Part shown: piece by piece, positions 1 through 64,000 of the stretch
How positions within the stretch are numbered: the stretch's first letter is position 1
Layout of the letters: every line of letters begins with the position of its first letter
Assembly: GCF_000521505.1 (NCBI RefSeq)
Contig: NZ_CP003915.1
Coordinates: 1,550,001 to 1,614,000 of the forward strand
Origin: Advenella mimigardefordensis DPN7
GTDB taxonomy: Bacteria > Pseudomonadota > Gammaproteobacteria > Burkholderiales > Burkholderiaceae_B
Direction: 5' to 3'
Length of the DNA: 64,000 nucleotides
The notes under the pieces: generated by a model
The model's database searches: none
What the model was told of the DNA's origin: nothing
What the model saw: only the letters and a program-made list of their open reading frames with translations
Made by a program: the position numbers and the translations under genes

Positions 1-923
1 TAGAAGGAGGATGCCTGTGTTGTCAGATGCAGGGCTCCATGAGCGCGACATTGCAGCGCCTGTTTACTGATGCCCTGGCGCGAACCATTCCCCGATTCGA
101 TCGCATTATGGTAGAGACCAGTGGTCTGGCTGATCCATCCGGATTGCGTTTTACCTTGCACAGCGACTTTTTCCTGAAGGAGCGTTTTTTTTACAATGGC
201 TGCATCGGTATTGTGGATGTGGTCAATGCCAACAGGCAAAGCGCTTATGTTGAATGGTCGCGACAGCTGGTGCAGGCTGATCTGGTGTTGCTGTCCAGGA
301 CAGATTGCGTCGCGCAGGATCAGGTGCCCGAGGTGGTGCAACAGATATCCTCCCTGACGGATGCTCCGATCATGCCCATCCCGTCCTTTTTTGAAAACGA
401 TAAGGCGCTGATGATGTTATCGACCCTACAGGGTTCGCTAAAGCCTGGCGCCGGGTTTTCCAATTTTCTGACACGGGCGCGTGATCGCGCTACACATACC
501 GCCCGGCAGGATGTGGAGCAGGGTACCCGGCAAGCTGCTGCTCATCGCGCGGGGCGGGCGCCGTTCCATGACCAGCCTCAACCTCAATCTCAATCGCAGT
601 CGATGCTGCGACCGATACAAACGCATTCGACCATCCGGATTATCACACTTGCATTTGACCGGCCACTGCGGCGCAGTGTGTTCAACAGGGTGCTTGATGC
701 AATGCTGTCCGATCTGGGCGGTCAATTGATCCGGGCCAAGGCATTATTGCGTTTTGTCGATGATCCGGATTTATATCTTTTCAATATTGTCCATGCTCAG
801 CGCTATCCTGCTCAGCGATTGCGGGCTTCCCAAGCGCAGGACCCGACAGCAATGGTGTTGTTTCTGGACGATGCTACCGGACAGGCAAGTGTGCCGCAGG
901 CGGACGATTTTTATCGGCTATGA
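1..923 (+). CDS. CobW/COG0523-family GTPase (metallochaperone), 5' truncated by window
   Basis: The reading frame is open from the window edge; the first visible codons (6-23) encode the GGCLCC metal-binding motif diagnostic of CobW/COG0523 G3E GTPases. An ATG at 27 lies after this motif, so it is not the start. Downstream come the VETSGLADP segment and a typical CobW C-terminal domain ending near 923. The family couples GTP hydrolysis to delivery of Zn, Co or other metals in the cytoplasm. The linker between the domains is rich in Gln, Pro and Ser. Walker A is outside the window, so the exact subgroup (ZigA, YjiA, CobW) cannot be assigned. Confidence 0.88.
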   Translation, partial: EGGCLCCQMQGSMSATLQRLFTDALARTIPRFDRIMVETSGLADPSGLRFTLHSDFFLKERFFYNGCIGIVDVVNANRQSAYVEWSRQLVQADLVLLSRTDCVAQDQVPEVVQQISSLTDAPIMPIPSFFENDKALMMLSTLQGSLKPGAGFSNFLTRARDRATHTARQDVEQGTRQAAAHRAGRAPFHDQPQPQSQSQSMLRPIQTHSTIRIITLAFDRPLRRSVFNRVLDAMLSDLGGQLIRAKALLRFVDDPDLYLFNIVHAQRYPAQRLRASQAQDPTAMVLFLDDATGQASVPQADDFYRL

Positions 924-1007
924 AAGGCATCGGCCTGGCTGCTGACTGCATGGCGTTTGCTCAGCCCTGCCGGTGTGATCGTGTGACCTGCACTGTCCGA
1001 TACAATG

Positions 1008-1059
1008 AAAAAAACCGCAAGTGTTGCGCGTCAGTGAACTGGCAGCCAGATGCTTGCGG
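1008..1059 (-). terminator. Probable rho-independent terminator of csbD gene
   Basis: Seven-bp arms (1015-1021 and 1053-1059, CCGCAAG/CTTGCGG) enclose a long loop that has its own short dyad. Read on the minus strand, the second arm is followed by a run of seven T (1014-1008). It lies 40 nt after the CsbD stop codon. The long loop lowers certainty. Confidence 0.5.
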
Positions 1060-1098
1060 TTTCGTCGTGGAATGTGCGTATACGCGTCAAAGACGGGA

Positions 1099-1308
1099 TC
1101 AAAGGTCGCTATTGTGGCGGGACCAGAAGTCATTCACCTGCCTTTCGGCTTCCTCTTTGGTTCGACCATATTTTTCCTGCAGGATGCCTGCCAGCTTTTG
1201 CGCGCTGCCATTGATCTGAGCGACGTCGTCGTCAGTCAGGTCCCCCCACGTTTGTTTCACAGAGCCTTTGATTTGTTCCCATTTACCGGCTGCAATATCT
1301 TTATTCAT
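1099..1308 (-). CDS. CsbD family stress-response protein
   Basis: This 69-residue hydrophilic protein begins MNKDIAAGKWEQIKGSVKQ and has the CsbD hallmark pattern of N-terminal WxQxKG, the LTDDD segment and a C-terminal GRTKEEAERQV helix. CsbD-like proteins (YjbJ in E. coli) are abundant small general-stress proteins with no assigned biochemical role. A strong AGGAGC ribosome-binding site sits about 6 nt before the ATG. It is a lone gene with its own probable terminator. The identification is firm; the function is unknown. Confidence 0.9.
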   Translation of the reverse strand: MNKDIAAGKWEQIKGSVKQTWGDLTDDDVAQINGSAQKLAGILQEKYGRTKEEAERQVNDFWSRHNSDL

Positions 1309-1661
1309 GCTTTGCTCCTGTTTCAGTTAATGTGAAAATCAGCGATTAATACTCTGATACTGAGTCTTCAGCGTAGCACGGGCAAGGCAAGGCCTGCTGT
1401 CATGGATGTAACGCACGGTAAAAGGCGCGCGACATGCGCACGCACCTGTCCACCACAAAAACCTGCCGGCCGTCTCTTTGCCTGGGGCCCGTCGATGCCT
1501 GCTGCTCACCCGCGCGCCGCGCAATCGGACATTGCAGGCGGGGCGGCCGGGCCGCCTGCAACATAACCGAATATAAATAGTTACAATAATCTGCGATCAG
1601 GCCAGCTGGCTTAGCGGGTTCCCTGACATATCGCGCCTGCACGCATGCTGGCATGACGAAA
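1309..1661. other. Non-coding gap between csbD and the dehalogenase gene
   Basis: I see no convincing gene here. The right-hand part carries the csbD ribosome-binding site and should hold its promoter. The one clear structure is the GC-rich inverted repeat at 1532-1561, listed separately. Confidence 0.5.
1532..1561. repeat. GC-rich perfect inverted repeat, 10-bp arms
   Basis: Arms TTGCAGGCGG (1532-1541) and CCGCCTGCAA (1552-1561) are perfect complements around a 10-nt GC-only spacer. No T-run follows on either strand. It lies about 100 nt beyond the stop of the minus-strand dehalogenase gene, so it may end or stabilise that transcript. Confidence 0.6.
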
Positions 1662-2402
1662 TTAGTTTTGCGTGCAGCCAAGTTGTTGCGCCAGGTCATT
1701 CATATCCGTGGCGATCACGTCCCAGTTCTGTTCGGGCTTCAGATCTTTTGTTTGCTGGTCGCCGTGTTCGGTCGGTCGTGGAATAAATGCGGTACGCAGG
1801 CCACAAAGCCGTGCCGCCGCCAGATCGCTATTATGTGCGGCTACCATGCAAATCTGCTCAGGCGATAAATTCAGAATGTCAGCTGTTCGCAAATAGGCTT
1901 GTGGCGCGGGTTTGTATGCCTGGGCAGTTTCCGCCCCAAGGATGGCGTCCCAGGGCAAGCCTGCCCGTTTGGCCATATCAAGCATCAGCCGGATATTGCC
2001 GTTAGAGAGCGGCGCGATAATATAACGGCTTTTGAGCCGGCTCAGCCCGGGTACAGAGTCGGCCCACGGATCCAGCCGGTGCCAGGTCAGATTGAGTTCG
2101 GTCAGCGCCTGCTCCGGCAGGCTGGCGATGGGCACGCCAAACGTTGTCAGCGTTTTTTCCAGACTTTCTCTGTGCAATACGTCCAGTCGCGTAAATGGAC
2201 GCCTGCCGCTGCGCACTTCTTCCATTGACGGCGAATAGTGACCGCGCCAGGTATCGGCAAAAGCGGCAGGATCAATATCCTTCAATGCATGCTTGCGGGC
2301 AAATTCAGTCACGTCGCGGATGACGCCACTGCGCCAGTCTACGACTGTTCCAAACACATCAAACACCAATGCGTGCAAATCCAGATCTATTGCGTCTGTC
2401 AT
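1662..2402 (-). CDS. Haloacid dehalogenase type II (HAD superfamily hydrolase)
   Basis: The 246-residue protein has the (S)-2-haloacid dehalogenase layout. The nucleophile motif VFDVFGT places the attacking Asp at residue 15. Motif II is PLSNGN, motif III Lys lies in AYKPAP, and the acidic motif IV lies in AAHNSDLAAAR. The family hydrolyses C-halogen bonds of short 2-haloalkanoates, although many members have no proven substrate. Length matches the family. The ATG is preceded by AAGGAAA at suitable spacing. It appears monocistronic, and its neighbours do not indicate a pathway. Confidence 0.87.
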   Translation of the reverse strand: MTDAIDLDLHALVFDVFGTVVDWRSGVIRDVTEFARKHALKDIDPAAFADTWRGHYSPSMEEVRSGRRPFTRLDVLHRESLEKTLTTFGVPIASLPEQALTELNLTWHRLDPWADSVPGLSRLKSRYIIAPLSNGNIRLMLDMAKRAGLPWDAILGAETAQAYKPAPQAYLRTADILNLSPEQICMVAAHNSDLAAARLCGLRTAFIPRPTEHGDQQTKDLKPEQNWDVIATDMNDLAQQLGCTQN

Positions 2403-2841
2403 ATTTTATTTCCTTTGAAAGAGCCGGGTGGCTGCAAACCGCCCGCGCGTGCTGCCCGTACATGATAACTAATGTACTGGATCAGCATGCGCTGTGCGCT
2501 CGAATGGCAATGAATTTGCCGTGACAGTCCGTGCTACCTGACGCCTTCATTCCCTGTTTACCGGGCCGGGTGCATGCAAGCGCTTATGAGCGCGCCGATA
2601 GAGCAGGCTGGCTGGAAAGCAGGCTGTGGTGTGAGTGGCGATGCGTTACAGGACGCTGTGCTAAATACATCTCGCTCTCACGGGGTAAATTGCCCCGACT
2701 TTCGGCATCTACGGATTTTTTCATCGGCTTCAAATCTCTAGAATATTTTTGCTGCCGCAGAGTCTGAAACCGGCTTCCGATGACTGGTTCAGTTCTCTGC
2801 ACGCAGGCGTATATGTTGATTCAATCAGAGAGAAAAATTGT
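2403..2841. other. Non-coding gap with probable promoter of the autotransporter gene
   Basis: No supported gene. The reading frame of the autotransporter extends back to 2749, but that portion does not look like a secreted N-terminus. The AT-rich segment TCTAGAATATTTTT near 2738-2751 is a plausible -10 region. Confidence 0.4.
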
Positions 2842-3939
2842 ATGTGTAGACTCAAGAGAACAATACCGCAAGTGACCTTCGTTACGCTTGCTTGCATGCT
2901 GCTTTTTTGCCGGCAGGCGGGCGCAGAGCAGGGCGAGCCGCTCTCAACCCAGCTGGGTCACGAGGCCGAGGCCTCTGGCACGGGAGCTGTGGCTATTGGC
3001 TGGGGCGCACACGCGCTGGGGAAGGATAGCATTGCCATTGGTTCAAAGACGCAAATAATCGGCCCCGGCACCACATTTGCTACGAACGGAGGCATCGCTA
3101 TCGGCACGGGGTCTCAATCCCGAAGTGCTGGCGATGTCAATTTCGGTTCGCGCAAACTGTCGGGGTTGCGTGATGCCACCAGCGACGATGAAGCGGTGAC
3201 CATGCGTCAAATGAAAGCGGCGAAAGCTTATACAGAAACCGTGAAAAGTGATCTGCTCAGGGCGATCGATTCGGCTGGCGCGCCGGTGCTGTCTGAAGCC
3301 AGGGCCTATTCCGATCTTTCCAAAACCCAGGCCATTGCTGCTGCCAATACTTATAGCAACACGACAAAGAACGAAGCCATTGCTGCTGCCAATGCATATA
3401 GCGATGCTGCGATGAACGACACCCTTGAGCGGGGGAAACACTATGCCGAGCAGATCATTGCCGCCAGTCGTGCGCAGTACGATACAAGCTTGTTGTCGCA
3501 GGCAAGATCGTACTCCGACAGGGAAAGCCGCAAGACCCTGGAAAACGCCCATTTATATAGCGAGGAAGTAGGGCGTTCCGTGCTCTCCAGTGCGAACGCG
3601 TTTACTGAAATGCGCAGCCGGCAGGCGCGGGACAGCGCGGTTGATCTGTCCAGGCAATATACGGATCGGCGTGTTAACCAGTTGCAGTCACAAATAAAGA
3701 AATTCCGCCGACGCGCCAATGCGGGTATTTCCGGCGCAATGGCCATGACGACCTTAACTCCGCCACCGGCTAACGCGAATACTTCTTTTGGTATGGCGCT
3801 GGCAACTTACAGGAATCAAATGGCGCTGGCGTCGGGCGTCAGCTTCAGGACCGGAAAAAACAGCAATTTCCGCCTGAATACCTCGTGGGATTCTGCTGGT
3901 GGCATTGGCGCGGCTGCCGGCTTTAATATGGCCTGGTAA
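2842..3939 (+). CDS. Small YadA-like trimeric autotransporter adhesin
   Basis: The 365-residue protein starts with a Sec signal peptide (residues 1 to about 27, ending AGAE). A short head of YadA-type repeats follows (AVAIGWGAHA, SIAIGSKTQ, GIAIGTGSQS, about residues 48-95), then a neck-like KLSGLRDATSDDEAV (about 105-120). Next comes a stalk of roughly 160 residues with 15-residue periodicity (AYSD...AIAAAN) and a C-terminal YadA anchor barrel ending in an aromatic residue (NMAW). It should trimerise in the outer membrane and act as an adhesin. I chose ATG 2842 over 2749 because only this start gives a signal peptide. It is very short for the family. Confidence 0.88.
   Translation: MCRLKRTIPQVTFVTLACMLLFCRQAGAEQGEPLSTQLGHEAEASGTGAVAIGWGAHALGKDSIAIGSKTQIIGPGTTFATNGGIAIGTGSQSRSAGDVNFGSRKLSGLRDATSDDEAVTMRQMKAAKAYTETVKSDLLRAIDSAGAPVLSEARAYSDLSKTQAIAAANTYSNTTKNEAIAAANAYSDAAMNDTLERGKHYAEQIIAASRAQYDTSLLSQARSYSDRESRKTLENAHLYSEEVGRSVLSSANAFTEMRSRQARDSAVDLSRQYTDRRVNQLQSQIKKFRRRANAGISGAMAMTTLTPPPANANTSFGMALATYRNQMALASGVSFRTGKNSNFRLNTSWDSAGGIGAAAGFNMAW
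3331..3393 (+). repeat. 18-bp direct repeat at 45-bp spacing inside the stalk
   Basis: The identical 18-mer starting GCCATTGCTGCTGCC occurs at 3331-3348 and 3376-3393. The offset is exactly 45 bp, or 15 codons, which equals the stalk repeat unit and points to recent unit duplication. Confidence 0.85.
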
Positions 3940-4306
3940 CCGGCACTTCGCTCCCTGAGGGCGGTTCCGGCAGGCGCGCGCAACAGTATTGCATTCTGTT
4001 TGCCTCTGTGCTTCCGCTGGTTTCGGGGCATGGTATTGCTGTCGGTGGTGGTGTCAACGTGAACCCCAGGAGGCATCACCGCTGGCAATAAACATGTGTG
4101 CCAGCAGATAACGTTCGCGTAGATGGCATTCATACAGATGGCCTGCCCATCACGGCGGGCTTTTGCGATTGTAAAGCGGCCAGATTGTGGTGTTTTCACC
4201 AAGAAGCTGTCCACTGTATATCAGTGAAATCAAAATTACATTTATGATATCAACAGTGACAGCTTCGTTGGTAACATACTGCTATTTAATCCATGGGGAA
4301 TCCATA
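3940..4306. other. Non-coding gap before the small lipoprotein gene
   Basis: No convincing gene is present. A minus-strand frame (3816-4214) overlaps the end of the autotransporter gene and has no recognisable domain. The AT-rich stretch at 4215-4295 probably contains the lipoprotein promoter. Confidence 0.4.
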
Positions 4307-4492
4307 ATGAAAAAAATGATTGCGTTTCTTGGCCTTTCTATTGTATTTCTGGCTGGCTGTACGGCACGGGGCCCATCGGTTTCAGTAGATCCCGGCGGTA
4401 TTTATCCCTACGGCTATGATGGTGGCGGTTATCACCGCGGCGGCGGTGGCCGTTTTTGCCCTCCGGGACAAGCCAAAAAAGGCAACTGTTAA
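4307..4492 (+). CDS. Small Gly/Tyr-rich lipoprotein
   Basis: This 61-residue protein starts MKKMIAFLGLSIVFLAGC, a type II signal peptide with lipobox LAGC. The mature part is rich in Gly and Tyr (YPYGYDGGGYHRGGGG) and ends CPPGQAKKGNC. I chose ATG 4307 because GGGGAA lies 6 nt upstream and the earlier in-frame codons do not form a signal sequence. The lipidated Cys would anchor it in a membrane. Similar short lipoproteins are common in Burkholderiales and have no known role. Confidence 0.82.
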   Translation: MKKMIAFLGLSIVFLAGCTARGPSVSVDPGGIYPYGYDGGGYHRGGGGRFCPPGQAKKGNC

Positions 4493-4521
4493 CTGGCGCG
4501 CGCGTCTGGCGCTCACATAAG

Positions 4522-4545
4522 GCCCAATTGCAGGATGGGCTTTTT
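4522..4545 (+). terminator. Rho-independent terminator after lipoprotein gene
   Basis: Stem GCCCA/TGGGC with a 9-nt loop is followed by TTTTT, 30 nt after the stop codon at 4492. Confidence 0.75.
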
Positions 4546-4670
4546 CCGATTTATTCCTGAGCGAGTATGAATAGCCTTGGGGGCGGCTGGTATCCAGTCT
4601 ATCCCTGTCTGTTCATTTTGCTATGGTATTGCTGTATGTGCTGGCGCTGCAGCGTAGTTACAACGCAGGC

Positions 4671-4725
4671 GCCATCAAAATAAAAAAACATGTGCCATCA
4701 AAATAAAAAGCATGTGTCATTAAAA
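4671..4725. repeat. Short AT-rich tandem repeat, 2.5 copies
   Basis: Units starting GCCATCAAAATAAAAA and ending CATGT lie at 4671-4693 and 4694-4715. A degenerate third start (GTCATTAAAA) is at 4716-4725. It lies just beyond the end of the convergent TetR gene. Confidence 0.7.
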
Positions 4726-4805
4726 GCACGAAAAAACGAAGGCTTGAAACCCCTGCCTCTGGCGAATATTCTTTACCTATGCTACGTCGCTCCATCGCAC
4801 ATGAG

Positions 4806-5378
4806 CTATTCATCCCCGGGTTCAACGAGGCGTTCAATATCCTGAAAGATTGCCTGCCATTCCCGCGGCGATAAATCGAAGAAATTGAAACTGCGCAGCA
4901 GGAAGGCGCCTTCGTTGGCGATAAATGCCAGCCGCGCATTGCGTCCCTGTTCTGTGGAAAAATCCAGCCCCTGCAATTGTTTTGCATACCAGGCGCGTGT
5001 CTCGACCAACTGGTCCGAGTTCGGAATCAGCCCGGCCAGCATGGCGGCAAAACGCGACTCGTCCTGCACATCACTTTCTTTGGTCACCTTTATATGCGCA
5101 CGCACATGGGCGAGGGCCTCGGATTTGCCACCTGCTGCCCGCGCCACCTCGGCGTCGAAATGATCGCTCCAACGCATAATCATCGCCTTGATCAGGCCTT
5201 CTTTATTACCGAAGCAATACTGCACACCGCCTTTGGTTATATTTGCAGCTTTGGCCAGCGCATCCATGGTCAAACCGGCAACACCATGTTGTGCAACGAT
5301 TTTCTCTGCGATACCCAGCAGCTTCTCGCGATCAATTGAGCGGGGTCTGCCCGTGGGCTGAGGTTTATTGTGTTTCAT
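4806..5378 (-). CDS. TetR family repressor, probable local regulator of the SmvA-like exporter
   Basis: The 190-residue protein has an N-terminal TetR DNA-binding domain: GRPRSIDREKLL leads into the helix-turn-helix LTMDALAKAANITKGGVQYCF (about residues 36-56). The C-terminal ligand domain is unassigned. I chose ATG 5378 because the longer frame to 5519 would run across the divergent promoter and adds unrelated sequence. The gene is divergent from an SmvA-like MFS exporter with a perfect palindrome between them, matching the known SmvR-SmvA arrangement. It probably represses both genes and is released by cationic biocides; the ligand is inferred. Confidence 0.88.
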   Translation of the reverse strand: MKHNKPQPTGRPRSIDREKLLGIAEKIVAQHGVAGLTMDALAKAANITKGGVQYCFGNKEGLIKAMIMRWSDHFDAEVARAAGGKSEALAHVRAHIKVTKESDVQDESRFAAMLAGLIPNSDQLVETRAWYAKQLQGLDFSTEQGRNARLAFIANEGAFLLRSFNFFDLSPREWQAIFQDIERLVEPGDE

Positions 5379-5385
5379 ATCAATA

Positions 5386-5414
5386 ATTACTTTCCATACG
5401 TATGGAATTATACT
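5386..5414 (+). promoter_or_regulatory. Exporter promoter with TetR-type palindromic operator in the spacer
   Basis: A perfect 16-bp palindrome, TTCCATACGTATGGAA, lies at 5392-5407. It almost exactly fills the 17-bp spacer between a weak -35 (ATTACT, 5386-5391) and a good -10 (TATACT, 5409-5414) reading toward the exporter. A TetR dimer bound here would block RNA polymerase. Confidence 0.75.
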
Positions 5415-5554
5415 ATAGTACGCATTCGATTCCCACAAGGAATAAATGAAGTGTAACCCTTTCGGCTGGCGTGGCCAGCGTGATGCTACCGGTATATCAC
5501 TCGCAACGCGCCGGACCATTATGCATGGTTGTCGGTGCGAATGGATTATTTATC

Positions 5555-7081
5555 ATGACTGCAACCCACGAACAATCCCGTAACCGGTGGCTGGTATTGG
5601 CTATCGTATCCAGCGCCCTGTTACTTATCGTTATTGACATGACGGTGCTGTACACAGCCTTGCCGCGTTTGACGCATGAGCTGCAGGCCAGTGCATCGCA
5701 AAAACTGTGGATCATCAATGCTTATCCCCTGGTCGTTGCCGGTCTGCTGCCCGGCCTGGGTGCGTTGGGTGACCGCATTGGACACAAGCAGCTTTTTCTT
5801 AGTGGTTTGCTGGTGTTTGGCCTGGCATCCGTTATTGCTGCCTTCGCGCCCGGCGCCGAAGTGCTGATCGCAAGCCGGGTATTGCTTGCCATGGGTGCTG
5901 CCATGATGATGCCGGCGACCTTGTCTATTATTCGTTTGACCTTTGAAGACGATAAAGAGCGGGCGTTTGCCATTGGCATCTGGGCTGCCGTCGCCTCTGG
6001 CGGCGCGGCTTTCGGTCCGGTGGTCGGCGGCATCTTGCTGGAATTTTTCTGGTGGGGTTCGGTCTTTCTGATCAATGTGCCGGTGGTCGTACTCGCTTTT
6101 GTCGTGGGTGCGCGGATTCTGAAAAAACACGCAGGCAATAAAGCGCAAAAGTGGGATCTGATCGGCTCCGCCCAAATTATGGTTGCATTGATTGCACTGA
6201 CCTACGCGATCAAGGAACTGGGAAAACCGCAGGCAGACTGGATGACATGTGTCATCACGCTGTTGCTGGGCACTGGCGCTCTGGTCATTTTTGTGCGTCG
6301 GCAAAAACGTAGTGCAGCGCCCCTGATTGATTTTGCCTTGTTCCGCAATAAACAATTTCTGCTTGGTGTCGTGGCGGCATCGGTGATGTCCGCGACCCTG
6401 ATTGGTTTCGAGCTCGTTTTCAGTCAGCGGCTGCAACTGGTCAGCGGATACTCGCCCCTGCAAGCCGGTTTGCTCATTTTGCCAATCCCTCTGGCGGCTT
6501 TTTTTGCCGGGCCGCTGACGGGGTCATTGCAGCCCAGGCTGGGCACTGCTCGTCTGTTATGGCTTTCTCTGCTGGTCGCGGGCGTCGGCTCGCTTACCTA
6601 TTTATTTATCTTCGATGGCGATGTCTTATGGTGGTCAGTGGCCCTGGCGGTCTTCGGTTTTGGCGCAGGTGCGGCCATTACCGGCTCGTCTACGGCCATT
6701 ATCAATAACGCACCTGCAAGCCGGGCCGGCATGGCCGCTTCTATAGAAGAGGTGGCCTATGAGCTGGGCGGGGCGATGGGGGTGACCATCCTTGGCAGTA
6801 TCATGTCTGTGATTTATACAATGAAGCTGGTGCTGCCAGCCGATACTACGTTGCCGGGCATCGTGCACGACAGCCTGGACCAGGCGCGTCTGGTGGCAGA
6901 GCAATTGCCGCCAGCACAGGCCGAACGTCTGCTGTCGCTTGCATTTGCTTCGTTTGACGATGCATTTATTGGTGTGATCATCGGTGTGACCGCGATGCTG
7001 TTTGTGACAGCCGGCGTTGTGTACGGCGTGAGCTTGCGTTCAGCCGCCAGTGCAGGGCATGGCCTGAACCCGGGCCATTGA
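5555..7081 (+). CDS. SmvA-like MFS drug exporter (DHA2 family, 14 TMS)
   Basis: The 508-residue protein has the hydrophobicity of a 14-helix DHA2 drug:H+ antiporter. Visible MFS motifs are LGALGDRIGHKQ in the first cytoplasmic loop and GGAAFGPVVGGILLE in helix 5. The motif series LWIINAYPLV, GALGDRIG, RVLLAMGAAMMMPATLS and FWWGSVFLINVP closely follows SmvA (methyl viologen and quaternary ammonium export). ATG 5555 was chosen over an upstream frame because homologous N-termini begin just before the first helix. A divergent TetR gene and operator support substrate-induced efflux. The substrate is inferred from the family. Confidence 0.88.
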   Translation: MTATHEQSRNRWLVLAIVSSALLLIVIDMTVLYTALPRLTHELQASASQKLWIINAYPLVVAGLLPGLGALGDRIGHKQLFLSGLLVFGLASVIAAFAPGAEVLIASRVLLAMGAAMMMPATLSIIRLTFEDDKERAFAIGIWAAVASGGAAFGPVVGGILLEFFWWGSVFLINVPVVVLAFVVGARILKKHAGNKAQKWDLIGSAQIMVALIALTYAIKELGKPQADWMTCVITLLLGTGALVIFVRRQKRSAAPLIDFALFRNKQFLLGVVAASVMSATLIGFELVFSQRLQLVSGYSPLQAGLLILPIPLAAFFAGPLTGSLQPRLGTARLLWLSLLVAGVGSLTYLFIFDGDVLWWSVALAVFGFGAGAAITGSSTAIINNAPASRAGMAASIEEVAYELGGAMGVTILGSIMSVIYTMKLVLPADTTLPGIVHDSLDQARLVAEQLPPAQAERLLSLAFASFDDAFIGVIIGVTAMLFVTAGVVYGVSLRSAASAGHGLNPGH

Positions 7082-7088
7082 GTGCAGG

Positions 7089-7121
7089 CGCAAGCGCGGC
7101 GCGGCACAGTGCGCGCTTGCG
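7089..7121. terminator. Strong hairpin between convergent genes
   Basis: Perfect 10-bp arms CGCAAGCGCG (7089-7098) and CGCGCTTGCG (7112-7121) lie between the convergent exporter and queD. No T-run follows, so it may act as a transcript 3' end rather than a classical terminator. Confidence 0.45.
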
Positions 7122-7205
7122 TCCTGCGTCGGCAAAAATTGGGTATGCGGCTTGGCTCGGAAGTGAGAGCCATAATGCCTGGCGTGGTTGCGACGCCTTC
7201 AATGG

Positions 7206-7655
7206 CTACGTTGCGGCGTAGCAATCGGCCCAGCAATTGGGGGTTTCGTACAGTCTGGCGTGCGTCAGCTTCAGTCGATCTCCGTACTGTGCCTGATAAG
7301 CGGCGGCCAGGGTATCGAATGCGATCCGGACCAGGTTTTCGGCGGTCGGGATGCGATCCAGCACAACGGTTTTATGATCGCCCAGCGAATCCAGAAAGTT
7401 GCGTACGACCGTATCTCCACTGTAGACCAGGAAAGCGTGATCCCAGACGTCGACGATCAGCGCCTTGGCGATGGCTTTGACATCGGAAAAATCCAGCACC
7501 ATGCCGCGATCAGGTGCGCCATCAACCGTTGAGACGGGTCCTGAGAGCGTGATTTCAAGTGTGTAGCGGTGGCCGTGCATATTACGGCACTGGCTCTGGT
7601 GATCGGGTATGCGGTGGCCGGCATCAAAATGCAGCGCGCGGGTTACGGTAATCAT
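7206..7655 (-). CDS. queD: 6-carboxy-5,6,7,8-tetrahydropterin synthase QueD
   Basis: The 149-residue protein belongs to the 6-pyruvoyl-tetrahydropterin synthase fold. Zinc ligands are visible as His14 (DAGH) and His27/His29 (CRNMHGH), with catalytic Cys23, the Asp72-His73 pair (VWDHAF) and Glu106 (PTAENL). It converts 7,8-dihydroneopterin triphosphate to carboxy-tetrahydropterin in queuosine (7-deazaguanine) biosynthesis. Its ATG overlaps the queE stop by 4 nt (ATGA), so the two are translationally coupled, and QueE catalyses the next step. The other queuosine genes are not in this window. Confidence 0.93.
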   Translation of the reverse strand: MITVTRALHFDAGHRIPDHQSQCRNMHGHRYTLEITLSGPVSTVDGAPDRGMVLDFSDVKAIAKALIVDVWDHAFLVYSGDTVVRNFLDSLGDHKTVVLDRIPTAENLVRIAFDTLAAAYQAQYGDRLKLTHARLYETPNCWADCYAAT

Positions 7656-8284
7656 GGAATGCCTATGTATTTATGGGTTTGTACGCTCAGGCGCCATTTG
7701 GGGTGATCCATACAGTACTGAACTGCACGCTCGGTTGCGGCCAGGCGATCCGGCCCGTCCATGGGCTGCAGGAAAAAGTGTGAAAAATCCAGCGCTTCGA
7801 ATTGTTCGGGCAGCGCATCGGACTGGCGAAAGACTAGTTTAAGTTCATCGCCTCGCGTTTGCACCAGTGTGTTATTTCCCTTTGGACTAACACAAATCCA
7901 ATCGATGCCGGCCGGTGCGGCAAGGGTGCCATTGGTTTCGATAGCTATCTCAAAGCCTTCGGCATGCACCGCTTCGATCAGTGCTGTATCCAGTTGCAGC
8001 AGCGGCTCACCTCCGGTAAACACAACATAACGCGAAGCCTGATCTGGCCCCCAGGTCTTGCCCAGTGTCATGGCCAGCTCAGCAGCAGTATTAAACTTAC
8101 CACCGCCTATGCCGTTAGTCCCGACAAAATCGGTATCGCAAAATGTACAGGCGGCAGAGGCGCGATCAGCTTCGCGCCCGGACCATAAATTGCATCCGGC
8201 AAAGCGGCAGAATACCGCCGCGCGCCCCGCCTGCGCCCCTTCGCCTTGCAGCGTTTTGAATATTTCTTTTACAGCATATGTCAT
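7652..8284 (-). CDS. queE: 7-carboxy-7-deazaguanine synthase QueE (radical SAM)
   Basis: The 210-residue radical SAM enzyme has an atypical cluster motif, Cys31-X14-Cys46-X2-Cys49 (GCNLW...CTFCD). This is the arrangement known from Burkholderia multivorans QueE rather than CX3CX2C. The SAM-binding GGEP motif is present (FTGGEPLLQ). It converts carboxy-tetrahydropterin to 7-carboxy-7-deazaguanine. I chose ATG 8284 (MTYAVKEIF, the usual family start); an upstream TTG at 8296 would add four residues. It is the first gene of queE-queD. Confidence 0.93.
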   Translation of the reverse strand: MTYAVKEIFKTLQGEGAQAGRAAVFCRFAGCNLWSGREADRASAACTFCDTDFVGTNGIGGGKFNTAAELAMTLGKTWGPDQASRYVVFTGGEPLLQLDTALIEAVHAEGFEIAIETNGTLAAPAGIDWICVSPKGNNTLVQTRGDELKLVFRQSDALPEQFEALDFSHFFLQPMDGPDRLAATERAVQYCMDHPKWRLSVQTHKYIGIP

Positions 8285-8380
8285 GACTTCGGCCAAAATG
8301 GAGCTAATGCATCATTTTAGCGAATCGGCTCACGCAGGTGGGGGAATGGTCGGGCAATCAGCCAAAGGCTGCGATTACCG

Positions 8381-9373
<993 letters not shown>

Positions 9374-9616
9374 TCAAATTCCTTCAAGTAGTGGGTGATT
9401 CGGTGGCCTGCCAACTGTCGCTTGCCGGTTGTCATTGAACGCCGGCCGCTTGTATGGGCCGATCTCTTCGACTTTTTATGTGACGCCTGTATACAAACCG
9501 GCACGATCGCGGCGTAGTGGTTGCATCGCGGATTTGTGTTATTGAGTAATATAACGATCACACTTGTGTTCGACTAGATAGTAAAATCGGCAAATACTTG
9601 TGAAGTGAACTCATAT

Positions 9617-10519
9617 ATGACGAAAAACAGCTATAACGATCTTCTGGCGTTTCTTGCCGTTGCACGTGAGCAGAGCTTCACGCGTGCGGCGGCGCAACTG
9701 GGCGTATCGCAATCGGCGCTCAGTCATTTGATTCGCGCGCTAGAGGCCAGAATGGGCGTACGGCTGCTCACACGCACGACTCGCAGTGTGTCGCTGACCG
9801 AAGCAGGGGAGCGGCTCATGCGCAATATCGCCCCGCGCTTTCAGGAAATCACGGCTGAATTAGAGGCGGTCAGAGAGTTGCGTGATCAACCTGCCGGCAC
9901 CATTCGCATTACTGCTACAGAGAATGCAGCCGAGACCGTTTTGTGGCCCAGGCTCGCGCAAGTGCTTCCCCGGCACCCGCTGATCAAGGTAGAGATAACC
10001 GCGGAGTCGCGTTTCGTTGATCTTGTTGAAGAGCGGTACGATATGGGGGTGCGTCTTGGGGACTCATTGGGCCGGGACATGACCTCCGTTCGTATCGGCC
10101 CGGATATCCGCTTCACGATTGTTGGTTCGCCCGCCTATCTGGCGCAGCACCCGCCACCTCGCAGGCCGCAGGATCTGGTTGACCACGATTGTATTAATCT
10201 GCGGCTGATGAGTCATGGAGAGCTTTACGCATGGGAGCTCAAAAAGGGAAAGCACGCCATCAATGTGCGGGTTGAGGGGCAACTGGTGTTCAACCGAACT
10301 GCGCCCATTCTTCAGGCCGCGCTGGCCGGCTTCGGGCTGGCCTATATTCCGCATGAGATGGCGCAATCATTCCTTGCCACCGGGCAACTTAAGGCCGTTT
10401 TACAGGATTGGGGCGCAACCTTTCCCGGATACTACCTCTATTACCCGAGCAGGCGTCAACTGTCCCGCGCAATGAGCGTGCTGATAGATGCGTTGCGATA
10501 CCCGGCGCAGGAGCATTGA
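9617..10519 (+). CDS. LysR family regulator, first of a tandem pair
   Basis: The 300-residue LysR-type regulator has the N-terminal winged helix (SFTRAAAQLGVSQSALSHLIRALE, about residues 20-43) and a substrate-binding effector domain (FVDLVEERYDMGVRLGDSLG, IVGSPAYL). It is of the subgroup that often regulates an adjacent dehydrogenase. ATG 9617 was chosen over GTG 9605. Its stop lies 3 nt before the start of a second LysR gene with about half its residues identical, showing tandem duplication. The divergent aldo/keto reductase and the downstream exported-enzyme operon are both candidate targets. Confidence 0.9.
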   Translation: MTKNSYNDLLAFLAVAREQSFTRAAAQLGVSQSALSHLIRALEARMGVRLLTRTTRSVSLTEAGERLMRNIAPRFQEITAELEAVRELRDQPAGTIRITATENAAETVLWPRLAQVLPRHPLIKVEITAESRFVDLVEERYDMGVRLGDSLGRDMTSVRIGPDIRFTIVGSPAYLAQHPPPRRPQDLVDHDCINLRLMSHGELYAWELKKGKHAINVRVEGQLVFNRTAPILQAALAGFGLAYIPHEMAQSFLATGQLKAVLQDWGATFPGYYLYYPSRRQLSRAMSVLIDALRYPAQEH

Positions 10520-10522
10520 TCT

Positions 10523-11416
10523 ATGGCGATGGAAACGTTTAACGATGTGCTTGCTTTCGTACATGTTGCGCGCGAAGGCAGTTTTACCAAAGCCTCTGCG
10601 CAGCTTGGCGTCTCCCCATCTGCGTTGAGCCATGCGGTTCGGGGCCTGGAAACCCGCCTGGGCGTGCAACTGCTGACGCGCACGACACGCAGTATTGCCA
10701 CCACCGAAGCGGGTGAACGTCTGTTCGCCAGCGTGGCGCCCAGGTTCGACGATATTGATGCCGAGGTCGCTGCAGTGAAGGATTTGCGCGATAAGCCGGT
10801 TGGGAGCATTCGCATCACCTCAGCCGAACATGCGGCAACGACTGTACTTTGGCCAAAATTGTCCAAAGTCATGCGCGATTATCCGGATATTCATGTTGAA
10901 ATCATGGTTGACTACATGCTGGGAGACATTGTGTCTCAGCGCTTTGATGCGGGTGTGCGTATGGGGGACCAGATCGCAAAAGACATGATCGCAGTACGCA
11001 TCGGCCCCGATTTACGTATGGCAGTAGTGGGTACCCCGCGCTATTTTGCTAAGCGAACACGGCCCCGTTCTCCACAGGAGCTGACCGGGCACGATTGCAT
11101 CCGGCTCAGATTGGCAACACATGGTCGGATTCTGTCATGGGACTTTGATAAAAATGGCCGGGAAATCAAATGTGCCGTGCGCGGCCAGTGGGTGTTCAAC
11201 AATAGTTCGTCTATATGTCGGGCTACGCTGGCCGGGTATGGCCTGGCCTATCTGCCCGAGGATATGGTGCAGGAAGATATCGCTGCAGGAAGGCTGGTCC
11301 GTGTACTGGAAGACTGGTGCAGCCTCTACCCGGGATACCATCTTTATTACCCCAGCAGACGTCAGGCATCCGGGGCGATGTCTGTCATTGTGGACGCCTT
11401 GCGCTATCGCGTGTAG
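10523..11416 (+). CDS. LysR family regulator, second of a tandem pair
   Basis: The 297-residue LysR-type regulator is a paralogue of the gene immediately upstream along its whole length: compare SFTKASAQLGVSPSALSH, VRIGPDLRMAVVGTPRYF and LYYPSRRQASGAMSVIVDAL. The two genes are separated by 3 nt and are certainly cotranscribed. The effector-binding pockets diverge most around residues 115-135 (MVDYMLGDIVSQRF), so the two probably sense different ligands or form heteromers. It precedes the operon starting at 11674 by 257 nt. Confidence 0.9.
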   Translation: MAMETFNDVLAFVHVAREGSFTKASAQLGVSPSALSHAVRGLETRLGVQLLTRTTRSIATTEAGERLFASVAPRFDDIDAEVAAVKDLRDKPVGSIRITSAEHAATTVLWPKLSKVMRDYPDIHVEIMVDYMLGDIVSQRFDAGVRMGDQIAKDMIAVRIGPDLRMAVVGTPRYFAKRTRPRSPQELTGHDCIRLRLATHGRILSWDFDKNGREIKCAVRGQWVFNNSSSICRATLAGYGLAYLPEDMVQEDIAAGRLVRVLEDWCSLYPGYHLYYPSRRQASGAMSVIVDALRYRV

Positions 11417-11673
11417 CGGTCGTCCCGCTGTCGGCATACGTTCTCATATTCCCCCAGCGTCATACTAATTAATGAGTATAGCTCAGTAGTGAATGCGGAT
11501 TTAGGGGCTTAATCGAATCGTTCTCATCCCGTAAGATTCAGGTATTCGAAAGGAATGGCAGCGGCCAGTCGCTATTGGGCGCTCTTTTTTCCATTGTCGA
11601 TATCCTTGCCACTGACCGGCACCAGGCCGATTCGCGTGTGGCTGAAACAAGCACTGGATGGAGATGCTACTCG

Positions 11674-12456
11674 ATGAGCCATACCTACACCGAAATGGAT
11701 CGGAAGATCCGCGCACTAACCGCCGTACTGGCCGTAAGCCTTGGCTTAATGCTTACCCAGAGCCAGACCGCTGCAAATACCGAGGCGTCGCCAGGTACGA
11801 CCCAGCAACCGAATACCGACGCGTTATCGAACAAGCAGCAGACGATTCCATTGATCGCCGCCTTTATGGCTTCGAGCGATATGCCGGGGCTGAACGCAGC
11901 TCTGAACCAGGGACTGGACGCCAGCCTGACTATCAGCGAAGCCAGGGAAATTCTGGTGCAACTGTACGCGTATGTCGGTTTTCCGAAAAGTCTTAATGCG
12001 CTTGGCGAACTATTGAAGGTCGTTGAAGCGCGCAAGCAACGTGGCATTCAGGACGAGCCTGGTCGGGAACCTGAACGCGCCATTCCTGTTGGCGAAGAAC
12101 TGCTCGCAGCGGGTACCGCTAACCAGACCAAAATTTCCGGTGCACCTGTGAAGAACGCAGTGACAGATTTTGCGCCTGTCATCAATCAATACCTTCAGGC
12201 CCATCTGTTCGGCGCCATCTTCGAGCGTGACAATCTTGACTGGCAAAGCCGTGAACTCGCCACGGTGGGCGCACTGGCTGCAACCCCGGGTGTAGAGGCG
12301 CAACTGCTGTCGCATATGCGCGCCAGTATGCGAGTGGGTATCGGCGCAGCGCAGTTGCGCCAGGTCACGACAATTTTGGCCGAACGAGGGGATAAACAGG
12401 CTGCCGAGCGAGCGCGCACGGCACTGACCCAGGCGCTTGCGGCCTCAGGGAGTTAA
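11674..12456 (+). CDS. Exported carboxymuconolactone decarboxylase-like protein
   Basis: This 260-residue protein has an N-terminal hydrophobic segment (ALTAVLAVSLGLMLTQSQTAA) that looks like a signal peptide. Two CMD/AhpD-like helical repeats follow, around LTISEAREILVQLYAYVGFP and LDWQSRELATVGALA. I do not see the CXXC of AhpD, so it resembles gamma-carboxymuconolactone decarboxylases or their non-catalytic relatives. I chose ATG 11674 because GGAG lies about 10 nt upstream. It is the first gene of an operon whose next three products also carry export signals; its stop lies 2 nt before the next ATG. Confidence 0.82.
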   Translation: MSHTYTEMDRKIRALTAVLAVSLGLMLTQSQTAANTEASPGTTQQPNTDALSNKQQTIPLIAAFMASSDMPGLNAALNQGLDASLTISEAREILVQLYAYVGFPKSLNALGELLKVVEARKQRGIQDEPGREPERAIPVGEELLAAGTANQTKISGAPVKNAVTDFAPVINQYLQAHLFGAIFERDNLDWQSRELATVGALAATPGVEAQLLSHMRASMRVGIGAAQLRQVTTILAERGDKQAAERARTALTQALAASGS

Positions 12457-12458
12457 AT

Positions 12459-13532
12459 ATGAGTAAAACGTTGTTGGCCATGATGGCCGTGGCTTCGCTG
12501 ACTGCGTGCACCGCCTTTCATGCAGGTTCAAATGCGTCCAGCGGGCCTTTGGTCATTCAGGAACAGGGAAGCTTTGCTGTGGGCGGAAAAGTTGCCAGTA
12601 CGCCCGGCGCGTACGATAACGATAACCCCACATCACGCGGGCAGACATTCCATGGAGATCACCTCTATGCTTTCTATCAAGTTCCGCGTAACCCCAAACC
12701 ACTGCCTATCGTGATGTTACATGGCGCTTATCAGTCTGCACGTAGTTGGGAAACCACGTCGGATGGCCGGGAAGGATTTCAAACGATTTTCCTGCGCCGG
12801 GGCTTTCCGGTCTATCTGGTCGATCAGCCGCGTCGTGGTCGTGCAGGCAACAGCACGGTCGCGACGGCGATCGAACCGACCCCATACGATCAACTTTTCT
12901 TCGACCAATTTCGTCTTGGCAAATGGCCGAATTATTTCGAAAACGTGCAGTTCGATCGCAAGCCTGAGACTCTGGATCAATTTTTCAGATCGGTCACGCC
13001 GAACACCGGCCCGTACGATGCCGGCGTGATTTCGGACGCAATGGCAGCGCTGTTCGACAAGACGGGGCCTGGTATTTTGTTTTCTCACTCGCAGGCAGGC
13101 GGGCCAGGCTGGCTGACGGCCATCAAGAACCCGAACGTCAAGGCCATCGTTGCGCTTGAACCAGGTAGCGGATTCATCTTTCCAGAGGGAGAAATGCCAA
13201 ATGACATGCCCAGTGCTGCAGGGACGCTGAAGCCTGAGGTGGTGTCTTTGACGGACTTCACGAAATTAACCCGTATTCCAATTGTGATTTATTACGGTGA
13301 CAACTTTCCGGTTACGCCGACCACCGAACGTGGCCAGGACAACTGGCGGGTACGTCTGGCGATGGCCAAACTCTGGGTAGATGCCATCAACCGCCATGGG
13401 GGCGACGCCAGACTTGTGCATTTGCCAGACATCGGCATAAAGGGCAACACGCACTTCCTGATGTCTGATCTGAATAATGTGCAGATAGCGGACCTGGTGG
13501 CAAAGTTCCTTGCGGAGAAACATCTGGATTAA
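12459..13532 (+). CDS. Alpha/beta hydrolase lipoprotein
   Basis: The 357-residue alpha/beta-hydrolase starts with a lipoprotein signal; the lipobox LTAC puts the lipidated Cys at residue 17. The oxyanion region is IVMLHGAYQSARSW. The nucleophile elbow is SHSQAG, with Ser211 as likely nucleophile in a non-classical GxSxG (Ser replaces the first Gly). A C-terminal GNTHFLMSD supplies the catalytic His. It should be an esterase or lactonase attached to a membrane on the periplasmic side. Spacing of 2 nt from the CMD-like gene implies coupling. A related hydrolase follows directly. Substrate unknown. Confidence 0.85.
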   Translation: MSKTLLAMMAVASLTACTAFHAGSNASSGPLVIQEQGSFAVGGKVASTPGAYDNDNPTSRGQTFHGDHLYAFYQVPRNPKPLPIVMLHGAYQSARSWETTSDGREGFQTIFLRRGFPVYLVDQPRRGRAGNSTVATAIEPTPYDQLFFDQFRLGKWPNYFENVQFDRKPETLDQFFRSVTPNTGPYDAGVISDAMAALFDKTGPGILFSHSQAGGPGWLTAIKNPNVKAIVALEPGSGFIFPEGEMPNDMPSAAGTLKPEVVSLTDFTKLTRIPIVIYYGDNFPVTPTTERGQDNWRVRLAMAKLWVDAINRHGGDARLVHLPDIGIKGNTHFLMSDLNNVQIADLVAKFLAEKHLD

Positions 13533-13601
13533 ATCAAGCTGCGCATGGGCGGGATGTCGGACGTGCTTCCGCCGCTTCTGTTAATTAACTTTCGGGAAAA
13601 A

Positions 13602-14699
13602 ATGAAATCAATCAATAACGTGTTTGCGCGACCTCTACGTGCAGCAACTGTGGCTGTTTCCGTGTTGGCAGGCATGCTGACCGTGGGTTCCGCGTTCGGA
13701 CAGCATTTACAGGACATCGCCCGCGCTGAGAGCCCACTGGTGCTTCAATCGCGTGGAAGTTTCTTTGTCGGGGGTGAGCAGGTTGAACGGTCCGCGACTG
13801 AACTTGGCAGTTTCGGCCCGGATGACCGGATCTCCGTCAATCAGATGTATGTTGAGTATATGGTTCCGGATGGGAAGACCAAAGTGCCGGTAGTCATGGT
13901 GCACGGCGCCACGCTCAGCGGAAAAACCTACGATACGACGCCGGACGGCCGCATGGGCTGGTACGAGTATTTTGTTCGCAAGAGCCATCCCGTTTATGTT
14001 GTTGATCAGATTGGCCGAGCTCGCTCGGGGTTTGACCAGTCGGTTTTCAACAGTGTTCGCGCTGGCAAGTTATCGCCTGACCAGCAGCCGAGTATGCTAC
14101 GGCTGGCTGACCGTTTCGGCGCATGGACCAATTTCCGTTTCGGGCCCGAGCCTGGCAAGCCATTTCCGGATACGCAGTTTCCTATAGAGGCAGCCGATAA
14201 GCTCTCCAGGCAAAGTGTGCCCGATCTTCGCGGGGCCTCGCGTGCAGAGAACCCGAACTGGAAGGGGTTGGCTGATCTCGCGCTGCAACTGAATGGTGCT
14301 GTGTTGCTCAGCCACTCTCAGTCCGGCTCGTATCCGCTGCAATCTGCACTGATCAATGCAAAAGGTATTCGTGGCATCGTCATGATAGAACCGGGCACCT
14401 GCAATGCGCAGGTTCATACCGGCGATGAAATCGCGGTTCTTGCGAAAACGCCGATTTTTATCCTTTTCGGCGATCACCTCGCTTCGCCAACAGGAATGCC
14501 GGGGCCAACCTGGGAAGATCGCTTCAACGACTGCAAAGCTTTTAAAAAACGTGTCGATGCGGCAAGGGGCAATATCCGGCTTATAACCACCGCAGAAACC
14601 GGCGTTCGTGGTAACAGTCACATGATGATGATGGACCGAAATAATTTGCAAATTGCTGATTTGATTCTCGAGTGGATCGATGAGCAAGCTGGCCGCTGA
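13602..14699 (+). CDS. Exported alpha/beta hydrolase, paralogue of the preceding gene
   Basis: The 365-residue protein has a Sec signal peptide (VAVSVLAGMLTVGSAFG) and a hydrolase fold parallel to its upstream neighbour: VVMVHGATLSGKTYDTTPDG against IVMLHGAYQSARSWETTSDG. The nucleophile elbow is SHSQSG with Ser239; the catalytic His lies in GNSHMMMMD. ATG 13602 was chosen because the frame upstream to 13545 contains no signal and crosses the spacer. Unlike its neighbour it has no lipobox, so one paralogue is lipid-anchored and the other soluble in the periplasm. Substrate unknown. Confidence 0.84.
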   Translation: MKSINNVFARPLRAATVAVSVLAGMLTVGSAFGQHLQDIARAESPLVLQSRGSFFVGGEQVERSATELGSFGPDDRISVNQMYVEYMVPDGKTKVPVVMVHGATLSGKTYDTTPDGRMGWYEYFVRKSHPVYVVDQIGRARSGFDQSVFNSVRAGKLSPDQQPSMLRLADRFGAWTNFRFGPEPGKPFPDTQFPIEAADKLSRQSVPDLRGASRAENPNWKGLADLALQLNGAVLLSHSQSGSYPLQSALINAKGIRGIVMIEPGTCNAQVHTGDEIAVLAKTPIFILFGDHLASPTGMPGPTWEDRFNDCKAFKKRVDAARGNIRLITTAETGVRGNSHMMMMDRNNLQIADLILEWIDEQAGR

Positions 14700-14725
14700 T
14701 TGCGGTCGCGTCCAAAAGGAAAAAA

Positions 14726-15652
14726 ATGAATCGCTTTACCATACATTTACTTTTAACGTTTCTACTTGCTCCGTCATTGCTGCCGGAAACGGCGATTGCA
14801 CAGTCACCGCAACGGGCGGCAGTGCAATCGGCAGATAGCAAGCCCGCTCCTGAGAGCGAACCAGAAAAGGAAGATACCATGAGTAGTGAGAATCCGGTTG
14901 TATTGTTCGTTGGTGCCAGCGGCAGCGTTGGCCGGCTGGCCGTCGCGGAAGCTTTCAGGAGAGGGTATAAAACCAAAGCCCTGGTGCGCGATCCGGCGCA
15001 GGCCAGATTGTTTCCTGAGGGTGTGCAGATTATTGTTGGTGAACTGACTCGAGCGGAGACGCTACGCGAGGCGGTCGATGGCGTGACCGGCATCGTCTTT
15101 ACTCATGGAGTCGGTGGTAATGATGCAAAAGCGGCGGAGGCGGTCAATTATGGCGCCGTCCGTAACGTTCTGAGTGTGCTGAAAGCGCCCGCACACATTG
15201 CTTTGATGACCGCCGTTGGTGTCACGAAACCTACCGTCGGGCACGACTGGAAGCGGCGCGGGGAGCGACTTGTACGCGCCAGCGGTTTACCTTACACCAT
15301 TGTGCGCCCGGGATGGTTTGACTATAACGCGCCTGATCAGCTCCGGCTCGTGTTGCGCCAGGGCGATACCCACTGGGCGGGCTCGCCGTCTGACGGCGTG
15401 ATCGCTCGCGCCCAGATTGCTCAGGTTCTTGTGGGCTCGCTGACGTCACCTGCAGCGAACCGTAAAACCTTTGAACTGGTGAGCGAAAAAGGCAGTGCAC
15501 AATCTGATCTGGAACCGCTTTTCTCGGCCCTGCCTGCTGATCCGGCTAACGGAATTGATGGCATTCGTGATCGGGATAATCTGTCTTTGGCCAACGAGCC
15601 GGCTGTGTTTACAGACGACCTTGAAGCTATCCGCGGGCGCTTTAAAGACTGA
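14726..15652 (+). CDS. NmrA/SDR-like NAD(P)-binding protein with N-terminal export-type leader
   Basis: The 308-residue protein carries an NmrA-type Rossmann domain (VLFVGASGSVGR, GxxGxxG variant) and an atypical-SDR core ending ELVSEKG. Before this domain lies a 50-residue leader with a hydrophobic segment (IHLLLTFLLAPSLLPETAIA) that resembles a Sec signal. Two starts are credible: ATG 14726, preceded by AAAAGGAAA, and ATG 14879, preceded by AAGGAAG. The second gives a normal cytoplasmic SDR of 257 residues. I report the long form because it matches the other operon members. NAD(P) is scarce in the periplasm, which makes the short form biochemically simpler. Confidence 0.78.
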   Translation: MNRFTIHLLLTFLLAPSLLPETAIAQSPQRAAVQSADSKPAPESEPEKEDTMSSENPVVLFVGASGSVGRLAVAEAFRRGYKTKALVRDPAQARLFPEGVQIIVGELTRAETLREAVDGVTGIVFTHGVGGNDAKAAEAVNYGAVRNVLSVLKAPAHIALMTAVGVTKPTVGHDWKRRGERLVRASGLPYTIVRPGWFDYNAPDQLRLVLRQGDTHWAGSPSDGVIARAQIAQVLVGSLTSPAANRKTFELVSEKGSAQSDLEPLFSALPADPANGIDGIRDRDNLSLANEPAVFTDDLEAIRGRFKD

Positions 15653-15662
15653 AGACATCATA

Positions 15663-17003
15663 GTGACAACTTCGATATCAGTTTCAGGGCCGAATAATAC
15701 CTATGGTCGACTCGGCGAGGGCTTGCGGAAAATCGTTCAAATTCATCCAGGAGAAGGGAAAGCGCTGGCCTGGTCCTGGCTCTATGTATTTTCACTTTTT
15801 CTTGCGTATTACATATTACGACCCATACGTGAAGAATTGGGCGTTGCTGGAGGGGTGAATAATCTGCCCTGGCTTTTTACGGGGACGTTGATCGCCATGA
15901 CCGTGATCAACCCCTTGTTTGCCTGGGTCGTCAAACGCTGGCCACGAGAGCGCTTCATTGCGATTGCCTACCGCTTCTTCATGCTTAATCTGGTGGCGTT
16001 TATGCTGCTATTGATGAATGCGACGCCAGAACAACATGTATGGATTGGCAGGGCATTCTTTATCTGGGTGTCCGTCTTCAATCTTTTCGTCATCTCCGTT
16101 TTTTGGTCATTCATGGTTGACGTCTTCAGCGGGGAGCAGGCGAAACGAGTTTTCGGCTTTCTGGCTACCGGCGCGACCGTAGGTGGTATTGCCGGCTCCG
16201 CGCTGACTTCCGGACTGGTAGAGCGATTGGGGCAAACCTGGCTGTTGCTGATTTCTATCGTGTTGCTCGAAGTAGCCGTGTTTGCGACACGACGCTTATC
16301 AGGTATCAGCGATGCCTTTAAACGCCCCATCGAACGAAGGGAAGGGCACGAACCAGTAGGCGGTGGCTTGCTGGCCGGCATTACACACACCTTTCGGTCG
16401 CCCTATTTATTGGGTATCGCCATTTTTATCCTGTGTTATGCCGTTACGTCTACCATCCTGTACTTTCAGCAGGCGACGATCGCAGAGCAATATTTTGCCG
16501 ATAGGGCCGCGCGTACCGCGTTCTTCGCTGATATCAGCTTGTGGGTCAATTGCATTACATTAGGTGTTCAGTTATTTCTGACTGGACGTATCATGCAGTG
16601 GCTCGGTGTCGCATTGACACTGTGCGCAATGCCCATGATGAGCATGCTGGGGTTTGCCGGATTGGCAACGTTCCCTGGTATCGGACTGTTTGTTGTATTT
16701 CAGGTCGTGCGTAATGTGAGTAATTATGCCCTCACCAGGCCTGCCCGTGAAGTGCTTTTTACGGCTGTGTCGCGTGAGGACAGATACAAGACCAAGAACT
16801 TCATCGATACGGTAGTTTATCGTGGCGGTGACCAGATAGCCGCATGGAGCTACGCCGGACTGCTGGCAATCGGGCTGAGTTTGACGGGGATCGCAGCCAT
16901 TGCGGTACCTTTGTCGGCTATTTGGCTGATATTGGGAGTCTGGTTAGGACGTCGGCAGCAGCGCTGGGAAAGTACCGGGTTGGTAACGGTGGAAGGTAAA
17001 TAA
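15663..17003 (+). CDS. MFS transporter of the NTP/NDP exchange-like family
   Basis: The 446-residue protein has about 12 predicted membrane helices. The N-terminal motif YYILRPIREELG and the following helices resemble bacterial homologues of ATP/ADP translocases (Npt/Tlc). No ATG fits; GTG 15663, 10 nt after the preceding stop, gives the natural family N-terminus, while the longer frame to 15495 overlaps the upstream gene by more than 150 nt. It closes the operon of exported enzymes and may import their product. Many free-living members have no known substrate, so nucleotide exchange is not assumed. Confidence 0.8.
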   Translation: MTTSISVSGPNNTYGRLGEGLRKIVQIHPGEGKALAWSWLYVFSLFLAYYILRPIREELGVAGGVNNLPWLFTGTLIAMTVINPLFAWVVKRWPRERFIAIAYRFFMLNLVAFMLLLMNATPEQHVWIGRAFFIWVSVFNLFVISVFWSFMVDVFSGEQAKRVFGFLATGATVGGIAGSALTSGLVERLGQTWLLLISIVLLEVAVFATRRLSGISDAFKRPIERREGHEPVGGGLLAGITHTFRSPYLLGIAIFILCYAVTSTILYFQQATIAEQYFADRAARTAFFADISLWVNCITLGVQLFLTGRIMQWLGVALTLCAMPMMSMLGFAGLATFPGIGLFVVFQVVRNVSNYALTRPAREVLFTAVSREDRYKTKNFIDTVVYRGGDQIAAWSYAGLLAIGLSLTGIAAIAVPLSAIWLILGVWLGRRQQRWESTGLVTVEGK

Positions 17004-17301
17004 CATGTGCAATAGCGTCTGGCCAGCTGCACCGGGCAGTGGTGATGGAAAATCAGCACGACACAATTGATGAGTAAATTTCAATAAGCCTTCCGCAATT
17101 TGCTACTTAATGCAAGGCCCATGCGTCTGTAGAATGTTGTTTATGCAGACGAATATGAGCAGGCAAATCAGAGCCGAGTCAGGTACGGGTAAATAGCGGG
17201 GATGAGCAAGAGCTCGGTAACCTAATGTGCGTTGCTCAGTTGCAGGCTGATGACGGTCTGTTCTATGTGTCCGCGCTACTAGATGATAAACCGAGACAAT
17301 C

Positions 17302-18057
17302 ATGCAAAAAAGGCTTTATTTTTCAAGAATCCGAATGGTTCTGTCGCCCTGGTGTCATACAGGGTATGTGAAGTCCAGGCGTTTTTATTCATTCTATTTA
17401 GTATTTTTATTGCTTGCAGGTTCTGTTTTTTCGGGTCATGCCATTGCACGGCAAACTGCGGTTGCCGAAAAAAGAGCAGTCGGGTCTGCCGATACAAAAG
17501 TACTGATCGTGTATTTATCCCGAACACGCAATACAAAAGCGATTGCTGAGCTGATTCAGCAGCAAACCCAGGGCGAATTGGTCAGTATTGAAACACAAGT
17601 GCCGTACCCTGAAAATTATCAGGCGACGGTGGATCAGGTCAGTCGGGAGAATAAAGCCGGGTTTTTACCAAAGTTAAAAACGCAGATCAATAACATCGCG
17701 CAGTACGATGTGATCTTTTTGGGGTTTCCCACCTGGGGGATGCAAATGCCGCCGCCGATGAAAAGTTTTATCAAGCAATACGGGTTGAGCGGCAAAACGG
17801 TGATCCCATTCAATACCAATGCGGGGTACGGGGTAGGCAGCGGCTTTGACGATGTTCAGCGATATTGCAGTGGTTGTACCGTTCTGCCAGGCCTGCAGCT
17901 CAAAGGCGGTAAGGAACGAGATGGCATTCTCTTTGTCATGGAAGGACAGCGAGCCATCGAAGCCAAAGCGCAGTTGAGTCAATGGCTGATTAAATTGGGC
18001 AAGGATAATGCTTTATTAAATAGCGTGTTGAGCCGACAGCAGCTTCAGGCGCAATAA
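17302..18057 (+). CDS. Exported or membrane-anchored flavodoxin family protein
   Basis: The 251-residue protein has an N-terminal hydrophobic helix (SFYLVFLLLAGSVFSGHAIA), then a flavodoxin_4 domain. The phosphate loop is YLSRTRNTKAIA, and FLGFPTWGMQMPPPM and FNTNAGYGVGSGF are typical of the family. It would bind FMN. Starting at ATG 17302 leaves about 25 residues before the helix, so a later start (ATG 17335) is also possible. A flavodoxin outside the cytoplasm is unusual but recurs in this family. It precedes an aldo/keto reductase by 136 nt. Confidence 0.82.
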   Translation: MQKRLYFSRIRMVLSPWCHTGYVKSRRFYSFYLVFLLLAGSVFSGHAIARQTAVAEKRAVGSADTKVLIVYLSRTRNTKAIAELIQQQTQGELVSIETQVPYPENYQATVDQVSRENKAGFLPKLKTQINNIAQYDVIFLGFPTWGMQMPPPMKSFIKQYGLSGKTVIPFNTNAGYGVGSGFDDVQRYCSGCTVLPGLQLKGGKERDGILFVMEGQRAIEAKAQLSQWLIKLGKDNALLNSVLSRQQLQAQ

Positions 18058-18192
18058 CGACGATATTGTCAAATCGATTAGATAAATTTCTTAGAAATAG
18101 GTTTTATCCTGGTACGCAATAGCGGCCACGAAAACGAGGGCTTGAAGTAATCGCAAAAGCGACCGGGCCGATTGAACATACAGGAAAAGTAA

Positions 18193-19044
<852 letters not shown>

Positions 19045-19152
19045 TCCGACAGTAAATCGGTCAGACGTTTTAACACCTAATCAAATGAAACAGGTCCGGC
19101 GCAGCCGGATCATGCCAAAATCACAATTTGGCACCCATTATCATCCTTCAAA

Positions 19153-20361
19153 ATGACACTCTCACCCAAGCAGTCCGGCCAGAATAAGCTGCAACACAGC
19201 AGTTGGCTTTTTCTGGCCATATTAGGCGCGTTAATGGCGTTTACGTCGCTGTCCACGGACATTTATCTGCCCGCCATGCCGCAAATGCGGCGTGATTTAC
19301 AAGGCGATGTGGAACTCACCATTACCGGCTTCCTTGTTGGTTTTGCCGTCGCTCAGTTAATCTGGGGACCCATCAGCGATCGCATTGGTCGGCGTATTCC
19401 ATTATTTATCGGTATGATCCTTTTTATTGTCGGATCAATCGGCTGTGCCTTATCCCAAAATATCGAACAGATTGTGTTCTGGCGCGTCTTCCAGGCGCTG
19501 GGCGCCTGTACCGGCCCCATGCTGGCACGCGCCATTATTCGGGATCTTTATGCAAGAACCAAAGCCGCGCAAATGCTCTCAACCCTGACGATTATCATGG
19601 CGATCGCGCCGATCGTCGGCCCGTTACTTGGTGGTCAAATCATCAGAATCAGTTCATGGCACAGCATTTTCTGGCTGCTGACTGTCATTGGCGCGCTGAT
19701 GTTTTTCTCTCTTTTTCTATTACCTGAAACGCATCCCGCTGAGAAACGTGCCAGAACATCTGTGTTCGGCGCATTTGGCAGCTACCGAAAACTACTGAGT
19801 AACCGACAGTTTATGCGTTATACGTTATGTATCGCGTTCTTCTATGTCAGCGCCTATGCATTTATTGCCGGTTCACCCTTTGTGTATATCACATATTATG
19901 GTGTTGGAACCCAATACTATGGTGCGCTTTTTGCTATTAATCTGTTAGGTGTTATCGGACTGAGCTTTGCCAACCGTTCTCTGGTGAAAAAAATCGACCT
20001 GGATATCTTATTGCGTATTGCAACCGTGATTGCCATGATGGCGATGATTGTCCTCGCCTTGCTGGTATGGTTCAAAATCGGTGGAATTTATAGCATCGTG
20101 ATCACTGTTTTCATATTCTTCTCTATGAATGCGATGATTGCTGCCAGCGCAACAGCGGCCGCTTTAGATGGCGTACCTGAACTGGCCGGATCCGCTTCGG
20201 CCTTAATAGGTTCATTGCAGTATGGCAGTGGCATTATCTCTTCAATCCTTCTGGCCAGACTCAGTGACGGTACTCCCTGGACCATGGCGTGGATTATGGC
20301 GGTGTTTACGATAGCGAGTGCTGCGATGGCGTTGACGTCGGCGGGGAAGGGGAAGCGGTGA
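19153..20361 (+). CDS. Bcr/CflA family MFS multidrug exporter
   Basis: The 402-residue protein has 12 membrane helices. The Bcr/CflA signature DIYLPAMPQMRRDL lies in the first periplasmic loop, and the MFS motif A GPISDRIGRR is present. GPLLGGQI in helix 5 matches antiporter motif C. It should export drugs or metabolites by proton antiport. No ribosome-binding site stands out before ATG 19153. It has no adjacent regulator and appears monocistronic. Confidence 0.9.
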   Translation: MTLSPKQSGQNKLQHSSWLFLAILGALMAFTSLSTDIYLPAMPQMRRDLQGDVELTITGFLVGFAVAQLIWGPISDRIGRRIPLFIGMILFIVGSIGCALSQNIEQIVFWRVFQALGACTGPMLARAIIRDLYARTKAAQMLSTLTIIMAIAPIVGPLLGGQIIRISSWHSIFWLLTVIGALMFFSLFLLPETHPAEKRARTSVFGAFGSYRKLLSNRQFMRYTLCIAFFYVSAYAFIAGSPFVYITYYGVGTQYYGALFAINLLGVIGLSFANRSLVKKIDLDILLRIATVIAMMAMIVLALLVWFKIGGIYSIVITVFIFFSMNAMIAASATAAALDGVPELAGSASALIGSLQYGSGIISSILLARLSDGTPWTMAWIMAVFTIASAAMALTSAGKGKR

Positions 20362-20956
20362 GGGTATTTCGAAGCACCGGGTTCGCTGGACCGTAGGCAG
20401 CATTAGTTAATGGTTCTGTACTAAAGCAAAATTCATCCTCACCCAACATATCTCTGAATTTATGGTCGTAAGGGCGTGATGTCCTAGCCTACGATAGGTA
20501 TCGCTACAGCGAAATAGTGCGAGGGGCTGATAGCCCGTTCGCTGCTATTGCGAAAATAGGCATAATTCTAAAAAAGTGGTGTCATTCAGTCTATGCGTAT
20601 TTTTCAGTGACGACGTCCCGATATTCTGATCGATTCCGTTCTGATTGAAGAGGTGATTTTTTTTCTTCAAAAAAAACAATTGCTTGGATATTTTCTTCAA
20701 CTGTTTCCAACCTGAAACGTTTGGAATCGTGGTTTACCCGGTCTTGACTATAGTTACCACAAAACGCATATTCGAAGCCGCACTGATTTCTGGTTTTTGT
20801 GATGGCCTCGCGACAAATCTCGTCCTGTTTACGATGCGTACGATGTTTGAGAAATATTTGAAGTGGGGCAGGCCGCCAGGAATTCCCTCTGAACGGCTGC
20901 TGTGCTGATTACAGCCTGCTTGCCGATATTCGAAGAATTCTATTGAAAGGACGTTC
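20362..20956. other. 595-nt gap at the left border of the catabolic island
   Basis: No convincing gene. Short frames such as 20684-20908 lack a ribosome-binding site and family features. The only useful signal I see is a sigma-70-like promoter listed separately. No insertion-sequence ends, tRNA or integrase are visible at this border. Confidence 0.5.
20744..20772 (+). promoter_or_regulatory. Putative sigma-70 promoter for the first MmgE/PrpD gene
   Basis: TTGACT (20744-20749), a 17-bp spacer and CATATT (20767-20772) point toward the gene at 20957, leaving a leader of about 180 nt. The -10 matches the consensus at four of six positions. Confidence 0.4.
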
Positions 20957-22435
20957 ATGAAAATAAAACGTAGAGCTCTCTTGCTGGGCGCAACTGCGCT
21001 CCCACTTTCGGGCCATTATCCAGCTGTCGCGCAGGCAGTAAAACGGAATGGATTGCGATCGGAAGAAACAGGAGAAACACGGATCAAATCAGGCAGGAAC
21101 GCGACGGTTACAGGCATGATGCTCGATGCTATTGAGCGGCGAAGGTTTGAGCAAGTGCCTGCTGCAATCATATACGAAAGTAAGCGGGCATTAGTAAACT
21201 GGTTTGGTTGTGTATTGGGAGCAGCACAGTCCGATCCGGTGAATAGGGCCGCACAAACAGTGGGTTCCGGAACAGTGCCAATATATGGAACAACACAGAA
21301 CGCACAAGCAAAGGACGCGGCATTCCTGACATGCCTGAGTTCTGCGGTTTATGCCTTTGACGATACACATGTGCCCACGATCACCCATCCTACAGGGCCG
21401 ATAGCATCTGTGTTACTTGCGCTGGCGCACAGTGAGCACAAACTGTCAGGACAGCAATTTTTGTCAGCTTTGATTGCGGGAATAGAATTTTCTTGTAAGC
21501 TGGCCAATGCTTTGACACGTTATGCGCCAGAACCCAACTTCGGTTTGTATTTGACAGGAGTAACTGGACCGATAGGTGCTGCTGCGGCTGGAGCTATAGC
21601 ATTGGGATTGGATCGAGCATCGACAGGATGGGCTATAGGCCTTGCGGCCACTCAGGCGGCAGGCTTGCGAGCGACGCACGGCGCCATGTCCGGAATGGTT
21701 GTACCGGCATTTTCTGCCAGTGCCGGTTTGCAGGCAGTATTGCTTGCTCAAGCTGGCTTTACAAGCACTGCAGAAGTAATAAGTGGTGAGCGTGGTCTGA
21801 TTGCCGCCTATGCCCCCGGTGCTGATTGGGATGCTGCATTTTCAGGCCTGGGCGAAGATTTTGAGATACGCCGTGTTTCATATAAGCCTTATCCTTGTGG
21901 CGTGGTAATTCATCCTCTGTTGAATGTTCTTAAAAGTGCTGCGTTGTCAGACTTGACGAATACGAACGTTCAAGGAGTAGAGGTGCGTGTGAGTAAGCGT
22001 ACTAAAACGTTGACTGATAACGCAGCTCCCACGGACATGTTTGCAGCAATCGTCAGCGCCCAGCATTGGGTTGCTCTTGCTATTCTGGGTCACCCTTTGG
22101 GAGTGAACGGGTTACAACAGGAGCAGATTGATGATCCAGAGGTTTCCAAAATGCGTAAAAAAATTAAATTGGTGTCAGACGACGCGTTGGAGGTCACCGA
22201 TTGTGTTATCACGCTACAGATGAATGAGCATGCTCCAGTTACTCTGCATGGAAACAAAGTCGATCAGGCAGAAATGACGCTTAACGATGTCGCGCTTAAG
22301 GAGAAATACATGAACCAGGGTCGCGGGACAATGGATCAATTCCAGCTGGAAAAATTATTGGCCTTGCTTTTAAATATTGAGCAATCAAAGGATATTGGTC
22401 GGGATATTAGTGCTATTTTTCGTCCTGTTAGCTGA
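20957..22435 (+). CDS. MmgE/PrpD family protein with N-terminal export-type signal
   Basis: The 492-residue protein has the MmgE/PrpD fold (2-methylcitrate and aconitate-type dehydratases, cis-aconitate decarboxylase). Visible blocks are TITHPTGPIASVLLALA, GLAATQAAGLRATHG and YKPYPCGVVIHP. It begins MKIKRRALLLGATALPLSG and continues to AVAQA, which looks like a Tat- or Sec-type signal; this is unusual because the family is cytoplasmic. AAAGGA precedes the ATG. Codon use looks more AT-rich than the neighbours. It has a distant paralogue at 43937. The substrate is unknown. Confidence 0.82.
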   Translation: MKIKRRALLLGATALPLSGHYPAVAQAVKRNGLRSEETGETRIKSGRNATVTGMMLDAIERRRFEQVPAAIIYESKRALVNWFGCVLGAAQSDPVNRAAQTVGSGTVPIYGTTQNAQAKDAAFLTCLSSAVYAFDDTHVPTITHPTGPIASVLLALAHSEHKLSGQQFLSALIAGIEFSCKLANALTRYAPEPNFGLYLTGVTGPIGAAAAGAIALGLDRASTGWAIGLAATQAAGLRATHGAMSGMVVPAFSASAGLQAVLLAQAGFTSTAEVISGERGLIAAYAPGADWDAAFSGLGEDFEIRRVSYKPYPCGVVIHPLLNVLKSAALSDLTNTNVQGVEVRVSKRTKTLTDNAAPTDMFAAIVSAQHWVALAILGHPLGVNGLQQEQIDDPEVSKMRKKIKLVSDDALEVTDCVITLQMNEHAPVTLHGNKVDQAEMTLNDVALKEKYMNQGRGTMDQFQLEKLLALLLNIEQSKDIGRDISAIFRPVS

Positions 22436-22535
22436 ATCAATAAATTCCTGCACCTACCATTCAGATGTGATTTATCAAAATCACAGACGGCGTTAGTTGT
22501 CACCCGGCTCGTATGCTCATATCCCCAAAAGCGAA

Positions 22536-22588
22536 ACGCGGCGTCCCTAAAATCAACATGGACGGTCCTTCCTTGTACTACCTATAAT
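22536..22588 (+). promoter_or_regulatory. 28-bp island element, copy A, plus -10 TATAAT
   Basis: The element spans 22536-22563 (starts ACGCGGCGTCC, ends CATGGAC). The -10 hexamer TATAAT begins at 22583, exactly 20 nt after the last base of the element. It matches copy B at 23 of 28 positions. It would drive the acyl-CoA dehydrogenase gene at 22702 with a leader of roughly 110 nt. Confidence 0.75.
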
Positions 22589-22701
22589 TTTGACAAATAT
22601 GCATTGCGATGAGAGCTCCACTTCAGGAATGTCTGAACATTTTTGGATCAAATCGGTAATGCGCGCACGATAACAGGGTATTACGCACAAAGGATCACCG
22701 C

Positions 22702-23880
22702 ATGAGCAGCCAGAAACTGAAATTGAACGAGACACAACGGGCATTGATCGGCACTGTCCGGGATCTGGCGCGGGATAAGCACTGGCGTACCAATTCGATC
22801 AATTACATGGACGGCACGTTTCCTCATGAAAATTTGCGGGAACTTGCCAAACTTGGCGTAATGGGGATGTCGGTACCCGAAGAATACGGTGGCCTGGCGT
22901 TGCCCGTATTCGATACTGCACTGGTGCTGGAAGAAATTGCCAAGTATTGCTACGCGACCGCCATGGGCGTTATGAGTTCTGTGGGCGTCCAGACCAGGGT
23001 CATCAGCAAATACGCCCCAGAGAGCCTGAAGCAGAAAATTCTGCCCGGGGTGTGTACCGGTGAAGTCAATATGGCCGTGGGGATGACCGAGCCGCACGCC
23101 GGCACAGACGTACCCAACTACAAAACCAATACGGTCATCAAGAACGATTGCGCTGTAGTGAATGGCATTAAGACCCTGATCAGCAAGGTGGATGAGGCAG
23201 AGTGGTTCGTCGTCTTTACCCGAATCAACGGTACACCTGGTCGTGATGGTATTGGCTGTGTGCTGGTTAATCGGAATACGCCCGGATTTGAAGTGACTGC
23301 ACGCTACCATACGATGGGCGGCGAGTTTCTTGGTGAGATTCAGTTCAACGACGTTCAGGTGCCACTGGAAAATGTGATTCTGCGTGAGGGCGCTTTCAAG
23401 AAACTGCTCACGGCCTTTAATACCCAGCGCTGCCTGAATCCTAGCGTCTCGCTTGGGCTGGCCGAGGCGGCCTTCGAAGAGGCGATCAATTACGTGAGAG
23501 ACCGTACGATTCGCGGCCAGCGCGTGGCAGATTTTCAGGGGATTCAGTGGAAGCTGGCTGAGATGTATCGCGATATTGAAGCGGGCCGTGCACTGTTGTA
23601 TCAGGCCGCCTTGTCGGCGGACCCGTTTCCCAATCCGCATCAGGCGGCGGTTGCCAAGATGTACAACAACGAAATGGCCATACGCGTTAGCAGCGAAGCA
23701 CTGCAGGTGCATGGTGGCTATGGCTTTACCGATGATTACCCGATTTCCCGCATTTACCGTGCTGTGCGCTACGGGACACTGGGTGGCGGCACCGTGGAGA
23801 CGCTAAAAGACCTGGTCGGTAAAAAACTGGTTAGTGATTTTGAACCGGTGGATGGTTTTCTATCGATGGGGAATTTTTAA
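22702..23880 (+). CDS. Acyl-CoA dehydrogenase, paralogue of the gene at 27407
   Basis: The 392-residue flavoprotein has the ACAD fold: N-terminal helices (LNETQRALIGTVRDLA), FAD contacts MTEPHAGTDVPNYKT and a C-terminal helical domain with LQVHGGYGFTDDYPISR. It would oxidise an acyl-CoA to an enoyl-CoA. The segment that normally reads EGT near the C-terminus is GTLGGGTVETLKD, so the classical catalytic Glu is not at its usual place. It ends in a distinctive DGFLSMGNF tail shared with its paralogue. It sits alone between the element-A promoter and a convergent LysR gene. Confidence 0.9.
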   Translation: MSSQKLKLNETQRALIGTVRDLARDKHWRTNSINYMDGTFPHENLRELAKLGVMGMSVPEEYGGLALPVFDTALVLEEIAKYCYATAMGVMSSVGVQTRVISKYAPESLKQKILPGVCTGEVNMAVGMTEPHAGTDVPNYKTNTVIKNDCAVVNGIKTLISKVDEAEWFVVFTRINGTPGRDGIGCVLVNRNTPGFEVTARYHTMGGEFLGEIQFNDVQVPLENVILREGAFKKLLTAFNTQRCLNPSVSLGLAEAAFEEAINYVRDRTIRGQRVADFQGIQWKLAEMYRDIEAGRALLYQAALSADPFPNPHQAAVAKMYNNEMAIRVSSEALQVHGGYGFTDDYPISRIYRAVRYGTLGGGTVETLKDLVGKKLVSDFEPVDGFLSMGNF

Positions 23881-24025
23881 GTACAGGTGCCCAGAGTCAC
23901 GATACGCTGGTTCTGATTAAGACTGGACGAATCCCGGAGAGCAAACGATCATGCAGGATGTGAATGCCAGAGCGACCCTGTTTAACGCAAAAATTACGTA
24001 TGAATTGCAATGATTGATAAAATTG

Positions 24026-24045
24026 CGGCGCGACAAGGCGCGCCG
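24026..24045. terminator. GC hairpin between convergent dehydrogenase and LysR genes
   Basis: Arms CGGCGCG (24026-24032) and CGCGCCG (24039-24045) flank a 6-nt loop. There is no long T-run, so the terminator assignment is tentative. Confidence 0.4.
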
Positions 24046-24066
24046 ACAAAACAGATATTGCAGGTG

Positions 24067-24972
24067 TTATTCAACAGTTGGCTTAATTCCAGGCCACACC
24101 TGCCGTGCTGCTTCCATGAAGGCAACGATAAGCGGATCATTTTTGCGGCACACCTGATGCGCTATAAACAGTGGAAGCTGTGTGATGCCCAGTGGCGCGA
24201 TAGCCAGGATACCGCTTTTTTCGTCCTCGAGCGCATGTTCTTCGCGCATCAGCATGAGGCCCATGCCGGACAGGAGCATGGAGCGCGCCAACGATGAATT
24301 ATCAAAGCGGACAGCAGTATTGGGTTTCAGGCCTCGCGTTTCGAACAGGCCCGCAAGCATGTCCGAATATGCCTTGCTGCTATCCATGGGAGCAATCCAT
24401 GGCATGGCGGCCAGCGCTTTCCAGTCCGCGTTCTCTATCTGCTCTTTCCAGTCTATCGGGCCCACGATACGAAACGTAATTTTTGTCAGCTCGTAATGAA
24501 TCAGGCCAGGGTCCAGAGAAGGGCCGAGCATGACGCCGACATCCAGTTCTCCGGTTTTCAGCTCCTGCCGGGTTCCGGCTGACTGGCGAGCACGCAGGTC
24601 GATCTTGACCAGTGGGTGCATGCGATGCATGGCCGCCACGATTTGCGCGACGCGGCTGATGCTGGGATCGCTGCTTGAACTGACCACGAGTGCGCCTTCG
24701 ATTTTGCCCCGTAGCTCACGTGCGAAAGAAGTGAATGCATTTGCTTCATTCAGAAGATCACGCGCGCGTTCAAGCAACAGCTCGCCTGCTGTCGTTAGTT
24801 TGAGACTGCGGTTGGTGCGTATAAACAGCTCTATATCGAGGTTTTCCTCGATGGCACGCACATGGGCGCTGGCGGCAGATTGGCTCATATGTAAACGTTC
24901 CGCAGCACGGGTAAGATGCTCTTCCTCTGCGACACCAACGAATGTGCGCAGCTGAGCGAGATCAATCAGCAT
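24067..24972 (-). CDS. LysR family regulator, candidate master regulator of the catabolic island
   Basis: The 301-residue LysR-type regulator has a typical N-terminal winged helix (HLTRAAERLHMSQSAASAHVRAIEE) and an effector domain from about residue 90. AGGAGA precedes ATG 24972. It is divergent from the CoA-transferase operon starting at 25244, and the shared 271-nt gap holds element copy B plus a separate dyad (25052-25071). LysR proteins usually control the divergent gene and respond to a pathway intermediate, so this is the best candidate to bind the five element copies. It is the only regulator gene I see inside the island. Confidence 0.9.
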   Translation of the reverse strand: MLIDLAQLRTFVGVAEEEHLTRAAERLHMSQSAASAHVRAIEENLDIELFIRTNRSLKLTTAGELLLERARDLLNEANAFTSFARELRGKIEGALVVSSSSDPSISRVAQIVAAMHRMHPLVKIDLRARQSAGTRQELKTGELDVGVMLGPSLDPGLIHYELTKITFRIVGPIDWKEQIENADWKALAAMPWIAPMDSSKAYSDMLAGLFETRGLKPNTAVRFDNSSLARSMLLSGMGLMLMREEHALEDEKSGILAIAPLGITQLPLFIAHQVCRKNDPLIVAFMEAARQVWPGIKPTVE

Positions 24973-25051
24973 GAAGCAATGTCTCCTGTACTTATTCTAA
25001 TGATTTTTGTGAATATGAATACAGATCACGTTGTCCCTGATTCTTGAGCGC

Positions 25052-25071
25052 TACCTGCCGAAAGACAGGTA
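25052..25071. promoter_or_regulatory. Dyad in the divergent LysR/CoA-transferase promoter region
   Basis: TACCTG (25052-25057) and CAGGTA (25066-25071) form a 20-bp interrupted dyad 25 nt upstream of element B. Its position fits a LysR recognition site, with element B nearer the promoter as the activation site. Confidence 0.4.
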
Positions 25072-25095
25072 TTTTTCTTGGTTCTGAAAACAAGG

Positions 25096-25148
25096 ACACG
25101 GCGTCCTAAAAATCGCCATGGACCAGTATGCGAACTTGATTCTACACT
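25096..25148 (+). promoter_or_regulatory. 28-bp island element, copy B, plus -10 TACACT
   Basis: The element spans 25096-25123 (starts ACACGGCGTCC, ends CGCCATGGAC). The -10-like TACACT starts at 25143, 20 nt after the element end, the same spacing as copy A. GG precedes the element. It would drive the operon beginning at 25244. Confidence 0.75.
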
Positions 25149-25243
25149 AACTTGAACTTGCAAACGACCGGATTCCGTCTTCGTAGTAGATGCGACTGCC
25201 AGCCTTTGCTTATCGTTCCATTATTGGTATTTATTGAGTCAAT

Positions 25244-26551
25244 ATGTCACAGGAAATCCGTAGCGTCACCTCCATGCAATCGCCTAGTCAGCTTTTGGCG
25301 CAGTTGCGTTTCGCTGACTATATCCAGCCGGGCGACGTGATTGGCTGGCCTCAGGGACCTGGCGAACCACTGGCATTGACGCAGAAGCTGGTTGAACAAC
25401 GTGCCGCGCTTCCCCCATGTGCCTTGTTGTTCGGACTGAGCGTGTCAAATACCTTGCAGCCGGAGCTGTCTGCCCATTTTCAATTTCATGCGCTCAATGG
25501 CGCGGGCACGGCGCGTAAGGTAACCGCTAGTGCAGCCATCTTTCCGTCGCATGTCAGTACGATTCCAAGGCTTTTCCGATCAGGGAAATTACGGATCGAC
25601 ATTGCGCTCATTCAGGTTGTTCCAGTATCTGCCGGGAAGTATTCGCTTGGTGTTATCGCCGATTTTACCCAGGCCATGATCGACAGCGCGCGCGTGGTTA
25701 TTGCGATCATTAATCCGGCGTTGCCCAGGCTGGGTGCGGACGCACTGGTAGACGCAGCGGATATAGATGTTCTGGTGGAAGGTGATGATCGCATCCTGGA
25801 TATGCCCGATGCACAGCCATCCGACGTAGAGCGTCAGGTGGCGCGGCAGGTTGCTGCGCTGATCCCGGATCGGGCAACGGTGCAATTGGGCGTAGGAACA
25901 TTGCCGACAGCGGTCGCCGAGGCGCTTGTAGATCACCGGGAACTGGGTGTTCACAGTGGAGTGGTGTCGGATGTATTGGTTTCATTGGTTGAAAAGGGCG
26001 TTGTAAGCAACGCGCACAAGGGCCTGGATGCTGGATTGACGGTAACGGGTGGTTTGTTTGGCACTCAACGTTTGCGTGAATTCGCGGCGCAGCACAATCT
26101 TGTGTCACTGCGTTGCGCGGACTATACCCATAGTCTGGCGACGGCTTCGGCATTGCAGTGTTTTCATACCGTTAACTCGGCCATTGAGATTGATTTAACC
26201 GGGCAGGTCAATGCCGAGGTGGCGGGAGGTCGTTACCTGGGCGCATTAGGTGGACATGCCGATTTCGTACGGGCGGGCACATTATCGCCAGGCGGGCGCT
26301 CCATCATTGCGATTCCGTCGGCGACAGCAGATGGCAAGCATTCGCGGCTGGTGGCTTCGCTGGGCATGCGCCCTGTGACCACTTCACGGGGAGATGTGGA
26401 TATTGTGGTTACCGAATATGGGGTTGCCCATTTGCAGGGATGTTCACTGAACGAACGAATACGACAACTGATCGCGATCGCCCATCCTGATCATCGCGAG
26501 ACCTTGGAAAAACAGGCGCAGGACATCAAAAAAGCACAGGGATTTCAATGA
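25244..26551 (+). CDS. Acetyl-CoA hydrolase/transferase family protein (CoA transferase)
   Basis: The 435-residue protein belongs to the acetyl-CoA hydrolase / 4-hydroxybutyrate CoA-transferase family. The probable catalytic Glu lies in SAIEIDLTGQVNAEV; a Gly-rich CoA-binding stretch GALGGHADFVRAG and the C-terminal VTEYGVAHLQG are typical. It would move CoA between an acyl-CoA and a free carboxylic acid, activating the substrate or recycling the product. The start is uncertain: no ribosome-binding site precedes ATG 25244, and ATG 25274 is an alternative. Its stop overlaps the next gene by 4 nt (ATGA). Confidence 0.88.
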   Translation: MSQEIRSVTSMQSPSQLLAQLRFADYIQPGDVIGWPQGPGEPLALTQKLVEQRAALPPCALLFGLSVSNTLQPELSAHFQFHALNGAGTARKVTASAAIFPSHVSTIPRLFRSGKLRIDIALIQVVPVSAGKYSLGVIADFTQAMIDSARVVIAIINPALPRLGADALVDAADIDVLVEGDDRILDMPDAQPSDVERQVARQVAALIPDRATVQLGVGTLPTAVAEALVDHRELGVHSGVVSDVLVSLVEKGVVSNAHKGLDAGLTVTGGLFGTQRLREFAAQHNLVSLRCADYTHSLATASALQCFHTVNSAIEIDLTGQVNAEVAGGRYLGALGGHADFVRAGTLSPGGRSIIAIPSATADGKHSRLVASLGMRPVTTSRGDVDIVVTEYGVAHLQGCSLNERIRQLIAIAHPDHRETLEKQAQDIKKAQGFQ

Positions 26552-27330
26552 GTAACGAAATTGTAGTTAAAAATCTGGGAGAGCACGTTTTCGAGATCTG
26601 GATGAACCGGCCCGATCGCATGAATGCGCTGGGACGGGAAACCGTTATCGAATTTCTTCAGGCGATTCGTGATGTGGCAGCCAGCCCGGCACGCGTGGTG
26701 CTGATCCGTGGCAGCGGTCGTGGCTTTTGCGCCGGTGCCGATCTCAAGCAGCGTGCCCAAATGACATTTCACGAACGTCTTGAGCACAACGCGGGTATTA
26801 ATGATGTGGTCAATGCCATCGCCGATGCGCGCTTTGTCAGTATTGCCGTGATGAACGGCGTGGCGCTTGGTGGCGGGCTGGAGCTGGCCATGGCCTGCGA
26901 CTTGCGCTTTGCCGCCAGCGGGATTTCACTGGGTCTGACCGAAAGCCGGGTTGGTGCCTTTCCTGGTGCTGGCGGTACACAAAGGCTGCCTCGGCTGGTG
27001 GGCGTGAGTCGCGCGTTGCATATGATGCTCAGCGGTGAACCCGTGATAAGTGATTACGCTTTATCCATCGGATTGGTGAACGAAGTCATGCCGCAGGATC
27101 AACTTGAAACACGAGCCCACGAATTTGCCACTCTCCTGGCAGGACGGTCGGCGCCGGCTATGGCGCATATCAAACGGCTGGTGTATCGCGGGGTAGAACG
27201 TCCTCTGGAAGATGCCTTGCGCATGGAGCGAGCAGCCTTGCCGGCCATTCTGGGTTCGGCCGATTATGCCGAAGGCCTGGCTGCCTTTGCAGAGAAGCGG
27301 CCACCCCGTTTCACCGGCGTAGCAGAGTGA
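26548..27330 (+). CDS. Enoyl-CoA hydratase/isomerase family protein
   Basis: The 260-residue crotonase-fold protein has oxyanion-hole segments GFCAGADLKQ and VALGGGLELAMACDLR. A catalytic Glu lies in LTESRVGAFPGAGGTQRLPRLVG, the pattern of active hydratases. It should add water to the enoyl-CoA formed by one of the acyl-CoA dehydrogenases. The start overlaps the CoA-transferase stop (ATGA), and the next gene follows after 76 nt, consistent with a single operon driven from element B. Confidence 0.9.
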   Translation: MSNEIVVKNLGEHVFEIWMNRPDRMNALGRETVIEFLQAIRDVAASPARVVLIRGSGRGFCAGADLKQRAQMTFHERLEHNAGINDVVNAIADARFVSIAVMNGVALGGGLELAMACDLRFAASGISLGLTESRVGAFPGAGGTQRLPRLVGVSRALHMMLSGEPVISDYALSIGLVNEVMPQDQLETRAHEFATLLAGRSAPAMAHIKRLVYRGVERPLEDALRMERAALPAILGSADYAEGLAAFAEKRPPRFTGVAE

Positions 27331-27406
27331 ACCATAACTGCAGACTAAACGCCACCACGTGGGCAACAAACATTTTAAATTCTATTTCTAAGCAGGGGAG
27401 TACAAC

Positions 27407-28582
27407 ATGACAAATCCAAAATTGCAATTGACATCTGAACAGCGGGCGCTGGTGGGTACGGTGCGGGAACTGGCTCGCGATAAATTCCAGGGCCGGGCCA
27501 TGGACTATCTGGACGGAACCTTTCCCATGCAGAACATGAAGGATCTGGCCGATATTGGTGTTCTGGGGATGTCGATTCCCGAGCAGTACGGTGGTTCGGA
27601 TATGTCTGTGTTTGACACCGCCCTGGTGATCGAGGAAGTGTCCAAGGTATGTTATGTAACAGCGATGGCTTTAATGGGCGAAGTCGGGGTGCAGGTGCGG
27701 GTGATTTCCAATTTCGCACCGGAAAGCATGAAGCAGGATATCCTGCCTAAAGTTTGTACTGGCGAAGCCCTGCTGGCAGTGTGCATGACCGAACCGCACG
27801 CCGGTACGGATGTGCCCAACTACAAGACCAACACCACGATCAAGGGCGATCGGGCGGTCGTCAATGGCGTGAAAACCCTGATCAGTCGTGCTGATGAGGC
27901 CGAGTGGTTCGTCGTCTTCAGCCGTATCGATAATCAGCCTGGTCGCGACGGCATCGGTTGCGTGCTGGTTAATCGTCATACCCCTGGATTTGAAGTGACG
28001 GCAAGGTATCACACCATGGGCGGAGAAAATCTGGCCGAGATCCGTTTCGAGAACTGTGAAGTACCGGTGGAGAACGTTATTTTGCGCGAGGGTGGATTCA
28101 AGAAGCTGCTTTCCGCGTTCAATACACAGCGTTGCCTTAATCCCAGCGTATCGCTGGGTCTGGCAGAAGGTGCCTTCGAGGCAGCGATTAAGTATGTACG
28201 CGAGCGTACGATTTTCGGCAAAACCGTCGGCCAATTTCAGGGCATACGCTGGAAGCTGGCCGAGATGTACCGGGATATCGAAGCTGGGCGAAGCCTGCTG
28301 TATCGTGCCTGCCTGACGGCGAATCCGTTCCCGAATCCGCATGAAGCGGCGATTGCCAAGATGTTTGTCAACGAGATGGCCATTCGGGTGACCAGTGAAG
28401 CCCTGCAGGTACACGGAGGCTATGGATTTACCGATGAATATCCGGTTTCCCGTTTTTATCGTGGGGTTCGTTACGGAACACTGGGCGGTGGCGCGACGGA
28501 GACGTTGAAGGACCTGGTCGGTAAAAAGCTAATGGAAGATTTCGATCCGGTGGACGGCTTTCTCTCTCAGGGAACGTTCTGA
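27407..28582 (+). CDS. Acyl-CoA dehydrogenase, paralogue of the gene at 22702
   Basis: The 391-residue ACAD is highly similar over its whole length to the 22702 product, with shared CMTEPHAGTDVPNYKT, VFSRIDNQPGRDGIGCVLV-like, LQVHGGYGFTDEYPVSR and tail DGFLSQGTF. The C-terminal catalytic region reads GTLGGGATETLKD, again without the usual EGT. FAD-dependent oxidation of an acyl-CoA is expected. Two copies under the same element suggest successive or chain-specific oxidation steps. AGGGGAG precedes the ATG. The next gene starts 1 nt after its stop. Confidence 0.9.
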   Translation: MTNPKLQLTSEQRALVGTVRELARDKFQGRAMDYLDGTFPMQNMKDLADIGVLGMSIPEQYGGSDMSVFDTALVIEEVSKVCYVTAMALMGEVGVQVRVISNFAPESMKQDILPKVCTGEALLAVCMTEPHAGTDVPNYKTNTTIKGDRAVVNGVKTLISRADEAEWFVVFSRIDNQPGRDGIGCVLVNRHTPGFEVTARYHTMGGENLAEIRFENCEVPVENVILREGGFKKLLSAFNTQRCLNPSVSLGLAEGAFEAAIKYVRERTIFGKTVGQFQGIRWKLAEMYRDIEAGRSLLYRACLTANPFPNPHEAAIAKMFVNEMAIRVTSEALQVHGGYGFTDEYPVSRFYRGVRYGTLGGGATETLKDLVGKKLMEDFDPVDGFLSQGTF

Positions 28583-28583
28583 T

Positions 28584-29453
28584 ATGCGCTCACTGCTTTT
28601 CGTTCCTGGACATGACGAACGCAAACTGACGAAAGGACTCGGCTGCGGGGCCGATGCACTGATCCTTGATTTAGAGGACGCCGTTCCCCCAGCCCAAAAG
28701 ACCCGGGCACGTGAGGTCACTGCGGCTTTTGTCGCCGCACATCGTGACCTGCCGCTTTTTGTACGGGTCAATTCCCTGGAGTCGGGGTTGCTGCATGATG
28801 ACCTGGCGGCGGTCATAGGAGCAAAACCCTACGGCATCATGCTGCCCAAATGTGAAGGCGGGCAGGATCTGGTAAAGCTGGAAGACTGCCTCGCCGACCT
28901 GGAGGCGAAGGAAAATATTGAGATTGGTACCACTCGAATCCTGCCGGTTGTCACCGAAAGCGCAGCAGCCGTGCTCAATTTGTCTTCGTATCCACGACAA
29001 GAAAACGGGCGTCTGTGGGGCATGTTATGGGGCGGCGAAGACCTGGCTACCGATATGGGTGTGCCTGCTAATCGCTCCGAGACGGGTCAGTACACCGCCC
29101 TGTTTCAAATGGTGCGGTCAATGACGCTGCTGACCGCTGCCGCAGCGCGCGTTACCGCGGTGGACGCAGTCTATACCAATTTTCGTGATGCGCAGGGACT
29201 GCGTGCCGAAGCCGAACAGGCCCGGAGGGATGGGTTTATGGCCAAGGCTGCCATCCATCCCGACCAGATTGCGATTATTAACGAAGTATTTCAAGTGTCA
29301 TCGACAGAACTGCACCACGCCCGGCAGGTGGTAGCCGCTTTCGAGGCGGAGCCGCAAGCCGGGTCGGTCTCCATAGAGGGTCGGATGTATGACCGTCCGC
29401 ATTTGCTGGCGGCCTGTCGCCTTCTGAAAATGGCAACAGGGGAAATTGAATAA
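28584..29453 (+). CDS. CitE-like HpcH/HpaI family aldolase/lyase
   Basis: The 289-residue TIM-barrel protein begins MRSLLFVPGHDERKL, the hallmark of the citrate lyase beta-subunit-like branch. The substrate Arg lies in FVRVNS, the Mg-binding Glu in PVVTESAAAV and the Asp in WGGEDLATDMG. Relatives cleave malyl-CoA, citramalyl-CoA or hydroxymethylglutaryl-like CoA esters to acetyl-CoA plus an oxoacid. It sits between an ACAD and a CaiB-type CoA transferase, so it probably performs the carbon-carbon cleavage of the pathway. Its stop overlaps the following ATG by one base. Confidence 0.88.
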   Translation: MRSLLFVPGHDERKLTKGLGCGADALILDLEDAVPPAQKTRAREVTAAFVAAHRDLPLFVRVNSLESGLLHDDLAAVIGAKPYGIMLPKCEGGQDLVKLEDCLADLEAKENIEIGTTRILPVVTESAAAVLNLSSYPRQENGRLWGMLWGGEDLATDMGVPANRSETGQYTALFQMVRSMTLLTAAAARVTAVDAVYTNFRDAQGLRAEAEQARRDGFMAKAAIHPDQIAIINEVFQVSSTELHHARQVVAAFEAEPQAGSVSIEGRMYDRPHLLAACRLLKMATGEIE

Positions 29454-29470
29454 TGAAGGAGAGAGCAAGC

Positions 29471-30676
29471 ATGCAAAAAGAACAAAATAAACTACCCCTG
29501 GACGGTATTGTCGTTATCGATCTTTCGCACGTGTACAACGGCCCCTATGCGACATTTTTGATGGCAATGGCCGGCGCGCAAGTAATCAAGGTTGAGCCCT
29601 TGCATGGCGAACATCTGCGCAGTCGTGGTGATATGGGTGGCGCGGATCTGCCTTTTGCCATGCTCAATTCCAATAAACAACCCGTCACGCTCAATCTGAA
29701 GGAAGAGGCGGGGCGTAATTTATTGATTGAGCTGGTACAGCGTGCCGATATCCTGGTCGAGAATTTTGCACCCGGCGTCATGGAGCGATTAGGTGTTGGC
29801 GCAGAGCAATTGCACAAGATCAATCCGCGGCTTATTTACGGATCAAGCTCGGGCTACGGTAAATCCGGCCCTTACCGTGATTACCCGGCAATGGATCTGG
29901 TCATGCAAGCGATGTGCGGTGTCATTGACTCCACGGGCTATCCGGATCAGCCACCGGTTAAGTCGGGTGCGGCAATTTGTGATTTCATGGCGGGCATCCA
30001 TCTGTATGGTGCAATCATGACAGCCTTGTATGAGCGAAGCAGGACTGGCGTTGGACGAGTGGTTGAGGTGTCCATGCAGGATGCCACCTTTGCTTCGCTT
30101 GCGTCCAATTTGGGGATGTTACACGCCAGAGGTGATGCAGCGCCGGCCCGTACAGGAAATCGCCACGGCGGCTTGGGTATATCTCCGTATAACGTTTATC
30201 CAACGCAGGATGGGTATGTGGTACTCAATGCGCCCGGAGATCGTCATTTTCAGGCGATTCTGGATGTAATCGGGCGTCCGGAACTAAAGGACGATCCTCG
30301 CTTTGTAAACCGTTCAGCACGAGTCGCGCACACCAGTGACGTCGATCATCTGCTCGAGTCCTGGACTCAACACTTGAAAAAGGATGACGTTGCCGAGCGC
30401 ATGCTGAAAGCCAAAGTGCCCTGCGCGCCGGTCCGTAAATTGCAGGAGGTCTTGCACGATAAGAACATGCATGCCAGGGGCAGTCTGCAGACAATTGACC
30501 ATCCTCTGCTGGGTCGGGTTGTATTGCCCGGCTCGCCGCTGGTTTTTGAAGGGGTGGAGCGTCGAGCGATTGAGCCCAGTTTGCCGCTTGGGGCCAGTAA
30601 TGACCAGATTTTTGGGGAATGGCTGGGGCATTCGTCAGAAGAGCTGGCCAGCTTGCGCGCTCAGGGCGTTATTTGA
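29471..30676 (+). CDS. CaiB/BaiF family CoA transferase (class III)
   Basis: The 401-residue class III CoA transferase begins its core with IVVIDLSHVYNGPYAT, followed by KVEPLHGEHLR. The catalytic Asp lies in YPAMDLVMQAM (about residue 142). I chose ATG 29471 because AAGGAGAG lies about 8 nt before it; the in-frame ATG 29453 would place that Shine-Dalgarno inside the gene. The enzyme exchanges CoA between acids through a glutamyl/aspartyl-anhydride mechanism. It provides a second, unrelated CoA transferase in the operon, so one may activate the substrate and the other serve an intermediate. Confidence 0.9.
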   Translation: MQKEQNKLPLDGIVVIDLSHVYNGPYATFLMAMAGAQVIKVEPLHGEHLRSRGDMGGADLPFAMLNSNKQPVTLNLKEEAGRNLLIELVQRADILVENFAPGVMERLGVGAEQLHKINPRLIYGSSSGYGKSGPYRDYPAMDLVMQAMCGVIDSTGYPDQPPVKSGAAICDFMAGIHLYGAIMTALYERSRTGVGRVVEVSMQDATFASLASNLGMLHARGDAAPARTGNRHGGLGISPYNVYPTQDGYVVLNAPGDRHFQAILDVIGRPELKDDPRFVNRSARVAHTSDVDHLLESWTQHLKKDDVAERMLKAKVPCAPVRKLQEVLHDKNMHARGSLQTIDHPLLGRVVLPGSPLVFEGVERRAIEPSLPLGASNDQIFGEWLGHSSEELASLRAQGVI

Positions 30677-30684
30677 GGTAAACG

Positions 30685-31242
30685 ATGCCATTACCTGCTC
30701 CTTATCCGCGTGAAATATTGCATTCGAGAGCCATCCAAATGGACGGTTATCTGCGTGCGGATGGTCTGGTGGATATCGATCTGCACATGACGGATCGCAA
30801 GCCGGACGAAGTCGTTTTTGCCGATGGCAGATGTCTCGCCGCGGGTGATCTGCTGCATGATATGGCGCTCCGACTGGTTGTTGATCAGAATCTGCGCATT
30901 GTAGACGCCATCGCCTGTATTGATGCGTCTCCCTATCGCGTGTGCCCGGAAGCGACCGAGGTGGTCAGGGATGTGATCGGTTTCACCATCGGACCAGGCT
31001 GGTCAGCCATGTTGAAGGAACGGTTTCATGGGCGCAAGGGATGCACGCATCTGACCGAATTGTTGCGGCCGGTGGCAACAGTGGCCATCCAGTCATTGTG
31101 GCGCTTGCGCAAGGGCAGGGCGGAACCAACCGATTCGGGAGGAAGGCCGCAAAAAATTGACAGTTGCTATGCGTACGCGGCCTCAAGGGAGGTTGTCAAA
31201 ATGCGTTGGCCTGCGCATTTCAGGGAAGATGATACAGACTGA
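30685..31242 (+). CDS. DUF2889 domain protein
   Basis: The 185-residue protein matches what I recall of DUF2889. It starts with REILHSRAIQMDGYLR, contains DIDLHMTDRKPDEV, a middle LHDMALRLVVDQNLRIVDA and the conserved RKGCTHLTELLRP motif. There is no signal peptide or membrane helix. No enzyme activity is established for the family to my knowledge. It follows the CaiB-type gene after 8 nt and closes the element-B operon, so a role in handling a pathway CoA ester or intermediate is likely but unproven. Confidence 0.8.
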   Translation: MPLPAPYPREILHSRAIQMDGYLRADGLVDIDLHMTDRKPDEVVFADGRCLAAGDLLHDMALRLVVDQNLRIVDAIACIDASPYRVCPEATEVVRDVIGFTIGPGWSAMLKERFHGRKGCTHLTELLRPVATVAIQSLWRLRKGRAEPTDSGGRPQKIDSCYAYAASREVVKMRWPAHFREDDTD

Positions 31243-31369
31243 GATGTGAGTGATGTAGCTGCAGGACGCCACAACAGACGAGTGCGCGCAGGAGACGGTT
31301 TTGCGGTTATACCGACCAGGCAAAATATGCCACATAACGTCAAATATGCAGGAATAGGAGACAAATAGG

Positions 31370-32332
31370 ATGATCAAGTTTTTCAAAGTGTTGTTGTTGA
31401 CAGCCAGCTGTGGGTTGCCCGCTTTTGCGCAGGCCGCGGGTTTTCCGCAGAGACCTGTCGAAGTAGTGATAACAAGTACGCCTGGCTCCACCTCGGATGT
31501 CCTGACGCGCCTCATTGGCAAAGATTTCGCTGAAACCACCGGACAGCCACTGGTTGTGGTCAGCAAGGCCAGCGCATCGGGTCTCGTGGGATCCAGCCAG
31601 GTGGCACGGGCGCGACCGGATGGTTATACCTTGTTGCTGGGTGGTAACACGACCATGGCGGCAAACGTGCATCTGTTCAAGTCACTTCCCTACGACCCGC
31701 TGAAGGATCTGGCGCCAGTCACGCTGGCCACAGTCAACCCGCTATTGCTAGTTGTCAGGTCAGATCTGCCGGTCAAATCCGTGCAGGACTTAATCGATTA
31801 TGCAAAAAAACATCCGGGCGAGCTCAACTATGGCGCTGGTAATAGTGGAGGCAAGGTATCGGTCGCATTGCTCAAATCTCTGGCCGGCATCGACGCCACT
31901 GAAGTACCGTATAAGGGCGCTTCACAAGCCGCACTGGATCTGGTGGCCGGCCGGTTGCAGTTCATGATTGTCGATCCGGTGGTCGTTGATTCGTTTGTGA
32001 AGGAAGGAAAGCTCCGCCCGCTCGCTGTGACGACAAAAGAACGACTGGATTCCATGCCGGATTTACCAACCATGGAGGAAGCAGGTGTCAAGGGTTATGA
32101 ATACGCTTCCTGGTTGGGCTACTTTGCCCCGCGGGGTACCCCCGACGAGGTCATCACCAGCCTGCACGACGCACTGGTTAAGGCACTCAATAGCAAAGAG
32201 GCGACAGACTACTTTGAACGCATGGGCATGATCAGGAAAACGACGACCCCTACAGATCTGACTACGTTCGTCCAGGACCAGATCGCGACCTGGGGAAAAC
32301 TGGTCAATATTGCTGATCTGCAACCGCAATGA
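31370..32332 (+). CDS. Bug/TctC family periplasmic solute-binding protein 1
   Basis: The 320-residue binding protein has a Sec signal (LLLTASCGLPAFAQA) and the Bug fold: VEVVITSTPGSTSDVLTR at the ligand loop, LNYGAGNSGGKVSVA, VAGRLQFMIVDP and PDLPTMEEAGVKGYE. It binds a carboxylated small molecule in the periplasm for a TctAB-type transporter or a signalling partner; no tctA or tctB is present in the window. TAGGAGA precedes the ATG. A 127-nt gap upstream shows no copy of the island element. Confidence 0.92.
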   Translation: MIKFFKVLLLTASCGLPAFAQAAGFPQRPVEVVITSTPGSTSDVLTRLIGKDFAETTGQPLVVVSKASASGLVGSSQVARARPDGYTLLLGGNTTMAANVHLFKSLPYDPLKDLAPVTLATVNPLLLVVRSDLPVKSVQDLIDYAKKHPGELNYGAGNSGGKVSVALLKSLAGIDATEVPYKGASQAALDLVAGRLQFMIVDPVVVDSFVKEGKLRPLAVTTKERLDSMPDLPTMEEAGVKGYEYASWLGYFAPRGTPDEVITSLHDALVKALNSKEATDYFERMGMIRKTTTPTDLTTFVQDQIATWGKLVNIADLQPQ

Positions 32333-32404
32333 CCATATTGGGGCGATCAGGGAAGGACAGCGGATCGCTCGCTTTGATCGTCATCAAAAAAAGGAGACAA
32401 GAAA

Positions 32405-33157
32405 ATGGATCTTATGCTTGAAGGACGCCGCTGCCTGGTAACCGGAGTAAGCGCAGGCATTGGCGCTGCTATTGCCGAAGGGCTGGCTCGGGAGGGAGCG
32501 ATCGTCGTGGCTACGGCCCGGCGCGAAGACAAACTGGAACAATGGGCTGACGCCATGCAGGCTCAGGGTTTGCGTCGGCCACTGATTGTTGCTGGTGATA
32601 TTACAGACGCCAGGCAGGTCGGTCGGATTGCCTGCCAAGCTGCCCAGTTGGCAGGGCCTATCGAGGTGCTGGTCAATTGTGCCGGCGGATCCCGCCCTGT
32701 TACGCTGGAGGCAGGCGAGGATGCCTGGGACGAAGCCATGGCCTTGAATTTTACTGCCGGGCGCCGTCTTGCTGAACAGGTGTTACCCGGCATGCGCGAA
32801 GCAGGGTGGGGACGCATTATTAATATTACAGGATTGATGGAGCCACATTTTCTGAATGCGGCATTGGCAGCGAAAGCCGCCTTGCATCTGTGGGCGAAAG
32901 GGTTGTCGCGCGATCTGGCAAAAGAGGGCATCACGATTAACAGTATCGCGCCGGGACGGATCGAAAGTGAACAGGTACGGCGCTTGTACCCTGAATCCGA
33001 GCGCGCTGCTTTTATTGAACGCTACATTCCGGTTGGCTATTTCGGCGTCCCTGGTGATCTGGCCTGCCTTGCCGTATTTCTTGCATCGCCACTGGCACGG
33101 TATATCACAGGCACGCTGATTCCGGTCGATGGCGGCATGAGCCATAAGGGAGCGTGA
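32405..33157 (+). CDS. SDR family oxidoreductase
   Basis: The 250-residue short-chain dehydrogenase has the cofactor motif TGVSAGIG near the N-terminus, NCAGG in place of NNAG, and a C-terminal YITGTLIPVDGGMS. The usual YxxxK catalytic pair is not obvious: the aligned segment reads AALAAKAALHLWAKGLSRDL, retaining a Lys but no Tyr where expected. AAGGAGA precedes the ATG. It probably interconverts a hydroxy and a keto intermediate, unless the missing Tyr makes it inactive or changes its mechanism. It is followed by an SMP-30 gene after 3 nt. Confidence 0.85.
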   Translation: MDLMLEGRRCLVTGVSAGIGAAIAEGLAREGAIVVATARREDKLEQWADAMQAQGLRRPLIVAGDITDARQVGRIACQAAQLAGPIEVLVNCAGGSRPVTLEAGEDAWDEAMALNFTAGRRLAEQVLPGMREAGWGRIINITGLMEPHFLNAALAAKAALHLWAKGLSRDLAKEGITINSIAPGRIESEQVRRLYPESERAAFIERYIPVGYFGVPGDLACLAVFLASPLARYITGTLIPVDGGMSHKGA

Positions 33158-33160
33158 ACA

Positions 33161-34183
33161 ATGGGAGACACTGAACAGCCTGAGGCGGCAGCGAATATGA
33201 CGCCAATGATAGACGCCTCCGATGATCAAACCAATGCTGGGTGCCGGCTTATGTACACAGAGCAGACCCGTGGACTGGCGCCCATTCCGCCAGCGGAACA
33301 GGGATTGCCGACAGCCGTCGCCGAACCATTTTTTCAGGTGTCCAAGGGTCTGTCCGCTCTGGAGGGGCCTGCCTTCGACCGAAACGGCAATCTGATGTTC
33401 GTTGACGTGTACGACGGCAATGTGATGAAGCTCACCCCTGAAGGCCAGCTGTCCACACTTTATAACGATAAGGCATTGTGCCCGGCCGGCGTGGCCATTC
33501 ATCGGGATGGCCGTATTTTCCTGGGAGGCATTGGCAACTTTGCTGCCGGCGCGATCGTGAGCATTGAACCTGATGGATCGAATCCTCAAGTAATTGTGCC
33601 ACCCGCCGCCGGCTATGTGGTCGACGATCTTGTCTTTGACAGCAAGGGGGGGATTTACTTTACCGATTTCAAGGGGAGCAGCACGGAGCCTTGCGGTGGC
33701 GTTTACTATGTAACACCCGATTCTGCCCTGACGCTGCCGGTGATTCCGAAGATGGCAGCGGCGAACGGCGTAGCGCTCAGTCCGGACGGCAGTGTGCTGT
33801 GGGCCACCGAGTTCTGCAATAGCCGGCTGCTCAGGGTAGAGCTTGCGACCCCCGTTTTACCCAAACCATTTGGCACCTCGGTTCCCTATCGCTTTACAGG
33901 CCGTGCACCGGATTCCATGCGTACCGATGCTAACGGGAATGTCTATGTGGCCATGTATTTGCAGGCGCGCGTGCTGGTTTTTAATCCTTTCGGAATTCCC
34001 ATTGGTCAGATCGTATTGCCCGGCAGGGAGAACAACCATTTTCTCAAACTGACAAGTATGGCGTTTCGCCCTGGTTCGCGCGAAATGGTCATTGTTGCGC
34101 GTGACGAAATTGGCGGAAACGGATCCATGATCTTTCGTGCTGAGGGCCTGGCCGAAGGGACGCGTATGTATTCGCATCAATAA
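33161..34183 (+). CDS. SMP-30/gluconolactonase family (lactonase) protein
   Basis: The 340-residue six-bladed beta-propeller shows EGPAFDRNGNLMFVDVYDGNV with the metal-binding Glu, then GVAIHRDGRIFLGG, VDDLVFDSKGGIYFTDF and ANGVALSPDGSVLWATE. These resemble Drp35-type lactonases. There is no signal peptide, so it is cytoplasmic. ATG 33161 follows the SDR gene by 3 nt; ATG 33197 is an alternative start. A lactonase beside an SDR and an alcohol dehydrogenase suggests that a cyclic ester or lactone occurs in the pathway. Confidence 0.85.
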   Translation: MGDTEQPEAAANMTPMIDASDDQTNAGCRLMYTEQTRGLAPIPPAEQGLPTAVAEPFFQVSKGLSALEGPAFDRNGNLMFVDVYDGNVMKLTPEGQLSTLYNDKALCPAGVAIHRDGRIFLGGIGNFAAGAIVSIEPDGSNPQVIVPPAAGYVVDDLVFDSKGGIYFTDFKGSSTEPCGGVYYVTPDSALTLPVIPKMAAANGVALSPDGSVLWATEFCNSRLLRVELATPVLPKPFGTSVPYRFTGRAPDSMRTDANGNVYVAMYLQARVLVFNPFGIPIGQIVLPGRENNHFLKLTSMAFRPGSREMVIVARDEIGGNGSMIFRAEGLAEGTRMYSHQ

Positions 34184-34276
34184 TGCAATGTCATGCGTTG
34201 GCATAGGAGGGCCATCTGCAATTGGACATCAGACAATTATTTTGTATTTGTTGCAACGTTAAAGGAGATAAACGTC

Positions 34277-35410
34277 ATGCGTATGCTCGCAGCTGTCATG
34301 TACACCCAGGGCCTGCCCACGCCGTATGAGCACAGCCAGCCGTTTCGCATTGAAGAGGTCGATCTGGAAGGTCCGGCCGATGATGAGGTGCTGGTCGAAA
34401 TCCGCGCGGCAGGCTTGTGTCATTCGGACTTGTCACAGGTGGCCGGATTGCGCAAGCGCAAAGTGCCCGTCGTCGGCGGCCATGAAGGTGCGGGAATTGT
34501 GAGGGAAGTCGGTCGTAATGTGAATACCCTGAAGGAAGGGGATCATGTCGTCATGGTAGGGGTGTCCGATTGCGGTCACTGCCAGATGTGCATTGAGAAT
34601 CGTCCGGTACTATGCAATAGCGTTGCCTGGTCACGTTCCCAGGGCTTGCTGCCCAATGGCAACCGCAAGCTGAGCCGACAGGGCATGCCCTTAAATCACT
34701 ATAGCGGGGTGTCATCCTTTGCACAGTATGCCGTCACCATGCCGCAGACTCTGATCAAAGTGGATCCCGCAGTGCCGCTGGATATTGTTGCTATGTTCGG
34801 ATGTGCCGTGGTCACCGGCGCGGGGAGTGTATTTAATGCCGCTCAGGTGCGGCCGGGGCAGAATGTCGTGGTTTTCGGCCTGGGCGGAGTCGGCCTGAAT
34901 GCAGTCATGGCGGCTAAATTATCCAATGCGGACCGGATTATTGGGGTTGACATTCATGAGAGCAAGTTCGCACTGGCACGTGAGCTGGGATGCACCGATT
35001 GTGTGCTTGCGACCGATCCCGATATCGTGCCACGTATTAAGGAGCTTACTCAGGGCGGTGTGGACTTTGCTTTCGAGGTGTCGGGCAGCAAGCCCGCGAT
35101 GGCAACGGCGGTCGCAGTGACGCGCAAGGGAGGAGAAATCATTGGCGTCGGTCTGGGGGCGTCGGGTGATTTGTATTCATACGATCATGCTCAACTGGTT
35201 GCTGAAGAAAAGGTCATCCGTGGCTCCTTTCTGGGTAGCGGTGTGCCAGCGCGGGATCTGCCGTTATATGTGGACTATTTTCAAACCGGCCGGTTGCCTG
35301 TGGATCGTCTGAAAAGCGGCACGATGGGATTCGAGCAATTGAATAAAAATCTGGACATGCTGGACAAAGGAGATGTCGTACGTCAAATCTTGTTGCCGCA
35401 CGGCGTTTAG
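34277..35410 (+). CDS. Zinc-dependent alcohol dehydrogenase 1
   Basis: The 377-residue medium-chain dehydrogenase has the catalytic zinc site in GLCHSDLSQV and GGHEGAGIVREVG. The structural-zinc region CGHCQMCIENRPVLC has four Cys, and the Rossmann motif is VFGLGGVGLNAV. I chose ATG 34277 because AAAGGAGA lies just upstream. The protein is very similar to the dehydrogenase at 48166. It should oxidise a primary alcohol, perhaps benzylic or allylic, to an aldehyde for the ALDHs of the island. Substrate inferred only from family. Confidence 0.9.
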   Translation: MRMLAAVMYTQGLPTPYEHSQPFRIEEVDLEGPADDEVLVEIRAAGLCHSDLSQVAGLRKRKVPVVGGHEGAGIVREVGRNVNTLKEGDHVVMVGVSDCGHCQMCIENRPVLCNSVAWSRSQGLLPNGNRKLSRQGMPLNHYSGVSSFAQYAVTMPQTLIKVDPAVPLDIVAMFGCAVVTGAGSVFNAAQVRPGQNVVVFGLGGVGLNAVMAAKLSNADRIIGVDIHESKFALARELGCTDCVLATDPDIVPRIKELTQGGVDFAFEVSGSKPAMATAVAVTRKGGEIIGVGLGASGDLYSYDHAQLVAEEKVIRGSFLGSGVPARDLPLYVDYFQTGRLPVDRLKSGTMGFEQLNKNLDMLDKGDVVRQILLPHGV

Positions 35411-35479
35411 GATAGTTTTTCGCGAAACCACATCAAACCATAACGATGACGATGGACTCTGTTCATCGAGGAGAGAGAC

Positions 35480-36640
35480 ATGAAACATAACAATATTCTA
35501 CGCGCTGCGGTAATGGCGCTGACATTGTGCGCAACACCAACGTGGGCCGCGGCGGGTGAACCGATTAAAATCGGCGTGATTGCTGCTACTACTGGTGGCG
35601 GTGCGCCCTGGGGCTTAGCTGCCGTACAGGCAGTGAAGATCAAGGCCAATGAGGTCAATGCGGAAGGTGGACTGCAGGTCAATGGCGAGCGACACAAAGT
35701 TGAGGTCATTGCCTATGACGACAAATATCGGGCGGCTGATGCGGTTTCCGCTTACAACCGTCTTGTCAGGCAGGACGGGGCCAAGTTCGTATATATCATG
35801 GGGTCAGCAGGCACGCTCGCAGTCAAGAATCAGGTTGAGGACGATCAGGTAATTGGCTTGACCACATCCTTTTCAGCCAAGGCCATCGATGCGAACACGA
35901 AGTTCATGTATCGTGTTTTCAGCGTATCGGCCAATTATATTCCCTCGCTGATCGACTGGCTCAAGGAAAACTACAAGGAACGACGCGTATTCCTGGCAAA
36001 TCCGAATGATGAAACGGGCTGGGATCAGGATCAGCTGACGTCCAGGCTGTTTGCAGAAAAAGGCTACGACTTGGTGGGTCGTGATTTGTACGAGCGGAAC
36101 CAGAAGGATTTTCAGCCTCTCTTTACTAAAATCATGGCGACTAATCCCGAGATTATTGACCTGGGTAGCACCTCGCCGGCGACGGCAGGCATCATGATCC
36201 GCCAGGCACGGGACATTGGTTTCAAAGGGCGGTTCCTGAAAACCGGTGGATCGGGTCCGCGAGACATTATTGCAGGCGCGGGCAAGGAGGCGGCAGAAGG
36301 CATGATCAGTACGCTCTATGCAGACCCGAACAATGCGGGCTATCGTCATCTGGCAGATGAATACAAAAAGGTCTACGGGCAGGAGCCGAATGAAATTTTG
36401 ATTTCCTATTACGATGCGACCAGTATTCTGATGCGCGCTATCCAGAAAGCCGGTGATATCAACGACACCACCAAAATGGCGCAGTCGTTTGCCAGTGTGC
36501 TGCCGATGGATTCAGCACAGGGCGGCAGCATTACGCTGGGCGGCAAGCAGATGTGGGGCGTGGATAATCAATTTATCACGCCGATGTATATCGCCGCTAT
36601 TCGGGACGGCGAGGCCGTGGTAGTGGGTAAAGCCAAATAA
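35480..36640 (+). CDS. LivJ-like ABC transporter substrate-binding protein
   Basis: The 386-residue periplasmic binding protein has a signal peptide ending near TWAAA, then the Leu/Ile/Val-binding fold: IKIGVIAATTGGGAPWG, VEVIAYDDKYRAADAV and a C-terminal YYDATSILMRAIQKAG. Such proteins bind branched-chain amino acids, amides, aromatic acids and other carboxylates. GAGGAGAG precedes the ATG. It is the first of a complete five-gene Liv set, and the next start lies 56 nt after its stop. Its location in a catabolic island points to the pathway substrate rather than leucine. Confidence 0.9.
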   Translation: MKHNNILRAAVMALTLCATPTWAAAGEPIKIGVIAATTGGGAPWGLAAVQAVKIKANEVNAEGGLQVNGERHKVEVIAYDDKYRAADAVSAYNRLVRQDGAKFVYIMGSAGTLAVKNQVEDDQVIGLTTSFSAKAIDANTKFMYRVFSVSANYIPSLIDWLKENYKERRVFLANPNDETGWDQDQLTSRLFAEKGYDLVGRDLYERNQKDFQPLFTKIMATNPEIIDLGSTSPATAGIMIRQARDIGFKGRFLKTGGSGPRDIIAGAGKEAAEGMISTLYADPNNAGYRHLADEYKKVYGQEPNEILISYYDATSILMRAIQKAGDINDTTKMAQSFASVLPMDSAQGGSITLGGKQMWGVDNQFITPMYIAAIRDGEAVVVGKAK

Positions 36641-36696
36641 TGCGTTGGCGGCCGGCCCGTGTGTGGCCGGCCTGCACCACAATTGACGGAGAACAT

Positions 36697-37551
36697 ATGA
36701 TTGAACAAATCATTGTTAACGGTGTCCTGGCCAGCCTGATTTATATCCTTATGGCGCTGGGTTTTACGCTGATTTTCGGCATCATGCGTATTGTAAATTT
36801 CGCCCATGGCGAATTTTATATGATGGGTGCAATGGCAATGCTCATGCTGTTTGGCTTCATGGGTTTGCCATATTTTCTGGCAGTATTGCTGGCGGGTGTG
36901 CTCAGCGGGCTGCTGGGCGTTATCGCCGAAAGGCTGTTGTTTCGCCCATTGGTCGCAGATGAGCTGGCTGGCATGATCATGTCACTGGCAATCGGCATTA
37001 TTCTGCAGTCGGTGATTTTGCTAACTTTCGGACCCGCCGAGCAATCGGTGACGCGTCCCTTTTCGGGTACATGGCGTCTATTTTCCGCCGCCGTACCATG
37101 GGACCGTACCGTGGTAGCCGTATGTGCGCTGGTGATTCTTGGTGTTTTCTATCTGTTTATGAAATATGCCCGGCTTGGTCTGGCTATGCAGGCTGTTGCT
37201 CAGGATCCCGAAACGGCGAGTCTGGTGGGTATTGAGCCCGGTACGGTGTACGCATCTGCTTTCGGACTGGCATGCCTGATGGCCGGGCTGGCCGGCGCGC
37301 TGATGGCACCCATCTATACCGTAGGGCCGTACATGGGCGAACTGCCTATGCTCAAGGCGTTTGTAGTGGTCATTCTTGGTGGCCTGGGTAGCCTGCCCGG
37401 AGCGGTATTGGGCGGGTTGTTGATCGGCATCAGCGAATCGGTTGTCACGACCTTATTCAGTTCGACGCTAGCCCTGATCGTTTCATTCATTCTCGTCCTG
37501 ATTATTGTTGTGTTGCGACCGGCAGGGCTGATGGGAAGGAGCGTTCGATGA
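36697..37551 (+). CDS. Branched-chain-type ABC transporter permease LivH-like
   Basis: The 284-residue inner-membrane permease has about eight hydrophobic helices and LivH landmarks: GFTLIFGIMRIVNFAHGEFYMMGA near the N-terminus, AQDPETASLVGI in the cytoplasmic coupling loop and VVILGGLGSLPGAVLGGLLIG near the C-terminus. I chose ATG 36697 because GGAG lies upstream and the earlier frame (36640) is not membrane-like. Its stop overlaps the LivM-like start by 4 nt. Confidence 0.92.
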   Translation: MIEQIIVNGVLASLIYILMALGFTLIFGIMRIVNFAHGEFYMMGAMAMLMLFGFMGLPYFLAVLLAGVLSGLLGVIAERLLFRPLVADELAGMIMSLAIGIILQSVILLTFGPAEQSVTRPFSGTWRLFSAAVPWDRTVVAVCALVILGVFYLFMKYARLGLAMQAVAQDPETASLVGIEPGTVYASAFGLACLMAGLAGALMAPIYTVGPYMGELPMLKAFVVVILGGLGSLPGAVLGGLLIGISESVVTTLFSSTLALIVSFILVLIIVVLRPAGLMGRSVR

Positions 37552-38465
37552 GAAACCGTTATATCTATCTGATACTGGTCGTCCTGGCTGTCGTGCCTTG
37601 GCTGCTCGACAATCGCTACGTTTTTCACATTGCCACGATGATTACGATCATGATTCCCATGGCGCTGAGTATGAATCTGATGCTTAAAATCGGGCAGCTA
37701 TCGATCGCCCAGCCGGCCTTTATGGGAATTGGCGCTTACAGTAGTGCACTTCTTGTTATGCGCCTGGGGTTGCCACCAGCACTGGCGCTGCTGACCGGCG
37801 CAGCAATCGCAACGATCATCGCGGCGCTGGTCGGGCCGCTGTTTCTGCGTATCAGAGGTGTTTACTTCGTGCTGCTGACCTATGCCTTTGGTCAGATTGT
37901 CAATCTGGTTTTTCAGGAATGGACCTCGTTGTTTGGCGGAAATAATGGGCTCTACGGGATTCCGAAGTTTTCGATATTCGGACTGCGCCTTACCCAAAGC
38001 CCGCATTACTATGCGCTAGGCCTGCTGTTTCTTGTACTGTTTTATGCACTCATGCGCTTCATCGAACGATCGGATATGGGCGCTATTTATGAATCACTGA
38101 ATGAAAATGAAATGCTGAGCCGGGCACTGGGTTCGGATGCGCTGTCCTGGCGGATCGGTACGTTTGCACTGAGTGCTTTTATTGCCGGTATCAGTGGAGG
38201 GATATATGCCTTTTATATCGGATTTCTGTCCCCTGAAACGTTTGGCTTTCTGATGTCGGTCGACCTGATTGTGGTCAACGCAATCGGTGGCGTGGCCTCT
38301 GCACTGGGGCCCGTTGTAGGCGCTATTCTGATACTTCCCCTGCCGGAGTTACTGAGAGATGCGCGCGAGTATCAGCTGTTGATCTATGGCATCTGTCTGG
38401 TCGTATTTCTATTGTTTTTCAGGAAAGGTCTGGTGGTTTTCCTGCAGCGAAAAGGGAGAGCATGA
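37548..38465 (+). CDS. Branched-chain-type ABC transporter permease LivM-like
   Basis: The 305-residue permease pairs with the LivH-like protein. Landmarks are ALSMNLMLKIGQLSIAQPAFMGIGAY, the coupling loop SLNENEMLSRALG and VNAIGGVASALGPVVGA. About eight to ten membrane helices are evident. Overlapping ATGA junctions at both ends (LivH and LivG) show tight translational coupling. Together the two permeases form the channel of the importer. Confidence 0.92.
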   Translation: MRNRYIYLILVVLAVVPWLLDNRYVFHIATMITIMIPMALSMNLMLKIGQLSIAQPAFMGIGAYSSALLVMRLGLPPALALLTGAAIATIIAALVGPLFLRIRGVYFVLLTYAFGQIVNLVFQEWTSLFGGNNGLYGIPKFSIFGLRLTQSPHYYALGLLFLVLFYALMRFIERSDMGAIYESLNENEMLSRALGSDALSWRIGTFALSAFIAGISGGIYAFYIGFLSPETFGFLMSVDLIVVNAIGGVASALGPVVGAILILPLPELLRDAREYQLLIYGICLVVFLLFFRKGLVVFLQRKGRA

Positions 38466-39229
38466 TGACAGATGTGTTATTGAGTTTACGTGAGGTGTCA
38501 CGCCGATTTGGCGGACTGTCTGCGGTGTCTGGTGTTTCTGCAGATATTCTTTCGGGTGAAATATTTGGCATTATCGGACCTAATGGAGCGGGTAAAACCA
38601 CGCTCTTCAATGTTGTAGCAGGCTACTTTGCACCCAGCTCGGGAACGGTCTTTTTCGATGGAGCAAACATTTCAGGAAAATCGAGCGATAAGATTGCAAG
38701 GCTCGGTATCGGACGTACCTTTCAGGCGGTAACGGTCTTTCAGGAGCATACCGCGAAGGAAAATCTGCGACGTGCCGCCATGGTGTCACGCCGTTACAAC
38801 CCACTGGTTTACTTTGGCACCCGCAATGCCGGCGTCGAACCGGATGTACTGGAGCAGATGGCACGGTTTACAGGCCTACAGCATGCGCTGGACAGTCGTG
38901 CAGGCAGTCTGTCTTATGGACAGCAGAAGATGCTGGGTATAGGAATGGCACTCATGGGGCAGCCTCGGCTACTGCTGATGGACGAACCTGCCGCTGGCTT
39001 GCATACTTCAGAAAAAAAGGAAGCGGCACAACTGATCCGTCGGTTGCGTGACGAGCTGGGTATTACGGTTGTACTCGTCGAGCACGATATGCCGCTTGTG
39101 ATGGGCGTTTGCGACCGTATATTGGTGATCAATCGAGGTGTGCCATTGGCATTGGGAGCGCCCGACCAGATCAAGTCTGATCGGGCGGTGATCGATGCCT
39201 ATCTCGGAGAAGAATATGACTTTGCTTGA
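38462..39229 (+). CDS. ABC transporter ATP-binding protein LivG-like
   Basis: The 255-residue ATPase shows Walker A GPNGAGKTT, signature SLSYGQQKMLG and Walker B LLLMDEPAAG, followed by the LivG-type C-terminal tail VIDAYLGEEYDFA. It powers import with the LivF-like protein. ATG 38462 overlaps the LivM stop; the adjacent ATG at 38465 is an alternative. Its 3' end overlaps the LivF-like gene by 14 nt. Confidence 0.93.
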   Translation: MMTDVLLSLREVSRRFGGLSAVSGVSADILSGEIFGIIGPNGAGKTTLFNVVAGYFAPSSGTVFFDGANISGKSSDKIARLGIGRTFQAVTVFQEHTAKENLRRAAMVSRRYNPLVYFGTRNAGVEPDVLEQMARFTGLQHALDSRAGSLSYGQQKMLGIGMALMGQPRLLLMDEPAAGLHTSEKKEAAQLIRRLRDELGITVVLVEHDMPLVMGVCDRILVINRGVPLALGAPDQIKSDRAVIDAYLGEEYDFA

Positions 39230-39926
39230 AGTAAGAAATTTGTCCGTTTCCTATGGTGGTGTCGCCGCGTTGAGTGGTGTGTCCGTTTCCGTCCCCGAGA
39301 AAGGGGTGGTGGCCGTGGTTGGCGCTAATGGCGCGGGCAAATCAACGCTGCTCAAATCCATTGCGGGTGTGGTACATACCCGCAATGGTCAGATAGTGCT
39401 GGAGGGCAGCGACATTGTATCGTTGAAGCCGCACGAGAGGTTGGACAGGGGGTTGGCGCTATGTCCGGAAGGGCGCAGACTATTTCCTGAAATGACTGTC
39501 TTTGACAATATCAAAATTGGCGCATATCGCAATCATAATAGCGGGCAATTTCGCCAACGACTGGACATGTTATACGATATTTTTCCACGTATTGCTGAAC
39601 GACGGCATCAGGTGGCCAGCAGTCTCTCAGGCGGAGAGCAGCAGATGGTGGCCATTGCCAGGGCGCTGATCAGCCAGCCTCGGATTTTGATGCTGGACGA
39701 ACCTACGTTGGGTCTGGCCCCGAAAATGATTCTTGAGGTGGCCAGACTAGTCCAGACGGTCAGCGCAGAGGGAATTGCAGTGGTGATGGTGGAGCAAAAT
39801 GCGAAACTGGCTCTCAGGATTTCAAATTATGGTTATGTTCTGGAGACAGGTGAGCTTCGGCTTGAAGGTGCCAGCGCTGAATTGATGAAAAGCGACCACG
39901 TCGTACGGGCGTATCTGGGTGGATAG
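39216..39926 (+). CDS. ABC transporter ATP-binding protein LivF-like
   Basis: The 236-residue ATPase shows Walker A GANGAGKST, signature SLSGGEQQM and Walker B ILMLDEPTLGLAPKM, the LivF pattern. I chose ATG 39216 because it gives the usual start (MTLLEVRNLS) and follows a CGGAGAAG ribosome-binding site within the end of livG. It is the last gene of the Liv set; the next gene is convergent. Confidence 0.93.
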   Translation: MTLLEVRNLSVSYGGVAALSGVSVSVPEKGVVAVVGANGAGKSTLLKSIAGVVHTRNGQIVLEGSDIVSLKPHERLDRGLALCPEGRRLFPEMTVFDNIKIGAYRNHNSGQFRQRLDMLYDIFPRIAERRHQVASSLSGGEQQMVAIARALISQPRILMLDEPTLGLAPKMILEVARLVQTVSAEGIAVVMVEQNAKLALRISNYGYVLETGELRLEGASAELMKSDHVVRAYLGG

Positions 39927-39939
39927 GTTGGTTGGCAGG

Positions 39940-40908
39940 TCAGTTGACTGCCAAACCTGCGTCCCTGGATAGAGTGCGCCACAGCACGATCTGTTCGCGA
40001 ACAAATTGTCCGAAGTGTTGTGGATCCGAGGCGGTTGCGATCACCCCCAACCGGGAAAAATACGCTTTCGTTGTGTTGCTATTGACTGCTGCAGCCAGGA
40101 CTGCACTCAGTTTTTCAGTGACATCGGCGGGCAGTCCGGCCGGTCCGAACAGACCACTCCACGATTCGTAACGGTACCCGGGCACCCCCAATTCGGATAG
40201 GGGAGCGACTTTTGGCATGGCGTCCAGACGCTGAGGCGACGTCAATCCCAGAATACGTACTTGTCCGGATGCCACAAACGGCTGGATGACTAAAGGATCG
40301 ACCATCATGAAATCCAGCCGGCCCGCGACCAGATCGGTAGTGGCTTGTGGCATGCCAGGATAATTTACTGCCTGTGCCTGTATGCCAGTCTGCGACTTGA
40401 GAAGTTGTGCTGCGACCAGACTGCCTGAGTTGCCGGTTCCGTAATTCAGTTGTCCTGGATGCGCCCGGGCATAACTGACCAGTTCGCCGAGTGAGTTAAC
40501 TGGCCGATCAGCATTGACGACAAGCAGCAGGGGGTTAGTCGTGATCTGGCCGATAGGGCTGAAGTCGCCGATCGGGTCATATCCCAGATTTCTGATGAGG
40601 TAGACGTTAGCCGCATGCGACGAATTGGTTCCCAGAAACAGGGTATGGCCATCCGCGGCCGCGTGAATGACGGCACGGGCGGCAATGACGCCCTGAGCAC
40701 CGGGTTTGGATTCAACGACAACGGGCTGCCCGAGTGCGCTGCTGAGTTTTTCTCCGAGATGGCGGGCCAGCATGTCCGAGGTACTGCCTGGCGGAAATGA
40801 AATCACTAATCGTATCGGGCGCGACGGAAAGGAAGAGGGTGCAGCCCAGCTACGTGCCAGTGGCATTCCTGCCGCTGCCAGAAGCAGCGTTCTGCGTTGA
40901 ATGGCCAT
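39940..40908 (-). CDS. Bug/TctC family solute-binding protein 2
   Basis: The 322-residue Bug protein has a twin-arginine-like leader (MAIQRRTLLLAAAGMPLA, cleaved near SWAAP). The binding-site loop is RLVISFPPGSTSDMLARHLG, with LNYGTGNSGSLVAAQLL and VAGRLDFMMVDP downstream. It is a paralogue of the gene at 40979 on the same strand, 70 nt upstream in transcription order, and probably shares its promoter at element C. It is convergent with the Liv genes. No TctAB genes accompany it. Confidence 0.92.
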   Translation of the reverse strand: MAIQRRTLLLAAAGMPLARSWAAPSSFPSRPIRLVISFPPGSTSDMLARHLGEKLSSALGQPVVVESKPGAQGVIAARAVIHAAADGHTLFLGTNSSHAANVYLIRNLGYDPIGDFSPIGQITTNPLLLVVNADRPVNSLGELVSYARAHPGQLNYGTGNSGSLVAAQLLKSQTGIQAQAVNYPGMPQATTDLVAGRLDFMMVDPLVIQPFVASGQVRILGLTSPQRLDAMPKVAPLSELGVPGYRYESWSGLFGPAGLPADVTEKLSAVLAAAVNSNTTKAYFSRLGVIATASDPQHFGQFVREQIVLWRTLSRDAGLAVN

Positions 40909-40978
40909 GTCATGTCTCCTTATAAGAGGTGTTGGGTGTCAGGTGGCAGCAGCGCGCCCTGACAGGATGACGATAAAT

Positions 40979-41947
40979 TTATTGAGCCACCAGCCCGGCA
41001 GCACTGGTCAGATGGCCCCAGACCTGAATCTGATCTTTTACGAAGTCGCCGAACGTGGCTGGTGGCAGGTCGGCAGCAATCATGCCTATACTGTTCAGGT
41101 ATTGTTGCGCCTCCTGACTGGCCAATGCATCCGAAAAGGCGGCGTACAGTTTTTGCGTAATATCGGCAGGTAATTGGGCCGGGCCGAACAGTCCGATCCA
41201 GGACGCATATTCGTAGTCTGGTAGGCCAAGATCGGCGATCGGGGCGAGTTCGGGGAACAAGGGTAACTTTTTGCGTGAGGTCAGCCCCAGCATTCGGACC
41301 TGTCCTGATTCAACAAACTGCTTGATGATCATTGGATCGGTCACCATGAAATCCAGTCGCCCGGCAAGAAAGTCATTGACTGCTACCGCATTCCCTGCGT
41401 AATTGACCGCCTGGGCGTCGAAGCCGGCCTGTGTGGTAAGCAGATGCGTGGCGACCAGGCTGCCGGTGTTTCCGGCGCCATAGTTCATCTGGCCGGAATG
41501 CGTCTTGCCGTGTTCAATGAAAGCCTTGAGTGAATCAATATTGCTGTCTGCTCTTACGCACAAAACCAGAGGATTGGTCGTGAATCTCATAATGGGCGTG
41601 AAATCTTTGACCGGATCATATCCGGGCTTGCTGAACAGATAAATACTGGCGGCGTGGGTGGAATTGGTACCCAACAACAGCGTATACCCGTCATTGGCTG
41701 CTTTAGTCAACGCCCGGGAGGCGACAACGCCCTGAGCACCAGGGCGGTTTTCCACCACAATCGGCTGGCCCAGCTGACGGCTGACAGACTCACCCAGTCG
41801 TCGTGCAATCATATCTGAACTGCCAGGTGCAAAGGGCGCGATTATCCGAATTGGCTGGTCGGGAAATGCTTTCTGCCCCCACGCCTGATGTGCGACAACA
41901 GCTAGCGTGGGTGCTGTCACAAGGAATTGTCTGCGCGACAGGCTCAT
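40979..41947 (-). CDS. Bug/TctC family solute-binding protein 3
   Basis: The 322-residue Bug protein has a perfect Tat motif (SRRQFLV at residues 4-10) and a cleavage region AHQAWG. The core shows IRIIAPFAPGSSDMIARRLG, MNYGAGNTGSLVATHLL and LAGRLDFMVTDPMII. It is a paralogue of the downstream gene at 39940. Element copy C, reading on this strand, lies about 130 nt upstream of its ATG, so this pair probably belongs to the island regulon. Ligand unknown, probably the same carboxylate as the catabolic enzymes. Confidence 0.92.
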   Translation of the reverse strand: MSLSRRQFLVTAPTLAVVAHQAWGQKAFPDQPIRIIAPFAPGSSDMIARRLGESVSRQLGQPIVVENRPGAQGVVASRALTKAANDGYTLLLGTNSTHAASIYLFSKPGYDPVKDFTPIMRFTTNPLVLCVRADSNIDSLKAFIEHGKTHSGQMNYGAGNTGSLVATHLLTTQAGFDAQAVNYAGNAVAVNDFLAGRLDFMVTDPMIIKQFVESGQVRMLGLTSRKKLPLFPELAPIADLGLPDYEYASWIGLFGPAQLPADITQKLYAAFSDALASQEAQQYLNSIGMIAADLPPATFGDFVKDQIQVWGHLTSAAGLVAQ

Positions 41948-42049
41948 ATTTTTGTCTCCATGAGGTGTGCCGGGTTGCCTGCGTAAGTGCAGATCTTTTC
42001 TCGCCGCTTTGGTATGGCGATGTTCTCCCGATCCTGTTTTGTTTGATCA

Positions 42050-42102
42050 GATATTGCAGTCAGAATGATGGCATGTCCATGGCGATTTCCGGGATACGGT
42101 GT
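42050..42102 (-). promoter_or_regulatory. 28-bp island element, copy C (minus strand), plus weak -10
   Basis: Read on the minus strand the element runs 42102-42075 and ends CGCCATGGAC, matching copy B at 22 of 28 positions. GG precedes it. The hexamer at the conserved 20-nt offset (42055-42050) is AATATC, a poor -10. It faces the Bug pair ending at 39940. Confidence 0.65.
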
Positions 42103-42152
42103 CCTGGTTTTCGAATTGACTTGTCTGAGCAGCTTGTGTTTCGGGAATCGGG

Positions 42153-42205
42153 ATACGGTCAACTGAAATTTGACATAGACGGCGCGGTAATGAATTTCTT
42201 AAACT
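42153..42205 (+). promoter_or_regulatory. 28-bp island element, copy E (degenerate), plus -10 TAAACT
   Basis: The element spans 42153-42180 (starts ATACGGTCA, ends CATAGAC) and matches copy D at 18 of 28 positions. TAAACT starts at 42200, again 20 nt after the element end. GG precedes it. It faces the aldehyde dehydrogenase at 42249 with a leader of about 40 nt. Confidence 0.5.
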
Positions 42206-42248
42206 CAGGACAACAGATAACAAGTCAACATCAGGAGGAAGACATAGC

Positions 42249-43709
42249 ATGTTGAAGGAACAACAGAACAGGGTGGCAGGCACGATCGATACTGCTCTTT
42301 TCATCAATAATGTTGCCCAGGCCGGTGAGGGTGAGTCTATCCGGGTAGTCAATCCGGCTACAGAGGAGCTGGTTGCTGATTTTGCAGGTGCTTCTATAGA
42401 CCAGGTGGATGCCGCTGTCGTCAGTGCTGTCAATGCCTTTGAGCAGGAACGCTGGAAGGATCCACAGTTTCGCAAGGACGTTCTGTTGCGTTTGGCTGAT
42501 TTGATCGAAGAGAACCGGGATATGCTTATGGATACGCTTATCCAGGAGATCGGTACGCCAATCAATCTGACCGCCAATCATATCGACACGCCAGTGGCTT
42601 TTTTGCGCTGGTTCGCGCAACAGGCTGTGATTGACCGTACCCGACATCTTGGGTTCAACTCCAGCCGTACGGCAGTCAGTACCGTCGTCTATCGGCCCGT
42701 TGGCGTGGTGGCCGCCATTACGGCGTTCAACTATCCGCTACTGATTGGGCTGACCAAAATTGGTGCCGCGCTGGCAGCCGGCTGCACTGCGGTGTTGCTG
42801 TCCTCGCCGCAAGCGCCGCTCGCTGTTTTGCAATTGGGAAAATTGATTCGTCTTGCGGGATTTCCGGCAGGTGTTATCAATATTCTGGCAGGCGGCGCTC
42901 AGGTGGGAGAAAGACTCACTGAACATCCTGGTGTGGCTAAGGTCAGCTTTACCGGATCGGTCAATGTCGGGCGCAGGGTAATGCAGCAGGCGGCATCCGG
43001 TTTGCGCAGCGTAGTGCTGGAGCTGGGTGGCAAGTCGGCGGCCATTTTACTGCCGGGGGTAGACTTTAATAAGTACGCCTATTCTCTGCACGCACGATAT
43101 GCCCGAAATGCAGGACAAGGCTGCGGCTCACCCACGCGGATTCTGGTGGAAGCATCCCGGTATCAGGAATTTGCAGAGATCAGTCGACAAGTTTATGGTC
43201 GGCTCAAAGTAGGCGATCCACGCAAGGCGGACACGCTGCTGGGACCAGTAATCAATGCGGCGCAGCGGAATCGGATTGAAGATGGAGTAAAAACGGCGGT
43301 ACAAAATGGAGCGGAAGTGCTGGCAGGCGGCGGTCGCCCTGATATCGAAAAGGGCTGGTATGTTAACCCGGTGCTGGTGGGGAGCCTGGACAACAAGGCG
43401 GCCTTGGCCAGAGAGGAAATATTCGGACCTGTATCTGTTGTGCTTACCTATAAGGATGTGGATGAAGCGATTGCCATAGCCAATGATTCGCCTTTGGGTT
43501 TGAAAGCCTATGTGTTCGGAGCAACGCAGGAGTGTTTGCAGATTGTTCCAAAATTGCATGTAGGCACCGTACAAATCAATGGGGGCAGCCCGCTACGGCC
43601 CGATGCGCCCATGACCGGCTACAAGCATAGCGGGGTGGGTTCGGAATGGGGCGAAGATGGCTTGCGCGAATTCCTGCGGCCGCAGCACATTGATTGCCCA
43701 TTGGCCTAA
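42249..43709 (+). CDS. Aldehyde dehydrogenase family protein 1
   Basis: The 486-residue ALDH has Glu258 in VVLELGG and nucleophile Cys292 in GQGCGSPTR; FTGSVNVGRR is the cofactor loop. The usual cofactor-binding Lys in the LKPS motif is absent: the segment reads AVLLSSPQAPL. AGGAGGA precedes the ATG. It should oxidise an aldehyde to the acid with NAD(P), using the product of one of the zinc alcohol dehydrogenases. It stands alone between divergent element copies C and E and the element-D operon. Confidence 0.9.
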   Translation: MLKEQQNRVAGTIDTALFINNVAQAGEGESIRVVNPATEELVADFAGASIDQVDAAVVSAVNAFEQERWKDPQFRKDVLLRLADLIEENRDMLMDTLIQEIGTPINLTANHIDTPVAFLRWFAQQAVIDRTRHLGFNSSRTAVSTVVYRPVGVVAAITAFNYPLLIGLTKIGAALAAGCTAVLLSSPQAPLAVLQLGKLIRLAGFPAGVINILAGGAQVGERLTEHPGVAKVSFTGSVNVGRRVMQQAASGLRSVVLELGGKSAAILLPGVDFNKYAYSLHARYARNAGQGCGSPTRILVEASRYQEFAEISRQVYGRLKVGDPRKADTLLGPVINAAQRNRIEDGVKTAVQNGAEVLAGGGRPDIEKGWYVNPVLVGSLDNKAALAREEIFGPVSVVLTYKDVDEAIAIANDSPLGLKAYVFGATQECLQIVPKLHVGTVQINGGSPLRPDAPMTGYKHSGVGSEWGEDGLREFLRPQHIDCPLA

Positions 43710-43784
43710 GGGACGGTTGAACGAGCCAAATGGCTGGTCGGGTCGCGGTCTTGACGGTCCTGCCGATACTGTCCATTTTTTGTG

Positions 43785-43837
43785 GATACGGTCACTACAA
43801 AACACGCATGGACACCAGCCTGTGAACGTTCCTAGAA
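43785..43837 (+). promoter_or_regulatory. 28-bp island element, copy D, plus -10 TAGAAT
   Basis: The element spans 43785-43812 (starts ATACGGTCA, ends CATGGAC). TAGAAT begins at 43832, exactly 20 nt after the element end. GG precedes it. It matches copy B at 17 of 28 positions, concentrated at both ends. It would drive the operon from 43937 to 49296 with a leader of about 95 nt. Confidence 0.65.
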
Positions 43838-43936
43838 TGAAACAGTCGGCTGAATACCGGCGAGATGGCCGATTCAACCCGTGGTCGCTGCTGCCCATAG
43901 TGGCCGATATCAGATGGCAGCGTCGTTATTTCAGAC

Positions 43937-45406
43937 ATGAGACAACAAGCTATGACGAGTGTATTAACGCACGAAAACCCCAAATCCTCTGCAATAGCAG
44001 AAAATGATCAAGCTGATTTTTCTTCAGTTCTGGCTGATTTCATTTGTAATCTTGATCCGCAAAGCCTGCCTTTGCCAGTCAGGCAGGCAGCCCAGGCAAA
44101 TATCCAGGACACACTGACCTGTGCGGTTGCCGGCTCCAGTGCCCAGGGCGTGGCTCAAGTGCGCGAATTAGTGAGCGAGTGGGGTGGGGCGCCGCAGGCA
44201 TCGGTCCTGGTGTTTGGCGATCGGATTCCGGCACACCATGCGGCATGGATCAACGGCATGATGGCTCATGCAAGAGATTATGACGATACGCATGATGCAG
44301 CGGTCCTGCATGCCGGGGTATCTGTGGTGCCAGCCGCACTGGCCGCTGCGCAATTGCGTGGCGGAGTCAGTGGGGCGCAACTCATTGCTGGTGTTGCTGT
44401 CGGACTTGAGACCATCTGCCGCCTGGGTACGGCGACAACGGTTGGCATTGTTGAGAGCGGCTTCATGTATACCCCGTTATTCGGTCATTTTGCTGCGACG
44501 GCGGCAGCAGCCAAGATTCTGGGACTGAACCGAAACCAGATTATTAATGCGCTGGGCATCAGTTATTCCCAAGTGGCGGGCAATCACCAAGTGACCAGAG
44601 ATGCGGCCTTGACCAAGCGCATGCAGCCGGGCTTTGCGGCAATGGCTGGTATCGTTTCAGTTCAATTGGCGCAAAAAGGTATTCGGGGTGTGCAGGCAAC
44701 CTTCGAAGGCATTGACGGCTTTTTCCGTGTTTATCTGCAGAATCGCTATGATCCTGACCTGCTTCGTAACAGTCTGGGTGAGCGCTATATATTCACCGAT
44801 CTGAGCTATAAGCCCTATCCATGCTGCCGCTTCAATCATTGCGGTATCGAAGCCGCGCTCGAACTGCGTGAACAATTGGGCGAACGCGTTGCAGATATTG
44901 TTCGTATCCGGGCCGGCCTGAATCGCCAGGCTTACCAGGCTGTATGTACGCCAATTGACGTACGCCGATCGCCGCAGACCGTCGTACAGGCGCAGTTCAG
45001 TATTCCCTACACCGTCGCTACCGCGCTGGTTGATGGATATGTGGGGTTAGCGCATTTCGGCTCCGATCTGCATAGCAGACAGGACATTATTGACCTGGCC
45101 CAAAAAGTGGAACCGTATGTCGATGATGAAATCGAGCGTTCTCACGGGCGCAACGTTTCGCCTGTTGATCTGGAAATTGAATTTGCCGATGGCAGTACGT
45201 TGCGTCGACGAATCGACACTCCTCTGGGGCATCCGGACCGGCCCATGTCGGCGGGAGCTGTTGCAACCAAGGCGAACGACTGTTTCAAATCGTCGGCGTG
45301 TTCGCTTGCAGTCCATGCGCCTCAGGCATTGAGCGAAATGGTTGGTAGTCTGGATTCTGTCGCTGATATTGAGGATTTGTTGCGTATTGTGATGCAGACA
45401 AGCTGA
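43937..45406 (+). CDS. MmgE/PrpD family protein 2
   Basis: The 489-residue cytoplasmic MmgE/PrpD protein shows ARDYDDTHDAAVLHAGVSVVPAA, LGISYSQVAGNHQ and YKPYPCCRFNHCGIEAAL. There is no signal, in contrast to the copy at 20957, and the two are clearly diverged. Members dehydrate 2-methylcitrate, decarboxylate cis-aconitate or act on iminodisuccinate; residues alone do not tell which. ATG 43937 lacks a strong ribosome-binding site, and ATG 43952 is possible. It is the first gene after element D, followed by a Bug protein, an ALDH and an alcohol dehydrogenase. Confidence 0.87.
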   Translation: MRQQAMTSVLTHENPKSSAIAENDQADFSSVLADFICNLDPQSLPLPVRQAAQANIQDTLTCAVAGSSAQGVAQVRELVSEWGGAPQASVLVFGDRIPAHHAAWINGMMAHARDYDDTHDAAVLHAGVSVVPAALAAAQLRGGVSGAQLIAGVAVGLETICRLGTATTVGIVESGFMYTPLFGHFAATAAAAKILGLNRNQIINALGISYSQVAGNHQVTRDAALTKRMQPGFAAMAGIVSVQLAQKGIRGVQATFEGIDGFFRVYLQNRYDPDLLRNSLGERYIFTDLSYKPYPCCRFNHCGIEAALELREQLGERVADIVRIRAGLNRQAYQAVCTPIDVRRSPQTVVQAQFSIPYTVATALVDGYVGLAHFGSDLHSRQDIIDLAQKVEPYVDDEIERSHGRNVSPVDLEIEFADGSTLRRRIDTPLGHPDRPMSAGAVATKANDCFKSSACSLAVHAPQALSEMVGSLDSVADIEDLLRIVMQTS

Positions 45407-45507
45407 GTATAGTGATGGAAAATGGCCGATTTAATCAGTGCGGTCATCATAGATATAAAGAACGCAGTTCGGATAAAGAAAGAAGAATATATAAAGGAGA
45501 CAAAGAC

Positions 45508-46512
45508 ATGAACAAGATTGCCCCCGCAGGTGCGCGTGGTAACAGGCGGGTTTTTCTGGCCCTGACCGCCGCAACCATTGTGTTGCCCTTGCTGTTTGGC
45601 GCACCGGCACACGCTGCCTGGCCGGACCAGCCAATCAAAATTGTGGTTCCTTTTGCACCAGGCGGCAGCAATGACATTATGGCAAGGCTGATTGCAAGCA
45701 AATTAGGTCCCAGAATGTCCACAACGGTCGTGGTTGAAAATAAGGGCGGGTCGGGTGGAACCATTGGTACAGAATATGTGGTTCGCTCGAAGCCCGACGG
45801 CTATACCCTGCTGTTTGCATCTACTTCCATTACCACCAATCTGGCGACCAGCAAGGTTTTGCGTTATGACCTGGAAAAAGACCTGGAGCCCATTGGCACG
45901 ATTGCAACCAGCCCTTTTGCCGTTGTCGTCTCGAATGACTTGCCGGCAAAAACATTCAAGGAATTTGTTGATCTGGCCCACGACAAACCGGGCAGCATCA
46001 ATTATGGATCGGCTGGTGTAGGCGGCATCAACCATCTGGGTACGGCTTTGCTGGCACATGAAGCAGGAATCAGTTTGACGCATATTCCATATAAAGGCAT
46101 TTCGCTGGCGTTTACCGATCTTGCCGGCGGCGAATTGCAAATGCTGCTGCCCACTGTGGCCTCGTCGGTGCAGCAGATACGGGATGGACGAATGCGGGGC
46201 CTGGCGGTTACTGGCGCTAAGCGGTCACCGCTATTGCCTGATCTGCCAACGGTATCTGAAGCTGGGCTACCTGGATTTGAGCTGGAAGCCTGGTTTGGCC
46301 TGCTTGGGCCAGCGGGCATGCCACCCGCTGTCGTCGAAAGGCTCAATCACGAGCTCAACGCCGTGCTGGAATCGGATGATGTTCGGAAAATGCTTGAACA
46401 TGAAGGCGCAACGCCCACCCCTGGAGGGCCGCAAGTGCTGAAGAAGCTTGTCAGCTCCGAAATTGTACGCTGGAAGAACCTGATCAAAGACGCCAATATC
46501 AAAGTGCAGTAG
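45508..46512 (+). CDS. Bug/TctC family solute-binding protein 4
   Basis: The 334-residue Bug protein has a leader containing NRRVFLALTAATIVLPLL and cleavage near PAHAAW. The core shows IKIVVPFAPGGSNDIMARLI, INYGSAGVGGINHLG and the C-terminal PDLPTVSEAGLPGFE. I chose ATG 45508 because AAAGGAGA lies directly upstream; the frame back to 45412 is not signal-like. It is the fourth Bug gene in the island and differs most from the other three. Confidence 0.92.
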   Translation: MNKIAPAGARGNRRVFLALTAATIVLPLLFGAPAHAAWPDQPIKIVVPFAPGGSNDIMARLIASKLGPRMSTTVVVENKGGSGGTIGTEYVVRSKPDGYTLLFASTSITTNLATSKVLRYDLEKDLEPIGTIATSPFAVVVSNDLPAKTFKEFVDLAHDKPGSINYGSAGVGGINHLGTALLAHEAGISLTHIPYKGISLAFTDLAGGELQMLLPTVASSVQQIRDGRMRGLAVTGAKRSPLLPDLPTVSEAGLPGFELEAWFGLLGPAGMPPAVVERLNHELNAVLESDDVRKMLEHEGATPTPGGPQVLKKLVSSEIVRWKNLIKDANIKVQ

Positions 46513-46628
46513 ATCTGATACGAGAGACACCCGGCAGTGTTCTCTTTTACCGCATGTTTCGTTATGCGCTTTTGATACATGATGCAGCATGTCAATGAAT
46601 ACTGCCCAATATGGAGAGTAATTTGAGT

Positions 46629-48092
46629 ATGACCCCAGGAATTGATGAACAATCACCGATGTCCGACAGCAGCAACGCGCCACAGATCATACCGCTGATC
46701 ATCGGCAACGAACGCCGGGAGACGCGATCACGACATGAAGTCCGAGATCCGTATCGTGGCGACATAGTAGCTTATGCACCCATCTCCAGCGAGAGCGATT
46801 GTGATGCCGCACTGGGAGCCGCGTATCGAGCCAAAGTGGCAATGAGTGCCATGCCAGGGTATGAGCGGGCAGCGCTGTTGCGTAAAGCCGCGCAAAATGT
46901 CGAAGCCATTGCCGAAGAGGCAGCAAGAGCCATGACGCGAGAGAGTGGAAAAGCGCTGAAAGACAGTCTGACTGAAGTGCAGCGTTCGGCGGATACCTTG
47001 CGGTTATTTGCCGAAGAAGCGGTGCGCATACAGGGGGAACATGTTCCCATGGACGCCACCGCTATCAGTGCGGGCAAGCTGGGCATGCTCTTGCGATTCC
47101 CCGTTGGCGTTGTTGCCGCTATTACACCGTTCAATGCGCCCGTCAATCTGACGGCTCATAAGCTGGGACCAGCACTGGCAGCTGGCAACAGCATTGTGCT
47201 TAAGCCTTCACCAAAAGCGCCGCTGTCGTTTCATCTTTTCGTCGAAGCCGTTGCTGCAGCCGGCTTTCCTGCCGGCACGATTAATACTGTATATGGCGAT
47301 GAGGCTGCGGCGCAGATTGTTGGAGATCCACGCGTCGACTTTGTCAGTTTCACCGGTTCAGTGGCGGTAGGCAAGCTTATCCGCAATGCTGTCGGTATGA
47401 AACGGGTCACCCTGGAACTGGGAGGTATCGGTCCTACTTTCGTACATCGAGACGCGGATATGGAGGCTGCAGCGCGTGCATGCGCGCGCAATGCCGTCGC
47501 GGTTACCGGACAGAGTTGTGTGTCAGTTCAGAATGTTCTTGTTCATCAGGATCTCTACTCGGTGTTTACCGAGGCAGTATGCCGTGAACTGGATACGATC
47601 CGTTTTGGCGATCCCATGGATATGAATACCGACGTTGGTACCCTGATCGATGAAGCGGCAGCCATTCGCGTGCAGGCAATGATTGATGATGCTACCGGGC
47701 AGGGAGCGGAAGTGCTAAGAGGTGGTGCGCGCAAAGGGGCTCAATTGCCTGGAACGATTCTGGTGAATACCAAAGAGACGATGGATGTTATTGGAAAAGA
47801 AATCTTTGGGCCTGCCATGTCTATCAGGCCTTACAGGGACATTGAGCCGCATTTTGCTGCGATCAGCGAAAGCCCTTACGGGCTGCAATGTGGCATCTTT
47901 ACCAATTCGCTTGATCTGGCACTCTCTGCTGTTCGGCGTATCCGGACCGGTGGGGTGATTGTGAACGGTACCTCGCGCTGGCGTTCAGATCAAATGCCGT
48001 ACGGCGGGGTCAAGGACAGTGGCATGGGCCGGGAAGGTTCGCGCTACTCCACTCAGGATATGACTGAAGAGCGTTTTGTCGTTTTCAACTGA
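46629..48092 (+). CDS. Aldehyde dehydrogenase family protein 2
   Basis: The 487-residue ALDH retains all key elements: IVLKPSPKAPLS (cofactor Lys), FTGSVAVGK, catalytic Glu in LELGGIGP and nucleophile Cys in TGQSCVSVQ. It resembles lactaldehyde/glycolaldehyde-type and vanillin-type dehydrogenases. GGAGAG lies 10 nt before ATG 46629; TTG 46623 and ATG 46611 are alternatives. It precedes the zinc alcohol dehydrogenase at 48166 by 73 nt, and the pair could convert a primary alcohol to an acid. Confidence 0.9.
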   Translation: MTPGIDEQSPMSDSSNAPQIIPLIIGNERRETRSRHEVRDPYRGDIVAYAPISSESDCDAALGAAYRAKVAMSAMPGYERAALLRKAAQNVEAIAEEAARAMTRESGKALKDSLTEVQRSADTLRLFAEEAVRIQGEHVPMDATAISAGKLGMLLRFPVGVVAAITPFNAPVNLTAHKLGPALAAGNSIVLKPSPKAPLSFHLFVEAVAAAGFPAGTINTVYGDEAAAQIVGDPRVDFVSFTGSVAVGKLIRNAVGMKRVTLELGGIGPTFVHRDADMEAAARACARNAVAVTGQSCVSVQNVLVHQDLYSVFTEAVCRELDTIRFGDPMDMNTDVGTLIDEAAAIRVQAMIDDATGQGAEVLRGGARKGAQLPGTILVNTKETMDVIGKEIFGPAMSIRPYRDIEPHFAAISESPYGLQCGIFTNSLDLALSAVRRIRTGGVIVNGTSRWRSDQMPYGGVKDSGMGREGSRYSTQDMTEERFVVFN

Positions 48093-48165
48093 CATCGAAT
48101 GTCGCCTTGCCTGTTAGTCGAGATAAACAAAATAATCAATGTAAATGGAATCTGGAGAAAGCTGA

Positions 48166-49296
48166 ATGAAGATGACAGCAGCAGTGATGTATGAACAGGG
48201 CTTGCCCACCCCTTATGCCGAAAGTGGTCCCTTCCGGATCGAAGAGGTGGACCTTGAAGGGCCCGGCGAGGGCGAAGTGCTGGTTGAGGTACGAGGGGCG
48301 GGGCTGTGCCATTCGGATCTGTCGCAAGTGGCAGGCATTCGCAAGCGAACGCTGCCTGTTGTTGGCGGACACGAGGGTGCGGGCATTGTACGGGAAGTTG
48401 GCAAGGGCGTAACACAGGTCAAAGAGGGTGATCATGTTGTCATGACCGTGGTCGCTGGTTGTGGCTGTTGCCGTCCGTGTATCGAGAGTCGTCCTGTGCT
48501 GTGCAATGGCATTACCGCCTCGCGCGCTCAGGGTCTGTTAGCCAACGGCATGCGTCGCATCAGCCGCAATGGCGAGCCGATTTATCATTACAGCGGGGTA
48601 TCATCCTTCGCCCAATACGCGATTACCTTGCCTGGCTCTTTGATCAAGGTCGATCCGGCCGTGCCGCTGGATGTGGCTGCCATGTTCGGTTGTGCTGTGG
48701 TGACGGGGGCCGGCAGCGTCTTTAACGCAGCGCAGGTTAGGCCTGGGCAAAATGTTGCGGTTTTCGGACTGGGTGGGGTTGGTCTGAATGCAGTCATGGC
48801 CGCCAGGATATCCGGTGCATCGGAGATTATCGGTATCGATATCAATGAAAGCAAATTCTCTTTGGCACGCGAACTCGGGTGCACGCATACTCTTTCAGCG
48901 ACTTCTGCTGATCTGGTTACCCAGGTGAAAGATTTGACAAATGGAGGCGTGGATTTTGCTTTCGAAGTGTCAGGCAGCAAGGCAGCCATGCAGTCTGCTG
49001 TTGCACTGACCCGTAAGGGTGGTCAGGTGGTGTGTGTGGGATTGGGCGCTTTTGGCGATATGTATCAATACGACCATGCTTCGCTGGTTGCCGACGAAAA
49101 AGTGTTCAGAGGTTCTTTTATGGGCAGTTGCGTGCCTGAAAGGGATCTGCCTCGTTATTTGAAATTTTTCCAGGACGGAAAAATGCCTGTCGATAAACTC
49201 AAGAGTGGCACTATGTGTTTTGATCAGTTGAATCACAACCTTGATTTGCTTGATCGTGGCGAGGTCGTCAGACAGGTTCTGCTCCCGCATGGTTAA
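48166..49296 (+). CDS. Zinc-dependent alcohol dehydrogenase 2, paralogue of the one at 34277
   Basis: The 376-residue medium-chain dehydrogenase matches the 34277 product almost throughout: MYEQGLPTPYAESGPFRIEE, GLCHSDLSQVAGIRKR, GGHEGAGIVREVG, the structural-zinc Cys set CGCCRPCIESRPVLC and VFGLGGVGLNAVMAA. It should act on the same or a related alcohol. It is the last gene of the element-D operon. The strong hairpin at 49322-49345 follows its stop. Confidence 0.9.
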   Translation: MKMTAAVMYEQGLPTPYAESGPFRIEEVDLEGPGEGEVLVEVRGAGLCHSDLSQVAGIRKRTLPVVGGHEGAGIVREVGKGVTQVKEGDHVVMTVVAGCGCCRPCIESRPVLCNGITASRAQGLLANGMRRISRNGEPIYHYSGVSSFAQYAITLPGSLIKVDPAVPLDVAAMFGCAVVTGAGSVFNAAQVRPGQNVAVFGLGGVGLNAVMAARISGASEIIGIDINESKFSLARELGCTHTLSATSADLVTQVKDLTNGGVDFAFEVSGSKAAMQSAVALTRKGGQVVCVGLGAFGDMYQYDHASLVADEKVFRGSFMGSCVPERDLPRYLKFFQDGKMPVDKLKSGTMCFDQLNHNLDLLDRGEVVRQVLLPHG

Positions 49297-49321
49297 TGGT
49301 CAAACTGCACATTAGGGTGTT

Positions 49322-49345
49322 TTCCCAGTCCGTTGGGACTGGGAA
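49322..49345. terminator. Strong hairpin between convergent genes
   Basis: Arms TTCCCAGTCC (49322-49331) and GGACTGGGAA (49336-49345) form a 10-bp stem with a 4-nt loop between the alcohol dehydrogenase and the convergent Hint-domain gene. A T-run is lacking on both sides. Confidence 0.5.
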
Positions 49346-49391
49346 TGATTGATGAAATGCAGACTTGTTTTGTGCACAACCCTAGCCACCA

Positions 49392-49913
49392 TCACCCAAC
49401 GCGTTTCACAGTCTCAGGCATCTGCATCCAATTCGCACGCTCCAGCAGCCTTGCACGGATTGCTTCCAGCACAGGACCTTTGCGAACCACTGTCATACCG
49501 GGAATATCCGGTCTGCCTTTTGCCGGCCCAAAGTCCGGATTCATTTCCACTTCATGTGCATTCTGGAACATTTTTCGATTGCCGGTATCCACATAAGACT
49601 CGGCTGGTACGCCCTCGGCCAGCAAAATATCGAACTGCTCGAGTTCGATATGAAAGTACTCGAACGACACCATATCGACCAGTTGCACGATTGATATGTT
49701 ATTGACCAGTGCCATTGCAGGAACGAGATTGCCGTCGAAGAACAAATGATGGCCGGGCGAGACAGTGAGATCGCGGTGCGGAATGTTGTCTGCGATACTC
49801 CCCAGTGAGCCGAATGTGTCAATGTTGATCCTTAGGATATCTCCGCCGTAATCAGCCTGATCGATCTCCATTGATCTGGTGTTGTCTTCAATATTCAGAT
49901 CTACTATAGCCAT
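49392..49913 (-). CDS. Orphan C-terminal half of a Hint domain (Hint_2-type)
   Basis: The 173-residue protein carries the second half of a Hedgehog/intein-like Hint_2 domain: RDLTVSPGHHLFFDG, ALVNNISIVQL, FEYFHIELEQFDILLAEG and AESYVDTGNRKMF, all typical of the block after the catalytic core. The first half, with the nucleophilic Cys of CFxxGT and the VExLxxGD block, is missing. I looked upstream in the same frame to the stop near 50061 and found none. ATG 49913 has an AGGTGA ribosome-binding site, so it may be expressed. It is either a decayed remnant or a stand-alone domain. Confidence 0.7.
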   Translation of the reverse strand: MAIVDLNIEDNTRSMEIDQADYGGDILRINIDTFGSLGSIADNIPHRDLTVSPGHHLFFDGNLVPAMALVNNISIVQLVDMVSFEYFHIELEQFDILLAEGVPAESYVDTGNRKMFQNAHEVEMNPDFGPAKGRPDIPGMTVVRKGPVLEAIRARLLERANWMQMPETVKRVG

Positions 49914-50189
49914 CTTTTCACCTATCCAGTTAACTGATTTTTTTATCTGTGATGGGTGAGCCAAGCTAATCACCCTTATTTTTTGTAAATGATTGAAATA
50001 TTTAATAAAGTGATTATTAATAGAAATCAGGTGAAAATCAACGGAATCAACGGCAATGGTTTAATCGGTGCCGCTTCCCGCTTGAAATTAATGTATCAGA
50101 ATGTAATTTGTCGTTGTGATTTATCGCATTTTATCCAATTATCGCGACCGTCTATAATCCAGCGATCTTCCCCTGAATGACTCGAGTTA

Positions 50190-51185
50190 ATGGTTGCAAT
50201 GCTCAAACTGAAAGACGTTCTTGAAAATCGACAGATCGTTATTTATTTCCTCTCTGTCGCATTAGCGGCCTTATGCGTGTATTTTGTTCCTGGCACACAC
50301 GTACTGGAGCAGGGCATTAATCCGGCGCTTGCCTTTATGCTGTTCGTCACATTTTTGCAGGTACCATTAGGCCAGCTGCAGCGTGCATTTATGCATGGGC
50401 GGTTTGTCGCTGCGTTGCTCATCAGCAATTTCCTGGTCATACCTTTATTTGTTGCGGTACTTGCCCAGTTTCTGCCGGCAGATCCACACGTCAGGCTAGG
50501 TGTTTTGCTGGTGCTGCTGACACCGTGTATTGACTATGTGGTTACTTTTTCTCATTTAGGGCGTGCTGACGCAAGGCTGTTATTGGCTTCCACACCAACC
50601 CTGCTGCTTGCTCAAATGTTGCTGTTGCCTCTTTATTTGAGTCTGTTTCTTGGTGACGAGGGCCGTCAGCTCGTTCAGGTCGGCCCCTTTATTGAGGCGT
50701 TCGTTTGGCTGGTTGCGGTGCCTCTGGCATTGGCGGCGATCGTGCAGCGATGGGCGGGTAAAAGTAAGGCAGGACAGAAGGCTGAAGAGATACTGGGTCT
50801 TTTACCTGTGCCCGCGACAGCGCTTGTATTGGCAATCGTTGTTCTCGCCATCCTGCCGCAGCTGGGCCCGGCTTCCGGCGCAGCGATCAGCGTAGTGCCT
50901 GTTTATATCGCATTTGCAATTGTTGCCCCATTGCTGGGGTGGGGCGTTAGCCGAATGTTCAGGGTAGAACCGGCAGCGGGCCGCGCCGTGGCTTTCAGTG
51001 CCGGCACAAGAAACTCGCTGGTGGTGTTGCCGCTAGCGCTTTCTGTGCCCGGAGCGATTCCAGTCGTACCGGCGATTATCGTTACGCAAACACTGGTAGA
51101 GCTGTTGAGTGAACTTGTTTATATTCGGTATGTGCCCAGGCTTAATCACAAATGTGAAGATGCCAGCCAATCGGTGTTGAAATAG
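50190..51185 (+). CDS. ACR3/SBF-type (arsenic resistance-like) transporter
   Basis: The 331-residue protein has about ten membrane helices of the bile acid:sodium symporter/ACR3 superfamily. The LTPCIDYVV segment holds Cys113 at the place of the conserved Cys of ACR3 arsenite exporters. The C-terminal AVAFSAGTRNSLVVLPLAL is the second conserved motif. Such proteins are commonly annotated as arsenic resistance proteins, yet no arsR or arsC is nearby, so organic-anion transport is equally possible. Starts at 50190 and 50199 are both credible. Confidence 0.83.
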   Translation: MVAMLKLKDVLENRQIVIYFLSVALAALCVYFVPGTHVLEQGINPALAFMLFVTFLQVPLGQLQRAFMHGRFVAALLISNFLVIPLFVAVLAQFLPADPHVRLGVLLVLLTPCIDYVVTFSHLGRADARLLLASTPTLLLAQMLLLPLYLSLFLGDEGRQLVQVGPFIEAFVWLVAVPLALAAIVQRWAGKSKAGQKAEEILGLLPVPATALVLAIVVLAILPQLGPASGAAISVVPVYIAFAIVAPLLGWGVSRMFRVEPAAGRAVAFSAGTRNSLVVLPLALSVPGAIPVVPAIIVTQTLVELLSELVYIRYVPRLNHKCEDASQSVLK

Positions 51186-51292
51186 CGATTCCACAGGGCA
51201 GTGCTTACCCCTTAAAGGAACGGTCCTCTTTGCGTCCTTTATTCAAAATGATTAAATGGCTGCAGGTGCGAAAAAAATAGCCCTGGCTATTT

Positions 51293-51628
51293 TTATAATC
51301 GAGCAGCTTCGGCTATAACATTTGCGGCCCACTGATTCAGGCTTATACCTGATGCCTGGGCGGCCAATGCGGCCGCGTGATGGGTTTCAGGTGATACGCG
51401 CAGGACGAATTTTCCGGAAAACTGCTTTTTAGGCTCAATCCCGCGTTTCTTACACTCTTCAAGAAAGATGCGCAACGAAGTTTGCGCCTCATTTTTGAGG
51501 GTGATTACGTCTGAAGCGTAAAAGTCTGCGCCACCATTCAGGTCAATGAATTCGCCTCGAAACATATCAGTTTCCGGGTCATAGGAAATAACGGCTTTAT
51601 AACCGTCAATACTAAGAATATTGTTCAT
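51293..51628 (-). CDS. hicB: HicB family antitoxin
   Basis: The 111-residue protein has the HicB layout. An RNase H-like fold at the N-terminus (ILSIDGYKAVISYDPETDMFRGEFIDLNG, within residues 3-31) is followed by a C-terminal ribbon-helix-helix (FVLRVSPETHHAAALAAQASGISLNQW). It would neutralise HicA and repress the pair. GGAGTGA precedes the ATG, and its start lies 4 nt after the hicA stop. Confidence 0.88.
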   Translation of the reverse strand: MNNILSIDGYKAVISYDPETDMFRGEFIDLNGGADFYASDVITLKNEAQTSLRIFLEECKKRGIEPKKQFSGKFVLRVSPETHHAAALAAQASGISLNQWAANVIAEAARL

Positions 51629-51632
51629 GGTT

Positions 51633-51875
51633 TCACTCCGTTTTCTTCAAGCCATTTTCGAATACTTGCGACCCCTTATCCACATCGGGTGTGGGATGCG
51701 GCTTGTGTAGTACTCGGATTTGATTAAACAGATATATCGCAACGCGAGACCCTTCACGCTCCGTTACTTCACCACCGAGTTCTACGAAGAGGGCCAGCAA
51801 GTCTGGCCATTTAACGCTTGAGGGTGTGGGTCGCGAAAAAATGAGTTCAAGGGTTTTTCGATGCTTTGATTTCAT
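51633..51875 (-). CDS. hicA: HicA family toxin (mRNA interferase)
   Basis: The 80-residue protein begins MKSKHRKTLELIFSRPTPSSV and contains EREGSRVAIYL and LHKPHPTPD, typical of the HicA branch with double-stranded-RNA-binding-like fold. In this branch GSR stands where classical HicA has the GS-H catalytic His, so its RNase mechanism is less certain. Toxin-before-antitoxin order with 4-nt spacing matches hicAB. The pair appears intact and should be a functional toxin-antitoxin module. Confidence 0.85.
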   Translation of the reverse strand: MKSKHRKTLELIFSRPTPSSVKWPDLLALFVELGGEVTEREGSRVAIYLFNQIRVLHKPHPTPDVDKGSQVFENGLKKTE

Positions 51876-51884
51876 GCGTTAAAT

Positions 51885-51903
51885 GATACTAAAATATAGT
51901 ATC
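51885..51903. promoter_or_regulatory. hicAB operator dyad
   Basis: GATACTA (51885-51891) and TAGTATC (51897-51903) form a perfect 7-bp dyad with a 5-bp AT spacer, 10 nt upstream of the hicA ATG. This is a suitable site for autorepression by the HicB ribbon-helix-helix. Confidence 0.65.
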
Positions 51904-52070
51904 ACAAACGATAGGTACTTTCCGATAGGGGTCGGGGTGCCGATGCGTGAAATACTGCAATCTCTCGAGGTCGCCAAAATTCGAAGAATTTTGCCGTGAG
52001 TCGATTTGGTCACCAATGTATCCGTCTACTTAAGCATGCTTTTGGAAAGCCATTCGGTATGGACAAAAAA

Positions 52071-52098
52071 AACCGCTCAATTAGAGCGGTTCTAAAAA
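52071..52098. terminator. Bidirectional rho-independent terminator
   Basis: Eight-bp arms AACCGCTC (52071-52078) and GAGCGGTT (52084-52091) have a 5-nt loop. A-run upstream and A-run downstream give U-runs on the minus-strand transcript and only a weak one on the plus strand. It lies after the antitoxin-like remnant. Confidence 0.75.
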
Positions 52099-52121
52099 AA
52101 TTAAAGCGTTCAAGGTAGTGA

Positions 52122-52279
52122 TTATCTCACTACAACAGGCATCCCTTTCGTTGCGTCCAGCGTCAAACCTTTCGGCGGCGTACCAGCAATGCCTAATCTG
52201 GTACCTTTTTCAATTTCTTCCGTAATCATACGGAAATATCTCAGGCTGCGTCAATGACTGCCTCGTCGCGGCCGAGCTC
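52122..52279 (-). pseudogene. Frameshifted remnant of a ribbon-helix-helix-like antitoxin/regulator
   Basis: After the higA stop, one frame reads ELGRDEAVIDAA and then stops. The next frame continues LRYFRMITEEIEKG and ends TKGMPVVVR-stop at 52122. One missing base in the CC run near 52242 would join them into a continuous helix pattern seen in small ribbon-helix-helix regulators (AVIDAALRYFRMITEEIEKG). The N-terminus is cut off at the higA stop. I infer a decayed gene; the family assignment rests on the helix pattern alone. Confidence 0.5.
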
Positions 52280-52286
52280 GCATCAA

Positions 52287-52568
52287 TTACGCCAAAGCCT
52301 GAGTTAGCGGTACGACGAAATCATGACGTTGCTGTTCTGCCTGCCATAGGTCGTAGTCTGATTGCATCCCGGCCCAGAGGTTGCTACTGGTGCCAAGCAG
52401 AATCGACAGTCGGACTGCCATATCGGCCGAAATAGCGGCCTTTCCGTTCAAAATGCGAGACAGGGCTGCGCGGGTCACGCCAAGGCGCTGCGCGGCTTCT
52501 GTCACACTTGTTTGACCCAAATATTCGCGCAATACCATTCCTGGATGTGCTGGGTTGTGCATACGCAT
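52287..52568 (-). CDS. higA: HigA family antitoxin (XRE helix-turn-helix), orphaned
   Basis: The 93-residue protein begins MRMHNPAHPGMVLREYLG and has the HigA helix-turn-helix VTEAAQRLGVTRAALSRILNGKAAIS and SNLWAGMQSDYDLWQAEQQ. It is complete and has an AGGAG ribosome-binding site. Its expected toxin gene upstream is reduced to two terminal pieces, so it is now an antitoxin without a partner. It may still repress its own promoter or cross-react with other HigB toxins. Confidence 0.9.
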   Translation of the reverse strand: MRMHNPAHPGMVLREYLGQTSVTEAAQRLGVTRAALSRILNGKAAISADMAVRLSILLGTSSNLWAGMQSDYDLWQAEQQRHDFVVPLTQALA

Positions 52569-52577
52569 ACTGTACTC

Positions 52578-52671
52578 CTAATGATAGTCCTGATAGTACG
52601 GCTTGTATTCCGGATTTACTGCCCGTGCGGAAGAATTTCTCCAGACCCTTGTGAATAAAACTTCTAATCAT
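52578..52671 (-). pseudogene. higB: higB toxin remnant with large internal deletion
   Basis: From ATG 52671 the frame encodes MIRSFIHKGLEKFFRTGSKS then GIQ, the HigB N-terminus, to 52603. After one extra base a second frame encodes PYYQDYH-stop (52601-52578), the typical HigB C-terminus (DYxDYH). The middle, about 60 codons relative to the usual 92, is absent, and the junction is out of frame. The toxin is therefore inactive. The stop lies directly before the higA ribosome-binding site, as in intact higBA loci. Confidence 0.75.
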
Positions 52672-52696
52672 CGCAGACCTTATTCTGTATATCATG

Positions 52697-52719
52697 ACTA
52701 TACGATATATGTGTATAGT
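52697..52719. promoter_or_regulatory. higBA operator dyad
   Basis: ACTATAC (52697-52703) and GTATAGT (52713-52719) form a perfect 7-bp dyad with a 9-bp spacer. It lies 26 nt upstream of the remnant higB ATG, where HigA autorepression sites occur. Confidence 0.6.
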
Positions 52720-53007
52720 GTCAATGCTCGGTTTCTACGTGATCTCGTTTCTACGTGATCTCGGATCGGAGTTAATACGTTAATTATGATCAGGGAGGGC
52801 CACGATGCTTAGACCCTGAATATTCAAAAGACGTTCAAAGAATGATTGGTCAAGCTCAATGCGACAAATCGTCGGCAATGTACAGTAGGCCGGTTTTGCA
52901 GGGTATTTTCGTTTCGATTCAACTGCAATAATGAACGAGAGCAATGTGACGTCGACAAAAACAAAAACGGCCCGTGCATGAATATGCGATCGGACCGTTT
53001 ATATGTT
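52720..53007. other. Gap between the higBA promoter and tRNA-fMet
   Basis: No supported gene. It contains the 16-bp tandem duplication at 52732-52763. No attachment-site-like direct repeat of the tRNA 3' end was seen nearby. Confidence 0.4.
52732..52763. repeat. Perfect 16-bp tandem duplication
   Basis: TTTCTACGTGATCTCG is present twice back to back (52732-52747 and 52748-52763), upstream of the higBA promoter. Confidence 0.9.
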
Positions 53008-53084
<77 letters not shown>

Positions 53085-53158
53085 GCTGTCTGTGTAAGAA
53101 AAGAATATTAGCCCATTTTGAGTTATGATGCAAGTCTGATTACACCAAGCGAAATATC

Positions 53159-54301
53159 ATGGACCAGAATTTATCTCGAAAAATCCTAGAAACCGCCTTG
53201 CTTTGTGCCGAGGAGCCTATGAAAATAGGGGATTTGCGCAAGTTGTTCAGCGATTTGGACGAAGTTGAAAATGATGTAATTAAGCAACAGCTTCAGGTAT
53301 TACAAGACGAATGGGCAGAGAAAGGTTTAGAATTATCGGAATTGGCAAGTGGCTGGCGTTTTCAGAGTCGGCCCGAGATGCAAAAGTATTTAGAACGCCT
53401 GAATCCAGAGAAGCCGCCCAAATATTCCAGGGCAGTTATGGAAACGTTGGCAATTATTGCCTGGCGTCAGCCTGTCACCCGCGGTGATATCGAAGATATT
53501 CGCGGAGTCACGGTTTCATCACAAATCATCAAAACGTTAGAAGAGCGCGGCTGGATAGACGTGTTAGGTCATCGTGATGCCCCCGGGCGTCCGGCGTTAC
53601 TGGGCACGACAAAGCAGTTCCTCGATGATCTTGGACTTAAAGCGCTTGATGATCTGCCGGTGCTGGAGAGTGGAGAGGCCGGCATGCCGGATTTATCCGG
53701 GCTGGATATGAATATCACGGTCGCGGATCAGCCTGCGCAAGAGCAGGTAGAATCACAGATTGTTTCCGATGAGTCTGCTTCTGACGAATCTGTGCCGGAT
53801 GTGACCGGTGCAGACCAGGATAACTCAGTCCCGCCCGAGAGGGCGTCGGTGGAGTCCGATATGGCTGAAGCGGACACTGAAAATGCCGACGATCAGACTG
53901 CCGCTGATTCATCTGAGCAGTCAGGGGTGGCGGGATTGACTGATGATGCATCGGAGCGCGTCGATGAGCAGTCTGCTGAAGTCGATGAACAGTCTGCTGA
54001 AATCAGCGATGTGTCAGATGAAGACAGAATAGACGCGGTCGGCCAGGAGCCTGCTGCGGGCGCGCAAGCGCAGAATACCGTAAATGCTCAAGAGCACGTT
54101 GCCCACAGCGATGTGACCGAAGAGATGGCTGCTGCCGACGAGACAGCATCAGCCGACCAGGACGTGCCGGCTGGGTTCAGCCCAGATTCGACATCGCAAA
54201 ATGAACAGCCAGACGATCATGACGTTGATCCTACTGATGATATTTCATCGGATCGGGAGGCGAGTGATAATCAAAACGACGATTTAAAGAATAAAACATA
54301 G
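53159..54301 (+). CDS. scpB: Segregation and condensation protein ScpB with long acidic tail
   Basis: The 380-residue protein has the ScpB double winged-helix core in residues 1 to about 165: [45 protein letters not shown] and [19 protein letters not shown]. ScpB binds ScpA and SMC in chromosome condensation. From about residue 185 the protein is a low-complexity acidic tail rich in Asp, Glu, Ser and Ala, with a tandem DEQSAE repeat. Such tails occur in Alcaligenaceae but are longer than the core in many species. scpA is not next to it. The stop is 21 nt before rluB. Confidence 0.92.
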
Positions 54302-54322
54302 TTTTTTGGAGTTACCAACATA

Positions 54323-55984
54323 ATGAATAGTTCGGATCACGTTGATGCGGAAAATAATTCAAATGACACGCGTTCAAACCGCTCAAACGAATACGACAAC
54401 GAGTCTGTCACCAGAGTAATTACCATTCAGGGTGCTGATCAGACTGCCGCGGCGCCCGAGGCCGACGGGCGTCAGAAGGGCAAAGGGCGCAAGCTGCGCA
54501 CGCCATTCCGTCGTCGTCGCGCCGATGCGGTGATGGAAAAAACGGAGCAGCCGGAGGTGCCAACTGAGGTAAGCGCAGCGCCTGCGAAAAAAGCGCAGAC
54601 GCGTCCTCGCCGCATACCGGGAGCACGCGGATCGGGTGGTAAGGGCCGTGCGCCTCAGGCCCGCTCGGAGCGCCCGGAGCAGGTGAGCAGCCCGTTTACC
54701 CCCGCTCAGGATGAGCGGGATGCCGATCAGGCGCTGGCCTATCTTGACGGTACGGCGCGTCTCGAGCAGAAACTGAACAAGATTCTCAATAGCGACGCTG
54801 TTAATCCCAAGCTGCACAAAGTCCTGGCCGATGCGGGTGTGGGTTCGCGTCGCGATATGGAAGAACTGATTGTTGCCGGCCGGGTATCGGTCAATGGCGA
54901 GCCTGCTCACATTGGTCAGCGGGTTGGCCCGCAGGATCAGGTTCGTGTGAACGGTCAGTTGGTGACGCGGCCCAATGCCAAACGTCCGCCGCGTGTCATT
55001 CTGTATCATAAGCCGGCCGGGGAAATCGTCAGTCATGACGATCCCGAGGGGCGTGCATCTGTCTTTTCCCGCTTACCCAAAATGCGTACAGGCAAGTGGA
55101 TTTCCGTGGGCCGGCTGGATTTGAATACCGAAGGATTGTTGATATTTACGACCTCGGGCGATCTGGCGCACAGGTTTATGCATCCGCGCTTTGGTAATGA
55201 GCGCGAGTATGCGGTGCGCGTGCTGGGAGAGATGACTGACGCACAGCGGGAAAGCCTGGTCACCGGGATTGTGCTGGACGATGGTGCTGCTTCTTTCACC
55301 AGTATGGAGTTTATCGGCGGTGAAGGCAGTAATCGCTGGTATCGGGTCACGCTGCAGGAAGGGCGTAACCGCGAAGTGCGACGCATGTTCGAGGCGGTGG
55401 GGGTGACGGTCAGTCGCCTGATTCGTACCCGTTTCGGCGATATTGTGCTGCCGCGAAATCTGAAGCGTGGCCGCTGGGAGGAGCTGGAACCGACACTGGT
55501 AAGCGCGCTGATGATTCAAACCGGCCTGGTCAAGGAAGAGGACAGCTCGGATCACCGTCGGCCACGGCAGCCTATTTCCCACGACAATGCCATGCCTCCG
55601 GGTTTCGAAGCGCCAGTCAGGGTGCGTACCCATGCGCCAGGTGGACGTACTGGTAATGGACGCAGCAATAATGGGAATGGTCGTGCCGGTGCAACAACGT
55701 CTGGTACCGGAGCGCCCCGTCATGGTCGTGCCGGCACCGGGTTGTACAACAATCGACGCCAGAGCGGGCCTGCCGAAGGACGTGGCGAAGGACGCAATGG
55801 CGCACGGCATGCCGACAAGGGCGAGCAGCCTCGTCACGGCAAAAATGGCGGACGCGGCACGAATGCGGGCGGACGCTCCAATGCCCGTCAGGCATCGCGT
55901 AATCGTGATGAATGGCAGCCATCCGGCCCATCTGCTCATGAATCTCAATTGGGGTTCATCGGTCGCAATCGCAACGGTCGCTAG
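54323..55984 (+). CDS. rluB: 23S rRNA pseudouridine(2605) synthase RluB with extended termini
   Basis: The 553-residue protein has an S4 RNA-binding domain ([20 protein letters not shown], about residues 163-208), then the RsuA/RluB/E/F synthase domain with catalytic Asp266 in [11 protein letters not shown], plus [19 protein letters not shown]. It modifies helix 89 of 23S rRNA. An N-terminal 140-residue Arg/Lys-rich extension and a C-terminal 130-residue Gly/Arg/Asn-rich tail make it about twice the usual length; both are low-complexity and probably bind RNA. It is cotranscribed with scpB. Confidence 0.93.
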
Positions 55985-56419
55985 GCTGAGTGCGACAGGG
56001 TTCGCGGTGTGAGCGGCAGCTTGCGGGCCAGCCGCGGACCAAATTGATGTTGTGCTGAATAAATAGTAAAGTATTGATTATTCTGTTATAATTTTTGATT
56101 AACTAATTGCCTGGTTAGTGTTTTGTGCCGTTTATTGTTCTGAAGTCGCTTAAAAGGGGTGGCTTGGAACGCGGCAACCATAAGGCGTTGTAAGACGTTT
56201 TGTGCTTTGGTCGGTAGCGGAACAGTATCGGAACAATAACCAGAAACAGCTATGTATACCTTATTTTTGCGGGCAGGCAGCTTTGATGGTTCAGGCCAGG
56301 TTCACATGTGGGGTAGGCCGTCAAAAAATGGCTGCAGCTGCAAATTTTTGCATCTGCAATTTTTTTTGCGCACATAACTGTAATCAACAATGGGCTGGAA
56401 AAGGCCCATTTTTTATTGT
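55985..56419 (+). promoter_or_regulatory. rimP-nusA-infB operon leader with extended -10 promoter
   Basis: The 435-nt gap holds TATAAT at 56087-56092 preceded by TG (TGTTATAAT), an extended -10, with a weak -35 (TAGTAA, 56064-56069). This leaves a leader of about 320 nt before rimP, with T- and A-rich hairpin-forming sequence near 56330-56370 and a terminator-like hairpin at its end (listed separately). No small gene such as metY is present here. Confidence 0.55.
56390..56414 (+). terminator. Terminator-like hairpin immediately upstream of rimP (possible attenuator)
   Basis: ATGGGC (56390-56395) and GCCCAT (56404-56409) form a stem with an 8-nt loop, followed by six T (56409-56414). The rimP ATG is at 56420, leaving no classical ribosome-binding site. 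The structure could stop transcription into the operon or mask translation initiation. Confidence 0.6.
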
Positions 56420-56908
56420 ATGACTGATTTATACACACTTACCGAACAGGCCATCGCCGGTCTTGGTGTTGAACTCGTCGATGTCGAACGGGCTGCACTG
56501 GGACTGTTGCGGGTCACGATCGACCGCGAGGGCGGAGTGACGATCGAAGACTGCGAACAGGTATCGCGGCAGCTTTCGCGCGTATTTGAGGTGGAAAACA
56601 TCGAATATAAGCGGCTTGAAGTGGGCTCTCCGGGCGTAGACCGGCCGTTGCGTACTCGTCGCGATTTTGATCGATTCGCCGCGCAGCAGGCACGTGTGGA
56701 AGTAAAATTACGGGAGCCGCGGGACAATCGCAAGGTATTTACCGGCATTCTGCGGCATAAAGAGAGTTCAGACGGTACGACGACAGAGACATTCTGTCTG
56801 GAATTTGACATTAAAAAGAACGAGACACAGACAATAGAGTTTGCTTTCGATGATATCGAAAAGGCAAAGCTGGATCCGGTTCTTGATTTCAAGGGTAAAA
56901 AGCGATGA
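56420..56908 (+). CDS. rimP: Ribosome maturation factor RimP
   Basis: The 162-residue protein has the RimP pattern: [41 protein letters not shown] and the hallmark [21 protein letters not shown]. It binds the 30S subunit during maturation. I chose ATG 56420 because the earlier frame (56390) is the hairpin sequence. Its stop overlaps the nusA start by 4 nt. Confidence 0.94.
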
Positions 56909-58389
56909 GTCGCGAAATTCTTCTGCTTGTAGATGCATTGGCACGTGAAAAAAACGTATCGCGTGAGGTCGTATTTGGTGCGCTTGAAAATGCGCTTGCC
57001 TCTGCGATGAAAAAGCGTTTCAAAGACGACGCCGATATCCGTGTCGTTATTGATCGTTCAAATGGCTCGCATGAGGGCTACAGGCGCTGGCTTGTTGTTC
57101 CCGATGATGCAGGTCTGCAGGAGCCGGATCGTCAGGAATTGCTGTCGGAAGCACAGGAAATCAAGCCTGGTGTGCAGGAAGGCGAGTATCTGGAAGAGCC
57201 GCTGGAGCCCATTGAGTTCGGTCGTATCGGTGCTCAGGCAGCCAAACAGGCCATTATCCAGAAAATCCGCGATGCTGAAAGAGAGCAGGTGCTCAACGAC
57301 TTCCTGGATCGTGGCGAGACCATTATTTCCGGCACGATCAAGCGCCTGGATAAAGGTGATGCCATTATTGAAACAGGCAAGATTGAAGCCCGCCTGCCGC
57401 GTTCTGAAATGATTCCCAAAGAGAACCTGCGGGTTGGCGACCGGGTTCGTGCCTGGGTTGCCAAGGTAGATCGTACGGCAAGAGGGCAGCAGGTTCTGCT
57501 GTCTCGCACTGCGCCGGAATTTATCCGTGAGCTGTTTGAAAACGAGGTTCCGGAAATTGAACAGGGTTTGCTTGAAATCAAGGCAGCGGCCCGTGATCCC
57601 GGACTTCGCGCTAAAATTGCAGTTGTGGCATATGACAAGCGTATTGATCCTATCGGTACTTGCGTTGGCATGCGCGGCTCGCGCGTTACCGCGGTTCGTA
57701 ACGAACTGGGCGGCGAGCAGGTCGATATCGTATTGTGGGCCGATGAACCGGCCGAGTTTGTGATTGGTGCACTGGCGCCGGCGGCAGTTGAGTCTATTGT
57801 GGTGGATGAAGACAAGCACGCCATGGACGTGGTGGTTGATGCCGAAAATCTGCCCAAGGCGATTGGCTCGCGTGGCCAGAATGTGCGTCTGGCGTCTGAT
57901 CTGACCGGCTGGCAGATCAATATCATGACACCGGAAGAAAATCAGAATCGTCAGGAAGAAGAGCGTTCAGGCCAGCGCGCCATGTTCATGGACCGTCTGG
58001 ATGTGGACGAACAGGTGGCTGATATTCTGATCGATGAAGGCTTTACCGGCCTGGAAGAAGTGGCCTATGTCCCTATCCAGGAACTGCTGGAAATTGATGG
58101 CTTCGATGAAGAAACCGTCAACGAATTGCGCAACCGCGCACGTACTGCTCTGCTGACCGAGGCCATTGCCCAGGAAGAGCGGGTTGAAACAGCGCAGGAT
58201 TTGCTGGATCTTGAAGGTATGACCCCGGAACTGGTTACCGCTTTGGGTGACGCCGGCGTGGCAACGCTTGATGATCTGGCCGAACTTGCGACCGACGAAC
58301 TGGCTGAAATCACGGGTATGACAGATGAGCAGGCCAGCGAAATTATCATGCGCGCCCGGGCGCACTGGTTTGATGACGAAGAAAAGTGA
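56905..58389 (+). CDS. nusA: Transcription termination/antitermination factor NusA
   Basis: The 494-residue protein has the full NusA architecture: N-terminal RNA polymerase-binding domain (residues 1 to about 130), S1 domain ([16 protein letters not shown]), two KH domains ([20 protein letters not shown], about 250 onward; [19 protein letters not shown]) and two C-terminal acidic helix-hairpin repeats (about 365-494). It controls pausing, termination and antitermination. Coupled translation with rimP is standard. Confidence 0.96.
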
Positions 58390-58421
58390 TTGCGGGGTAG
58401 CACTGTCGGGTGTGTATCGTG

Positions 58422-58440
58422 GCATGGTAGGCCACCATGC
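58422..58440. repeat. Hairpin between nusA and infB
   Basis: GCATGGT (58422-58428) and ACCATGC (58434-58440) form a 7-bp stem with a 5-nt loop in the 167-nt spacer. No T-run follows. It may be an RNA-processing or stability element. Confidence 0.45.
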
Positions 58441-58556
58441 AGGCGATGCACACGGCGCCAGCGGCTTTGTCGATCCAGCCCTGAATAACGAAGTTCATAC
58501 TTTGCTCAGTGGCCATCAGCCAGTTATTGAAACGTTGTAAGGGAAGAGAGAACTTA

Positions 58557-61500
58557 ATGCCCAGTAATACCGTAAACCAGTTTGCCGTCGAACTCAAAAT
58601 GCCAGCGAATGTGTTGCTTGAACAGCTTCGCTCGGCTGGCGTGAATCTGAAATCGGTGGAAGATGTCGTGACCGAAAGCGACAAAGCGAAACTTCTGGAC
58701 TCGCTGCGTCGTGCGCATGGTGCAAAAGATGGAAAAAAAATCACCGTAACCCGCCGCGAAACATCAGAAATCCGTCAGGCGGACGGTTCCGGCCGTTCGC
58801 GGACCATTCAGGTCGAAGTGCGTAAGAAACGCGTCTTCGTCAAGCGGGATGTCACTGAGGCCAGACCAGAAACGGCTGATGCCCCTGAAGCAAACGAAAC
58901 ACTGGCCGCTGCCGGCACTGAACCGGCTGCCGCCGTTGCCGATGCTCGGGCAGGCACGGCTGCGCCGGTCGACGCGCAAGCGGCGACCGCGCCAGTAGCA
59001 GAACCCGCAGCTGCCGCTCCCGAGGCGGCTGCACAGTCCGAGTCAGCTCAGCCAGCGGCAGGTGAAAAAGTGCAGGAATCGCAGGAAAAACAAAAACAAA
59101 AAGCGGAACCCGTAGCGGCCCAGGCGCCTGTTGAGAGGGCACCGGAGCCGACACCTGAACCGGTGGTTGCCAAGCCGGTGCAGGCTGCTGAACCAACACC
59201 AGCTCCAGGTACACCCGAGACAGCAAAGCCTGCAGCAGCGCAAGCGCCTGCGGCTGCCGCTGCCGCACCTGCCGCGGTGGAAAAGGCACCCGCCGCCACC
59301 GAAGCCCGTGCAGCAGAGAATAAAGTGCAGCAGGCCAAACCTGAACAGCCCGTTCGTAACGAGCAGACCAGATCGCGCCAGCCAGACGCATCGCGTACTG
59401 CAACGCCTGCACGTAAACCTGTGGCTACGCGTAACGAGGCTGCTGATGCCCGCCGCGATGAAGCACGCCGTCAGGCTGAGGCCGAGGCTGCTGCGCTGCG
59501 TGAAATGCTGAACAAGCCGCGTAAAGTGCTGCGTGCAACACCTGCTGCTGAAGGGGCGGAAGCCACCAAGAAAGCCGGGAAAAAGGATGTTAAAACCCTT
59601 GCCACGACTGGCGCGCACAAGGCGGGCGAAACAGACAAGAAATGGTCTGACGAGCAGTCCCGTGGGAAAAAAGCGGTGGCTGAAAAACGCGCCGGCCCTG
59701 CTGGCAAGGAAGACGGCTGGCGTTCTGCCGGTGGCCGTGGTGGATCACGCGGACGCAATAAACATCAGCACGTCCAGGTTCATCAGCCTTCCACACCTGA
59801 ATTTATTGCCCGTGAAGTTCATGTGCCCGAGACCATCACTGTGGCTGATCTGGCCCACAAAATGTCTGTTAAGGCAGCTGAAGTGATCAAGGAGCTCATG
59901 AAACTGGGTCAGATGGTTACCATCAACCAGGTTCTGGATCAGGAAACCGCCATGATTGTGGTTGAAGAGCTGGGGCACCATGCGATTGCCGCCAAGCTGG
60001 ATGATCCCGAAGCGTTCCTGGATATTGGTGATACGGGCGCAGATGCAGAGTTGCTGCCACGTGCGCCGGTCGTAACGGTGATGGGTCACGTTGACCACGG
60101 TAAAACGTCGCTGCTCGATTACATCCGCCGTGCCAAAGTGGCTTCAGGCGAAGCAGGTGGTATTACGCAACATATTGGCGCTTATCACGTGCAGACCGAA
60201 GGTGGCATGGTGACCTTCCTGGACACCCCTGGGCACGAAGCATTTACGGCCATGCGTGCACGTGGTGCCAAGGCAACCGATATTGTTATTCTTGTGGTGG
60301 CAGCCGATGACGGCGTGATGCCGCAAACCAAAGAGGCGATCCACCACGCGAAAGCGGCGGGTGTGCCCATGGTTGTGGCTGTCAACAAAATCGACAAACC
60401 CGAAGCCAATCCGGAGCGCGTCAAGCAGGAGCTGGTTACCGAAGAAGTGGTTCCCGAGGAATACGGTGGCGACGTTCCCTTTGTGCCCGTCTCTGCCAAA
60501 ACAGGTAAGGGTATCGACGAGTTGCTGGAAAACGTATTGCTTCAGGCTGAAATTCTTGAACTGAAAGCGCCGGTAGATGCACCTGCAAAAGGTATCGTGA
60601 TTGAAGCCCGTCTTGACAAGGGACGTGGTCCGGTTGCGACGATTCTGGTTCAAAGCGGTACGCTCAATCGTGGCGACGCATTGCTGGCCGGCGCAAGCTT
60701 TGGTCGTGTGCGTGCCATGCTGGACGAAAACGGCAAGCCGATCACCAAAGCCGGCCCGGCCATCCCTGTTGAAATTCAGGGCCTGACCGAAGTGCCTCAG
60801 GCGGGTGACGAAGTGCTGGTGCTGGCTGACGAACGCAAGGCGCGTGAAATCGCCCTGTTCCGTCAGGGCAAGTTCCGTGATGTCAAACTGGCCAGACAGC
60901 AGGCTGCAAAACTGGAGTCGATGTTCGACAACATTGGCGAAGGCATGCAGACCTTGTCGCTGATCGTCAAAACCGATGTACAGGGTTCGCAGGAAGCGCT
61001 GGTGCAGTCCCTCACCAAACTGTCAACCGACGAAGTACGGGTTCAGGTTGTGCATGCGGCAGTGGGTGGCATTTCCGAGAGCGATATCAACCTGGCCATC
61101 GCATCTAACGCAGTTGTGATCGGGTTTAATGTCCGTGCCGACCAGAGCAGCAAGAAACTGGCCGAGACCAATGATATTGACGTTCGCTATTACAACATCA
61201 TTTACGATGCGGTTGATGACGTTCGCAATGCCATGTCCGGCATGCTGGCACCGGAAGAGCGTGAAGAAGTGATTGGTATGGTTGAAATTCGCGAGGTCTA
61301 CAGTATCTCCCGAATTGGTAAAGTGGCTGGTTGTATGGTCACCGAAGGCCTGGTTCGTCGCGATTCGCAAGTACGCCTGTTGCGCAACAACGTCGTACAC
61401 TGGACCGGTTCGCTCGATTCACTCAAACGCTTCAAGGATGACGTCAAGGAAGTCAAATCCGGCTTCGATTGCGGTATCACCTTGCGTGGCAATTCCGATA

Positions 61501-61559
61501 TCGAAGTTGGCGATCAGCTTGAGATTTTTGAAATCAAAGAAATTGCCCGCACACTGTAA
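58557..61559 (+). CDS. infB: Translation initiation factor IF-2
   Basis: The 1000-residue protein starts with the IF2N domain ([21 protein letters not shown]), followed by a roughly 300-residue Ala/Pro/Glu-rich linker and a second IF2N-type segment. The G domain has GHVDHGKTS at residues 510-518, [12 protein letters not shown] and VSAKTGKG. C-terminal domains bind fMet-tRNA. I chose ATG 58557 because GGGAAGAGAG lies upstream and the frame back to 58509 is spacer. It brings initiator tRNA to the 30S subunit. Confidence 0.96.
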
Positions 61560-61565
61560 ACGAAT

Positions 61566-61976
61566 ATGAACCGTCATAAGTCCTCCGGTGCAAACCGGAA
61601 CGTCCGACTCGCCGAGCAGATCCAGAAAGATCTGGCAGTGCTGATCCAGCGTGAACTCGATATCTCGCGTTCGGGCCTGATTACGCTGACCGGCGTGGAT
61701 TTGTCGGCCGATTATGCGCACGCCAAAGTATGGTTTACCGTACTTGGCGCCGAACCAGAGACGGCGGCTGCCCTGCTGAACGAGAAAGCGGGCTGGCTGC
61801 ATTCCCTGTTATTCAAAATGTTGCATATCCATACTGTGCCAACGCTGCGTTTTTTTCATGACGATCAGCTGGCACGCGGTATTGAAATGACACAATTGAT
61901 CGACCGTGCCAACCGGCCGGAAGACTATCCGGAAAGCGTTGATCCGCTACCGGGCAACAAAGACGATCACAAGTAA
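61566..61976 (+). CDS. rbfA: 30S ribosome-binding factor RbfA
   Basis: The 136-residue protein has the RbfA pattern: [20 protein letters not shown], the KH-like segment [15 protein letters not shown] and the C-terminal [17 protein letters not shown]. It binds 16S rRNA during late 30S maturation. It starts 7 nt after infB and ends 15 nt before truB. Confidence 0.95.
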
Positions 61977-61990
61977 CAACAGGGCAGGCG

Positions 61991-62749
61991 ATGGCAAGAA
62001 AACGCGGGCAGGATATCGACGGGGTCCTTTTGCTGGACAAGCAGTTCGGATATTCCAGCAACCAGTCGCTGCAACGTGTTCGTCGCATGCTGGATGCAAA
62101 AAAAGGTGGACATACCGGTACCCTGGATCCGTTTGCGACCGGCCTGCTGATTTGCTGTTTTGGCAAGGCAACAAAAATTTGCGGGACGATGCTGGATGCA
62201 GACAAGTCCTACATTGCAACACTGAAGTTTGGTACGGAGACCGATTCAGGTGACCTGACGGGCACTGTTGTTCAGCAGGCACAGTCGGTCGCCGATTTGG
62301 TGACCCGTGAAAAAATCGACATGGTATTGCCACAATTTCGCGGTCCAATACTACAGATTCCGCCCATGCATTCGGCGCTCAAGCGTGATGGGCGCCCGCT
62401 ATATGAATATGCCCGCGAGGGAATTGTGCTGGAAAGGGAGCCGCGCAGCGTGGTGATCCACGATCTGCAGGTGCAGGCACTGGACGAAACGTCGATGGTG
62501 CTGGCGGTCGATTGCAGCAAGGGAACCTATATCCGGACATTAGCTCAGGATATAGGTCGGGCGCTGGGCTGCTTCGCCCATCTGACCGCCCTGCGCAGAA
62601 CGCGTGTCGGACCTTTCGATCTGGCCGGTGCAACAACGATAGACCAGCTCGAACAGATGGAAAACAGGCTGACACCCCTGATACCGCTCAACGAAATACC
62701 GGACGGCTTGCTGCCGTCCAAAATACGACAAAAGGAAGATACATTATGA
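61991..62749 (+). CDS. truB: tRNA pseudouridine(55) synthase TruB
   Basis: The 252-residue protein starts RGQDIDGVLLLDKQFGYSSN. The catalytic motif GGHTGTLDPFATGLL places Asp46 as nucleophile, and SKGTYIRTLAQDIGRALG is the second hallmark. It makes pseudouridine 55 in the T-loop of tRNAs. Its stop overlaps the typA ATG (ATGA). It is a little short for the family: the C-terminal PUA-like extension is absent. Confidence 0.95.
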   Translation: MARKRGQDIDGVLLLDKQFGYSSNQSLQRVRRMLDAKKGGHTGTLDPFATGLLICCFGKATKICGTMLDADKSYIATLKFGTETDSGDLTGTVVQQAQSVADLVTREKIDMVLPQFRGPILQIPPMHSALKRDGRPLYEYAREGIVLEREPRSVVIHDLQVQALDETSMVLAVDCSKGTYIRTLAQDIGRALGCFAHLTALRRTRVGPFDLAGATTIDQLEQMENRLTPLIPLNEIPDGLLPSKIRQKEDTL

Positions 62750-64000
62750 GCCGAGCGCTCCGTAACGTTGCGATTATTGCGCACGTTGACCATGGGAAAA
62801 CAACGCTGGTCGATCAGCTTTTACGTCAGTCCGGTACGTTCCGCGACAACCAGCAGGTTGCCGAGCGCGTGATGGATTCGAACGATATCGAAAAAGAACG
62901 TGGTATTACGATTCTGTCCAAGAACTGTGCGGTCGAATATGAAGGCACGCACATCAATATTATTGACACCCCGGGACACGCCGACTTCGGCGGTGAGGTA
63001 GAACGCGTACTGTCGATGGTTGACGGTGTGCTGCTGCTGGTGGATGCGGTTGAAGGCCCCATGCCGCAAACGCGTTTTGTGACCAAGAAAGCACTGGCAC
63101 TGGGTTTGAAGCCTATCGTGGTTGTCAATAAAATTGACCGTCCCGGTGCACGTCCTGATTTCGCTATTGATACAACGTTTGATCTGTTCGACAAACTCGG
63201 TGCAACTGAAGAGCAGCTGGATTTCCCGATTGTGTATGCATCCGGCCTGAGTGGCTATGCCGGTCTGACCGATGACGTTCGTGACGGTGATATGCGTCCG
63301 CTGTTTGACGCTATCCTGCAGCATGTGCCACAACGTGAAGACGATAAAGAAGCACCGCTGCAGTTGCAGATCATTTCGCTGGACTACAACAGCTACGTGG
63401 GTAAAATCGGCGTGGGTCGTATCAATCGTGGCCGGATTCGTCCAGGCCAGGAAGTGGCTATTCGTTTCGGTGAAGACGGTGAACAAAGCAAGGGCCGTGT
63501 CAATCAGGTGCTGAAATTCAAAGGCCTGGAGCGTGAGCAGGTTGACAGCGCCGAAGCCGGCGACATTGTTTTGATCAATGGTATTGAAGAGATTGGTATC
63601 GGCTGCACCCTGTGCGACCCTAACAATCCTGAACCACTGCCGATGCTCAAAATTGACGAGCCAACCCTGAACATGAACTTCATGGTTAATACTTCGCCGC
63701 TGGCAGGTCGCGAAGGCAAGTTCGTGACCAGCCGTCAGATACGTGATCGCCTGAATCTGGAGCTCAAATCCAATGTGGCCTTGCGTGTACGTGATACCGG
63801 AGACGATACCGTTTTTGAAGTATCAGGCCGAGGCGAGCTGCATCTGACCATTCTGATCGAAAATATGCGTCGCGAAGGCTTTGAGCTGGCGGTGTCTCGT
63901 CCGCGCGTAGTCTACAAGGAAATTGACGGCGTTCGTCACGAACCAATGGAACTGCTGACCGTTGACGTGGAAGATGATCATCAGGGCGGCGTGATGGAAG
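62746..64000 (+). CDS. typA: GTPase TypA/BipA, 3' truncated by window
   Basis: The open frame runs from ATG 62746 to the window end, giving 418 residues of a roughly 610-residue family. The G domain shows [12 protein letters not shown] (residues 12-23), [13 protein letters not shown] and [15 protein letters not shown]-like domains follow: [14 protein letters not shown] and the segment [20 protein letters not shown] diagnostic of TypA. It is a ribosome-associated translational GTPase for stress growth and large-subunit assembly. AAAGGAAG precedes the start. It is translationally coupled to truB. Confidence 0.96.

Follow-up and report, generated by a model that had tools for sequence, protein, structure and literature searches.

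Predicted operator-plus-promoter modules of a LysR-type regulon in a catabolic island of Advenella mimigardefordensis

LysR proteins usually recognize a T-N11-A core within an interrupted dyad, and they can act as repressors. OxyR binds extended sites next to the -35 box. In the available part of the study on BhbR1 of Pigmentiphaga kullae, the protected region extends from -75 to -22, including a site of the type that typically centres near -65 and another that overlaps the -35, and the recognition site is ATA-N9-TAT with T-N11-A (PMC12016517). In A. mimigardefordensis DPN7, MIM_c31370 and MIM_c37410 are described as LysR regulators of catabolic clusters (PMC5373536, in part); the word "promoter" has no occurrence in the available text of that paper.

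In a window of 64,000 nucleotides from DPN7 (the whole stretch of DNA analyzed), a first-pass annotation had noted five copies (A–E) of a 28-bp element ahead of -10 hexamers and proposed an undescribed regulon. The element is real, and the observation is in part confirmed. With a probability of roughly 85%, the six elements now recognized would each combine operator and promoter in a local activon of the LysR type, in which five of them serve target units and F is an orphan. The new regulon, although a prediction, is well supported; in open-access papers, no description of the element or the regulon was found.

The six copies and their probable target units

Copies A, B, C, and E lie where they had been placed, and D, formerly given as 43785–43812, lies at 43786–43813 (Table 1). 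After that shift, the identities over 28 bp are indeed 23 for A–B, 22 for B–C, and 18 for D–E, and the hexamers of A–E start at the 20th base past the element, that is, with 19 bases between. The statement that none of the copies has a -35 is wrong. In A–E, element positions 24–29, inside the CATGGAC end, form TGGACn or TAGACn hexamers with a 4–5/6 match to TTGACA, 18 bp ahead of the -10 hexamer (17–18 bp across copies). The -10 of C is poor (3/6), as is that of its counterpart in genome G003, and an alternative, CAATAT, occurs one base closer. The sixth copy, F, had been missed; it ends in CATAGAC, followed by TAGAAT after 18 bases.

Table 1. Positions of the modules, the proposed regulator gene, and the predicted target units in the window
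Feature	Position	Strand	Core	-35-like	-10	Score (bits)	Remarks
Site A	22521..22591	+	22536-22563	TGGACG	TATAAT	39.9	upstream of acyl-CoA dehydrogenase 1
Site B	25080..25150	+	25096-25123	TGGACC	TACACT	46.7	
Site C	42047..42116	-	42102-42075	TGGACA	AATATC	41.6	upstream of Bug pair
Site D	43771..43842	+	43786-43813	TGGACA	TAGAAT	31.8 (in training)	upstream of MmgE/PrpD
Site E	42136..42206	+	42153-42180	TAGACG	TAAACT	42.3	upstream of ALDH 1
Site F	20563..20633	-	20616-20589	TAGACT	TAGAAT	36.5 (in training)	
LysR-type regulator	24067..24972	-					proposed binder of the six sites (LysR family matches, orthologues, recognition helix)
Acyl-CoA dehydrogenase 1	22702..23880	+					target unit of A
Presumed operon, 15 genes	25244..39926	+					behind B; extent inferred from short gaps
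Bug (TctC) pair	39940..41947	-					target unit of C
Aldehyde dehydrogenase 1 (ALDH 1)	42249..43709	+					target unit of E
MmgE/PrpD, Bug, ALDH 2, zinc ADH	43937..49296	+					target unit of D; MmgE/PrpD at 43937-45406

A–E are all intergenic (5/5), each directed at a same-strand gene start, and the five transcription units behind them belong to one catabolic island. Five of the six sites are in a gap and at most 300 nt from a same-strand start, vs. 4.4% of strand positions (P = 9e-7, a value that is optimistic if the gaps were viewed first). Site B is located between the divergent lysR and the CoA-transferase operon; sites E and C are back to back. The operon behind B encodes a CoA-transferase, an enoyl-CoA hydratase, acyl-CoA dehydrogenase 2, a CitE-like lyase, and a CaiB-type CoA-transferase, together with DUF2889, Bug, SDR, SMP-30 lactonase, and zinc ADH genes and five genes for an ABC transporter of the branched-chain type. 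No promoter-like match was found on the plus strand in the gaps of this operon. Acyl-CoA dehydrogenase 1 is 74% identical to dehydrogenase 2 and has no counterpart in the G003 island. A scan of the genome contigs for the CoA-transferase returned one locus, which was irrelevant.

Downstream from F, on the minus strand, there is no recognizable gene and no ORF of note. Its positional counterpart in G003 (with only 16/28 agreement) faces a Bug gene that is absent from the DPN7 genome, and we therefore prefer to see F as an orphan left by gene loss, rather than as serving the divergent MmgE/PrpD gene (20957–22435) from behind or an unlisted protein.

Architecture of the module

At about 43 bp, the conserved element exceeds the reported length, and it reaches about 15 bp further upstream. 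Within it are a pair of 10-bp repeats spaced 22 bp apart and a dyad, GGACAC-n-GTGTCC, the right arm of which runs into the second repeat (TCCCGAAAA). The whole conserved module (~68 bp) consists of GTTCnGnAAA, the dyad, CATGGAC, a spacing of 17–18 bp, and a TAnAnT-type -10. The alignment holds 18 sites from eight genomes (12 from relatives, of which eight are from outside the genus); in the counts given out of 17, site G003B, a near copy of B, is omitted. At any fixed column, T-N11-A occurs in at most 6/17 sites; T-N13-A is present at -13 to 1 in 14/17. With starts inferred from the -10 boxes, the operator covers roughly -75 to -35 and lies ahead of a sigma-70 promoter whose -35 is suboptimal.

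The -10 boxes noted near the element occur at a nearly fixed distance also in the copies from other genomes. At 18–19 bases, the mean best match is 4.18/6 vs. 2.26 in shuffled sequences (P = 5e-5, the lowest value attainable with 20,000 shuffles), a statistic that is not fully independent because the models that found most of the relatives' sites contained -10 columns. The most conserved block is CATGGAC, which holds the weak -35 (TGGACn), and this, with the nearly fixed -10, is what a simple sigma-70 or alternative-sigma promoter that has no regulator would give, only CATGGAC and the -10 then being of importance. Such a promoter is very improbable here. Conserved columns extend up to element position -14 (about -74), beyond sigma contacts, and the 22-bp repeat and the dyad are present; G is kept at the second -35 base in 15/17 sites, although T is the stronger base, and a single island holds all the sites of the genome.

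A mobile or recombinational repeat (MITE, REP, or attachment sequence) fallen in gaps by chance would likewise be repeated, intergenic, and dyad-containing, but this origin is hardly credible: A–E agree with one another at only 16–23/28 positions, the genome has six copies in total, every one except F is oriented at a gene, and the -10 stays at 18–19 bases.

The -35 hexamer lies within the operator, at its edge. This could suit a LysR protein that acts here mainly as a repressor until its ligand relieves it, and BhbR2, with a footprint over -35 that is not changed by ligand, offers a precedent (PMC12016517, in the part available). We find repression unlikely, since the -35 is weak (4–5/6) and conserved as weak and the operator reaches about -75, together a pattern expected of activator-requiring promoters.

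Specificity and conservation of the element

The scan of the genome located the element exclusively at promoters of the catabolic island. With the A–F model on the 4.76-Mb genome (150 of the 568 first-look candidates scored), the six sites, which are also the training set, score 33.5–37.8 bits and the next match 12.6. When each copy is left out in turn from the 28-bp matrix and the window is scanned on both strands, A, B, C, and E come straight after the training copies, and D falls to chance level (14.7 bits, with a chance place at 27405 at 14.9). Over element positions -14 to 53, and leaving out from all 18 sites, each of A–F stays in the top six; D is lowest with 18.0 bits vs. 1.7 for the next place, and F, left out over the same span, scores 25.6–31.6 bits. 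Matrices of that span built from the relatives alone return exactly A–F at the top of the window, either from the 12 relatives' sites (20.7–65.2 bits, next 4.2) or from the eight outside the genus (16.9–51.6 bits, next 3.3, with D again lowest at 16.9). Site D is the weakest of the six copies. A gapped IUPAC consensus with up to two mismatches gave 38 matches in the whole genome vs. 44 for the backward control; it does not discriminate, and the weighted model was used instead.

The element is present in islands that are syntenic or related. Sites occur in seven other genomes (weakly in G071), ahead of CoA-transferase operon, ALDH, MmgE/PrpD, and Bug genes. Model R1, built from the window sites only, matches three of 120 other genomes at E ≤ 0.01: G003 (four sites, 22.4–38.9 bits), G051 (one, 27.8), and G049 (one, 19.5). 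These have the closest CoA-transferases (81%, 68%, and 69% identity, respectively, in G049 over part of the protein). Outside the four training genomes, the best matches of model R2 in 268 family genomes are in G182 (36.6 bits), G212 (32.9 and 29.4), and G011 (20.2); the others, at 19.9 bits or less (E 0.001–0.05 in 268 genomes), are near chance expectation. The genome-wide E-value of G011 (0.001) is by itself at noise level, and this site is believed for its place, as are the two of G071, to which the 28-bp matrix gives low scores (9.5 and 14.1 bits).

The CoA-transferase site is conserved in G003, G212, and G049 (in the last, the CoA-transferase is truncated), and ALDH 1 is preceded by a site also in G003 and G212. 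Site C is kept in G003. Site D is missing there, but G051 and G182 carry a site ahead of MmgE/PrpD. Among 10 genomes of the genus, DPN7 included, the element is limited to DPN7 (G000) and G003. In a sample of 399 genomes of the order (including DPN7 and some family members; 5 and 12 candidates per genome scored in the two scans), no match exceeds 20.0 bits beyond the six of DPN7, and the LysR is found in DPN7 only. No site was seen in the stretches examined of G067 and G022 (CoA-transferase ~44%) or of G058 (LysR 43%).

The LysR protein and its predicted role

The product of 24067–24972 has an N-terminal winged helix-turn-helix and a LysR substrate domain (~300 aa). It matches 53 NCBIfam models, the best over residues 3–291; the 25 matches listed are LysR-type models, and among them none reaches the curated cut-off of a named LysR subfamily. 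The LysR (orthologues called at E ≤ 1e-60, with eight LysR candidates per genome scored) is present in 8/268 family genomes and in seven of the eight genomes with sites; at that threshold it was not found in G049. Outside the training genomes, it occurs in 5/264, and both clear element genomes carry it (P = 2.9e-4). With G011 added, the count is 3/3 (P = 3.3e-6); with the next match, G238 (19.9 bits, without the LysR), it is 3/4 (P = 1.3e-5). Several cuts are given because the 20-bit line, which separates G011 from G238, was drawn after viewing the scores. A site separates lysR from its divergent neighbor in G000, G003, G051, G182, G212, and, weakly, G071. The seven LysRs from genomes with sites share the recognition helix S(Q/L)SAASAH.

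By co-occurrence, adjacency, and a helix conserved where the element is, this LysR appears to be the natural regulator. The operator could be real and island-specific and yet belong to another regulator, such as one encoded elsewhere, the LysR being a mere neighbor; T-N11-A indeed stands at no fixed column, and in G049 a site persists although the LysR was not found. We consider this distinctly unlikely, given the co-occurrence at every cut, a LysR adjoining the site in six genomes, and the way the recognition helix follows the presence of the site, G049 being a relic with its truncated gene. The LysR-type activator proposed in the first-pass annotation is supported by these observations together with the specificity of the genome scan, the nearly fixed -10 in copies from other genomes, and the conservation of the element. 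Since the sites stand before island genes and recur elsewhere with one LysR gene, they very probably mark genes under joint control of that regulator.

Counted from the -10, the repeats would occupy approximately -74 to -65 and -52 to -43, with the dyad centred at -55. These distances suggest a LysR tetramer that would use the upstream portion for recognition and the portion next to the -35 for activation. When bound to its ligand, probably an acid or CoA ester of the pathway, the LysR would assist the sigma-70 polymerase where the -35 is weak. A single regulator could then turn on uptake (Bug proteins, ABC transporter) together with catabolism (ADH, ALDH, CoA-transferases, acyl-CoA dehydrogenases, hydratase, lyase), and at site B it may also act on its own gene. 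The chances are about even for a more specific proposal, in which a LysR subfamily with S(Q/L)SAASAH reads a noncanonical operator (22-bp-spaced repeats and a short dyad, without T-N11-A), the last half-site being fused with the -35 (CATGGAC), and commands an uptake/catabolism island of about 23 genes via five modules, the sixth being the orphan.

An uncharacterized catabolic island thereby gains, from sequence alone, a testable operator, regulator, and gene set, and a LysR operator without the textbook core is added. Inducer screening of these promoters could reveal the substrate of the island.

By sequence (phmmer), the closest solved LysR structures are those of OxyR (6g4r, 6g1d, 6g1b, and 4x6g; E 2e-16). 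The LysR fold is common over residues 5–239 of the island regulator, although the sequences are distant, and the repeats bound by OxyR are of the ATAG type, unlike the island operator. MIM_c31370 and MIM_c37410 belong to other clusters, for dithiodipropionate and mercaptosuccinate (PMC5373536, in the part available). BhbR1, as far as the available part of its description goes, is also a regulator of catabolism, and its protection from -75 to -22 compares with a conserved span of about -74 to -31 in the island. The island operator differs from it in having no fixed T-N11-A but T-N13-A in most sites, the 22-bp direct repeat, and the GGACAC-n-GTGTCC dyad, and in its distribution as six modules over 23 kb.

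Six copies of the element in the island

The element occurs in six copies, spanning 20.6–43.8 kb of the window. Five of them, A to E, had been listed in the first-pass annotation; A, B, C and E lie where it placed them, D starts at 43786 (not 43785), and with this shift the stated pairwise identities are reproduced. With a 28-bp matrix on both strands of the window and one copy left out in turn, A, B, C and E each rank directly behind the training copies; D, left out, scores 14.7 bits and falls among chance places at 27405 (14.9) and 29169 (14.6). The sixth copy, F (20.1 bits by the five-site matrix), ends with CATAGAC and is followed after 18 bases by TAGAAT. With a score model built from A–F (R1, 66 columns, without structure), these sites reach 33.5–37.8 bits in their own genome (4.76 Mb, two contigs), and the next matches 12.6, 11.8 and 9.5 (the scoring covered 150 of the 568 first-look candidates). 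All six are intergenic, where gaps make up 8.5% of 17.3–49.3 kb (list of 28 ORFs). Five of the six stand at most 300 nt upstream of a start on the same strand, versus 4.4% of strand positions (P = 9e-7, to be taken with caution, the gaps having possibly been inspected first in the first-pass annotation).

In the reverse direction, matrices including no window site (element positions −14 to 53) place exactly A–F at the top in the window, either from 12 sites of relatives (20.7–65.2 bits; next 4.2) or from eight sites outside the genus (16.9–51.6 bits; next 3.3); neither direction is fully independent of the other, since the relatives' sites were found by window-trained models and those of G071 by place. 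When the eight-site matrix is cut to 28 or 43 columns, D or E ranks among chance places.

Positions of sites and genes (window coordinates, except the last line)
Feature	Position	Strand	Context
Site F	20616–20589	−	site 20563–20633 in region 20361–20957
MmgE/PrpD	20957–22435		divergent from F
Site A	22536–22563	+	before acyl-CoA dehydrogenase 1
Acyl-CoA dehydrogenase 1	22702–23880
LysR	24067–24972	−	proposed regulator
Site B	25096–25123	+	between lysR and CoA-transferase operon
B unit	25244–39926	+
Acyl-CoA dehydrogenase, second	27407–28582
DUF2889 protein	30685–31242		inside operon
Zinc alcohol dehydrogenases	34193–35410; 48166–49296
Sites C and E, back to back	42047–42206
Site C	42102–42075	−	before Bug pair
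Site E	42153–42180	+	before ALDH 1
Site D	from 43786	+	before MmgE/PrpD, 43937–45406
G049 element	G049:C1:1919653–1920457		before truncated CoA-transferase

Anatomy of the probable operator and promoter

In an alignment of 17 sites (18 minus the near-duplicate G003B), conservation begins 15 bases before the reported element and continues through to its last base, in the order GTTCnGnAAA (−14 to −5), GG, A(C/T)AC, n, GTGTCC, AAAA and CATGGAC. A direct repeat of period 22 (mean identity 5.1/10, versus 1.4–4.2 for any other period in the range 12–33) accompanies a dyad, GGACAC-n-GTGTCC; a T-N11-A core was found at no fixed column. The −10 hexamer lies at 18–19 bases; its best match there averages 4.18/6, a value that no other offset attains (2.26 for shuffled sequence). 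The models by which most of the relatives' sites were found already contained these columns. The element had been said to have no −35. Positions 24–29 (TGGACn or TAGACn in A–F) agree with TTGACA at 4–5 of six bases in 15 of the 17 sites (at three bases in G182B and G212E), with a spacing of 17–18 bp, so that statement does not hold, weak as the hexamer is. Its second base is G, not T, in 15/17 sites, which suggests a constraint beyond sigma-70, either contact with the regulator or the need for a weak −35. The conserved parts of C and E are about 20 bp apart, so that two regulator complexes could touch.

Distribution in relatives and association with LysR

R1, trained on the window only, gives matches at E ≤ 0.01 in three of 120 relatives: four sites in G003 (same genus), one in G051 and one in G049. 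Of the 12 relatives that match at E ≤ 1e-40, these have the closest CoA-transferases (identity 81, 68 and, over residues 17–245, 69%); the rest reach at most 45%. The G003 island is syntenic from ADH to MmgE/PrpD (protein identity 70–97%), and B, C, E and F each have a counterpart site in it. D is missing there, where about 80 bp separate ALDH 1 from MmgE/PrpD. Acyl-CoA dehydrogenase 1 and site A are both absent from that island, and thus appear to have been gained or lost as a unit. The two acyl-CoA dehydrogenases of the window are 74% identical, as are its two zinc alcohol dehydrogenases. The DUF2889 protein (Pfam E 1e-40), kept in G003 (74%), is possibly a catabolic enzyme of a new sort.

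No gene follows F on its strand, and matrices excluding F give it 25.6–31.8 bits. It may serve the divergent MmgE/PrpD gene. Its positional counterpart in G003 (16/28 core identity) stands in front of a gene for a 332-aa Bug protein, and the matches of this gene in the window's own genome (E ≤ 1e-60) are only 36–39% identical; F therefore appears, from sequence, to be a promoter left after loss of its gene.

A second, 12-site model (R2) was searched in 268 family genomes and brought up further strong sites. One, in G182, scores 36.6 bits and lies in the gap that separates MmgE/PrpD from the divergent LysR gene; G212 has two (32.9 and 29.4 bits), of which one stands between LysR and the CoA-transferase operon and the other in front of ALDH 1. 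A weaker match, in G011 (20.2 bits), precedes a Bug gene in its longest reading by about 90 bp, and the LysR orthologue is 5 kb away. Matches at E ≤ 0.05 occur in 34/268 genomes, mostly near noise level. In G071 both sites are weak: one stands ahead of a Bug gene adjoining LysR, the other ahead of an ALDH.

Orthologues of LysR (E ≤ 1e-60) are found in eight of the 268 genomes (its own, G003, G212, G051, G182, G011, G071 and G058); among 399 genomes sampled from the order, only its own has one. Outside the four training genomes, 5/264 have it, including both with clear new sites (P = 2.9e-4); with G011 counted too, it is 3/3 (P = 3.3e-6), and with the next match, G238, 3/4 (P = 1.3e-5). The recognition-helix segment S(Q/L)SAASAH(V/I)(R/K) is common to the seven LysRs of genomes with sites; the G058 protein, from a genome in which no site turned up, has SQPAASGHIR. 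The exception to the pairing is G049, without LysR at E ≤ 1e-60. Its element (19.5 bits by R1) precedes a truncated CoA-transferase (about 69% identity, residues 18–244), and we read the site as a relic of the island with its promoter surviving.

A proposed regulon

Catabolic islands under LysR regulons are of a well-known kind; no description of this operator and regulon was found in the literature searched, and within it both appear undescribed. LysR, with a ligand, would bind these sites and activate five transcription units (23 genes). The B unit is probably one operon of 15 genes, judging from short gaps in which no promoter-like match occurs on the + strand. The island encodes ADHs, ALDHs, CoA-transferases, acyl-CoA dehydrogenases, a hydratase, a CitE-like lyase, an SMP-30 lactonase, Bug proteins and a branched-chain-type ABC transporter; this content suggests, as a guess, a branched acid or its alcohol or lactone as substrate.

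Setting the first −10 base as −12, from which the starts are predicted, puts the repeats at about −74 to −65 and −52 to −43. The dyad is then centred on −55, and the −35 hexamer occupies −36 to −31. In PMC12016517, a LysR promoter is described whose protected region reaches from −75 to −22; it includes an activation site that covers the −35 and a recognition site of the type that commonly lies around −65. The layout of repeats, dyad and −35 in the window resembles that promoter, and from this likeness we propose ligand-dependent activation.
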